From a virus: a stretch of DNA of 37,541 nucleotides. The position numbers and the translations under genes were made by a program. Positions within the stretch are counted from its first letter, which is position 1. The number at the start of each line of letters is the position of its first letter. The stretch lies in the IMG/VR virus record IMGVR_UViG_3300003886_000019, positions 1 to 37,541 of that record; one strand, given 5' to 3'. The notes beneath the pieces were generated by a model that searched no databases, had not been told where the DNA came from, and was given only the letters and a program-made list of their open reading frames with translations. Below, piece by piece: positions 1-37,541 of this stretch.

Positions 1-91
1 ATCCGAACCGCACTCAATGCCACACCAGTCAAAATTGAGTTATTGCGGTCTTCTTCAGTGAGGTCATTCTCAAATTTTTGTTGTTCCTCTT
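1..91. repeat. Terminal direct repeat (circular overlap), left copy
   Basis: Bases 1-91 are identical to 37451-37541. A virion gene reads continuously across the join, so this is best taken as the overlap of a circular or circularly permuted molecule, as expected from a P22-like headful packager. A short fixed terminal redundancy is the alternative. Confidence 0.95.
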
Positions 92-419
92 CAGATTCGA
101 ACTTGAGTTCGGCCAGTTTCTGTTTTGGACTGATCCCACCAGAGGAGGGCACTTGTGCTTGTTGTTGAGCGAATTGGTCTTGCTGGAGTCGGATGCGATC
201 TTGATCCTGTTCAAGCCGAAGATCATTTTGCAAGAATTGACGATCCTTGTTGGCTTGTTGTTGCGCATTCTGTTGTTTGATGGCGTCAGCTTGTTGGGCA
301 TCGCGTTGACTTTGCCCGAACTGATTACGCAGAGACAGACCTTGTTGAAGCCCGCCGACCAGATTACCATAAGGATTGGAATTGAGTCGGAATTGGTTCG
401 CCTGAACGAGTGGTGCCAT
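1..419 (-). CDS. Ejection-type virion protein, N-terminal part (split by the contig ends)
   Basis: This is the 5' part of a gene that continues in frame at 37541-36514; the joined protein is 451 residues. The ATG at 419 follows AGGAGG with an 8-base gap. Residues 1-129 are extremely glutamine-rich (about residues 36-90) with charged, coiled-coil-like character, and then pass into the alpha-helical remainder. It follows the gp7-like gene (424-1575) by 4 bases and precedes the 767-residue ejection-like protein, which is the order and composition of the P22 gp7/gp20/gp16 ejection cluster. The functional assignment rests on position and composition, not on a diagnostic motif. A copy of the dispersed motif at 134-147 encodes the SSGG of residues 92-95. 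Confidence 0.75.
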   Translation of the reverse strand, partial: MAPLVQANQFRLNSNPYGNLVGGLQQGLSLRNQFGQSQRDAQQADAIKQQNAQQQANKDRQFLQNDLRLEQDQDRIRLQQDQFAQQQAQVPSSGGISPKQKLAELKFESEEEQQKFENDLTEEDRNNSILTGVALSAVR

Positions 420-423
420 TTTA

Positions 424-1575
424 TTAACCTCCTAAGAATGCGCCAAGTGCCGTACCAGCCGCGTTGAAAATTTGACCTCTTTGTTGCGCCTGTTGTTGTT
501 GAGCACCTAAGATCCCCGATGCGCGTGCGGCTGCAGATTGCGCGCCGAGTTGTCCAATTTGTGCGGCTTTATTCTGACCAAACTGCCCAAGTTGAACAGC
601 GGTATTTTGTCCTTGCCCAGCAACTTGCCCGAGTCGACTGAATTGGTTGTTGTAATCTTGTGCTGCCATGCCGATCGCTTGTTCTTGAAGCTCGTTGCGG
701 ACATTACCACCACCTAATCCACCAATTGCTGCAGAGTTTCGTAAGAGGGATCGTTCAGCGCGTTGACGTAGAAATCGTTGCCCTGGCGAGTCTTTGAAGT
801 TTTCAGGGTTGTTCAGAAGATCTTGCTGTTGCTGAAGAGCTGACACACCTGCGTTTTGAAAAGGTTGAAGGTCACCGCGGGTAAGATCGAACTGTCGACG
901 TTGTTCAGCAATCCCTTCTGTGGCAGCACCAGCTTGAATTTCTGCGGCTTGAATAGCGGCATCAACAGCACCGCCACCACCGATGAAATCACCAGCAAAC
1001 CCACGGGCAAGATCCCCGAATTGATTCTCAACGAAATCCCCGAGTTGTGTGATTCGACCATCGAGATAGGTGTCTAATTGCGTACCGCGATCTTGTATGT
1101 AGTCACCTGCTTGATCGAGCCGATCGTCGACGTAGTCACCAGCTTGAGTGACGGCATCAGTGACTTCGTTAACGGCACGTTGAGGAATTACCCCCCCTGT
1201 GGCAAGTCCAACTACTCCAACTTCATCGGCGAGGAAATCACCAACGGGTTCGACAGCATTGACGGCCGCTTGTGGCACTAAACCCCCTGTGGCAAGTCCA
1301 GCTAACCCAACCTCATCTCTAGCAAAATCAGCAACAGGATCAAAGACTGCACTCGCACCGATATCATCAGCGATGAAATCACCGAATTGATTGACCTTGT
1401 CAGCAACAGGATCAAAGACTACACTTGCACCTAAGTCATCAGCAATGAAGTCACCAGCTTGCGTCACGCGAGCATCGGCGTACTCCTTTGCTTGTGTAGT
1501 CTTGTCGGCAAGATAATCAGTACCTTGATTGACTCTCTCTTTACCGTAGTTCCAACCTTCTTCAACAGCACCCAT
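424..1575 (-). CDS. gp7/p32-like DNA transfer (ejection) protein with N-terminal tandem repeats
   Basis: This 383-residue protein begins at the ATG at 1575, preceded by TTAGGAGTG with good spacing; an in-frame GTG nine bases upstream is less likely. Residues about 10-190 are built of degenerate repeats around (A/G)DF(I/L)ADD/E and LATGG(L/V)(V/I)PQ, also visible as repeated DNA (for example 1331-1390 against 1397-1456). The C-terminal 180 residues are Ala/Gln/Gly-rich and contain the EQRRQFDLTRGDLQPFQNAG-type stretch typical of phage DNA transfer proteins such as APSE p32. Such proteins leave the virion with the DNA and help form a conduit across the cell envelope. It heads the leftward ejection operon with the next two genes. 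Confidence 0.75.
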   Translation of the reverse strand: MGAVEEGWNYGKERVNQGTDYLADKTTQAKEYADARVTQAGDFIADDLGASVVFDPVADKVNQFGDFIADDIGASAVFDPVADFARDEVGLAGLATGGLVPQAAVNAVEPVGDFLADEVGVVGLATGGVIPQRAVNEVTDAVTQAGDYVDDRLDQAGDYIQDRGTQLDTYLDGRITQLGDFVENQFGDLARGFAGDFIGGGGAVDAAIQAAEIQAGAATEGIAEQRRQFDLTRGDLQPFQNAGVSALQQQQDLLNNPENFKDSPGQRFLRQRAERSLLRNSAAIGGLGGGNVRNELQEQAIGMAAQDYNNQFSRLGQVAGQGQNTAVQLGQFGQNKAAQIGQLGAQSAAARASGILGAQQQQAQQRGQIFNAAGTALGAFLGG

Positions 1576-1610
1576 ATAATTCACTCCTAAGTATATGATA
1601 TTATACCACT
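1576..1610. promoter_or_regulatory. Short divergent intergenic region
   Basis: Thirty-five bases separate the leftward ejection operon from the rightward small-gene island. The stretch is AT-rich and holds a TATAAT read leftward together with the Shine-Dalgarno site of the leftward gene. I see no convincing -35 box at 16-18 bases for either direction. Confidence 0.35.
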
Positions 1611-2075
1611 ATGATCAAAATATATCAACATGAAACAGGGTTACAACCGGTTGAATCTTTTATAAAATTGCCTGAAATATCACGGTATCGCGTTGAAGAT
1701 TCTTACGATGAACAAGCATATTTCCCACCAAAGGGCCTTTGGATTGATTACCATGGTTTGGGTATGCTCAACTTTCTCAAAGAGTCCAGTTGTAGCTTAA
1801 GTATCCATGGATACATCTTGCGAAAACATTACCGTTACTACAGAGATATGATGGCCTTTGGCGTCAAGTGGTTCAACGCCAACACACCGCCTCATATCAT
1901 CAAGCTAACGGCAAAAGTGCCCGAATGCTATCCACAGACAATTGAGATATGTGCCAGTGGAATGACGCTGGAGGGGATCACTCGAATGGACTACCGAAAA
2001 AGGGGACGGATTTACAACAGTCGAATTTTTGGTGTAATCAAATTAAAGGCACGGAGCAGAAGTCCGATACAATAA
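1611..2075 (+). CDS. GNAT-like protein, possible gp14/DUF2824-type virion assembly protein
   Basis: The product has 154 residues. The central part (YYRDMMAFGVKWFNANTPP followed by alternating hydrophobic strands and LEGITRMDYRKRGRIYNSRI) reads like the acceptor half of a GNAT fold, where a beta strand gives the predicted effect on position and a basic helix follows. P22 gp14, a head assembly protein, belongs to a GNAT-like family (DUF2824) and lies between the stabilization/needle genes and gp7, close to this position. That makes it the best candidate. The strand is opposite to its virion neighbours and no Shine-Dalgarno site is visible before the ATG. The fold match is by eye; an unrelated hypothetical protein remains possible. 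Confidence 0.5.
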   Translation: MIKIYQHETGLQPVESFIKLPEISRYRVEDSYDEQAYFPPKGLWIDYHGLGMLNFLKESSCSLSIHGYILRKHYRYYRDMMAFGVKWFNANTPPHIIKLTAKVPECYPQTIEICASGMTLEGITRMDYRKRGRIYNSRIFGVIKLKARSRSPIQ

Positions 2076-2111
2076 TTGAACAGACACACTCACCACCTCG
2101 GAGACAGCAGC

Positions 2112-2285
2112 ATGATGATAATCGACTTAGCAATTTCAAGCGGATTTCTGATCGTAGCATGGGCATTGATGATCAGCTTCAATTTACCAACATTCATAAC
2201 GTCTGTGGTAACCAGCACAATCGGTCTTGGTCTTTTCTCTGGTGGGATAATGCTCCTTAATGTCGCTTTAAGCGTAACCATCTAA
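2112..2285 (+). CDS. Small two-helix membrane protein
   Basis: The ATG at 2112 has GGAGA upstream with a 9-base gap and gives 57 residues; the longer TTG-initiated frame has no such site. Two hydrophobic helices cover residues about 4-21 and 27-55, separated by a short polar NLPTF turn. This is the shape of a small holin or inner-membrane accessory protein, but no family is recognised. It is the first of three consecutive small membrane-protein genes (2112-2866). A dispersed-motif copy (2234-2247) encodes the FSGG inside the second helix. Confidence 0.6.
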   Translation: MMIIDLAISSGFLIVAWALMISFNLPTFITSVVTSTIGLGLFSGGIMLLNVALSVTI

Positions 2286-2327
2286 ACTCTTTAAATCAAC
2301 CAACCGAAACGAGAGGACTTAATCCTG

Positions 2328-2705
2328 ATGCCAACTGAAGCAATTTTAATAGTTTTTGTGATGGTTACAGCAGGTTTGCTTGCAGTAGCAGTAAAAGGAA
2401 ATAAACCTGTGTTCATTGAACCTGAAATAGAAACGCCTAAAATTGAAATGGATACTGCTACTGACACATTCCTAAAATGGCGCGATGAGATTGATGCTGA
2501 ACAGAAACAATGGCAAGATGAATGTGCATATATTAACCAAATGAAGGATGATGATCAAAGTATGTATGGTGAATATGATCAATGGGAAGAGGAAGAAGGG
2601 GTTTCTAAAGAATCTATGCTGGCGTTTAGAAGACTCCACGAACTCAGGGACATAACTAACGCTTTAATTGAAATAGCCGAAGCAAGAGAAGAGTTAATAA
2701 TATGA
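2328..2705 (+). CDS. Membrane-anchored acidic protein (spanin-like shape)
   Basis: This is a 125-residue protein with an N-terminal transmembrane segment (residues about 4-23) followed by a strongly acidic, helix-prone body rich in E, D, Q and M. GAGAGGA lies 10 bases before the ATG. An N-terminal anchor plus a helical body recalls i-spanins (Rz), but the body is more acidic than usual and no family match is evident, so the role is open. The gene is translationally coupled by an ATGA overlap to the next small membrane protein, which supports a joint function. Confidence 0.55.
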   Translation: MPTEAILIVFVMVTAGLLAVAVKGNKPVFIEPEIETPKIEMDTATDTFLKWRDEIDAEQKQWQDECAYINQMKDDDQSMYGEYDQWEEEEGVSKESMLAFRRLHELRDITNALIEIAEAREELII

Positions 2706-2866
2706 CAGGGTTTTCACTTTTACCATTGATAGTATTTTGGATCGGATATACAATGCTTGTCGGATTCGTTGCAATAAACTTGGAGGTGTTATCGGTATTG
2801 GTTGTGTGTGTAGGTTGGGCAATGACAATTGTGTTAACAGCCTTGCTGTGGTTAGATGTGGTCTAA
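2702..2866 (+). CDS. Small two-helix membrane protein, holin-like
   Basis: This 54-residue frame starts at the ATG of an ATGA overlap with the preceding stop. Two hydrophobic segments (residues about 4-25 and 29-51) are joined by a short turn carrying N and E, and the protein ends LDVV. Size, topology and coupling to the membrane-anchored gene upstream fit a class II-type holin, but small membrane proteins cannot be classified from sequence alone. It is short enough to be missed by ordinary gene callers. SSB follows 22 bases later. Confidence 0.6.
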
Positions 2867-2888
2867 ATATAAAAGAGAGAAAATAAAA

Positions 2889-3320
2889 ATGGCTAGAGGT
2901 ATTAACAAGGTAATTTTAATTGGTAACTTGGGTAATGATGCTGAAGTAAAGGCGCTACCGAGTGGCACGACAGTCGCAAATTTGAGTTTGGCAACAAGCT
3001 CATCGTGGAAGGACAAGACGTCAGGTGAACAAAAAGAGCATACGGAGTGGCATCGATTAATTTGTTTTGGTCGTCTCGGTGAGATCGCCGGTCAGTACTT
3101 GAAGAAGGGTTCAAAGGTTTACATTGAAGGCCGTCTGCAAACGCGCAAGTGGCAAGATCAAGCAGGTGCTGATCGACACTCAACTGAAATTGTGGTGAGT
3201 GATCTACAAATGCTCGATGGTCGATCCGATGGTGCACCACCTCCGCCGCAAAAATCAGCAGTCGAGACCGCAAAGGCCAGCAAGCCAGTTGAAAACTACG
3301 ACGACGATATCCCATTTTAA
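2889..3320 (+). CDS. ssb: Single-stranded DNA-binding protein
   Basis: This 143-residue SSB coats single-stranded DNA during replication and recombination. It opens with [17 protein letters not shown], has the W-x-x-W aromatic pattern (SSWKDK ... TEWHRL) and the G[14 protein letters not shown] segment of the OB fold. It ends in a proline-containing linker and the acidic tip DDDIPF, which recruits partner proteins. The ATG at 2889 is preceded by AGAGAGAAAATAAAA; an earlier GTG would only add 11 residues not found in the family. It stands in the rightward small-gene island, far from the other replication genes (22-34 kb). Confidence 0.96.
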
Positions 3321-3323
3321 CTG

Positions 3324-3554
3324 ATGCGCGACTTAATGACGTTCTTCATAGAAAACAAAATACCCAAGTTAGTTATGCTCGACATTATCAGCGAGATTGG
3401 ATGCGAATATGAGCCTGATGAGATTGAGTTTTGGATTGAGTGTCATAACTTAGATCTTGTTGAGGAAGTTATAGCTACACACTATCTGATCCATCTAGAG
3501 GCATTTCTTGATTGGCTAGATGACGAGCAATGCGATCCTTGCGATTGTAAATAA
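3324..3554 (+). CDS. Small acidic protein of unknown function
   Basis: This 76-residue, very acidic protein starts three bases after the SSB stop, so it probably shares the SSB message. It looks all-helical (DIISEIG, EIEFWIECHNLDLVEEVIATHYLIHLEAFLDWL) and ends in a short cysteine-containing tail (CDPCDCK) that could bind metal. No family is recognised. The transcript ends at the strong terminator immediately downstream. Confidence 0.6.
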   Translation: MRDLMTFFIENKIPKLVMLDIISEIGCEYEPDEIEFWIECHNLDLVEEVIATHYLIHLEAFLDWLDDEQCDPCDCK

Positions 3555-3556
3555 AG

Positions 3557-3590
3557 GAAAAGCCCCTTGTTTAGCGACAAGGGGCTTTTC
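3557..3590. terminator. Bidirectional intrinsic terminator
   Basis: GAAAAGCCCCTTGT (3557-3570) and its exact complement (3577-3590) form a 14-bp stem around a 6-base loop, TTAGCG. The stem itself supplies the T-run on either strand. It would end rightward transcripts from the SSB cluster and also leftward transcripts coming down from the tail genes. Confidence 0.92.
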
Positions 3591-3636
3591 AGTTTCAGCT
3601 AAGATATAACGGTTAAATTAGGGCACCATCGGCATT

Positions 3637-3648
3637 TCTCTGGTGGGA
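3637..3648 (-). repeat. Dispersed motif, intergenic copy
   Basis: This is an exact core copy (TCCCACCAGAG on the minus strand) of the genome-wide motif. It lies in the 117-bp gap between the terminator and the KilA-N gene, about 24 bases before that start codon, where it could act in cis. Confidence 0.7.
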
Positions 3649-3671
3649 GTATTAACAGGAAAATATAGATA

Positions 3672-4337
3672 ATGAAAATAGCAAACGTAGAAATAAATAA
3701 AAATGATAATGGGCTTTATAGTTTGAATGATTTACATAAAGCGAGTGGCGGTGATGTTAGTAAACGACCAGCGCAATGGTTAAGGACAGACCGAGCAACA
3801 CGGCTAATTAAAGCCCTGGAAAGCGATGCTCATTTATGCACACCGCTCCAGACTGTACATGGTGACGGCGGCGGTACTTTTGGAGGTAGGCATGTGTTGG
3901 TAGCCTACTCAACTTATCTCTCCGTAGAGATGGAGATATTAGTTCAACAGGCGTTTATCGATAAAGTTGAGGGACAATCCAAACCCCTCTCACCGGCAGA
4001 GCAACTCATGCAACAGGCTAAGTTCATGCTTGAGCAAGAGAGGGTTAATGCCGCTATTCCTGTGTTGCAAGAAGAGGTGAAGCAACTGAAGGAGAAGCAG
4101 GATCACACTGATCAAATTTTTCACTTAGGAGATTCAACGACAATTAAAATTTACTGCAATATGCATCGCATTAAGATAAACACTCAACAGGCGGCAGCTG
4201 TTGGTCGGCAATGTTCTAAAGTATGTCGTCAGGAGAAGATTGATATAACTAGATCGGTTGATCCAACTTTTGGTACTGTTGGTGTCTATCCCGTTTCAAT
4301 CATTGAAGAAGCCCTCCACACTCTAGGATACACATAA
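3672..4337 (+). CDS. KilA-N domain regulator with shared C-terminal module
   Basis: This 221-residue protein has a KilA-N DNA-binding domain at residues 1-95 (IANVEI, NGLYSLNDLHKASGG, PAQWLRT, GGGTFGGRHVLVAYSTYLS). A coiled-coil linker follows (about 108-145), then a C-terminal module HTDQIFHLGDSTTIKIY ... GVYPVSII. The same module ends the Rha-type gene at 18906-19613. KilA-N proteins of phages are usually antirepressor-like regulators. AGGAAAA lies 10 bases before the ATG. A second, truncated KilA-N copy is at 32743. The following gene begins 3 bases after the stop. Confidence 0.85.
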   Translation: MKIANVEINKNDNGLYSLNDLHKASGGDVSKRPAQWLRTDRATRLIKALESDAHLCTPLQTVHGDGGGTFGGRHVLVAYSTYLSVEMEILVQQAFIDKVEGQSKPLSPAEQLMQQAKFMLEQERVNAAIPVLQEEVKQLKEKQDHTDQIFHLGDSTTIKIYCNMHRIKINTQQAAAVGRQCSKVCRQEKIDITRSVDPTFGTVGVYPVSIIEEALHTLGYT

Positions 4338-4340
4338 CAA

Positions 4341-4796
4341 ATGAAAACGATACAGAGCCGACAGTTGAGCAAACTGTTGAATATTGATTACACGGATGTT
4401 ATTCGATTATTTAACTCGGTGAGTAGCCCTGATAAACAGCAGCCTTTAATTTACAAATCAACGTTTAAGATAAGTGAAATAAAAAGTTTGCTGATTGCAC
4501 AGGGACGTGACAATGAGTTGTCGGACGGGGATCCACGTGTGACGCCAATAATGCTGAACTATTGGCGAGCTAGGTATGAGCGGGATGCTATTGCCAGTAT
4601 GGTTGCTTTATCAATGGGGGCAGGCATTGCGTTGATCATCATCATTACTTTGATGATGCGAACATTTACTTGTGAGTCCCATTTAAAAGATACGAAATGT
4701 TACCGTGAGGATGCGCTGATCGGTTTCGATAATATCAAACACAATCCAGTCCCAAAACGGTTCGAAATTCTGCCACACAACCGTCGTACCAGTTAG
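4341..4796 (+). CDS. Putative membrane-tethered DNA-binding protein
   Basis: This 151-residue protein starts 3 bases after the KilA-N gene and probably shares its message. Residues 5-50 (SRQLSKLLNIDYTDVIRLF ... STFKISEIKSLLIAQ) have the look of the short helix-turn-helix domains found in phage Rha/Bro-type regulators. Residues about 94-116 form one strongly hydrophobic transmembrane helix. Its last 114 bases overlap, in the opposite direction, the end of the tail gene 4683-5012. No family is recognised with certainty; the DNA-binding call is inference. Confidence 0.55.
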   Translation: MKTIQSRQLSKLLNIDYTDVIRLFNSVSSPDKQQPLIYKSTFKISEIKSLLIAQGRDNELSDGDPRVTPIMLNYWRARYERDAIASMVALSMGAGIALIIIITLMMRTFTCESHLKDTKCYREDALIGFDNIKHNPVPKRFEILPHNRRTS

Positions 4797-5012
4797 TTCA
4801 ATCTCACCGACAGTGACAGATAATCGTTGCTCTCGGTGCCTTCCTTGCACTCTTATCAATGCGGTTGCTGGTTGAGCTGTTTGAGCAACGACTGTGAATC
4901 CTTTTGCCAACCGTGATTCAATCTCAAACGGACCTAACCGACTCGGTGCATCATCAGGATCAATGTTTGTTCCTGCCAGAAATGAACGACCGATGTCTTC
5001 ATGTTCACTCAT
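4683..5012 (-). CDS. Virion-associated protein at the end of the tail operon
   Basis: This 109-residue frame starts at the ATG of an ATGA overlap with the preceding gene, with GGAG about 9 bases upstream. It is beta-rich (FEIESRLAKGFTVVAQTAQ, ALIRVQGRHREQRLSVTVGEIEL, WDWIVFDI, RILTVTFRIF). It is the last gene of the leftward late operon, so a small tail or decoration role is likely, but no family is recognised. Its 3' end overlaps the convergent gene 4341-4796 by 114 bases. Confidence 0.6.
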   Translation of the reverse strand: MSEHEDIGRSFLAGTNIDPDDAPSRLGPFEIESRLAKGFTVVAQTAQPATALIRVQGRHREQRLSVTVGEIELTGTTVVWQNFEPFWDWIVFDIIETDQRILTVTFRIF

Positions 5013-6454
5013 AAGTTCACACTCCAATTAATACTGGCGGCTTGCACTCTGTTTGAACCATTTGCACCAGTGATTCTGGTGGTTATCATCAGGTTGTCAC
5101 CAGGGGTTAAGACGATTGTGTCGCGCATGTCTATCGTCGGGCTATCGTCACGACGACCTATTGCCGTGTGGACAAGTTGTCCCGATACGACGGTTAGAGT
5201 TTGTCTGGAAAACTGGATCGGTGTGGTGTTGTCCGACGGTTGCCAAATGATAGGCTCAACGGTTACAGCGTTGAGGTAGATGACGTAGATCGCCTTCTGT
5301 GTGACTGTGCTGTTGAAATGCGCAATCAACGGCTTCATGTCAACACGATTTAGTTTGCCGTTGAATATTTCAGGATTCTTCAAGGCCAACACCACCTCTT
5401 CTGCTGTGCTCTGTGTGTTGCTGACGTTACTGTTAGCGCCATAGGTTAGCAGCGGCGGTAGGATTATGCTACCACCATAGCCCATTGCCGCCTGCCCCAA
5501 TACCTCAATGTCTGTTGTGCCACCGTTAATATTTCGACTCGACCACGTTGCCGACAAGTTGGTTTCCGTCATGTTCAGTGTGGTGTTTTCATTCACAAAG
5601 TTGATGCGATGCACCTCAACGAACCGGCCGTCATGCACCACTGAAAAACTTAAGTCTCCCCATCCCATTGTTTGGAACGTGATCTCAAAGAGGTTGCCTG
5701 TTAACGGATCAAAAAATGGCAGTATATCCAGGTTCCATGTGCTTTTTGGCACGAAAAGTTCCACAGCAGCTTGCCCAACTTCAGCTTGTGCAAAGGTCGC
5801 CGCCGATGTTCCTAGTGCAGCGTATGAGTAGGCACCCAACCCTAAACCAACCCCTGGGGTTGTTGCTGATATGAAAACGCGATCCTGTTCACTACAATAA
5901 ATATGTAGAGGATCTAATGCGGCAAGTGAGGTGGCGACAAATGAGGCGACCTCTTCTGCCGATAAGCTAGCAGGGATAAAAAGATTGTTGACGATGCCGT
6001 TGATGGTGATAACAGCAAGGCCAGCACCACCTTGCCCCGATGTGACTGTCATGGTGACCTTGTCGGTGCGCCCGTTACGATCATATATGACGCCGAATAC
6101 ATCGTCGATAAACCCGAATCCAATGCGATTTTCAGGAGAACTTAGCCCTGCAAACTGTTCGTTGCCAACGACGCCTTGCACGAACCTTGCTGACATTCGA
6201 CAGCCTGATGACTCACCTGGCGCTCTATCTAAATGGCGACGGCTAAGTATCTCACCGATCCCACCAGAGTCTGTTCCTGAACTCGCTTTGAAGAGGTTGT
6301 TTTCAATTAGAGCGCTTGAGTCAGTGCCGACGGTAGTTAATTTTAGGGCTGATAGTGGGGTTGAATTTGAATTGACCTGAAAAGCGCGTTGCACTTCACC
6401 AATCTTAAGTTCACTGAATATGGTACTCGGCACATCTGGCGTAAGTAAATGCAT
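5009..6454 (-). CDS. Large beta-rich tail/virion structural protein
   Basis: The 481-residue protein is taken from the ATG at 6454, 11 bases after GGAG; an upstream GTG would add eight residues overlapping the preceding gene. It is beta-strand and Gly/Thr/Ser rich throughout, with several internal sheets and a C-terminal domain ending NLMITTRITGANGSNRVQAASINWSVNL. It lies directly after the gp10-like and small tail genes, where P22 carries its needle and tailspike accessory genes. The virion role comes from position and composition; a receptor-binding or tail-tip function is possible but unproven. A dispersed-motif copy lies at 6259-6269 (DSGG). Confidence 0.65.
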   Translation of the reverse strand: MHLLTPDVPSTIFSELKIGEVQRAFQVNSNSTPLSALKLTTVGTDSSALIENNLFKASSGTDSGGIGEILSRRHLDRAPGESSGCRMSARFVQGVVGNEQFAGLSSPENRIGFGFIDDVFGVIYDRNGRTDKVTMTVTSGQGGAGLAVITINGIVNNLFIPASLSAEEVASFVATSLAALDPLHIYCSEQDRVFISATTPGVGLGLGAYSYAALGTSAATFAQAEVGQAAVELFVPKSTWNLDILPFFDPLTGNLFEITFQTMGWGDLSFSVVHDGRFVEVHRINFVNENTTLNMTETNLSATWSSRNINGGTTDIEVLGQAAMGYGGSIILPPLLTYGANSNVSNTQSTAEEVVLALKNPEIFNGKLNRVDMKPLIAHFNSTVTQKAIYVIYLNAVTVEPIIWQPSDNTTPIQFSRQTLTVVSGQLVHTAIGRRDDSPTIDMRDTIVLTPGDNLMITTRITGANGSNRVQAASINWSVNL

Positions 6455-6455
6455 A

Positions 6456-6815
6456 TTAAAGAATACTCCATTCCCCACCAGCGTCGGTGAAGACTAAGGT
6501 TGTTCGATCAAATGGGTTAAGCAAGTCGGTAGTGGCAAGCCCATCAAATGTTTGGCCATTACCATCCACGGTGACGACAGCGTTTCTGCGTTTGATTATG
6601 ACAGTCTCGCCGTTAGCAGGACTGGCGTTCAAAAAGATGGTGATTGGGAGTGGGTTATTGCAGATCAGTGTGATGCTAGACGATGTCGTGAAATCAGCCA
6701 TAACACTATCAGCCTCTGTTGGGACAAGTGATTCGAGAAAGGTGATGAATCGCAACGTCGCAGATCCATCTTCAGCGACAACCTTCTCATAGCGTTTCGG
6801 TGCGATTACTATCAT
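6456..6815 (-). CDS. Small beta-sandwich-like tail protein
   Basis: This 119-residue protein starts immediately after the gp10-like stop. The C-terminal half (NPLPITIFLNASPANGETV IIKRRNA VVTVDGNGQTFDG ... FDRTTLVFTDAGGEWSIL) resembles the small beta domains found at the ends of phage tail fibres and spike-associated proteins, with a repeated strand-turn-strand pattern and a final W. Its place next to gp10 suggests a tail-needle or tail-tip component. No exact family is claimed. Confidence 0.6.
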   Translation of the reverse strand: MIVIAPKRYEKVVAEDGSATLRFITFLESLVPTEADSVMADFTTSSSITLICNNPLPITIFLNASPANGETVIIKRRNAVVTVDGNGQTFDGLATTDLLNPFDRTTLVFTDAGGEWSIL

Positions 6816-8219
6816 TTACGATGTTCCTTGCTCGACGGTCGCACTCATACCCATTACATTGCACTCAACATTGTCGGTGATCTCAATTTTCACCACGCGC
6901 GTGATTGGAAACATCCCTTGTCTACGCCACACGATCCGCTCTTCATACTCACCTTTTAGACCAAGTCTACGTTCGAATTCGGATGTGAATGTTTTACCGC
7001 CATTGTCTGAATAACTGTAGCGAACGATAGGGTTGTCGGTGCCTAATACAAGCCCTGTTTGCATTAAAACCTCAAATTCACCTTCGAAAATGGGTAAGTC
7101 GTTGCCATAAAACGGTTGACTGATCATCTCACGTCGAATGCTTTGCCCAAATTGAAGGACGCTGCGATCAAAAACCCCGATGAGGTTTTCGGTACTGTAA
7201 ATGATGGACTGATTGAGGCGACGCACGATACCACCAACACTCCAATCCATTTCAAACCAGACACTACGACCTAATAATGTGGATGCCGTTGCGTTGTAGC
7301 AAAATATATTTGTGCCAACATTGAATATCGCAATGAACTGACCATCGATCTGATAGGTCATGGAAAATGCGTTGGCTATCTCATCGGATGAGAGCTTTTG
7401 CAACTGAAAATCGATAGCGTTTGTGGATATTTTGTTGACAGAGTTTGAACTTGTCACACGCCAGATGGCAGCCCTCTCATTCAGCCCACCACCGATGAAG
7501 CAGAATGTATTGTCGAATTCGATGATGCTGTTTTTGGCATAGACGCCTTTTTGAATGTTCCCACCAGGGACACGGACAAAAGGAAATCCCGCACCACCAA
7601 CGTTTTGGAACAGTTCAATGGTTTCTTCACCGAGGACAAAGAGTTCATTGCGGTTGACATGAAGCCCAACAATTTGATCAGGACTGATTTCAGCACTCCC
7701 GAAATCAAGCGCGTTGTAACTGAATGGATCGTTGAGGGCACTGTTGAAGAACGCATCACCATCAGCAGCGGAAAACACAAAGAATCCATCCTTGAACACC
7801 ACTTGACTGGCTTGCCTGAAGTCAACGTCTGTGATCTGTGTCACAAGCTGCGTGACGCTGTCGAACACAAATGAGTCAATGTCGGCCACAATGACAATGA
7901 AGCGACCGTTGGTGGCCATTGAGACGCGTTGATTGCCTGTGATAGCCACGTTGAGCACAGTGACTGTGTCGTCAATCTCAAGTCGCGCGAAGGTGTTGTC
8001 TTGCACGAAATAGGAGATGAGGTCGAGTGCGATTGCCCCTCTGAACAGTCCCACCAGAGAAGCGATCTCCGTTATACCTGGTGGTTGGGCTAGATAGTGT
8101 TGTGAAAGAGATTGCGATTCAGCAACGGTGGGGATCCAATTGAGACAGCGACTGGTACTGAACAGGGATGATGTGACCTGGTATGAGTCGAGCTGCAGGG
8201 GTAATGGCACCCGTCTCAA
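6816..8219 (-). CDS. Packaged DNA stabilization protein, P22 gp10-like
   Basis: This 467-residue tail hub protein seals the portal channel after packaging, together with gp4 and the needle. The N-terminal part (CLNWIPTVAESQSLSQHYLAQPPGITEIA) matches the gp10 pattern of a short structured start followed by a PGIT stretch. A beta-propeller-like body follows (FVVLGEETIELFQNVG-type strands), and the C-terminus SEFERRLGLKGEYEERIVWRRQGMFPITRVVKIEIT closely follows gp10 (RVLWKRVGRIRRLIGFKLRV). The likely start is the TTG of a TTGA overlap with gp4, with AGAGG eight bases upstream; a GTG six bases further in is the alternative. A dispersed-motif copy lies at 8049-8062 and a one-mismatch copy at 7559. 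Confidence 0.88.
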   Translation of the reverse strand: MRRVPLPLQLDSYQVTSSLFSTSRCLNWIPTVAESQSLSQHYLAQPPGITEIASLVGLFRGAIALDLISYFVQDNTFARLEIDDTVTVLNVAITGNQRVSMATNGRFIVIVADIDSFVFDSVTQLVTQITDVDFRQASQVVFKDGFFVFSAADGDAFFNSALNDPFSYNALDFGSAEISPDQIVGLHVNRNELFVLGEETIELFQNVGGAGFPFVRVPGGNIQKGVYAKNSIIEFDNTFCFIGGGLNERAAIWRVTSSNSVNKISTNAIDFQLQKLSSDEIANAFSMTYQIDGQFIAIFNVGTNIFCYNATASTLLGRSVWFEMDWSVGGIVRRLNQSIIYSTENLIGVFDRSVLQFGQSIRREMISQPFYGNDLPIFEGEFEVLMQTGLVLGTDNPIVRYSYSDNGGKTFTSEFERRLGLKGEYEERIVWRRQGMFPITRVVKIEITDNVECNVMGMSATVEQGTS

Positions 8220-8656
8220 AAGTTTTCCTCTGGGATTCTGGGGTAGAATCTGCGGTTATTGTTGAAGTCGAAACATTGATTACCTGATCCAATTGGCAAT
8301 GTGTCAGGGTATGCGACATCAATCGGTTGTGTGGTGATGATCATCAAGGTCTCTTTGGATGAGATCGCCAGGGAGCTTAGGCCAGGCGTGATGACCTTTT
8401 GGAAGGTTGGTGCACACCGAACGGCGAGGTTGAATTTGATCGCACCATTGGCCTCAGCATCAACAGCCACCACTTGTTGAAGGTTGAGCAGTTCTTCGAA
8501 TCGTGGTGTGAGAAACATGTAGCGCCACTCGAATAGCAAATCGTTGAGACGGTTCAAAATAGCTTGAGCATCCCCTGCTTCAAGGGACATTTCAGCGGTT
8601 TTGACACCAATCTCCTCTGCTGCTGCTTCAACAAAGTCAAGCGCTAAGAGCGACAA
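8216..8656 (-). CDS. Tail accessory factor, P22 gp4-like
   Basis: This 146-residue protein would be the first to attach to the portal, closing the head and accepting gp10. The N-terminal helices (VEAAAEEIGVKTAEMSLEAGDAQAILNRLNDLLFEWR) and the C-terminal segment DTLPIGSGNQCFDFNNNRRFYP correspond well to gp4 (MPTGSGNSFANLNEWHYFP). The start is a TTG at 8656 inside the end of the previous gene, with AGGTGA upstream, and the stop overlaps gp10 by TTGA. Non-ATG starts in consecutive coupled genes suggest translational coupling. Confidence 0.88.
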   Translation of the reverse strand: MSLLALDFVEAAAEEIGVKTAEMSLEAGDAQAILNRLNDLLFEWRYMFLTPRFEELLNLQQVVAVDAEANGAIKFNLAVRCAPTFQKVITPGLSSLAISSKETLMIITTQPIDVAYPDTLPIGSGNQCFDFNNNRRFYPRIPEENF

Positions 8657-8984
8657 ATTCCTTCACCTTTTTCTTCAAGAGTTTGGTTGAAATAGTCTCT
8701 GGAAACATGATGTCTACGTTTTCCTGTGCCCATTCGATCAAGTGTTTTCGAGTCATTTTGTCAATATCGACGTTGGCTATGGTGTTCACCTCATCCTTGA
8801 TTGTCTCGATAGCCTCGCCGAGCTTTTGGACGGCAACGGGATCATCAGGATCCACTCCCATGTCGTTCAAGTTAATGAACGCAGCAGGAGTGTCTGCCCA
8901 ACCAGCGTCGAGATATGTCTCCCATTCATCCGAGTCAATGATTTTTGGTGCCTCGGACTTATGGTAAGCCCATTGTTTGCTCAT
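8637..8984 (-). CDS. Head-proximal small protein with C-terminal HeH/SAP-like helix pair
   Basis: This 115-residue protein is coupled to the coat gene by an ATGA overlap. The N-terminus (DSDEWETYLDAGWADTPAAF) resembles small proteins encoded next to phage capsid genes. The C-terminus (DKMTRKHLIEWAQENVDIMFPETISTKLLKKKVKEF) has the helix-extension-helix pattern of HeH/Rho-N-like domains, which bind nucleic acid or act as adaptors. Its position between coat and gp4 fits a head-completion or decoration role. The function is inferred. Confidence 0.6.
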   Translation of the reverse strand: MSKQWAYHKSEAPKIIDSDEWETYLDAGWADTPAAFINLNDMGVDPDDPVAVQKLGEAIETIKDEVNTIANVDIDKMTRKHLIEWAQENVDIMFPETISTKLLKKKVKEFVALSA

Positions 8985-10207
8985 GAAGTCGTTCTGACTG
9001 CAAAGCCAGGGTTGATAACTTTGACACCGAACAGGATGTCAAAACGATAGTTCAACTCATCATCAGTGATGTTGTACTGACGAACCGTACGGATGCTGAT
9101 GCCCTCAAAGTTTTCACGGCTAGATGTCGCACCGTCTGTTGGGGTATCGAGTTGCGCCATCGCCAAAGTGATAGCGTTCTTGTGGAAGGCCATGTTTTGA
9201 CGATGAACCGCTTCTGCAGCGCCTGTGATAACCGTAATGGCAGCATTGTCAGCAGGGGCAGCCACAACAGTTCTGAACGCACCTGAAATGATGATAGGTG
9301 GGCTGATAGTTAGCGTCGCATCATCACCGACTGAAGTGACGTCATCCAGAACCACGAATTGTTGAAGCACGCCAGTGGTCTCGCGAGTCCTGCGATTGAC
9401 TGAATCAACACCGGCTATCGTAAACACATCACCAGCATTCAAGACTGCAGTGCCGACCGTCCAACCATCGGTGATCAGAGTTTGGCTGTTGGTATCTTTG
9501 CTCAGCAAGTATGTGGTGTCTTGAGCAGCGCCGTTGATAAGAGGCGTGCCACCATGATCCCCAACAGTGTGCATGCGCAAAGATTGAGATTTGTAGATAT
9601 CAAAACCAGCGTACATGCCGATTGAGGCCTTTTCAATCGCCTTTTTGGCAATCGTTTGTGGGAAAACCAAACGTAGACCATCAGCAAGAGAGTTTGAAGC
9701 CGCAGGATCGTAGAATGCACAACGATTCTCCATGGGTACACCTAAGTCATCCAACTTTTGACCGGCGTTAGCCACATCAAGAAAAGTTGAAGGACTGGTG
9801 CCAGGCGTGCCCACAAAATTGTAAACTTCATTGTACTGATCAGCGATAACCGTCTCGACACGTTGCGCAAGTTCATGCATCGCAGGTCGAATGTAGCGTT
9901 CGTTGGCATCTTCAATCCGTAAAGTGAGATCTTCAGTCAAGACAGCAAAGCCGACATGATGACGTTGATCAAGTGTGACATTAACAATACCTTCTTCAAT
10001 GTCGCGCTTCACGAGAGTTGCACCAGCCGCGCTCTCGAACAAGACAGGTCGTCTGACGGAGACTGTACCGCCAACCTTACCACTGAAAACACGTGATTCA
10101 TCCAATTGACGATCCACCTTCATGGTCATCACCAAAGCGTTCAAGAACTCTTTTACAGCATAACGAGTGACGAGCGCTGTATTCTTAAAATCATTTGCCA
10201 TCGGCAT
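8981..10207 (-). CDS. Major capsid (coat) protein, P22 gp5-like
   Basis: This 408-residue HK97-fold coat protein is close to P22 gp5 in length (430) and layout: an N-terminal helix (KNTALVTRYAVKEFLNALVM), the extended loop region (GKVGGTVSVRRPVLFESAAGATLVKRDIEEGIVNVTLDQRHHVGFAVLTEDLTL), a spine helix with ADQYNEVYNFVGTPGTSPS, an inserted beta domain (about residues 210-320) and a C-terminal RQYNITDDELNYRFDILFGVKVINPGFAVR. The ATG at 10207 follows GGAGGG at good spacing; an ATG six bases later is the alternative. It sits downstream of scaffold and portal, though here the tailspike gene intervenes. Confidence 0.92.
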   Translation of the reverse strand: MPMANDFKNTALVTRYAVKEFLNALVMTMKVDRQLDESRVFSGKVGGTVSVRRPVLFESAAGATLVKRDIEEGIVNVTLDQRHHVGFAVLTEDLTLRIEDANERYIRPAMHELAQRVETVIADQYNEVYNFVGTPGTSPSTFLDVANAGQKLDDLGVPMENRCAFYDPAASNSLADGLRLVFPQTIAKKAIEKASIGMYAGFDIYKSQSLRMHTVGDHGGTPLINGAAQDTTYLLSKDTNSQTLITDGWTVGTAVLNAGDVFTIAGVDSVNRRTRETTGVLQQFVVLDDVTSVGDDATLTISPPIIISGAFRTVVAAPADNAAITVITGAAEAVHRQNMAFHKNAITLAMAQLDTPTDGATSSRENFEGISIRTVRQYNITDDELNYRFDILFGVKVINPGFAVRTTS

Positions 10208-10268
10208 TTAAATACCCTCCACGGGAATAAAATATAGCTAGTCTAATTATACACGGTATGTTGTTGAT

Positions 10269-13007
10269 TTACAATAGTGAAATTGATAATCTAGGGTTTA
10301 ATATGTTCGATACAAAATTGATATTTATCAGGTCACCGCCTAAGTTTTGCCCACCTGTGCCAAATTGGGTAATGAACATAGCATTATTGAGACCTACGCT
10401 CGTGCCTAAGACAACATCAACCTTAGATCCTGGTAGCATTGTGAATCGGCTGAGAGACGCTGCCAAATCAACCTGAAACAAACTTGCTAGAGCGATGGGG
10501 TTAATGTCTAGTCTATTTGATCCGTTGATGACGTTGCCTTGTGAAATGAATTTGGCACTTATCACCGAATTATTCCAAGGCCTAAATGAAGCCGTTCCAC
10601 CTCCATTTTCAAACGCCTCACTTCTCACTAAATCATCAGCCGCTCGACCGCCAAAAAACCGATTGTTGAGCATCTCACATTGAAATGTTCCTAAATCATT
10701 AAATGATCCCGATGTTGTGATTATCACACCCTCTGTGGCTTGATTGAACCCGAATCGACCATTGGAGTTAACCTCACAATTCATAATTTTAATGACTTGA
10801 CTAGCTTCACAAAATAATCCGAGCATCGCCGACTCATTGCCACCACCTAAATTGAACATCGACTGAACAGTGACACCGTCAAATGTCATGTGATCAAATG
10901 CAATTGGGGTTGGAAACATCACCATGCCTCGACACAAAATGTTTTTGAAGTAGACAGTGTTGGCTTCGACGGACGTTGATGATCCCACCAGAGAAAAGCC
11001 TCTGAAATCGAATATACAATTCGTCACAGTCAGCTCGTTGCCGGAGCTTGTTAGGTCGAAAACGCCATCGGAGTTCGTGAACATGTCGAGCGTGTCAGGG
11101 GCTGCGATCTTCAGATTGTCGAATCGAATATCATTGTTAGCACCGGCGCGAACGAATGTTGAGATGCCGACCGATGCCGATATAAATTCAACGTCAATGT
11201 CGGCAAGTAAAAAGTTGACCTGGTTACCACCTTGAAAGTCAATAAAGAACCCTGTGTTAACACTCGTTCTAATGAATCCACTGACATTTTTAATGATGCA
11301 TCGGGCACTCACATCGTCGACGATGAATATTGATTCAAATGAATTGTGTGTGATGACTCCGTTATTAACTTGCGGGACAATCTTTATGTCCTGGAAAACA
11401 TTTGAGTCGCCGGATACCTCAAGGAGTGAGACGCTATTGTGTTGCACATTGTCTTCACCGATCTGGCAATATGAAATCCCACTGGCAGAACAAAACTTTG
11501 AACCATCAACACCTAACTGGCCAACGATCCTACCAATGCCGAAATCATCAGAGCCTTGTTTGATAACGATGTCGGTGATGTGTACGTCACGTGAGTTCTG
11601 AATCACTAACGCTCCGCCTGTCGGGCACGCTCTTGCAAAAACCGACTTAACCGAATGCTGAGTGACGCGAGAGAACCCTAAGCTATTGAAAAATGATCGT
11701 GCTAAATCAGATTCGAACTTGACCGCAGGCGCTTCAACTGCCGCAATAAAGTTCGCAGTGTTATTTAAGTTGTCGGCATTGATGTCGTTGATGCTACATC
11801 GATCGGCAGAGATAACATTGACCGTGCTCCCCGCATTGTTGATGGCCTGAATGTTTGACAAGAAGCCATCTTCAGTGAGTCCATCGAGAGAGTTTGCACC
11901 ACGAAATGCTGAGCCAACAACAGCGCCAGCCGTGAAGGGATCACCTAACTTGATGCCATCTCCCATTGAATCGTTGCACACAATATCCGTCACGATCGGA
12001 AATTTACATGCGATCAAATGAATGCATGCCTCATCACTTATCCCAACAGGGTTGCCAACAACGGCTGCGCGGGCAACCATATTGCCATCAAAGAATCCGC
12101 TGTGCAGATTGAGTCCTGATATCGACACTTGAAACATCGCTGGCGTACGGTTGGTCGTGGTCGCAAGCGTTTGCACTTGATTGTGAATGGGGACGTCTTG
12201 ATAGATGGCACTGAACTCAACACTGTTATTGTATTTGATCCGACAACGTCCCATGTCAATCTCAATGTTGGCCACCACGTCTGCGGTGAATCCGGCTGGC
12301 CAGTTCGTATCACTCATCAGATAGAGTGGTTGGCTGGTGAAGATGGTTTCAATGCCGTTGAGGGAGAGAACATCACCAGTGCGTAGAGCATCAAGCACAC
12401 CTTGAAGGCGGGCACTCTCATCAGTTCCGTTGGATGGATTGCCTGCTGTTCCAATCACACCACCTTGCGTGACATGGATGCCCTCTTGACGATCCATCAT
12501 TGCAACCAAACCGTTTGCCAACAAGTGATCCACAACATTGTCAGGTGTAGTGAGACCGACGGTGGCATTGACAAAATGTGCCAGTGTCATGATGCTATAG
12601 TTCGCACCGCCGAGCGGTGTGTCTAAGTTGATTGAGAATGTTCCGAAGTAGGCATTTGTGGTCACATAATTGCCTGCCGATAAGTCAGCGGCGACCATGG
12701 CGGCAACATCATTGAAGACGCCGACCGGTGCTCCAATTAGATTGGATCTAACAGGATCGGCTTCAAAAATTTGAACGCCATCAGAATCACGTAAGATGAC
12801 TCGGTATGTGCCGTCGATGAAGATATCTGAAAATAGGCCATTGCTATCTGCGATGACGGGGTTTGTGTTAGGTGTTGTTGCACCTTCATCCGAGAAGGTG
12901 TCACGGTCAGTGCTGGTACCAGTGTCTGTGAAGAACAGTTGAGCACCGCTGGCGGGACGAATCCCTGCACCAACATCAGCAAAAGGTAATACGAATCGAG
13001 TCGCCAC
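10269..13007 (-). CDS. Tailspike / receptor-binding protein with parallel beta-helix
   Basis: The 912-residue protein has an N-terminal head-binding-like domain (FVLPFADVGAGIRPASGAQLFFTDTGT ... FIDGTYRVILRDSDGVQIFEADPV), comparable in plan to the P22 tailspike anchor. Residues about 170-780 form a long repetitive region of short strands and asparagine turns (for example VKSVFARACPTGGALVIQNSRDVHITDIVI), the signature of a right-handed beta-helix of the pectate-lyase type. Such spikes bind and often cleave surface polysaccharide. The start is a GTG with AAGGAA eight bases upstream. It is unusual that it lies between scaffold and coat. The receptor and any enzymatic activity cannot be read from the sequence. 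Confidence 0.85.
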   Translation of the reverse strand: MATRFVLPFADVGAGIRPASGAQLFFTDTGTSTDRDTFSDEGATTPNTNPVIADSNGLFSDIFIDGTYRVILRDSDGVQIFEADPVRSNLIGAPVGVFNDVAAMVAADLSAGNYVTTNAYFGTFSINLDTPLGGANYSIMTLAHFVNATVGLTTPDNVVDHLLANGLVAMMDRQEGIHVTQGGVIGTAGNPSNGTDESARLQGVLDALRTGDVLSLNGIETIFTSQPLYLMSDTNWPAGFTADVVANIEIDMGRCRIKYNNSVEFSAIYQDVPIHNQVQTLATTTNRTPAMFQVSISGLNLHSGFFDGNMVARAAVVGNPVGISDEACIHLIACKFPIVTDIVCNDSMGDGIKLGDPFTAGAVVGSAFRGANSLDGLTEDGFLSNIQAINNAGSTVNVISADRCSINDINADNLNNTANFIAAVEAPAVKFESDLARSFFNSLGFSRVTQHSVKSVFARACPTGGALVIQNSRDVHITDIVIKQGSDDFGIGRIVGQLGVDGSKFCSASGISYCQIGEDNVQHNSVSLLEVSGDSNVFQDIKIVPQVNNGVITHNSFESIFIVDDVSARCIIKNVSGFIRTSVNTGFFIDFQGGNQVNFLLADIDVEFISASVGISTFVRAGANNDIRFDNLKIAAPDTLDMFTNSDGVFDLTSSGNELTVTNCIFDFRGFSLVGSSTSVEANTVYFKNILCRGMVMFPTPIAFDHMTFDGVTVQSMFNLGGGNESAMLGLFCEASQVIKIMNCEVNSNGRFGFNQATEGVIITTSGSFNDLGTFQCEMLNNRFFGGRAADDLVRSEAFENGGGTASFRPWNNSVISAKFISQGNVINGSNRLDINPIALASLFQVDLAASLSRFTMLPGSKVDVVLGTSVGLNNAMFITQFGTGGQNLGGDLININFVSNILNPRLSISLL

Positions 13008-13019
13008 GGTGCTAATTCC

Positions 13020-13802
13020 TTATGTGTTAAAAGTTCTCATCCAATCATCCATCGACATCTTACCGCCAACGTCTTTACCAGCGGATCCTGTCCCACCAGA
13101 GACGGTCGTGGTCGGTGGTGGTGCTGACGTCGGTACCACTTTGGATGTCATTGATCCTTGAAGTTTGCCCAACTCCATTGTCGCTTGCCCTGGTGACATG
13201 CTGGCAATTTTGTAAGCAAGGTTCAAGTTTTTTGCTAAGTGATGGATAACTTCAGGACCAGTGTCCGACTCCATTAACGTACGGGCAACACCTTTTGGAA
13301 ATTGAGGGAGTGTTGCTGCCATGTCGTTGAAGTTATCTACCTTATTACTAAGTTCATACGCCTTGACATTGTTTTGAAATGTTGAATGGACGTTAGCACT
13401 CTTGACTTGCTGTGTGATCTGACCTTGCTTTTCTTGCATCTTAAAGGTGACCAACGCATCAACATAATCCTCTGTTGTGCTAAAGTTTTCAGCAATGGGT
13501 TCGGGCACCGGTTGATTTGTAATCGCATCGAGTTGGTTTTGAAGCTTATCAGCCCGTTGCTTTTCAGCAAAACGACCAGCAACCAACGCGTCTATCTCAA
13601 CGCTTGGTGCTTCAGGCGGCGGTGGTTTCCCGGCCGGATCGGCAGGCGCAGCCTCTGGCGGCGTGGCTGACGTGGGTAGGGCTGGTTTTGTTTCCAACGG
13701 TACACCATCTTCTGGTGGGGGATCAACAACGGCGGCAAGGGGATCAACAACAGCAGGAGGATCCACCAGCGTTGGTACAATTTCAGTACGTGCGTCATTC
13801 AT
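13020..13802 (-). CDS. Scaffolding protein
   Basis: This 260-residue protein guides coat assembly inside the procapsid and then leaves. Residues 5-80 are proline/alanine-rich and acidic. Residues 85-160 are charged and coiled-coil-forming (RFAEKQRADKLQNQLDAI, YVDALVTFKMQEKQGQITQQVKSANVHSTF), and the C-terminal tail KDVGGKMSMDDWMRTFNT is short and basic/aromatic, as needed for coat binding. It lies just after the portal, as in P22. AAGGA precedes the ATG by seven bases. The assignment rests on composition and position. Confidence 0.78.
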   Translation of the reverse strand: MNDARTEIVPTLVDPPAVVDPLAAVVDPPPEDGVPLETKPALPTSATPPEAAPADPAGKPPPPEAPSVEIDALVAGRFAEKQRADKLQNQLDAITNQPVPEPIAENFSTTEDYVDALVTFKMQEKQGQITQQVKSANVHSTFQNNVKAYELSNKVDNFNDMAATLPQFPKGVARTLMESDTGPEVIHHLAKNLNLAYKIASMSPGQATMELGKLQGSMTSKVVPTSAPPPTTTVSGGTGSAGKDVGGKMSMDDWMRTFNT

Positions 13803-13818
13803 TTCTCTTTCCTTTTAT

Positions 13819-13908
13819 TCATTGCACTACAGCTATTATGATAAATACGAGCAGAACAACGCTTGCTATGATTATCAACCCCTCAAATATATCATCTGGA
13901 TCAGGCAT
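13819..13908 (-). CDS. 29-residue membrane miniprotein between portal and scaffold
   Basis: A short frame starts at the ATG at 13908 (weak GAG seven bases upstream) and encodes an acidic head (MPDPDDIFEG) followed by about 18 consecutive hydrophobic residues and a terminal VVQ. This is a single transmembrane helix and almost nothing else. It fills the otherwise empty 145-bp gap between the portal stop and the scaffold start and is oriented with the operon. The coding call rests on the clean hydrophobic helix and the orientation; no function is proposed. Confidence 0.45.
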   Translation of the reverse strand: MPDPDDIFEGLIIIASVVLLVFIIIAVVQ

Positions 13909-13947
13909 TATCTATCTCATCTCCCTCGTTTCCGTGGTTTGGGTTTC

Positions 13948-15846
13948 TTAGGTTTTGGTCGGTCGTAAGGCACTGGGATCACCTCCTAGTTTGTCAAGTA
14001 TTTCTGCGGTCTGGGCTTGAAGTTTATCAACTTCAGCTTCTGTCTTGTCGTCCCTGATTTGTGAGGCTTCGATTTCAGCAATAAGTTTCTCGGTTTGAAG
14101 CTTAATGTTTTCAGTCAAGGCCTCTTGTTGTGGATCAGGCGGCGGGGATTTGTCGAGTCCGAGATCTTTAATTTCCTTTTCCGTCGGTTCAATTGTACCC
14201 GCTTTGATCATTTGTTTTCGTATTCTATCATGAAGAATTGTTGAGTCCAATATCGGCAACGATTTCACTAACAAGTCAAGTGAAACATTCGCCAACTCAG
14301 GTGACTGTGTGATCAACTGTAATAGTTGTTCCGATGATTGCTCACGTTGCGTGCTAAATGCGGGGCCAACTTTTGTCTGCACATTAAACTTACCTTTGCG
14401 CAAGTCCAGCGTGGGGACATTGGGGTTGTTCGTTTGATTGACGTCCACAACTTCCGATGTTTCATCATCATTTATCAGGGTTAAAGTTCGCTCTCGATCA
14501 TAGATATGTGGTATAATATCAAGGATGATTCTTGCCATATAGTCTTTAGATTTCGATAGGTTATCAAGGTAAATGAAACTACCTCTGTCACCTTTTGACT
14601 GTTCTGCTTGAATCGCTTTGCCCGACTTAAGCTCAGGGTTGACACCTAACGACGGGGGTTGTAGGCCGGTGATGTGGTATAGATCCATACTAGCCTGTTG
14701 GATTTGCTGCACGAACGCAGGTTGCAACGCTGGTGCACCTCCTCGTTGTGGTGGACCAGGTGATCGGGCATCTGGATTGTACGGCATGAAGGGTTGGTTA
14801 CGGATGTTGAAGTTCTTATAAATCGATTCATGGCCCTTCATCATTGATGGTGTAATGAAATACGGATCCTTTGGCGTCAATGCGCTGGTCTCAATTGCAG
14901 CACTGGTGGCGTAATTGTAAATTCGGTTAGCATCTTTGGCTTGCCGGACTATCCCTCGCTGGTAGAGCACACCTTCAATCATCGTGCTGATGCCAGAGAC
15001 GGCAATCAAGGGGATATGTTTGGATGGAAAGTCATGTGGGCCACTGATGACCTCCATACCATTCATGATGTACTGAACGACCTTGTGGCTATCAAATGTG
15101 CGCGACTCAATGAATGGCGTCGCCTCAGGCAACTCTTCAACCACAGAACCATCTTGAAGACGATAGATAGTGCGCTGCATCGGTTCCTTAACCCAATACT
15201 CAGCAATCTTAATCGTGTTCGGGCTTTTCCACACATTGCAACTAAAGTTCGACGAGTACAGCACTTGTGAGAAATCCGACATTGAATAATCAGGATACTC
15301 TCGCTCATACTGTCTGTTGGGCATATCTTTGGTGAGAAACGCAAACTCAGCATCTGATTTGTCGTATCGATCACAAGGGCCAAACCAAAGTGACGTGGCA
15401 GCAGACATAATTGGATGGCACTTGATCACCTGATCAAACCCATCCTCTTCAAACTCGGTGATCAGCCTGAAGCCACCGTAACCACAAGTGACCATCTCAT
15501 CGAATGCCCGATTGGTCGCATCGAATGAGTCTCGTTCCACATTACGGATGATGCCACTCAATATTTTGGCAACATCCTCCTCATCCTCACCTTCAGGGAT
15601 CACAGTGACGCCAGTAACATTCTGCCGTTGATCACCAACAATTTGATTGATAGCGCCAGCGACTCGATTCAACGTGTACCGCGGTCTACCTTCAGTCTTG
15701 TTAAGAGCCAACTCATCCCACTGGCCATCCTCAGCATGGGCAAAGCGCATATCCTCAACCGCCAACTCACGCTGTTCCAGTTCCTCCTGCTGAACCTCAT
15801 GGAAACGTTGGATTGCTTCGCGATGCAACTCATCTAAATTTGACAT
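13948..15846 (-). CDS. Portal protein, P22 gp1-like
   Basis: This 632-residue portal forms the dodecameric ring through which DNA enters and leaves the capsid. The N-terminus (FHEVQQEELEQRELAVEDMRFAHAEDGQWDE followed by NRVAGAINQIVGDQRQNVTGVTVIPEG) is the characteristic opening of P22-type portals. The body contains the expected GYGGFRL ... KCHPI ... LWFGPCDRYDKSDAEFAF region and the wing helices. The C-terminal 90 residues form a helical barrel-like coiled coil (QEALTENIKLQTEKLIAEIEASQ) as in P22 gp1. GAGG precedes the ATG. It follows the large terminase gene by 10 bases. Confidence 0.93.
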   Translation of the reverse strand: MSNLDELHREAIQRFHEVQQEELEQRELAVEDMRFAHAEDGQWDELALNKTEGRPRYTLNRVAGAINQIVGDQRQNVTGVTVIPEGEDEEDVAKILSGIIRNVERDSFDATNRAFDEMVTCGYGGFRLITEFEEDGFDQVIKCHPIMSAATSLWFGPCDRYDKSDAEFAFLTKDMPNRQYEREYPDYSMSDFSQVLYSSNFSCNVWKSPNTIKIAEYWVKEPMQRTIYRLQDGSVVEELPEATPFIESRTFDSHKVVQYIMNGMEVISGPHDFPSKHIPLIAVSGISTMIEGVLYQRGIVRQAKDANRIYNYATSAAIETSALTPKDPYFITPSMMKGHESIYKNFNIRNQPFMPYNPDARSPGPPQRGGAPALQPAFVQQIQQASMDLYHITGLQPPSLGVNPELKSGKAIQAEQSKGDRGSFIYLDNLSKSKDYMARIILDIIPHIYDRERTLTLINDDETSEVVDVNQTNNPNVPTLDLRKGKFNVQTKVGPAFSTQREQSSEQLLQLITQSPELANVSLDLLVKSLPILDSTILHDRIRKQMIKAGTIEPTEKEIKDLGLDKSPPPDPQQEALTENIKLQTEKLIAEIEASQIRDDKTEAEVDKLQAQTAEILDKLGGDPSALRPTKT

Positions 15847-15856
15847 CTAAAATACC

Positions 15857-17293
15857 TCACCAATTGCTTGCAAAATCAAGATCGAATGTTGTGTCTTCAT
15901 CAGGGATAATCATACTCATCATCAGCGCATCGGCTCTGTTGGGAGATGGAATACCCTCTTTGACCATGTTCGGCTTAGACATAATTTGAATCATCCCGTT
16001 TGGATTCGGCTTCAACGGCACGCGACATAGCTCATATCGTAACTTATTCAGCGCATCCATGCCAATATCCGACTCTGAAAATGATATGAACCGTTCCTCA
16101 TCATCGACACTGTTCCCACCAGAGAAGATCGCTTCATGAGTGTGTAGCATACGATCACGGAGTCTCCAGTAGTATTGTGCCCTCTTATTCTTGAACGTCT
16201 CACCATTTGTCTTAGACTTATTCTTATCAACAGGGTACTCAACATCTTCGATATAGGCATCCAACTTATCATCAGGCGATTCAGATCCCTTAAACATTGT
16301 GTAGTTATCGAACCCTTGCGCCACCTGTCGTTTCAATGCAACTCCCATGCCATCACAATCCCACACGAACTCATCGCAACCAGAGCTGGCTGCCACATTC
16401 AATGCCCAATCAGTCCCTTCTGCGATATCCCCATTATCCATAGCAGCGCAATGCGTGATCACCGAACCATGACGAACCACCAATGCTTTGTCATCAGCCC
16501 CTTCATCGGACGGATCATAGGCAAGCACCTTCTGTCCTCTTGCGCTGAACCCAAGCTTAAGGTGCGAGTTTATGCAAGAATCAAACCACTCTGACTTGAT
16601 AATTGAGTTCTCAAGGTCGTCATAATATTGCCCCTCCCATATATGAGCGTATGCTGAAGGTGATAAGCGTTTCTTATCATCAATCCGCTCCATGTCCAAC
16701 TCAGGTGGAAACCATGGGTTCTCTGAATAGTTCAATTGGATGACCATCACCAGATCATCTTCATAGTAGCCCTTCTCAGCCAGCGATCGTTCAGCACGGT
16801 GCAGGTATTTCGTGGCCACTGCGCCGAGCATCGAGTGCCTGTTCATGCTGATCCATATCTCAGGCGGTGATCCAGATAGCGAACGAATAGACGGTGTGAG
16901 CGTCTGTAAGCTCTTTTCACCGATGGACTCACCTTCTTCTATCCAACAGATGTCCACTGCCCCTAGCGACTTCAGTGACGATACATTGCGCGATAAGCCT
17001 TTGTAGAACACTCTCCCACCAGAGGAGTGATGACTGATGTCTCGACCGGTCACTGTAAATCCATTGAGCTCGTGGTGTCCGATACGGGCTTCAATGAGCG
17101 AGTGGACTGAATCCTCAATGGATCCTTGAAACTCACGTGTGCCGAGGATGGACAGCCCTTCACGGCACTTGAGCATGATGATGTCGGCAATCCCAACTGA
17201 CTTACCAGATCCCCGACCTCCAACTAAAATTTTGACGCGTTTCTTTTTCGTGAGTAAGGGTAAGATTCTCTCATTGATCTCAATATTAGGCAC
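15857..17293 (-). CDS. terL: Terminase large subunit (packaging ATPase-nuclease)
   Basis: This is the motor that cuts concatemers and pumps DNA into the head. With the GTG at 17293 the protein has 478 residues and begins PNIEINERILPLLTKKKRVK, the usual opening of this family, followed by Walker A GGRGSGKS (25-32). The Walker B-type strand is VDICWIEEGE. The RNase H-like nuclease has LAYDPSDEG, FVWDCDGMGV and a late Asp in NRADALMMS. An upstream frame would add 31 residues that merely overlap the previous gene out of phase. The stop of the small gene overlaps the start, implying coupling. A dispersed-motif copy at 17014-17027 encodes SSGG and another at 16114-16127 encodes FSGG. Confidence 0.93.
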   Translation of the reverse strand: MPNIEINERILPLLTKKKRVKILVGGRGSGKSVGIADIIMLKCREGLSILGTREFQGSIEDSVHSLIEARIGHHELNGFTVTGRDISHHSSGGRVFYKGLSRNVSSLKSLGAVDICWIEEGESIGEKSLQTLTPSIRSLSGSPPEIWISMNRHSMLGAVATKYLHRAERSLAEKGYYEDDLVMVIQLNYSENPWFPPELDMERIDDKKRLSPSAYAHIWEGQYYDDLENSIIKSEWFDSCINSHLKLGFSARGQKVLAYDPSDEGADDKALVVRHGSVITHCAAMDNGDIAEGTDWALNVAASSGCDEFVWDCDGMGVALKRQVAQGFDNYTMFKGSESPDDKLDAYIEDVEYPVDKNKSKTNGETFKNKRAQYYWRLRDRMLHTHEAIFSGGNSVDDEERFISFSESDIGMDALNKLRYELCRVPLKPNPNGMIQIMSKPNMVKEGIPSPNRADALMMSMIIPDEDTTFDLDFASNW

Positions 17294-17507
17294 GATTCTT
17301 GACTGGCGTGATGGTGAAGTAGTTCTCATCCAATGGCACAGCATCATTGGGATCGCGTGACATCTTCTCAAGTAACGCCAACGCACTCACCTTAGCGCTT
17401 GATGGTGAGGTATCAGATGTGGCAATGCGCCAAAGCTCTGCCTCAATGTTCTTTTGAGTTTGATCAGGTGACATTGAAGTGAATCCAGTGTGTTTTGAGC
17501 GTTCCAT
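17286..17507 (-). CDS. Putative small terminase subunit
   Basis: This 73-residue helical protein (SPDQTQKNIEAELWRIATSDTSPSSAKVSALALLEKMSRD) lies directly upstream of the large terminase and overlaps its start, the normal place for TerS, which recognises the packaging site. It is shorter than P22 gp3 (162 residues) and no recognition domain can be identified, so the call is positional. The SSAKVSALALLEKM stretch is typical of small terminase-like phage proteins. Its ATG lies inside the end of the preceding gene. Confidence 0.55.
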   Translation of the reverse strand: MERSKHTGFTSMSPDQTQKNIEAELWRIATSDTSPSSAKVSALALLEKMSRDPNDAVPLDENYFTITPVKNRA

Positions 17508-17748
17508 AGCCCAATTGTGCCTGCCATCGACCTATCTGATCAAGCACCTCTGTTGTGGTCGTGTAGGTCACATATTGGTTGGCCTCAAAGCCATCTAAGG
17601 GCACCAATCCGAGCGTCGCTGGCACTGTCTTAACCTCCCCTCTCTCAGGCCTAAAATTGAGCACCAAAGGGGCTGACGACGACAAGTCAAAACCTGCGTT
17701 AAAAACGAAGGACTCACCGGCGGATTCGAAGATAATATTTAGTGGCAT
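17464..17748 (-). CDS. First gene of the late operon; beta-rich small protein
   Basis: This 94-residue protein (MPLNIIFESAGESFVFNAGFDLSSSAPLVLNFRPERGE ...) resembles the N-terminal immunoglobulin-like domains of small phage tail-associated proteins in its strand pattern (DLSS ... LVLNFRPE ... VPATLGLVP ... QYVTYTTTTEVLDQIGRWQAQLGYG). The start is taken at the ATG at 17748 because the consensus promoter's -10 box lies at 17763-17758; longer in-frame starts (17769, 17787) would lie in or upstream of the promoter core. The message would then be nearly leaderless. Its function is unknown. Confidence 0.6.
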   Translation of the reverse strand: MPLNIIFESAGESFVFNAGFDLSSSAPLVLNFRPERGEVKTVPATLGLVPLDGFEANQYVTYTTTTEVLDQIGRWQAQLGYGTLKTHWIHFNVT

Positions 17749-17757
17749 AATACACCT

Positions 17758-17787
17758 ATTATAGCCCATAACCAGATGATATGTCAA
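17758..17787 (-). promoter_or_regulatory. Consensus sigma70 promoter for the late operon
   Basis: Reading leftward, TTGACA (17787-17782) and TATAAT (17763-17758) are separated by exactly 18 bases, both boxes perfect. Transcription should begin near 17751, only a few bases before the ATG at 17748, and would run through terminase, portal, scaffold, tailspike, coat and tail genes. A perfect dispersed-motif copy ends the upstream side at 17795-17808. Confidence 0.85.
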
Positions 17788-17794
17788 GACATTG

Positions 17795-17808
17795 TCCCAC
17801 CAGAGAAG
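17795..17808 (+). repeat. Dispersed motif copy next to the late promoter
   Basis: A perfect 14-base copy (TCCCACCAGAGAAG), followed by ATC as at 16114 and 34134, lies 8 bases upstream of the -35 box of the leftward late promoter. This is the usual position of an activator site or UP element. Confidence 0.75.
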
Positions 17809-18004
17809 ATCTTTATTAATTACACGGAGATTGAGGTGACGACAAACAATGCGAGCTGAAAATCCATAGATATCATTAGCCTAGCGAGGGATTCCACTAA
17901 CGCTCGTCTCTCAAATTGATCTCCTTTTGATCGATATCTCGAATTCCTCAAGGATATCAAGCAACTAGGCTGCGGCTGACAGGCGTTAGCGGTTAGCGTT
18001 AACA

Positions 18005-18022
18005 TCTGTGGTTGTCCACAGA
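18005..18022. repeat. Palindrome with DnaA-box-like sequence
   Basis: TCTGTGG and CCACAGA form 7-bp arms around TTGT. The 9-mer TTGTCCACA (18012-18020) differs from the bacterial DnaA box TTATCCACA at one position. Confidence 0.5.
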
Positions 18023-18085
18023 AAGTAACCTTAAGTTTCAACCGCTTGGAATATCAACATTTAGACCTAGTATAAGGATTTTTGT

Positions 18086-18226
18086 TATGTCATTGATACG
18101 TGCCTAGAAAGTCCCCACATGCCTCTGCAACGCTAGTGCCCTTTTCGTCCAACCTACTGTAATCCTTAGAGTATTCTTAGAGTAACCTTAACGTTGCAGA
18201 GGCGCTCCTATATAATCAATGACATA
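18086..18226. repeat. Nested inverted repeats with internal iteron pair
   Basis: The outer arms TATGTCATTGAT (18086-18097) and ATCAATGACATA (18215-18226) are perfect 12-bp complements. The inner arms GCCTCTGCAACG (18121-18132) and CGTTGCAGAGGC (18192-18203) are also perfect. Between them CTTAGAGTA occurs twice (18165-18173, 18176-18184), 11 bp apart, that is, one helical turn. The structure could extrude as a cruciform or be bound by an initiator. Confidence 0.85.
18188..18216 (+). promoter_or_regulatory. Sigma70-like promoter pointing into non-coding DNA
   Basis: TTAACG (18188-18193, four of six) and a perfect TATAAT (18211-18216) are 17 bases apart. Its boxes overlap the right arms of the nested inverted repeats. 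No gene lies on the plus strand for 2.3 kb downstream, so any product would be a non-coding RNA, an antisense RNA or a replication primer. Confidence 0.5.
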
Positions 18227-18235
18227 CAAAAAAAC

Positions 18236-18255
18236 TTGTACGTTACGTTGTACAA
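18236..18255. promoter_or_regulatory. Operator-like palindrome
   Basis: TTGTAC and GTACAA form perfect 6-bp arms around GTTACGTT, at about +14 to +33 of the predicted rightward promoter. This is a plausible repressor site. Confidence 0.45.
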
Positions 18256-18526
18256 ATCGGCCAAAATTGGTTAAAAAGTGATCGATTTTCTGTGTAAAGC
18301 CGGCGGAGTCACGTCGTCAGTGCCCTAGTTCGTCGTACAGGAGTAAATCCCAAATTATAGTAAAATATAAATATTAAGTACTACTGACGGTGGAACGATG
18401 AATAAGTAAGATAAAATTAGGTAAAAAAAGAGGGAAATAAGATAAATAATTATTCTGTCCTAAAAGGGGAAGCTATAGAGCTGTCATAGGTGACTATTTT
18501 GCACGTCGTCGTCAGCCCCTCACGAT

Positions 18527-18540
18527 CTTCTCTGTTGGGA
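18527..18540 (-). repeat. Dispersed motif, non-coding copy (AAC variant)
   Basis: On the minus strand this reads TCCCAACAGAGAAG, the second common form of the motif. It lies in the non-coding block downstream of the AT-rich stretch. Confidence 0.65.
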
Positions 18541-18626
18541 GAAACGTTCTTCAAGTTGATGTCGTTTGGTTCATACAGTGCCCGTGACGGCATTATTTAT
18601 GGAAATGAATGGCAAAGTATGGATTG

Positions 18627-18660
18627 GGGCTTGCGTGGAGTGGTGACCTCTCACAAGCCC
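18627..18660. other. Hairpin downstream of the leftward regulator genes
   Basis: GGGCTTG (18627-18633) pairs with CAAGCCC (18654-18660), with an inner GAG/CTC pair. There is no T-run on either side, so I call it a hairpin rather than a terminator. Confidence 0.5.
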
Positions 18661-18690
18661 AGCTAAGTATATGTTATTTTTGGTGACGAA

Positions 18691-18909
18691 CTAATGGGTA
18701 TTTTGGCTGATTTCACCATCAAGACGCTGCTGCTGGATTAACCTTAAGGCCACCACAACGTCCCTACCTGCAGTTGATCGGGTACCACTCATCAACACAC
18801 AGGCTGGCTCATGAACCTCACCAGCCTCATCAATCAAAAAGTCGATGTACGGTGGAATTGGTGCAAGAGTCGGGCCAGTCATGTCAATCATCACAAATTT
18901 AAACCTCAT
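18691..18909 (-). CDS. Small hypothetical protein coupled to the Rha-type gene
   Basis: This 72-residue frame begins in an ATGA overlap with the preceding regulator stop. Strand-helix order is suggested by RFKFVMIDMTG, YIDFLIDEAGEVHEPACVLMSG and AGRDVVVALRLIQQQ. It is the last gene before the non-coding block and is unrecognised. The ATGA coupling is the main argument that it is real. Confidence 0.55.
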   Translation of the reverse strand: MRFKFVMIDMTGPTLAPIPPYIDFLIDEAGEVHEPACVLMSGTRSTAGRDVVVALRLIQQQRLDGEISQNTH

Positions 18910-19613
18910 GTGTGATCCCTCAGCCCAAATCCATCCATAACACAGTCAATGATGGACACTGGATAGCCATTCACCTCGCCGAACACAGGGCACGGAAACT
19001 TCTTAATCTCAATGCCCTCACGACGACACTTGCTTGCACAAGCCTTCCCCACCAGAGAAGCCTGACGGCCTGTGATCGCGATGTGGTTGACGTTGGTGTA
19101 CGCCTTGATCGATGTGTAGTCGCCGAGATGAAATATGTGATCAGTGTGATCAACCTTTTCCTGCAGCGTCTTAACATCAAACTCAATCGCCGCTGTCCGC
19201 CGTTCCTGATTCAACAAGGCTTGCATATGTTGAGCCGTCACCTCCAGATGTGAGAGTGGCTTCAAGTCTTCACGCATTCTCATGAACTCCTTGATGATCG
19301 CCACTTGACCGTCACGAGAGTTCTCACCACCAATAAACGGACACGCAATCATAAATCCAGTTTCAGTTAGCTCGTAGCACTTATTTTCTCTATTACTTTT
19401 ATCAACATAGGAGGTGGACTTGATATCAAGTCCACCTAAGTGGCCACTGTCTACTAACGATTTCAAGGATTCAAGCACGTTAGCGTGGCGTCTGCCAAAC
19501 TTCTCTGCGATTAAATTGCTGGTTACTGTCTTTGTGCTCACTTCAATTTTATTTTTCATAACCTCGGTCCACTCGCTGTCTTTGTAATCAGCTGAAATTT
19601 CAGCTGAGCTCAT
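18906..19613 (-). CDS. Rha-family regulator with shared C-terminal module
   Basis: The protein is about 235 residues. Residues 25-105 show the Rha pattern: TVTSNLIAEKFGRRHANVLESL, then NKCYELTETGFMIACPFIGG. A helical linker (LSHLEVTAQHMQALLNQERR) follows, then the module HTDHIFHLGDYTSIKAY ... GYPVSII. That module is about 45% identical by eye to the end of the KilA-N gene at 3672. Rha proteins are phage regulators that can interfere with growth or lysogenic choice. The start is uncertain: GTG 19619 and ATG 19613 lie near hairpins, while ATG 19559 lies just after a 20-bp palindrome and would leave the Rha domain intact. Confidence 0.8.
   Translation of the reverse strand: MSSAEISADYKDSEWTEVMKNKIEVSTKTVTSNLIAEKFGRRHANVLESLKSLVDSGHLGGLDIKSTSYVDKSNRENKCYELTETGFMIACPFIGGENSRDGQVAIIKEFMRMREDLKPLSHLEVTAQHMQALLNQERRTAAIEFDVKTLQEKVDHTDHIFHLGDYTSIKAYTNVNHIAITGRQASLVGKACASKCRREGIEIKKFPCPVFGEVNGYPVSIIDCVMDGFGLRDHT
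19588..19607. promoter_or_regulatory. Perfect 20-bp palindrome, operator-like
   Basis: TCAGCTGAAATTTCAGCTGA is identical to its own complement. It lies at the 5' end of the Rha-type gene, just upstream of the alternative ATG at 19559. A binding site for autoregulation is the simplest reading. Confidence 0.6.
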
Positions 19614-19618
19614 CTCCA

Positions 19619-19638
19619 CATCAGCCCGATTGCTGATG
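19619..19638. other. Small hairpin upstream of the Rha-type gene
   Basis: CATCAGC (19619-19625) and GCTGATG (19632-19638) form a 7-bp stem with a 6-base loop. It lies between two leftward genes and could be an operator half-site or attenuate read-through from 19689-19988. Confidence 0.4.
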
Positions 19639-19674
19639 TGTGTTCCATGTTGACAGGATGTTCTTAAGCGGCCC

Positions 19675-19688
19675 TTTCTCTGTTGGGA
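19675..19688 (-). repeat. Dispersed motif, intergenic copy (AAC variant)
   Basis: On the minus strand this reads TCCCAACAGAGAAA. It lies between the stop of 19689-19988 and the start of the Rha-type gene. Confidence 0.65.
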
Positions 19689-19988
19689 TCAGATGTTGAT
19701 GAAGGCCACTTCACTTACTGTTATGCCGCCGATCTTGATTTCAATTAGGCTTTTAGCAACTTTCTTTGCGTCGAAGGCGGCTACCATGTCGCATCGGCTC
19801 AGGACTACTTCTTGCTCTTTGTTGGCCGCTACTAAGAGCGCTTTGAATTCTTCAAGGCTGCAGCAGATGTTGTTTTTGATGTCTTCGTATACATCAGAGA
19901 TGAAGACCTTTTCGCCAGCAACTCCAAATGTTTCGAAGGTGGTTGTAGTTGCGTTGATCAGTGCTTTGATTTCGGTTATGTTAGTCAT
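19689..19988 (-). CDS. Hypothetical protein
   Basis: This 99-residue protein has its ATG preceded by AGAGAGAAAACAAACC. It looks like an alpha/beta mixture (EIKALINATTTTFETFG ... SLEEFKALLVAANKEQEVVLSRCDMVAAFDAKKVAKSLIEIKIGGITVSEVAFINI) with no recognised domain. It lies between the regulator cluster and the orphan leader, and its 5' untranslated region overlaps that leader on the opposite strand. Early regulatory function is a guess from location only. Confidence 0.6.
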   Translation of the reverse strand: MTNITEIKALINATTTTFETFGVAGEKVFISDVYEDIKNNICCSLEEFKALLVAANKEQEVVLSRCDMVAAFDAKKVAKSLIEIKIGGITVSEVAFINI

Positions 19989-19998
19989 GGTTTGTTTT

Positions 19999-20063
19999 CT
20001 CTCTGTTGTTTCGTTGCGTTCAATAATGTTATCGGCGGCGACTGAGAAAACTTTAGATGAAAA
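19999..20063 (+). repeat. Orphan copy of the sigma-like gene leader
   Basis: Bases 20031-20063 match the leader of the second sigma-like paralogue (21122-21154) with a single substitution over 33 bases. The upstream CTCTCTGTTGTTT (19999-20011) is also shared with 21091-21103. Here the leader is followed only by a 13-codon remnant. Confidence 0.85.
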
Positions 20064-20098
20064 GTAAAATTAATCAAAAAACTTTACCCTACTATTAA
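20057..20098 (+). pseudogene. Remnant 5' end of a sigma-like paralogue
   Basis: After the orphan leader, an ATG opens a 13-residue frame (MKSKINQKTLPYY) that begins like the paralogues (MKIKID, MKIEID) and then stops. The rest of the space is occupied by the opposite-strand gene 20070-20459. It is likely the severed start of a former copy. Confidence 0.45.
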
Positions 20099-20459
20099 TT
20101 TCTAAGTGATACTGATCTTTAAATCTCGGTATGTTGGCAATCCAGTCATCAACCGATTCATCAAACTCCCCCTCTGTTGGGATAATATGTTCTGGAACTT
20201 TATAGTCCGATTCAAGGGCTCCTAAATTACGTATCCACTCATTGTATTTCTCAACACTACTTTTCATCGGAGATTTAAATCCCAATATGGCAAAGGGATA
20301 ATTATCTGCCACATACTCTTCTAAATCTTTTGGAACGGTTCTCAACCTTGAAGCAACAGCCGGTTCTTTATAAATCGCCTCTTTTAATTGGTTATAAGTT
20401 GGATTTTCTATTACAAAAATCACAGCAGGATGATCTTTTATTTTTCTTAAAGGTGACAT
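20070..20459 (-). CDS. Hypothetical protein inserted before the sigma-like trio
   Basis: This 129-residue protein has AGGT eight bases before the ATG. It is a helical, charged protein (SPLRKIKDHPAVIFVIENPTYNQLKEAIYKEPAVASRLRTVP ... EEYVADNYPFAILGF ... VDDWIANIPRFKDQYHLEINS). No family is recognised. It separates the orphan leader (19999-20063) from the first complete paralogue, which suggests it was inserted there. A dispersed-motif copy (20169-20182, AAC form) encodes the IPTEG stretch. Confidence 0.65.
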   Translation of the reverse strand: MSPLRKIKDHPAVIFVIENPTYNQLKEAIYKEPAVASRLRTVPKDLEEYVADNYPFAILGFKSPMKSSVEKYNEWIRNLGALESDYKVPEHIIPTEGEFDESVDDWIANIPRFKDQYHLEINSRVKFFD

Positions 20460-20462
20460 GTC

Positions 20463-20492
20463 AATTACCTAAATCTGTTATAATTGGTAATT
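20463..20492. promoter_or_regulatory. Inverted repeat in a divergent promoter region
   Basis: AATTACC (20463-20469) and GGTAATT (20486-20492) flank a perfect TATAAT (20479-20484) in the 53-bp gap between divergent genes. No good -35 box is spaced correctly, so an activator- or alternative-sigma-dependent promoter is possible. Confidence 0.45.
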
Positions 20493-20512
20493 ATACTTCA
20501 GGCATTCACTTA

Positions 20513-21070
20513 ATGAAAATTAAAATAGACATCAACAAGCCGGAAACCTTCAGTGCGATAATTGCCAGTGCTTTACACTCTCACCACAAGCACTTAGTGA
20601 ACCCAAATTTTAGAGGTTCAGAATCAACCAAAACTATAATTGATGATGTAACATCGTCGGTGTGGATCAAGCTAACACAATTAAAGCAAAGAGGTGGTAA
20701 AATAACATCTCTATCTGGTTTAATTTATATTATGGCAAACAGAGCTATGAGTGAGCTTTACATGTCGCTAAATGGGAGATCTGTAAACGGTAAGTCACCA
20801 TTCAAAAGTAAGATCGCCGACGATTTACCGATCAACTTTGAGAGCATTAACCCAACCCTATGTAATGGCCTGGTGACGGTTGAGTTATCAAGGGTATTGG
20901 ATAAGGTATTTAAACAACCTAATGGGGATTTATTTATAGAAACGATAGTGAATGAGGGGAGTATTTCAGAGCAGCTTACCAACAAAGGTGTTGGTAAGTG
21001 CGCTGGTTATTGTAGATTAGATGAAGTTAGGGGCAAGATTAGATCCTTAAGAAGGGATGGTGTCATCTAA
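20513..21070 (+). CDS. ECF sigma-like protein, paralogue 1
   Basis: The protein has 185 residues from the ATG at 20513; longer frames run into the opposite-strand gene. Residues about 10-85 resemble ECF sigma region 2: a lead helix, RGSESTKTIIDDVTSSVWIKL (compare D-x-V-x-x-V/T-x-x-x-W/L-x-K-L), then SLSGLIYIMANRAMSELYMSLNGR. A linker with NFESINP follows. Residues about 118-185 resemble region 4: VELSRVLDKV ... LFIETIVNEGSISEQLTNKGVGKCAGYCRLDEVRGKIRSLR, a helix-turn-helix with the basic recognition helix. It is the most diverged of three tandem copies. The sigma call is by pattern; any HTH regulator with this layout is the alternative. Confidence 0.6.
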   Translation: MKIKIDINKPETFSAIIASALHSHHKHLVNPNFRGSESTKTIIDDVTSSVWIKLTQLKQRGGKITSLSGLIYIMANRAMSELYMSLNGRSVNGKSPFKSKIADDLPINFESINPTLCNGLVTVELSRVLDKVFKQPNGDLFIETIVNEGSISEQLTNKGVGKCAGYCRLDEVRGKIRSLRRDGVI

Positions 21071-21086
21071 TTCATCCTTAGGTGTA

Positions 21087-21115
21087 TTTACTCTCTGTTG
21101 TTTGCCGGTTACAAT
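21087..21115 (+). promoter_or_regulatory. Promoter in the conserved leader of paralogue 2
   Basis: TTTACT (21087-21092) and TACAAT (21110-21115) lie 17 bases apart, four and five of six matches to sigma70 consensus. The downstream leader to the ATG at 21148 is the segment conserved at 20031-20063. Confidence 0.6.
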
Positions 21116-21147
21116 AACTGTATCGGCGGCGACTGGGAAAACTTTAG

Positions 21148-21699
21148 ATGAAAATAGAAATTGACAAACCAGAGACATTCCGGAAGATAATTAGCAAGGT
21201 CTTATACAGTAGGCATAGCCATTTAATCAACCCAAAGCTTCGTGGTTCAGAGTCGGCCGACACCATCATTGATGATGTGACAACAACAGTGTGGATGAAA
21301 CTCAACCAACTACGGGGAAAAGACGTTGAAATTAAATCCTTATCCGCCATCATTTATGTCATGGCTAACTTTTCATTAACCGACATTTTGGTATCGCTCA
21401 TTGGGAGACGGTATGAGGGCCGAGAGGGGCATCGGAGTACGATTTCCGATGACTTACCGCTGAACTTTGAGAGCATCAACCCGGTAGGCTGCAACGGACT
21501 CGCGACAGTTGAACTCTCACAAGTGCTAGATGAGTTGAGTGATCAAGTTGATGGGGATTTATACCTGGACTCAATATTAAATACTGGGACTAGAAAAGAG
21601 CAGTTCGCCGACAAAGGAGTCGGCGAACGCGATGGCTACTTTAGATTAGACAGACTCAGACTTAAGATGAACCAATTAAGACTCAATGGTGTCATCTAA
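21148..21699 (+). CDS. ECF sigma-like protein, paralogue 2
   Basis: This 183-residue protein is clearly homologous along its whole length to the genes on either side. Region-2-like: LRGSESADTIIDDVTTTVWMKLNQLRGKDVEIKSLSAIIYVMANFSLTDILVSLIGRR. Linker: DDLPLNFESINPVGCNG. Region-4-like: VELSQVLDEL ... LDSILNTGTRKEQFADKGVGERDGYFRLDRLRLKMNQLR. It has its own promoter and a leader shared with the orphan copy at 20 kb, so it is probably expressed separately. If the family call holds, it would direct host RNA polymerase to phage promoters, or modulate it. Confidence 0.65.
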   Translation: MKIEIDKPETFRKIISKVLYSRHSHLINPKLRGSESADTIIDDVTTTVWMKLNQLRGKDVEIKSLSAIIYVMANFSLTDILVSLIGRRYEGREGHRSTISDDLPLNFESINPVGCNGLATVELSQVLDELSDQVDGDLYLDSILNTGTRKEQFADKGVGERDGYFRLDRLRLKMNQLRLNGVI

Positions 21700-21710
21700 C
21701 TTGATTTCAA

Positions 21711-21739
21711 TTAGTGATGGTTTGTTTACCGGTTACAAT
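21711..21739 (+). promoter_or_regulatory. Possible promoter for paralogue 3
   Basis: The segment CCGGTTACAATAACTG is conserved with the paralogue 2 leader. Its TACAAT (21734-21739) has only a weak TTAGTG (21711-21716) at 17 bases. The rest of the leader is diverged. Confidence 0.4.
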
Positions 21740-21774
21740 AACTGCATCAACGGCAGCTGAGAAAAATTAAAATA

Positions 21775-22332
21775 ATGAAAAATGAAATTGAAATTGACAA
21801 GCCAGAAACATTCAAAAAACTAATTGCTAAATGCCTACACGCTAGACACAGACACTTGCTCAACCCGAACCTTCGCGGTGCAGAATCGGTTACTACCATC
21901 ATTGATGATGTAACAACAAGCGTGTGGGTTAAACTTAACAACCAGCGAAGAAAAGGTGTTGAAATTGAATCTTTATCATCCATGATTTATCTTATGGCCC
22001 ACCAATCATTAATCGAACTTCTGATAGTAATTAACGGGAGACGCTATGCGGGAGAAGCTGGGGTTAAGAGTGGGCTTTACGATGAGCTACCCCTCAACTT
22101 TGAGAGCATCGATCCAGTGGATTGTAACGGGCCTGCGACAGTTGAACTCTCACGAGTGCTTGATGAGTTGGACAATCAAGTTGATGGGGATTTACATCTG
22201 AACTCAATATTAAATGAGGGGACTGGAAAAGAGCAGTTCGCCAAACAAGGGATTGGCGAACGCGATGGTTACTTTAGATTAGACAAACTTAGAGTTAGGA
22301 TGAACCGGCTAAGACTTGATGGTGTCATCTAA
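21775..22332 (+). CDS. ECF sigma-like protein, paralogue 3
   Basis: This 185-residue protein is closest to paralogue 2 (most region-4-like residues identical: EQFAKQGIGERDGYFRLDKLRVRMNRLR). Region-2-like residues are LRGAESVTTIIDDVTTSVWVKLNNQRRKGVEIESLSSMIYLMAHQSLIELL. Its last 24 bases overlap, convergently, the end of the Sak4-like gene. The three copies all end in DGVI or NGVI followed by the same untranslated bases, showing duplication of whole units with flanks. Confidence 0.65.
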   Translation: MKNEIEIDKPETFKKLIAKCLHARHRHLLNPNLRGAESVTTIIDDVTTSVWVKLNNQRRKGVEIESLSSMIYLMAHQSLIELLIVINGRRYAGEAGVKSGLYDELPLNFESIDPVDCNGPATVELSRVLDELDNQVDGDLHLNSILNEGTGKEQFAKQGIGERDGYFRLDKLRVRMNRLRLDGVI

Positions 22333-23187
22333 CTTGACTTTTAATTCATCCTTAAGGTTAGTGAGCGCCACAATGTCAGCTTCACTACCCCGATTGCCCA
22401 ACTCTCTAAGGTACCAGGTGTATTTATCTCGCAACTGATCAAGAGATCCAGAGAGTTCCATGTCAACCAAAGCGCTAGCCAGCAGATCATCTGCTGGTGC
22501 CGCTGAAGACAACCAACCCTTTAAACCCTCACCTATCGACTCATCAATGATAAAAGGTTGGCTAGAGAGCACTGACGTTCGATTTTTGGACACCATTGCA
22601 TAATGATCAGGCACTGAGAGATCCAACACAGCAGTGAACTCATACTCAATCCCATCACGTTGCACAGGTGCCATCCCCACCTTTTGCGGTGCCGACTTAC
22701 CTTTGGCGTTCTCGGTAATCACGTATTCATGTTTTGATCTTAAGGTACATATAACATTCAGAGGGGATTGAAGAATTGCCTCCAAAAATGCATTGTGTTT
22801 TGGCGTCACCGATGACCATGCCATGTAAGAGTTACCCTTAAACTTAGTCTTGCTCGCAACATCAACCATTTCAAGACAGCCACCAGATCCATTCCACTCA
22901 TGTGTGATGCTGTCGATGATCAACGTGTCGTACCCACCAGAGACTGTTAATTTTATTGCATCGATGTAGCGTTGTGGCGTGAAAGGTGCAGTCAGTTCCA
23001 ACGTGTCAAAGTCAACCAAATCTGAATAGAGCGAGGCTGAACCTCTCTCCGTGTCGATCACGGCGATGCTTTTGGAACCTAGCCCCTTGGCCATCAAGAG
23101 AGCACTGTACGTCTTACCCGAGCCGCTAGGCCCACTCAATGCAATCCTAAGATGCGATTCTTTACGTTCTGCTTTTTTAAATTTCAT
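22309..23187 (-). CDS. Sak4-like RecA-fold ATPase (AAA_24 type), recombination
   Basis: The 292-residue P-loop protein has Walker A GPSGSGKT (residues 19-26), a motif DTERGSAS near 45, and Walker B YDTLIIDSITHEW (about 86-98). TLRSKHEYVITENAKGK and a C-terminal helical tail follow. This is the phage AAA_24/Sak4 pattern, a RecA-core ATPase that works with SSB in single-strand annealing and replication-linked recombination. It stands last in the leftward replication operon behind primase-helicase and small regulators. Convergent 24-bp overlap with paralogue 3 marks the operon end. A one-mismatch dispersed-motif copy is at 22932. Confidence 0.83.
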   Translation of the reverse strand: MKFKKAERKESHLRIALSGPSGSGKTYSALLMAKGLGSKSIAVIDTERGSASLYSDLVDFDTLELTAPFTPQRYIDAIKLTVSGGYDTLIIDSITHEWNGSGGCLEMVDVASKTKFKGNSYMAWSSVTPKHNAFLEAILQSPLNVICTLRSKHEYVITENAKGKSAPQKVGMAPVQRDGIEYEFTAVLDLSVPDHYAMVSKNRTSVLSSQPFIIDESIGEGLKGWLSSAAPADDLLASALVDMELSGSLDQLRDKYTWYLRELGNRGSEADIVALTNLKDELKVKLDDTIKS

Positions 23188-23188
23188 T

Positions 23189-23476
23189 TTAATTTTCTCT
23201 TATTAGATGGGAAACGCTATTTAACAACTTTCCAATTGCTGTTGGCTCTTCTTGCTTTACCCAGTCACGAAACCCACGGGGATCTTTGTAGCTACTGCGA
23301 GTCAGCAACACCAAACAATCGTCAACGCTAATATATCCCCCCTCAGGATTCGTCCAGTCATAAACAGCGCTGTAAGGGTATATAAAATTAAGTGCGGTCG
23401 CCACAGCAGCTCCATCGTACATCAACCTACCTTTAATCACTTCCGACTCTACAGGTACGCCGTTGAACGTTCTCAT
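23189..23476 (-). CDS. Small Bro-N-like protein, copy 2
   Basis: This 95-residue protein has the opening of a Bro-N/antirepressor domain: FNGVPVESEVIKGRLMYDGAAVATALNFIYPYSAVYDW, then GGYISVDDCLVLLTRS. It is homologous to the next gene upstream (23473-23739) over its length, so the two arose by tandem duplication. It overlaps that gene by an ATGA and stops one base before the Sak4-like start. No C-terminal partner domain is present, which is unusual for Bro-type proteins. A DNA-binding role is inferred. Confidence 0.6.
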   Translation of the reverse strand: MRTFNGVPVESEVIKGRLMYDGAAVATALNFIYPYSAVYDWTNPEGGYISVDDCLVLLTRSSYKDPRGFRDWVKQEEPTAIGKLLNSVSHLIREN

Positions 23477-23739
23477 AGCACATCACCTTTCATGTCAACA
23501 ACGTTATGTTCTTTGAACCCCTTGGCCCAATTGTAAAAGTCAGTGATATTTTCATACTCACTAAAGACCGCCAATATCATACAATCTTCTACGTCGATAT
23601 ATTTACCAGCATTAGGTAAATTGTCTTCAACGGCGCTGTAGGGCCGCACAAACTCAAGTGCGATCGCTATGTCAATCGCATTAAAGAGTGGCTTACCACC
23701 ACTCAACACCGACTCAATCTCCATACCATTAAATATCAT
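23473..23739 (-). CDS. Small Bro-N-like protein, copy 1
   Basis: This 88-residue protein is paralogous to the following gene: MIFNGMEIESVLSGGKPLFNAIDIAIALEFVRPYSAVEDN, then GKYIDVEDCMILAVFSEYENITDFYNWAKG. The pattern of a first strand, G-K-P-L-F-N-A-x-D-I-A-x-A-L and P-Y-x-A-V follows Bro-N domains. Its start overlaps the end of 23729-23935 and its stop overlaps copy 2. Both are solitary domains. Confidence 0.6.
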   Translation of the reverse strand: MIFNGMEIESVLSGGKPLFNAIDIAIALEFVRPYSAVEDNLPNAGKYIDVEDCMILAVFSEYENITDFYNWAKGFKEHNVVDMKGDVL

Positions 23740-23935
23740 CTTTTTCGCTCCTCTGGTGGGATGTTTTCTCGCACTTCACTTCAACATATGCCTCCTTTAG
23801 CGTATCAATCGAAACTACCTCATTTCCCTCAATGCCACATTTTATTTTCATCGCACTTTGATCAGCAACATCCAAGTGCAACCGGCTTATCTTAAAGAAA
23901 TCCTCCACAGTCATAAATCGCTTATCTACAGCCAT
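23729..23935 (-). CDS. Small hypothetical protein in the regulator string
   Basis: This 68-residue protein overlaps both neighbours (10-11 bases each), which indicates tight coupling. FMTVEDFFKISRLHLDVADQSAMKIKCGIEGNEVVSIDTLKEAYVEVKCE has the look of a small helix-turn-helix or Rha-like fragment but cannot be assigned. Its last codons (TSHQRS) are written by a perfect dispersed-motif copy (23748-23761), which is a third translation frame for that sequence. Confidence 0.55.
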   Translation of the reverse strand: MAVDKRFMTVEDFFKISRLHLDVADQSAMKIKCGIEGNEVVSIDTLKEAYVEVKCEKTSHQRSEKDDI

Positions 23936-24396
23936 ATTTGTTCAATCACCTTCATTTTTGTTTTTGTGTTGTACCCCAACAGCAGACACAATGCCTGTTG
24001 CCCATCCAACCGATAAAAGCTATTGGGTTCTTTGCGCCTGCGATTCTCATCTTGGTGTGGTAATAACTCTATCCCATCCCATGAGCCCAATAGCCGTGCC
24101 ATAGCTTCCACATCGCGGAAAAGGCTGTAGTGTTCCTTGCCGGTTATCTGTGCAAGCTTATGAGTCGTTATTGTGTACCCAGGTGACGTTGCTTCGCTCA
24201 AAAATCGTTTAATGATAGTGATTCGAATGCTCGGCTGGTGAGTACACATCACCACCAACGCTAACTTCATGTCCGGCTCATAAACCAACGGGACGTCCAA
24301 TCGTTTGCAAATTTTTCGAATTAATGCGCGAACTTCAGCTATACTTTTTCCTGTTTCATAGGAGATCTGTCTTGTTGTCATTGCTTTACGTTTCAT
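23926..24396 (-). CDS. Rha-like regulator with N-terminal HTH
   Basis: In this 156-residue protein, residues 5-45 form a helix-turn-helix (TTRQISYETGKSIAEVRALIRKICKRL). Residues about 75-156 follow the Rha pattern (TTHKLAQITGKEHYSLFRDVEAM ... NSFYRLDGQQALCLLLGYNTKTKMKVIEQIW). It overlaps the end of the primase-helicase gene (stop/start overlap at 24393-24396), so it should be co-translated with it. An early regulator role is likely from the family. Confidence 0.7.
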   Translation of the reverse strand: MKRKAMTTRQISYETGKSIAEVRALIRKICKRLDVPLVYEPDMKLALVVMCTHQPSIRITIIKRFLSEATSPGYTITTHKLAQITGKEHYSLFRDVEAMARLLGSWDGIELLPHQDENRRRKEPNSFYRLDGQQALCLLLGYNTKTKMKVIEQIWL

Positions 24397-26639
24397 TCAA
24401 ATACACCATCCTCAAATTCAGTTGATTTTAATTTTAAGTCAGCCCAATAAGTTCCGCGATTCGGCTCTCTTTTTTCTATTGTTGCGAACCCCAATGCCCG
24501 AATGTCTCGGTTGAAGTTCCTGAACCCCTTCGCACTCGTGTTCACTCCCTCCGTGTTGTAGACGGTAATGTAGCGGGTATACGCTCTATGTAGCTCTCGT
24601 ATCTCAACAAACCCACCTTTTGTCTTGCTTAATCGGTCTTCAACAAACGCAAACACAGGATTTCCTTCAGATAACCACGCCTTAGCAGCATCCAATGAGC
24701 GTTTTGGCGTCTGAAACCGATGTTTTCTTGAGACCAAATCAGCATGTGCCCCAAGCACTTTAGCCATGATCCCACTCATCTCCGCGTCTGATCCCGTGAT
24801 TCGACTTCCCAACAGAGGATCGCACTCATCGCCACTGAATGTTTTGGTGAATGGGATAGCCTGGACTCGTCTGCGGAGCGCGTTGGACATGTCGTTAAGT
24901 TTTGGAAACTCGTTGCAGCACATGAATAACGTCAGATTGCTAACAAAATTGAATGGTGTTTTATTCTTTGGGTTAGCTAACATCCTGAATGCGCCGCTAT
25001 ACTTCTTAATGGCATCATCATAAAGCTTCGCGGTCACGCTCAAATCCTCAACTAGCATCAACCGTTTTCCCACCAGAGTCGCTTCAAAGTGGGTATCCAC
25101 ACTCGCGGAGTTTGTGTGAAGCCCCGCTGCTCTACCATTGGTGCTCACAGAGAGATCCCCACTCAACTTTTCCAAAATCCTAATCAGCAAAGACTTGCCG
25201 TTGGATCCTCCACCGTGCAGCAACACCACCAACTCTAAGGGTTTGATGTGTTGCAGACTGTACCCGACCAATTCTAGGAAAAACTGCACCATCGCATCAT
25301 CACGCAAAATTTCCTTCACCGTTTTGTCAAATAACTTGCACGATGATTTTGGTATGTAATTAAAGTTCAACTTCATCGTGCAGTAATTTGACGGGTTAAA
25401 ACTAGGTTCAAAATGCCATTTTCGTCTGCCATCCGGTGCCCTGATGATCGTTCCGTTTTCGAATGTTATGGCATAGGGATTGGTCGCCTCTTGAATGATG
25501 CTGCTGATCACAATCGACTCATCGGCCTTAATTAGCGCCAAAATCGTCTTGATTGCAGTGGCCGTGCTGACAAATTTATGAGAATAATCCCGCAGATTCA
25601 CCATTATCCTTGACTTAAGATAGTTTTCAGAAATGGGCATCCAAATCTTATCGAAATGGTACAAAGAATCAGAACTGTCAAGGGCTAATTTTTCATTGGT
25701 CATCACAAATTCAGCAGCCTCAACATATTTATCAGAGGAATTCAACCCTGAATCGATCAGTTCCTGGATCATCTCTGTCGGAGGTGTTGTGATCGGCAAA
25801 GGTGCCACTGGGACCACCTCTTGCTGTGCTGATGGCTTTTGATCATCACTCCATTTGATGACAGAGTTGCGCTTTTCTTCCTCTGGTGGGATAGCTGCAA
25901 TCAATGTTCGATGCGTTGCTTGGTTCACATTTTCACCTCCTTTTAGCGAGTCCCATTTCGATCTCACCGTTTGCATTGACGATCCTTTACCTTTGAATCC
26001 ACCGCGCTGGCACCACTCAAAGAACTTTTCAAACCCATTGTCGGATCCGTTGCAAGTATGATGAGTCGCTGCCATGATTTTGAACCAACCATTATAGTCT
26101 TTGGCGTAATCTTTAACATCAATTAAGTTTAGATATATTTCAACACGGTCTGTCGTCACCTTGTCATGCGCCGCAGCAGGTGCCCTAACTTCACGCAAAA
26201 TACTTTTGTGGAACGCGCTCCCAGCAGAGATGAGAAACGGCTCACGGCCTTCACCTACGTACTTATACCTGAAGCCCATTGGCGTCACCGATCCTTCAGC
26301 AACAACATATTTACCCTCCTTAACATAGTCAACATTGTCACGGCTAGATATCAACGCTGTCTTTTCAATACCATCCCCTAACTCACAATAAATGTGGTAT
26401 CCCCGTTTCGTTTTCACAACACCATGAGAGTTTGCTAACATTTGTATTGACAGGCCAACACCTAATTTGTCAAGGATATCAGTTGTCATTTCAACCCTAT
26501 CGATATCAATAACAAACTCTCTGTCTTTTAATAACCATCCAACCATCATGACATTGGAGAAGTCAAAATTAACATAACTAATCGTTTGCCATTCCTTATC
26601 TCTAGGTAACTTACCCTTTAACGGGATATAATTTCTCAT
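24393..26639 (-). CDS. D5-type primase-helicase
   Basis: This 748-residue replication protein has three parts. The N-terminal 240 residues resemble a primase-polymerase: WLLKDREFVIDIDRV (41-49) and KTKRGYHIYCELG, followed by a PriCT-2-like stretch (NGWFKIMAATHHTCNGSDNGFEKFFEWCQRGGF ... SKWDSLK). The middle and C-terminal parts are a D5/SF3 helicase: Walker A GGGSNGKS (476-483), Walker B LMLVED (527-532), motif C TLFMCCNEFP (570-579) and arginines RRR (589-591). AAGGA precedes the ATG. It leads the leftward replication operon and would serve the family B polymerase on the other strand. Copies of the dispersed motif lie at 24807, 25068 and 25881, and a weaker one at 26219. Confidence 0.9.
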   Translation of the reverse strand: MRNYIPLKGKLPRDKEWQTISYVNFDFSNVMMVGWLLKDREFVIDIDRVEMTTDILDKLGVGLSIQMLANSHGVVKTKRGYHIYCELGDGIEKTALISSRDNVDYVKEGKYVVAEGSVTPMGFRYKYVGEGREPFLISAGSAFHKSILREVRAPAAAHDKVTTDRVEIYLNLIDVKDYAKDYNGWFKIMAATHHTCNGSDNGFEKFFEWCQRGGFKGKGSSMQTVRSKWDSLKGGENVNQATHRTLIAAIPPEEEKRNSVIKWSDDQKPSAQQEVVPVAPLPITTPPTEMIQELIDSGLNSSDKYVEAAEFVMTNEKLALDSSDSLYHFDKIWMPISENYLKSRIMVNLRDYSHKFVSTATAIKTILALIKADESIVISSIIQEATNPYAITFENGTIIRAPDGRRKWHFEPSFNPSNYCTMKLNFNYIPKSSCKLFDKTVKEILRDDAMVQFFLELVGYSLQHIKPLELVVLLHGGGSNGKSLLIRILEKLSGDLSVSTNGRAAGLHTNSASVDTHFEATLVGKRLMLVEDLSVTAKLYDDAIKKYSGAFRMLANPKNKTPFNFVSNLTLFMCCNEFPKLNDMSNALRRRVQAIPFTKTFSGDECDPLLGSRITGSDAEMSGIMAKVLGAHADLVSRKHRFQTPKRSLDAAKAWLSEGNPVFAFVEDRLSKTKGGFVEIRELHRAYTRYITVYNTEGVNTSAKGFRNFNRDIRALGFATIEKREPNRGTYWADLKLKSTEFEDGVFE

Positions 26640-26705
26640 TTCATGTATCCTTCAGTTTGTTTGAATATACTAGCATTTCACTCAACAACAGGACTAGACT
26701 AAATT

Positions 26706-26855
26706 ATGAAACTTTACATATTCTTAATCGCACTGATCACTATCACAGCCGCTTGCACTTCACCATCAGCACCTGTGAAGTCCATCGAACTCTTCGTCGC
26801 TGAACCGATGGGAGCTAGTAGCGTTACAATTCAACCACCAATGGGGGTTCGTTAA
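26706..26855 (+). CDS. 49-residue lipoprotein
   Basis: This short frame begins MKLYIFLIALITITAAC, a typical lipoprotein signal peptide with lipobox TAAC (acylated Cys at 17), followed by a Ser/Pro/Val-rich mature tail ending MGVR. The mature protein of about 33 residues is comparable to Rz1-type outer spanin subunits or phage exclusion lipoproteins, but no specific family is claimed. It is the first gene of the rightward replication operon and stops 6 bases before the DUF2800-type gene. AGGA is 12 bases upstream, which is weak. Confidence 0.65.
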   Translation: MKLYIFLIALITITAACTSPSAPVKSIELFVAEPMGASSVTIQPPMGVR

Positions 26856-26861
26856 TATACC

Positions 26862-27968
26862 ATGGCACACTCTTTATTATCACCAAGCAGCTCAAAACGT
26901 TGGATGATATGCACAGCATCCGTTATGGCAACCAAAGATCTACCTAACCCAAGTAGCCCTTTTGCTGAAGAGGGCACCTTTGCCCATGAAGTTCATGAGA
27001 AAATCTTAATGGGGATGACGATCGACGGGCTTGATCTCCCACCAGGGATGTTGGATGCGGTGACTGTGTCGACAAACTACATTCATTCGCTCGTATCTGT
27101 CAACCATCCTGTTGATCTTCTAATTGAAGAGTACTTACCCTTAGTATCATTAGGGGTTGAGGGGCTTGAGGGAGGGACGGCGGATGTGGTCGTTGTGAAT
27201 TACAACGCTACTGATCGAAATGTCATCACTTCAGTTGAGGTAGTTGATTACAAGCATGGCCGAGGGTTAGTTGAGATTGAAGATTGTGGCCAATTGATGT
27301 TATATGCCATTGGTGTGTCGCTGAAGTTCAATTTAGCCGACACAGTCCCCATCCGAATGACCATTGCGCAACCCCGCGCGTTTCATCCCGACGGGTTGAT
27401 AAGAAGCGATACCCTTCTGGTGGGAGAGCTTAAGGGATGGCTATACAGTGAGGTGATACCAAAAGCGAGAGAGGCATTTAGCGACAGCCCAACATTCATC
27501 ACGAGCATTGACGGTTGCCGTTGGTGTTTGATGAATGGCAAGTGTCCGGCGCAAGTGGATCAAACATTGAAGGTGATGGCAAACGTTGCCCCATTTGTCG
27601 TCCCACCGACCGGTGCTGATGAGTTGTTGGCAAACCTACCATTCATTAAAACGTTCATTAAAACGTTTGAGAGTGGCGTGCATGATGAGGTTTTGAATGG
27701 TTCTAAAGATTACCCCTTGCTTAAGATTGTCGTTAAGAAAAAGAATCGCAAACTAAAATCCGATGCGGGATCCATACTGGCAAAAGAGTACCCTGATTTA
27801 GTCAATGACATGTTCGTTCGGGCAACATTGAAATCGGCATCGCAGTTGGAGAAAATTGCATCAATTGATAATAATCTCTTAAGGGATTTGCTTGACACTT
27901 CAGAGGTTGACGAACTTTGTGTCGTTGCTTTAGATGATAAAAGAAATGAGGTGGTGCCTGATGAGTGA
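26862..27968 (+). CDS. DUF2800-type PD-(D/E)XK nuclease
   Basis: This 368-residue protein opens with AHSLLSPSSSKRWMICTASV and EEGTFAHEVHEKIL. These are followed by the nuclease core GGTADVVVV (about 104-112), EVVDYKHGRG (126-135; D...ExK pattern) and QLMLYA (144-149). A C-terminal CRWCLMNGKC cluster (219-228) may hold an iron-sulfur cluster or zinc, as in Cas4/AddB-type nucleases. In other phages DUF2800 genes stand in replication/recombination blocks, as here just before a DNA polymerase. Its last bases overlap the polymerase ATG. Confidence 0.83.
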   Translation: MAHSLLSPSSSKRWMICTASVMATKDLPNPSSPFAEEGTFAHEVHEKILMGMTIDGLDLPPGMLDAVTVSTNYIHSLVSVNHPVDLLIEEYLPLVSLGVEGLEGGTADVVVVNYNATDRNVITSVEVVDYKHGRGLVEIEDCGQLMLYAIGVSLKFNLADTVPIRMTIAQPRAFHPDGLIRSDTLLVGELKGWLYSEVIPKAREAFSDSPTFITSIDGCRWCLMNGKCPAQVDQTLKVMANVAPFVVPPTGADELLANLPFIKTFIKTFESGVHDEVLNGSKDYPLLKIVVKKKNRKLKSDAGSILAKEYPDLVNDMFVRATLKSASQLEKIASIDNNLLRDLLDTSEVDELCVVALDDKRNEVVPDE

Positions 27969-29730
27969 TATTGTTGTTTTTGATGTTGAGATTTACAAGA
28001 ACTATTTCCTACTGAAAATGAAGGAAGTTAGTAGTCAAAAGATAGTCGGGTTTGAAATGTTCAATGAGTCTCGGTTAAGTGAGCGAGACAAAGGTCAGAT
28101 TGTAGCGACCATCAACAAGTACACTATGGTCAGCTTCAATGGGATTAACTTCGATCAACCGATCATATCAGCGGCGTTAGGTGGTTGGCCTGTTGGTGAG
28201 ATAAAGGAACTCTGCGATGCAATCATTGAGCAAAGACTGCAACCATGGATGCTGAAGAAGATGTACGGGCTTGATATCATACCGATGCCGAGTCATATCG
28301 ATCTGATTGAGGTCGCACCGCTGAAGGGTTCTCTGAAGCTTTACGGGGCAAGGATAGGTGGGATCAAGTTACAGGACTTACCGATCCCACCAGATAAGTT
28401 CATAAGTGAAGATGATCGTAAGGTATTGTGGGACTATTGTGACAATGATCTGGCCATCACTGAATTGTTGTTCAACAAACTCGAACCTCAAGTGAAGTTG
28501 CGATTGGAAATGGGATATAAGTATGTGTCAAAATCAGACGCACAAATTGCAGAGACATACTTGAAAGAGAAATTGAACATTCTCTACAGAGCGCCGAACA
28601 CTATCCCTGAATCAATTCGATATGTCCCACCAGAGAACATTAAGTTTGAGGGCTGCGATACCGGCGAGTTGTTAGATTTTTACCGATTGCACACATTCAC
28701 GATTAATGAAGACACGGGGCATCCCGATGTGGTGAGCGATATCCCTGAACTTCGCATTGGTGACACGAGATACAAACTCGGCTTAGGTGGTATCCACTCC
28801 AAGGACAAGTCATGTGAGCATTTAGTTGGCGATGGGATTTTAATGGAAAAGGATGTCGCCGCGTACTACCCTAGAATCATTCTAAATAATGAATTGTTTC
28901 CACCACAATTGGGGCAAGCATTTCTAACCGCATATGAGGAAATTGTAAATAGAAGATTGCATGCAAAAAAGACTGGCGATAGTGTCACAAATAACTCATT
29001 GAAAATTGTGATAAATGGCCTATTCGGTAAGTTTGGTTCGATGTACGCAATGGTTTACTCACCAAAGCTTCTCTTGCAAACCACCATCACAGGTCAGCTA
29101 TCGCTATTAATGTTGATCGAACGCCTTGAACTAAGGGGTATCCGCGTTGTAAGTGCCAACACGGATGGCGTCTTGATAAAGACAACCAAAGATATGCAAT
29201 GTGAAATAGATAACATTTGTGAGCAATGGATGAAGGACACCGATTATGTTCTTGAAGATACAAATTACGTGCGAGTTAATTTTCAGAACGTGAACAATTA
29301 CGTCGGCATCACCGCCGATGGTAAGATTAAAGGTAAGTCAGCCTACGCCGACCGAAAAGGAGAAGAACTCAAATCAAATCCAAAATGCGATGTGGTCACC
29401 AGTGCCGTTCATAATTACCTAAAATCAAACATCCCCATTGAGCATACAATTCGAGAGTGCAACAATGTGCCTGACTTTTTGGCGGTTCGAACAGTCAACG
29501 GTGGTGCAGAAAAAGATGGCGAATACTTAGGAAAAGTGGTTAGATGGTATTACAGCGGGAGTGATACCGCGATACATTACGTGAAGAATGGCAACAAAGT
29601 CCCGAAGAGCGACGGGGCAACGCCATTGATGGATTTAACAGGCGCTACGGTGGAAAACATGGACATAAATTACAGTTGGTATATCAATGAAGCAGAGAGA
29701 AATTTGAAGCGATTGGGCGTGGCTACATAA
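27961..29730 (+). CDS. Family B DNA polymerase with 3'-5' exonuclease
   Basis: The 589-residue replicative polymerase starts at the ATG at 27961 behind AGGTGG and overlaps the previous stop. Exo I: VVFDVEIYKNYF (DVE at 8-10). Exo II: VSFNGINFDQP (58-67). Exo III: YCDNDLAITE (159-168). Polymerase motif A: DVAAYYPRIIL (298-308). Motif B: NNSLKIVINGLFGKFG (344-359). Motif C: SANTDGVLI (398-406), in which the usual YxDTDS reads NTDG, keeping the second Asp. The length is that of the short phage B-type enzymes (DNA_pol_B_2 group); with a D5 primase-helicase present, protein priming is not required. Dispersed-motif copies lie at 28385 and 28625. Confidence 0.92.
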   Translation: MSDIVVFDVEIYKNYFLLKMKEVSSQKIVGFEMFNESRLSERDKGQIVATINKYTMVSFNGINFDQPIISAALGGWPVGEIKELCDAIIEQRLQPWMLKKMYGLDIIPMPSHIDLIEVAPLKGSLKLYGARIGGIKLQDLPIPPDKFISEDDRKVLWDYCDNDLAITELLFNKLEPQVKLRLEMGYKYVSKSDAQIAETYLKEKLNILYRAPNTIPESIRYVPPENIKFEGCDTGELLDFYRLHTFTINEDTGHPDVVSDIPELRIGDTRYKLGLGGIHSKDKSCEHLVGDGILMEKDVAAYYPRIILNNELFPPQLGQAFLTAYEEIVNRRLHAKKTGDSVTNNSLKIVINGLFGKFGSMYAMVYSPKLLLQTTITGQLSLLMLIERLELRGIRVVSANTDGVLIKTTKDMQCEIDNICEQWMKDTDYVLEDTNYVRVNFQNVNNYVGITADGKIKGKSAYADRKGEELKSNPKCDVVTSAVHNYLKSNIPIEHTIRECNNVPDFLAVRTVNGGAEKDGEYLGKVVRWYYSGSDTAIHYVKNGNKVPKSDGATPLMDLTGATVENMDINYSWYINEAERNLKRLGVAT

Positions 29731-29731
29731 C

Positions 29732-30175
29732 ATGCGCTCCCAACAGAGGGTTGCCCCATCGCAGTTAGCATACTTTTGGGCACTGGCCGAGACCATTTTA
29801 GTTGGTGGTGCCGTTGAGGAACGACCGATCGAGCGCTTTGTCTTGGCTATCAGGGAGGGCACTCGAATGACTGACCAACTGATCGCCGTGTTGATGATAA
29901 GCCGTGACAGAATCGGTCTTGCCGAGCTGTTCTGCGTTGACAACCTTCTGGTGGGAAAACGCTTGTTGAGTCGCAGGAGTATAAGTATAGCTTCAGCATT
30001 CTATGGCACCATTAAACCTACACCACAGCAATGTTACGATGTAATCACATATTTGAACAAAGGAGGTGCGCCGAACCATAGAGACTTTTCCTTGAGCACC
30101 ACGGCGGTGATTGAGAAGGTTGATTTTGATTTAATTATAAAAGAGAGAAAAAATGTTAATACAGCTATGCGGTAG
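29732..30175 (+). CDS. Hypothetical protein in the replication operon
   Basis: This 147-residue protein starts one base after the polymerase stop. It is a helical, basic protein (LAYFWALAETILVGGAVEERPIERFVLAIREGTRMTDQLIAVLMISRDRIGLAELFCVDNLLVGKRLLSRRSISIASAFYG ... ITYLNKGG). No known domain. It overlaps the dNMP kinase start by 23 bases. The dispersed motif occurs twice in it (29738 in AAC form, 29946 with one mismatch), in opposite orientations. Confidence 0.65.
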   Translation: MRSQQRVAPSQLAYFWALAETILVGGAVEERPIERFVLAIREGTRMTDQLIAVLMISRDRIGLAELFCVDNLLVGKRLLSRRSISIASAFYGTIKPTPQQCYDVITYLNKGGAPNHRDFSLSTTAVIEKVDFDLIIKERKNVNTAMR

Positions 30176-30785
30176 TTCTGGATCAGGTAAAAGTACGGTA
30201 GGGGCTGCCATTGGTAGACATTTTCAGACTGTATTGGGCTACACAGTCGTGCACATAAGTTTTGCAGCCCAATTGAAGCATGAGGTGTGGCGAGATTATG
30301 GGGTTAGAAAAGATGGTGCTGATGGTGGCATGTGCCAGTTTAACAAGCTCCCCGCTGAGGTGCCTGATTCTATCGTTGCTAGGTTTGAAAGTTTAGTTAC
30401 TGGCTATCATGCAAGCGAATACACATCTGAAAAGAAAATAATAGCGAAACTAATTCTTCAGTATTACGGCACTGACGTGGTTAGGGAGCATATTGATAGA
30501 AATTATTGGATTGAATGTGTGCGCAATAAAATCGCAAGGGCTAATAAAGCTTTTGAAGAAAGGCTATTGATAATTAACGATGATTATCGATTTATTGATG
30601 AACAGTTACCCGACCTGCATAGCATCAGGATTCGTGTTAGAAATAGTAAACTTAAGGAGGTGGTCGGCAAGCATAAGAGTGAAAATGTAGATCAATTGGC
30701 CTACAATTTTGTGTATGACAATGAGTGGCAGAGTGATGAAGATAATTTGCCAAAATTACTAGAAACGTTGGAGGGTAAGGCGTAA
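30153..30785 (+). CDS. Deoxynucleoside monophosphate kinase-like protein
   Basis: The 210-residue P-loop kinase has Walker A GSSGSGKST (7-15), a lid-type region with YHASEYTSEKKIIAKLILQYYGTDVVREHIDRNYWIECV (the GTD/R-x-x-I/W-x-x segment typical of phage dNMP kinases of the T4 gp1 type) and LIINDDYRFIDE near 150. It would supply dNDPs for phage replication, consistent with the neighbouring MazG-like gene. AAAAGAGAGAAAA precedes the ATG, which lies inside the end of the previous gene. Confidence 0.78.
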   Translation: MLIQLCGSSGSGKSTVGAAIGRHFQTVLGYTVVHISFAAQLKHEVWRDYGVRKDGADGGMCQFNKLPAEVPDSIVARFESLVTGYHASEYTSEKKIIAKLILQYYGTDVVREHIDRNYWIECVRNKIARANKAFEERLLIINDDYRFIDEQLPDLHSIRIRVRNSKLKEVVGKHKSENVDQLAYNFVYDNEWQSDEDNLPKLLETLEGKA

Positions 30786-31154
30786 ATGAAACATCCTAAT
30801 CCGAGTAGTATGAAGATTGATTTGAATGCAATCCGCAACATTTGTCATGGCGCTGCAGTAAACGCCGGATGGTGGGACGGAGGTGATCGCAACAAAGGTG
30901 AACAGATAGCGCTGATGCATTCGGAGTTGTCTGAAGCGCTTGAGGCGGTGCGCAAGGGTACAATGGATGATCACTTACCAGAGCGACCAGGGGTTGAAGT
31001 GGAGTTGGCCGACACAATGATCCGCATTTTTGATTTTTGCGGGGCATATCAACTTGACATTGGCGGCGCGGTTGAAGACAAGTTGAAATACAATGCAACG
31101 AGGGCTGATCACAAACGAGAGGCCCGTGAAGCAGAAGGAGGTAAAAAGTTTTGA
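30786..31154 (+). CDS. MazG-like nucleotide pyrophosphohydrolase
   Basis: This 122-residue all-helical protein starts directly after the kinase stop. EQIALMHSELSEALEAVRKG (about 39-58) and ELADTMIRIFDFCG (about 78-91) supply the E-x-x-E and E-x-x-D metal-binding pairs of MazG/dUTPase-like NTP pyrophosphohydrolases. Such phage enzymes cleanse nucleotide pools or modulate alarmone signalling. The stop overlaps the TTG start of the next gene. Confidence 0.85.
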   Translation: MKHPNPSSMKIDLNAIRNICHGAAVNAGWWDGGDRNKGEQIALMHSELSEALEAVRKGTMDDHLPERPGVEVELADTMIRIFDFCGAYQLDIGGAVEDKLKYNATRADHKREAREAEGGKKF

Positions 31155-31684
31155 CAAAATTCGTTGATGTCCCACTTGAGTATGTTCATGACGTTTTAAC
31201 GGCAATCAACCTTGATCCTAATTTGAAAACAAGCGATGCGGCTAAAATGCTCGGCGTAACCCACCAGAGGTTGCGTAATGAGGTGCTGAAGATGATTGAG
31301 ACACTTGGGCATGACTTTTTTCGAGACACAGATGTTGTTGACGATACAAAGGCGACATTCATATCCCCCGCGGGGAAGAAAAGTGCGTGTTACAGACTGA
31401 CTGAGGTTGTGTTCATAAACATCATGCTAAAGTATAACATCCACTTTAGAAAACACGTGATAAGCGAGTGGATGGCCATCGACATCGACAGCGACATCGA
31501 TGATTTGAAATACACGTCAGTGCGGGGCTGGTTGAGGCGAAACCTTGATGAAGAAATTAGTCAATTCGAATTCATTCAACTTGACGCGGCGTGCGATAAA
31601 GAGTGCAAAAAACAAAACGTTGAAATACGTGAAGAAGGAGGTGTGAACCTTTACCCGAGTCAAATAATTGAAGATTGTTTCTAA
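31151..31684 (+). CDS. Rha-like regulator with divergent C-terminal module
   Basis: This 177-residue protein starts at a TTG in a TTGA overlap; the strong AGGAGG nine bases upstream supports that start. Residues 25-110 read as an HTH/Rha-like domain (KTSDAAKMLGVTHQRLRNEVLKMIETLG ... ACYRLTEVVFINIMLKYNIHFRKHVISEWM). The end (YTSVRGWLRRN ... LDAACDKECKKQNVEIREEGGVNLYPSQIIEDCF) is a diverged relative of the module in the genes at 3672 and 18906 (SIKxY ... C..C ... I.I ... YP..II). Dispersed-motif variant at 31259. Confidence 0.65.
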   Translation: MTKFVDVPLEYVHDVLTAINLDPNLKTSDAAKMLGVTHQRLRNEVLKMIETLGHDFFRDTDVVDDTKATFISPAGKKSACYRLTEVVFINIMLKYNIHFRKHVISEWMAIDIDSDIDDLKYTSVRGWLRRNLDEEISQFEFIQLDAACDKECKKQNVEIREEGGVNLYPSQIIEDCF

Positions 31685-31712
31685 AAAAATGCCCCGCTCT
31701 AGTGAGCGGGGC
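31683..31712 (-). terminator. Intrinsic terminator acting leftward
   Basis: GCCCCGCTC (31691-31699) and GAGCGGGGC (31704-31712) form a 9-bp GC-rich stem around TAGT. The run of seven A at 31683-31689 becomes the T-tract only on the minus strand; rightward there is none. It would stop leftward transcripts arriving from the ejection operon, 2 kb downstream of its last gene. Confidence 0.8.
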
Positions 31713-31769
31713 CAAGTCAGGTCAGCGGGTAGCATGAAGTACAATCAATATAACATGAAGGAAACGTGA

Positions 31770-32342
31770 ATGCAAAAAATCGATTCTAAGATCACAGGGT
31801 ATGAAGTGGTGGCGGCGGACGAACCTCCAATGACACTGCGTGAGTATATCAAACGACCAAAATCACTGGTGGGTTGCACATACAAGGTCACAACACCACT
31901 GTCCGATCACTCCTTGTATGTGACGATCAACGACTACGTGCTCAATAAGGGCCTGGTGGGAGAATGTCGGGTTCCGTTCGAGATCTTCATCAACTGCAAG
32001 AGTATGGATAATTTCCAATGGATCGTGGCACTAACACGAGTGATTTCAGCGGTGTTCAGAAAAGGTGGCGACATTACTTTTCTGGTTGGTGAACTCAAGG
32101 CTGTGTTTGATCCCCGTGGTGGTTACTTTAAAAAAGGAGGTAAATACATGAACTCCCTTGTTGCCGAAATAGGGGATGTTATTGAGACGCACCTAATTTC
32201 AATTAAGGTCATCCCACCAGAGGAAAAGAAGGATCAGTTTCCTGAGCACGCAACCGTTTGCTCAAAATGTCGGGATAAAGCGGTCGTGAAGATGGATGGT
32301 TGTGACACATGTATGAGTTGCGGAGAAGCAAAATGCGGATAA
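31770..32342 (+). CDS. Orphan NrdJ-type TSCPD domain protein with zinc ribbon
   Basis: In this 190-residue protein, the segment YKVTTPLSDHSLYVTINDYVLNKGLVGECRVPFEIFINCKSMDNFQWIVALTRVISAVFRKGGDITFLVGELKAVFDPRGGYFKKGG matches the TSCPD domain that ends B12-dependent ribonucleotide reductases (NrdJ). The C-terminus CSKCRD ... CDTCMSCGEAKC is a four/five-cysteine zinc ribbon, also as in NrdJ. No catalytic reductase lies in the window, so it may be an accessory to a host enzyme (NrdJb-like) or a regulator of it. The neighbouring dNMP kinase and MazG-like genes agree with a nucleotide role. Confidence 0.8.
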   Translation: MQKIDSKITGYEVVAADEPPMTLREYIKRPKSLVGCTYKVTTPLSDHSLYVTINDYVLNKGLVGECRVPFEIFINCKSMDNFQWIVALTRVISAVFRKGGDITFLVGELKAVFDPRGGYFKKGGKYMNSLVAEIGDVIETHLISIKVIPPEEKKDQFPEHATVCSKCRDKAVVKMDGCDTCMSCGEAKCG

Positions 32343-32716
32343 CAAGTGAATTACTAGCAGCACTGTTGCAAACATCACATGAAGACGTAAAACAAACATT
32401 GGTGGTTAGTATTTTTGGAGCTGTTGATATATACGGCAATGGATGTGTGCTAGAGGTATCTGAAGAAAATGTCCTATGTATGATCAATCACTGTGACGAT
32501 CCAACCCACAAAGAAGCGTTGTTTATCCTAGCCACTGCTGGAAAGTTGACCTTAAAAGTTCACTTAAGGCACATTGGACAGCGGTTAGAAAAAGACGTCT
32601 ACTACGATACGGTCGCCAGGATGCAAGCGTATTGCGATACCAAGGATATAAAAGTGCCAGAGGTCGACGGTGAACACTACTTCCCAGCAACATTAATTGA
32701 GCAAGAGTCACTTTAA
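32333..32716 (+). CDS. Small regulator-like protein with degenerate C-terminal module
   Basis: This 127-residue protein starts at the ATG at 32333 behind GGAG, overlapping the TSCPD gene by 10 bases; an upstream in-frame ATG has no ribosome site. The N-terminus (RITSELLAALLQTSHEDVKQTLVVSI) looks like a short HTH. The C-terminus (LTLKVHLRHIGQRLE ... MQAYCDTKDIKVPEVDGEHYFPATLIEQ) follows the order of the module seen in the genes at 3672, 18906 and 31151, in weakened form. Regulatory role inferred from that relation. Confidence 0.55.
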   Translation: MRITSELLAALLQTSHEDVKQTLVVSIFGAVDIYGNGCVLEVSEENVLCMINHCDDPTHKEALFILATAGKLTLKVHLRHIGQRLEKDVYYDTVARMQAYCDTKDIKVPEVDGEHYFPATLIEQESL

Positions 32717-32742
32717 ATCAACAACTTAGGACTTAAATATAG

Positions 32743-32991
32743 ATGATGAGAATAGCAAACGTAGAAATCCAACAAAACAACAACGGCCTTTACAGCTTGA
32801 ATGATCTCCACAAAGCAAGTGGCGGTGAGGTGAGGAACCGTCCAGGAGAATGGCTCCGAACTGATCGAGCAAAAAGGTTGATTGCCGAGTTGGAAACAAA
32901 TGCGAATATATTCGCATTTGCAGAGAGCGCTCGTGGTGCCCATGGTGGCACGTTCGGGGTTAAGCATGTCATAGTGTGGCTTACTCATTAA
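32743..32991 (+). pseudogene. Truncated KilA-N gene
   Basis: This 82-residue frame is a close copy of the start of the KilA-N gene at 3672 (ANVEI ... NGLYSLNDLHKASGGEV ... GEWLRTDRAKRLI ... GGTFGVKHVIV), with a matching upstream AAATATAGAT. After KHVIV it leaves the family frame: VAYSLTGACE continues in another frame for a few codons to a stop that overlaps the next ATG. So the domain is intact but the C-terminal part is missing, apparently by a frameshift or recombination. The short product may still fold. Confidence 0.65.
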
Positions 32992-33004
32992 CAGGAGCGT
33001 GTGA

Positions 33005-33745
33005 ATGAACACAAACAACCTGCAAACATCAGCAGTGAGTATGAGTAGTCTTGAGATAGCAGAGTTGACTGGCAAGGAGCACCGAAACGTAACTCGCGAT
33101 ATTGAAAATATGCTTAAAGATCTTGATGTTAGTGTGCTCAAATTTGAGCACACCTACAAGGATAGTCAAAACAAGGATCAGAAAAGCTTCAACCTAGATA
33201 AAGAACACAGTTTAATCTTGGTCTCTGGATACTCAGTGAAACTACGTGCGGCGATTGTTAAGCGTTGGATTGAGCTTGAGAGAGTCGTTGAGGTGAAGCC
33301 TGTCACACAAGCTGTGGTTGATGCACAGGTTGCTATGGTGTTCCTCAACGCTGCGCGCGATCAGCTAAACTTCTCGGACGCGAGTTACTTAGGGCTTATG
33401 CAAAAGACCGCTGATCTTAACGGCATCTCACATCTGCTCGCACTCCCTAACTACGTCGATCAACCGGAAGGTGTGACCGTCTCGGCCACCGATCTGTTGA
33501 AGAAGTATGAAGTTGGGATAGGAGTGGTGAAGTTCAACAAAATTTTGATTGCGCAGGGATATTTGGAGGAAAAATCAAGAAGGTCGACGACTGTTCCTAG
33601 TGGTAAGTTGTTCAAGTCACTGATAAACGACGGTCTTGAGTTTGGTAAAAACATCGTTTCACCTAAGAATGAGCGTGAAACGACACCGCATTACTTCGAG
33701 CACAAGTTTGAGGAACTCATCATGCGACTTGATCTAACTCTCTAG
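33005..33745 (+). CDS. Rha-family regulatory protein
   Basis: In this 246-residue protein, residues 10-100 carry the Rha domain (SMSSLEIAELTGKEHRNVTRDIENMLKDL ... KSFNLDKEHSLILVSGYSVKLRAAIVKRWIELE). The C-terminal 130 residues (DASYLGLMQKTADLNGISHLLALPNYV ... TVSATDLLKKYEVGIGVVKFNKILIAQGYLEEKSRRST) look like an additional winged-helix region, as in KilAC-type antirepressor ends. AGGAG precedes the ATG. It is the last gene of the rightward operon and overlaps the convergent RuvC-like gene by 26 bases. Confidence 0.85.
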   Translation: MNTNNLQTSAVSMSSLEIAELTGKEHRNVTRDIENMLKDLDVSVLKFEHTYKDSQNKDQKSFNLDKEHSLILVSGYSVKLRAAIVKRWIELERVVEVKPVTQAVVDAQVAMVFLNAARDQLNFSDASYLGLMQKTADLNGISHLLALPNYVDQPEGVTVSATDLLKKYEVGIGVVKFNKILIAQGYLEEKSRRSTTVPSGKLFKSLINDGLEFGKNIVSPKNERETTPHYFEHKFEELIMRLDLTL

Positions 33746-34217
33746 TCGCATGTATGGCTAAAAAGTAAGCATCTGATAAATCAAACCGGCCTTTGCCTTG
33801 CCCTGCGAACGCCTCTTGCATAGAGTTTGGCATGGCAGCGTAAATGTCCGGTTTCTTAGCAGCACCAGATCCCGTGGCTAGTCGTTTCAGGGTTGTTGGT
33901 GTGATAGTGATAGGGTAGACACCAGAGTGCCTGTATAAGTGCTGGCAAAGTAGGAAATATAACCCCGCTAAATCTCGCGTCCCTTGCCCAACTGATCCAT
34001 AACTCAACCCCTCAATCGCTATCCTAGCCCCGCCGTCGTGTTGCCGCAAGGCTAAAATGACTTCACTGCAAATGTACTTCAGTCGGTAATGAATATTACT
34101 GAACTGTCTAGGCTTCGTCTTCACCAAATGATGTCCCACCAGAGAAGATCCCTCTTCATTGAGCACAACGATACCCGTCGACGTCAGCGATTGATCGATG
34201 CCAATCAGCAGACTCAC
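33720..34217 (-). CDS. RuvC-like Holliday junction resolvase
   Basis: This 165-residue RNase H-fold nuclease has LLIGIDQSLTSTGIVVL (Asp8), ARIAIEGLSYG (Glu69), PTTLKRLATGSGAAKK and RFDLSDAYFLA (Asp146, Asp149), the four acidic positions and the V/L-K-x-x-x-T-G-x-G motif of RuvC. Phage versions resolve branched replication intermediates before packaging. The start is a GTG in a GTGA overlap with the 767-residue protein upstream. Motif copies lie at 34134 and over the stop/start junction at 34217. Confidence 0.85.
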   Translation of the reverse strand: MSLLIGIDQSLTSTGIVVLNEEGSSLVGHHLVKTKPRQFSNIHYRLKYICSEVILALRQHDGGARIAIEGLSYGSVGQGTRDLAGLYFLLCQHLYRHSGVYPITITPTTLKRLATGSGAAKKPDIYAAMPNSMQEAFAGQGKGRFDLSDAYFLAIHATRELDQVA

Positions 34218-36517
34218 TCTGGTGGGAGACCTTCATCGGCGTCAGCAATCTCCATCAAAGCTTGTGAGATTGAGTTGTACGCAGGTGCACCTTTTTTGAA
34301 AATATCACCAGGCCTACTGTTCAAAACTCCTATTTTGAAATCAGGATTAAACATTAGTTCTGCAAGCTTCTCTTGTTGTCTATCTCTACCTTTAGCTTTA
34401 AGAACGGCGTAGGAAATATCAGTGAGATGTCCAACAAGTGATTTATTGGTGAGAGCAGATCCTGATCCTTGCATTAACGCCATTAAATTGCTCGCCGTAC
34501 TTGATCCCTCATGCCGACCAACTTTTACTCGTTCCATAATGTTGAATAGGGCATCGAAATTAAGTTTGGCTTGAGGCCGCATCGCCGCCATAATTTGTTT
34601 TCGATTGACCTCATTACCAAAGATGGCTTTTTGTAATTTAGCAGGAGAGATATCCCCTGACACATCGATTGATCGAATCTGTTTTAATACTTTTGCTTTT
34701 ACAATATTATCCCACGCCTTTTGTCCACCAGCTGTACTCCTTATCAACTTACGAGCTTGCTCTGTGGCTGTCTCGGTAACCCCTGGTCCAAACAATTGAT
34801 CTGCAACTTTTTCCAACTTTGTGTCGGGGACTTTATTGATTTGTGGTAACAAACTCTCTTCAATAGCGTTAACATTTTTCGACTCTTTGGCAAACCGTTT
34901 ATCAGCCTTGACAAACTTAGGACTACTCGACAATAGGAGGGCATGGAGGTCGTCGACAAAGGGCCTGATCGCTCGTTTCGTGTTGGCATTTATTGAGCTG
35001 GTGGGATCATATGCCTTCATTTGCCTCAGGATATCAATCTTAGCGGTTTGAAGTAACTCCAAACTTGGTAGTTGCCCTTTTGCCCCTGATGTTAGTTGAA
35101 CAAATTTGGTGAGCGCTTTGGCGGCATCCGATGATGGTGATATCGTGTTACCATCCAACATGTCGGCAACCTTTTGATGCAACGCACTTGTGTCAATCGC
35201 ACGTGCGGATGGATCATCAAATGCCTCTTTATAGAGTGGGGCTACAATATCTGATCGCGCCTTTTTAGCATCTGATAATACTTTTTTACTTGCATCCTGC
35301 AGCGACTTAAATCCATCTGGCGACGCCTTGCCGATAGTAATTGTATCAATAACAGCCATCGCTGCATTCAGCGTCGCTCGACTCTGTTCCTTGAGTGCTT
35401 TAGCGGCAACCTTACCGCTCCCCGATAGTTGTGGTAGTAGTGCTTGCGTCTTTAAATCGCTCCCTAACATCGATCTTTGAGCGACGAACAAAGGGATAGT
35501 CTCTTCAGCAATCCCTTCAACCAACGCTAAATCCTTACCCAACTGCTCAGCCCCTTCTTCAATGCCTTCAGACCGCTCCACCGTCTTCTTAAATCGTTTA
35601 GTTAGGGCACCAGGTATTAACTCGCTCGCACCACCAATCGCCGCCGACACCGCCACTTCACCTAAATCAAGATCACGCTCACGGCCAGCAGCGATGCCCG
35701 CGCCTTGAATCGCCGCATCAGTCGCACCGCTAGCAGCCACACCAACCCCTGTGCGAGCAGCTAACCCACCAGCGATAGCAGCAACCCTACCAGCAGGGAG
35801 AAACGCGAGTATATTTGAAAACACATTTTGTGCATCCGCCATACTGAAGCCTGGTTTATTTAACACCGCTTTTTTATCAAATCCAAATTCATTTTCAGGT
35901 AAATTCACAATAGTATTGCCCTTAGAATCAGTCTCAAAACTAATTCCAGGGATGTTTTTCGTCAGAATATCTTTCCTATCCTTCTCGTTAGCAGACACCA
36001 TCATAGCGCCTGTGATCTTAGCTTTATCTTCAAGACTTACATAAGCATTTGATAATTCAGATAACTCACGTGTTTGATCGGTTTTCCGATCGGAACCTGT
36101 TACCCAATCCCAGCCACTCTGAAGCGCATCACCAATGCCGATCCCATCCAACACAGTCCCGCCAACTGACGCATCTTGAATCTGCTTTATCTTCTTTTCA
36201 GCAGAGGGTTTGGTAAATTGCTGATTGTAACCAGCCAATCGATCCTCCAGACTTAACGGAGTCGGCTGTTGAACTTCTCTGGTGGGAGGTGGTTGTTCAA
36301 TCACAGGGGCCGAACGTGCTTCTCGCCGCTGGATCATCAGGTCAATCATATTGACGTTGGGATCGTTTTGATCGAGAGCTGTCCCACCAGAGGGGATAGG
36401 TGTCGGCGTTGGTGCTGGTTGGGCCACAGGGGGTTGCGGCGTAGCGCTGCGAGATTCACGGCGTCTAATCATGAAGTCGACCATTGACTCACCATCATTA
36501 GGTGCATGTAAGCTCAT
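34214..36517 (-). CDS. Large ejection-type virion protein
   Basis: In this 767-residue protein the N-terminal 110 residues contain a duplicated MVDFMIRRRESRSATP / MIDLMIQRREARSAPV motif separated by proline-rich spacers. About residues 220-300 are a Gly/Ala-rich, membrane-active looking stretch (FLPAGRVAAIAGGLAARTGVGVAASGATDAAIQGAGIAAG). The rest is long amphipathic helices. This composition and its place after the gp7-like and gp20-like genes fit the largest P22-type ejection protein (gp16 role). No lytic transglycosylase motif is seen. It starts in an ATGA overlap with the preceding gene. Confidence 0.72.
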   Translation of the reverse strand: MSLHAPNDGESMVDFMIRRRESRSATPQPPVAQPAPTPTPIPSGGTALDQNDPNVNMIDLMIQRREARSAPVIEQPPPTREVQQPTPLSLEDRLAGYNQQFTKPSAEKKIKQIQDASVGGTVLDGIGIGDALQSGWDWVTGSDRKTDQTRELSELSNAYVSLEDKAKITGAMMVSANEKDRKDILTKNIPGISFETDSKGNTIVNLPENEFGFDKKAVLNKPGFSMADAQNVFSNILAFLPAGRVAAIAGGLAARTGVGVAASGATDAAIQGAGIAAGRERDLDLGEVAVSAAIGGASELIPGALTKRFKKTVERSEGIEEGAEQLGKDLALVEGIAEETIPLFVAQRSMLGSDLKTQALLPQLSGSGKVAAKALKEQSRATLNAAMAVIDTITIGKASPDGFKSLQDASKKVLSDAKKARSDIVAPLYKEAFDDPSARAIDTSALHQKVADMLDGNTISPSSDAAKALTKFVQLTSGAKGQLPSLELLQTAKIDILRQMKAYDPTSSINANTKRAIRPFVDDLHALLLSSSPKFVKADKRFAKESKNVNAIEESLLPQINKVPDTKLEKVADQLFGPGVTETATEQARKLIRSTAGGQKAWDNIVKAKVLKQIRSIDVSGDISPAKLQKAIFGNEVNRKQIMAAMRPQAKLNFDALFNIMERVKVGRHEGSSTASNLMALMQGSGSALTNKSLVGHLTDISYAVLKAKGRDRQQEKLAELMFNPDFKIGVLNSRPGDIFKKGAPAYNSISQALMEIADADEGLPPE

Positions 36518-37541
36518 TTCTTTTCAGACTCCCATAAATCCATCAGTTGTTTCTTGCTCATGTCGGGGTTAAACTCCCGCATGTCATCTTCAAACTGATA
36601 GTAAAAGTAGGGTAATCCATCGACCTTTTTACTCTGATGAATCGCTGGTGTCTTGTTGATGAACTTGCGCCACGCTGCTAACGATTCTCGAGAGTTAAGG
36701 CCTGCATCCATTCTCTCATCAACGAATCGACTCTGTTCAATTTTCCGCCGTGCAATTGACTCGAAAACGTTGAGCTTGTATTCATTGGATTTAGGATGGC
36801 CTTCTAACGCAACCATTTCTTTTCTCGCTCGAATGGCATCACCATCAGTCTGCACACCAGGGTTCATCCGCAATGAGTCATTAACCATCTTTGTTGTCTG
36901 GGCTTCATAAGCTTCGGCGGTAGCGATATTTGTGATGCCGCTGGAGTCCAAACCGAATGCCTCTGCGAACCGCGCTAACTGCAATTTTAACGGCTCCAAT
37001 GCGCCAGTTTTCACGTCGATATTTCGAGTGGCACCTAATGTTGACAACTGTTCTTGCGCTTTACCCGCATCTTCACTAAGTTTAACCACTTGATCAGCAT
37101 AGGCTGCACCTAATCGCTTTTGTTCAGACGTTTCGAACTTGCGACCAGTGTTTACCGTCACGCCACTACGACCTTTGATAATGGCCTCTTTAAATTCAGG
37201 GGTTCCAGGTAGAATGTTAGCATCCATTAATTCACGCGTCCTGGTGGTCGGTGTAAGCGATTTAAATAACTCATCGTACCGTTTGCTATTGGTTTGGCCT
37301 TCGCGGGCTTGTTGCATCACCTGAGACATCATTTGATCATCTGGCATCTGAAGAACGTCTGCAATCGTCTCAAATGCCTTGGTGCGGCCCCTTTTCTTCA
37401 ATTGACCAGCTTGTTGGGTTAAGAACTGTCGGACTTGTTGTGGATCCTGCATCCGAACCGCACTCAATGCCACACCAGTCAAAATTGAGTTATTGCGGTC
37501 TTCTTCAGTGAGGTCATTCTCAAATTTTTGTTGTTCCTCTT
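36514..37541 (-). CDS. Ejection-type virion protein, C-terminal part (split by the contig ends)
   Basis: This is the continuation of the gene that starts at 419. Reading through the circular junction gives 451 residues; a start within this piece (a TTG at 37482) is an artefact of the cut. The part is helical and charged (QVRQFLTQQAGQLKKRGRTKAFETIADVLQMPDDQMMSQVMQQAREG ... QLSTLGATRNIDVKTGALEPLKLQLARFAEAFGLD ... PDMSKKQLMDLWESEKK), like gp20-type ejection proteins. The last four bases overlap the start of the 767-residue protein. Confidence 0.78.
   Translation of the reverse strand, partial: EEQQKFENDLTEEDRNNSILTGVALSAVRMQDPQQVRQFLTQQAGQLKKRGRTKAFETIADVLQMPDDQMMSQVMQQAREGQTNSKRYDELFKSLTPTTRTRELMDANILPGTPEFKEAIIKGRSGVTVNTGRKFETSEQKRLGAAYADQVVKLSEDAGKAQEQLSTLGATRNIDVKTGALEPLKLQLARFAEAFGLDSSGITNIATAEAYEAQTTKMVNDSLRMNPGVQTDGDAIRARKEMVALEGHPKSNEYKLNVFESIARRKIEQSRFVDERMDAGLNSRESLAAWRKFINKTPAIHQSKKVDGLPYFYYQFEDDMREFNPDMSKKQLMDLWESEKK
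37451..37541. repeat. Terminal direct repeat (circular overlap), right copy
   Basis: Identical to bases 1-91; see the left copy. Confidence 0.95.

Follow-up and report, generated by a model that had tools for sequence, protein, structure and literature searches.

The 37,541-nucleotide viral stretch analysed here (IMG/VR record IMGVR_UViG_3300003886_000019, positions 1 to 37,541; hereafter the window) contains a short, directional word at intervals of approximately 0.8–1 kilobase, raising the question of why a phage genome would keep such a word and which protein reads it. Since similar words in other phages travel with a particular DNA-priming enzyme, they probably mark where DNA copying starts.

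A short directional word is dispersed over the genome

The word TCCCAMCAGAG was matched 37 times in the window with at most one mismatch (vs. a mean of 1.04 and a maximum of 4 in 100 dinucleotide shuffles), and its top 8-mer reached a z of 24.8. Twenty-six copies were exact (TCCCACCAGAG 19 times and TCCCAACAGAG 7 times) and 11 carried one mismatch, with 22 sites on the plus and 15 on the minus strand (Table 1). This confirms the dispersed word described in an earlier note on this DNA, in which the 19 exact copies of TCCCACCAGAG, the 22 plus-strand sites and the coordinates agree with ours, while TCCCAACAGAG (given as 6), the one-mismatch copies (9) and the minus-strand sites (12) were undercounted.

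The core CCCAMCAG occurred 45 times, against an expected 1.7 (iid) or 2.6 (Markov), and was preceded by T in approximately 34 of the 45 copies and followed by AG. Sequence information ended at the edge of the word, except for a weak preference for an RAG extension (R in 32, A in 19 and G in 20 of the 37 sites). On the opposite strand the word reads CTCTGKTGGGA (core CTGKTGGG), and GTGGG is present in 33 of the 45 core copies, the other 12 being CTGTTGGG cores without GTG. Spacing in the window was more even than that of random positions (P = 0.02–0.03), while the difference from permuted strand labels was not significant (P = 0.15–0.20).

Table 1. Copies of the word and replication-related genes in the window (strand of a site is that of TCCCAMCAGAG)
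Feature	Position	Strand	Basis
Site, exact	134..144	+	
Site, 1 mismatch	1723..1733	+	
Site, exact	2237..2247	-	
Single-strand DNA-binding protein	2856..3320	+	Annotation
Site, exact	3638..3648	-	
Site, exact	6259..6269	+	
Core-only site CCCACCAG	6474..6481	+	
Site, exact	6714..6724	-	
Site, 1 mismatch	7559..7569	+	
Site, exact	8049..8059	+	
Core-only site CCCAACAG	9136..9143	-	
Core-only site CCCAACAG	9560..9567	+	
Site, exact	10983..10993	+	
Site, 1 mismatch	12041..12051	+	
Site, exact	13091..13101	+	
Core-only site CCCACCAG	13712..13719	-	
Core-only site CCCAACAG	15314..15321	-	
Site, exact	15934..15944	-	
Site, exact	16114..16124	+	
Site, exact	17014..17024	+	
Site, exact	17795..17805	+	
Site, exact	18530..18540	-	
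Site, 1 mismatch	19047..19057	+	
Site, exact	19678..19688	-	
Site, exact	20172..20182	-	
AAA_24 / Sak4-like ATPase, same module as primase	22309..23187	-	Annotation, Pfam
Site, 1 mismatch	22932..22942	+	
Site, exact	23751..23761	-	
Core-only site CCCAACAG	23975..23982	+	
PrimPol-type helicase-primase (Prim-Pol, PriCT_2, D5_N, DUF5906), proposed site reader	24393..26639	-	Pfam, four over cut-off; PHROG DNA primase
Site, exact	24807..24817	+	
Site, exact	25068..25078	+	
Site, exact	25881..25891	-	
Site, 1 mismatch	26219..26229	+	
DUF2800 / RecB-like exonuclease, same module as primase	26862..27968	+	Annotation, Pfam
Site, 1 mismatch	27037..27047	+	
Site, 1 mismatch	27415..27425	-	
Family B DNA polymerase	27934..29730	+	41-42% identical to polymerases of phage 73, FtMidnight, R7M, PHS21
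Site, 1 mismatch	28385..28395	+	
Site, exact	28625..28635	+	
Site, exact	29738..29748	+	
Site, 1 mismatch	29946..29956	-	
Site, 1 mismatch	31259..31269	+	
Core-only site CCCACCAG	31866..31873	-	
Core-only site CCCACCAG	31953..31960	-	
Site, exact	32212..32222	+	
Site, exact	34134..34144	+	
Site, exact	34217..34227	-	
Core-only site CCCACCAG	34998..35005	-	
Core-only site CCCACCAG	35765..35772	+	
Site, exact	36277..36287	-	
Site, exact	36382..36392	+	

The word is selected as DNA

When codons were shuffled synonymously within genes, 0.37 exact and 3.2 one-mismatch coding sites were obtained, vs. the 20 and 31 observed, which rules out a protein-coding explanation of the word. This codon-preserving shuffle was the test that the earlier note had attached to its claim that selection acts on the DNA and not on the protein, and the claim is strongly supported by the outcome. 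It is likewise supported by the use of the word at 20 of the 27 positions where the protein could encode it, and by peptides able to encode it being three times commoner here (22 per 10,000 amino acids) than in other phages (7.6). As codable positions are mostly used and codable peptides are commoner, amino acids have been changed and the sites built by substitution. In alignments to relatives, the sites showed substitutions in place and no matching insertion; together with the information stopping at the word, this rules out an inserted mobile element.

The sites were independent of gene strand, frame, gene boundaries, starts and stops. Five of the 37 were wholly non-coding, while 14 had the same and 18 the opposite orientation to their gene, a mixture that rules out an RNA signal. 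No link of the sites to promoters or gene starts was found in the window.

Related words accompany a replication module in other phages

A complete 16-mer scan of 84,980 bacterial species yielded 108 hits, each stretch being a single match, and no enriched genome; nor was any of 369 Gammaproteobacteria and 399 Pseudomonadota genomes enriched in 11-mer and 10-mer counts. Relatives sharing only virion genes with the window were without the word, most early genes also being missing there. Its absence from these relatives and the lack of enrichment in any bacterium searched strongly support the earlier suggestion of a recognition site for a phage-encoded protein. Within IMG/VR, no other contig carrying or enriched in the word was among the matches listed, and no relative of the window primase was found by peptide patterns.

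Similar words were present in 14 cultured phages with an FtMidnight-like primase, which are mutually related and therefore do not represent 14 independent cases. An NrS-1-type helix-bundle domain (HBD) was detectable in most of these primases. Each phage has its own dispersed word (TGTGGGCA, TGTGGTTA or TGTGGTCA; the general type is TGTGGGCA / TGTGGTYA), and TGTGG words were the top 8-mer in 14/14 (z of 13.7–39.8), whereas all others tested, the window apart, scored at most 11.7. In 12 of the 14, copies on one strand were spaced more evenly than after permutation of the strand labels. Moreover, TGTGGGCA was common to phages of Pseudomonas, Burkholderia, Rhodobacter, E. coli, Sphingomonas, Achromobacter and Acinetobacter. 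In the comparison phages the word follows the primase/replication module and not the host or the virion genes; for the window, the corresponding observation is its absence in virion relatives only. In an unplanned check of 15 control virus records, the sole HBD carrier was also the sole one with TGTGGGCA as top word.

Among phages with the primase subtype of the window, no comparable word was found in G010 and PaMx74, and PHS21 had only 8 copies of AAGTGGGR. Two further candidates were rejected, i.e., the L007/G012 repeat GTACAAGCATA, which is repetitive protein, and the Isfahan word AAGGGGCY, which forms paired inverted repeats and is terminator-like. Searches of open-access text for such words and for dispersed priming sites yielded nothing relevant. 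That related words follow the replication-primase module in other phages had been overlooked in the earlier note.

The words as probable priming sites of the phage's own primase

We consider it reasonably probable that the words are priming sites, each acting on one strand, for the PrimPol-type helicase-primase that the phage itself encodes. We infer that this primase is the reader, that primer initiation is the step and that the window word is the counterpart of the words in the comparison phages. The enzyme would begin primers at the words on a single-stranded template, the proposed template strand being opposite to that given for TCCCAMCAGAG (i.e., template word 5′-CTCTGKTGGGA-3′). Recognition would be of the core with its GTGG, and primer synthesis would set in immediately 5′ of that core, so that the first bases of the new strand would be the purines A-G-R-A-G. 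As either strand can be the template, both would need the word every one to few kilobases, so that it would be kept genome-wide, in any frame and at the cost of amino-acid changes.

The window primase combines a Prim-Pol domain carrying DxD and H with PriCT and an SF3-type helicase, as do AEP/PrimPol helicase-primases, and its AEP-like DxD (VIDID) and H residues (D45, D47 and H82) were invariant in a four-way alignment. No Pfam-model match to the NrS-1-type HBD (PF22763) was found in it, PriCT_2 being in the corresponding position, and single-sequence hhalign did not align it to HBD-type primases. Predicted structures were too poor for use (pLDDT of 34 for the primase N-terminus and 50 for the sigma-like paralogs). 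Its Prim-Pol/PriCT_2/DUF5906 subtype differs from the FtMidnight-like one, which speaks against priming, as do the lack of a comparable word in the three phages with this subtype, the non-significant strand-permutation result for the window and the 12 cores without GTG.

In AEP primases, it is the HBD that binds the recognition site, which is TTTGGTTA, or better GTGG/GTGA, for NrS-1 PrimPol and GTG for pRN1 (PMC8718748). NrS-1 PrimPol is thereby like the proposed reader, being an AEP primase-helicase with GTGG in a template word that is asymmetric and read on a single strand. However, its own 8-nt word has only two copies, at the genome centre (PMC7102993), whereas the window word is genome-wide and the window primase of the PriCT_2 subtype. 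The T7 primase sites (GTC, (G/T)2GTC plus 3′ flank) are also dispersed lagging-strand template words to which the flank contributes (PMC12839067). T7 words are nevertheless 3–5 nt long and occur by chance, whereas the window and comparison words are 8–11 nt long and selected, and the primase folds are unrelated.

Other candidate readers

The polymerase, exonuclease, single-strand DNA-binding protein (SSB) and Sak4 travel together with the primase, and any of these could instead read the words. It is unlikely, although conceivable, that the words are phage Chi-like sites, where a RecB-like exonuclease or Sak4/SSB of the phage itself would stop degradation or load annealing protein. The same modules do encode a RecB/Cas4-like exonuclease and Sak4, Chi is also strand-specific, and phage P1 has accumulated 27 host Chi sites (vs. 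1.2 expected) over 50 kb and on both strands, Chi being over-represented in phages without RecBCD inhibitors (PMC3784561). However, G010, PHS21, PaMx74 and Isfahan have a DUF2800-type exonuclease while such words are missing, and GTGG is known as a recognition word of PrimPol and not of such exonucleases. Moreover, the P1 Chi sites are clustered (CV of 1.9), whereas the comparison words are mostly regular and the window sites more even than random positions.

We regard as improbable that RecBCD of the unsequenced host reads CTGGTGGG-like sites and that the phage survives by carrying them. P1 offers a precedent, its Chi sites being, like the window word, directional, in both orientations, intragenic and strongly over-represented, and TCTGGTGG (28 copies) matches seven of the eight bases of E. 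coli Chi. The Chi-like reading of the earlier note is nevertheless not supported, in that the enriched word is not the E. coli Chi octamer itself (GCTGGTGG 5 copies vs. 33 of CTGGTGGG). Chi is an octamer set by the host enzyme and enriched in the host, whereas no enriched bacterium emerged from the scans, the window favours an 11-mer with a flank preference that P1 Chi lacks, and comparable words track the phage module, constant across seven host genera. In addition, TCTGGTGG was among 25 octamers tested in Proteobacteria and falls outside the five inferred Chi motifs (PMC8022716).

Even less credence is given to stoperator- or operator-like sites through which a phage repressor (KilA-N, Rha or sigma-like, as named in the earlier note) would silence or mark the genome. 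At least six proteins related to Rha/KilA-N are encoded in the phage, and mycobacteriophage stoperators (L5, Bxb1) are likewise short, asymmetric and dispersed, with tens of copies per genome and an own version per lineage. Stoperators are aligned with transcription in one orientation, however (PMC6550527), unlike the window sites, and a double-strand binder would leave unexplained why spacing in the comparison phages is regular strand by strand. Neither an integrase nor a repressor of the CI type was recognised in the phage, and the sigma-like protein had no match in phages or in the 369 genomes. The 17-bp repeats of Cluster O (Corndog) are similar in number (~34 copies), with about a third inside genes (PMC4351075), but they are palindromes and lie more densely towards one end of the genome. 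With sites away from promoters and gene starts, the named repressor-type candidates are not supported.

Finally, a self-recognition or DNA-uptake word common to a naturally competent host is scarcely credible and largely refuted. The density of ~1 per kb on both strands and within genes does resemble the uptake words of Neisseria and Haemophilus, but such words have hundreds to thousands of host copies, as opposed to single hits only in the species scan and no enriched IMG/VR contig among the matches listed.

Implications of the proposed long priming words

Most known primases use three-base words, for which no selection is needed. A primase reading 8–11 bases, by contrast, would need its sites to be provided throughout the genome; if the words are priming sites, this would account for finding one per kilobase in unrelated genes. 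The broader proposal, for and against which we see the balance as even, is that AEP/PrimPol phages in general keep a genome layer of strand-specific, regularly spaced 8–11 bp priming words (TGTGGGCA, TGTGGTTA, TGTGGTCA and CTGKTGGG) that fixes primer starts and overrides the protein. If true, every primer position in these phages would be predictable from sequence, and the pattern would be a marker of the replication module in uncultured phages. The cultured phages FtMidnight, Shy and JenP2 (on E. coli K-12) allow direct testing.

A strongly selected DNA word dispersed over the window

The repeated motif reported by the earlier note as scattered over this genome held up as the word TCCCAMCAGAG, which was present in 26 exact and 37 near-exact copies (vs. 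one expected). Its strict part is CCCAMCAG (45 copies in the window vs. 1.7–2.6 expected), strongly preferring a T on its 5′ side and AG on its 3′ side, with a weak preference for RAG beyond. In one-mismatch sites, positions C2–A5, C7, and A8 were mismatch-free, mismatches being tolerated at the word ends. Site placement in the window was independent of gene strand (14 sites on the same strand as the gene, 18 on the opposite one), starts, stops, and frame, and the core sites were somewhat evenly spaced, the closest among 46 lying at least 84 bp apart from start to start (P = 0.008).

That selection acts on the DNA itself, as had also been proposed, was borne out by shuffling synonymous codons within each gene (300 shuffles), which left a mean of 3.2 and a maximum of 8 coding sites vs. 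the 31 observed. Moreover, of the 27 positions at which the protein sequence is compatible with the exact 11-mer, 20 carried it. Peptides able to encode this 11-mer were commoner in the window (22 per 10,000 residues) than in other phage loci (7.6, over 662,000 residues) or the compared relatives (3–12), so that most sites required amino-acid changes. Alignment with relatives revealed ordinary substitutions at sites, e.g., YIDAIKLTVSGGY vs. YIDAIKEAGKEGY and IPPD vs. IKPD. The word is a real, strongly selected, and directional DNA signal.

Dispersed words in phages with a related polymerase or primase

Phages sharing the polymerase or primase type of the window were searched for dispersed words without any preset word. 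This revealed TGTGGGCA in Pseudomonas phage 73 (19 copies vs. 0.26 expected) and in FtMidnight, and TGTGGTTA in Alteromonas phage R7M, with both orientations present in all three and 18/19 (phage 73), 23/24 (FtMidnight), and 43/46 (R7M) sites being intragenic. The helix-bundle domain (HBD) of NrS-1-type primases (PF22763) scored above the cut-off in the FtMidnight and phage 73 primases and just below it in that of R7M. In a wider spread of phages with FtMidnight-like primases (25–72% identical to that of FtMidnight), TGTGGGCA was dispersed in phages of Burkholderia, Rhodobacter, E. coli, Sphingomonas, Achromobacter, and Acinetobacter (14–24 copies per phage; 0–2 for reversed-word controls), and TGTGGTCA or TGTGGTTA in more distant ones. 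A TGTGG word was the top dispersed 8-mer in 14/14 phages with such primases (z of 13.7–39.8), the z of the top 8-mer being 24.8 for the window and at most 11.7 for all other tested phages (a few comparison genomes were analyzed minus their last 1–2 kb). Not all of these 14 phages exceeded the PF22763 cut-off: JenP2 gave no match, and the scan covered phages other than KL1, RcTitan, Shy, and EC151. Among 39 IMG/VR control loci, TGTGGGCA was the top word in one, L071, from an uncultured phage (3300045391_000439); of 15 virus records searched (window included), only this one contained the HBD, of NrS-1 type and in an 804-aa frame elsewhere in the record. Such words are linked to the replication module, a pattern of which no description was found in the open-access literature searched.

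Two other repeats were noted. In Proteus phage Isfahan (L413–L415), AAGGGGCY recurred along the genome as six closely spaced inverted pairs, probably a repeated terminator, and the relative G003 (L209–L210) displayed a weak dispersed word, TGT[AT]GTGC (14 copies vs. 1.7 expected), which may be a minor signal in its own right.

Strand-specific spacing

Strand labels were permuted over fixed positions, which should leave same-strand spacing unchanged if strand is irrelevant. Same-strand spacing was more regular than with permuted labels in 12 of the 14 phages (P < 0.05); in Shy, its CV was 0.23, vs. 0.66 for permuted labels and 0.88 for random positions. The first ten genomes (window included) together yielded a Stouffer z of –5.8, a value that overstates independence because the phages are related. 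The window showed the same direction without significance (P = 0.15–0.20). Such per-strand regularity is the pattern to be expected of sites read on one strand, and is unexpected for double-strand regulators.

The primase as putative reader of the word

The window primase has a Prim-Pol/PriCT_2/D5_N/DUF5906 domain arrangement. In such enzymes, the recognition site on the template is bound by helix-bundle domains; for NrS-1 PrimPol, this site is TTTGGTTA and, with higher efficiency, GTGG or GTGA, initiation occurring at the base immediately 5′ of it, and the word of pRN1 is GTG (PMC8718748; PMC7102993). On its complementary strand, CTCTGKTGGGA, the window word contains GTGGG in 33 of 45 copies, GTG being missing from the other 12 cores. 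In 35 of the 45, a T immediately precedes this core on the 5′ side, so that a primer would begin with A.

The window primase is of a subtype other than the HBD one (hhalign gave no match to HBD-type primases), and a comparable word was absent from three phages with its subtype, i.e., G010, PaMx74, and PHS21. Most members of this subtype may recognize a short GTG-like word, that of the window having become strict; alternatively, a module protein other than the primase may be the reader. The best reading of the word set is a priming-site array, belonging to a pattern common to many phages, and we infer that the primase is its reader and primer initiation the act. Whenever replication exposes either strand, the primase portion of this helicase-primase would find the word and place a primer there for the family B polymerase to extend, and the even placement of words on both strands would keep gaps short.

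A word set by the host was rejected, since the bacterial genomes scanned showed no enrichment: a complete 16-mer scan (one genome each of 84,980 species), with good power for an uptake-sequence-like word with the same flanks and weaker power for an 8-mer Chi, gave 108 single hits without enrichment in those genomes checked further, and neither 11-mer counts in 369 Gammaproteobacteria nor 10-mer counts in 399 Pseudomonadota indicated a host-like excess. A word of the virion lineage was likewise rejected, being absent from relatives with virion proteins 43–63% identical to those of the window. As a host-set counterpart of the dispersed phage words, positions 1–50000 of phage P1 (L391) contained 27 E. 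coli Chi octamers (vs. 1.2 expected), on both strands and clustered.

Gene content of the window

The 37.5-kb virus record is probably complete or circular, because it carries an exact direct terminal repeat of 91 bp. According to gene calls made within the present analysis, the genes for the virion resemble those of Sf6/P22 (terminase, portal, major head protein, and the proteins for head closure and ejection). Among the early genes are those for the PrimPol-type helicase-primase, a polymerase of family B, an SSB, RuvC, a RecB-like exonuclease, and a Sak4-like ATPase. The proteins scanned included no recognizable integrase or CI-type repressor.

Features located in the window
Feature	Position
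Direct terminal repeat	1–91 and 37451–37541
Rha/KilA-N-related protein	3672–4337
Rha/KilA-N-related protein	18906–19619
Rha/KilA-N-related protein	23926–24396
Rha/KilA-N-related protein	31151–31684
Rha/KilA-N-related protein	32743–32991
Rha/KilA-N-related protein	33005–33745
Stretch of ~0.9 kb without recognized gene	17788–18690
Three tandem paralogs	20330–22332
Repeated segment upstream of the paralogs	near 20021, 21112, and 21736
Helicase-primase	24393–26639 (–)

Six Rha/KilA-N-related proteins are thus encoded within one 37-kb genome, two of them sharing a C-terminal domain (48% identical, 116 aa) and two a KilA-N part (62%). The three tandem paralogs, mutually 52–68% identical, matched nothing in Pfam, PHROG, phages, or the PDB; by eye they look sigma-like, with a poor structure model. 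Finally, the stretch between the terminase-side genes and a Rha gene carries two copies of the motif, and might harbor a replication origin or control region.
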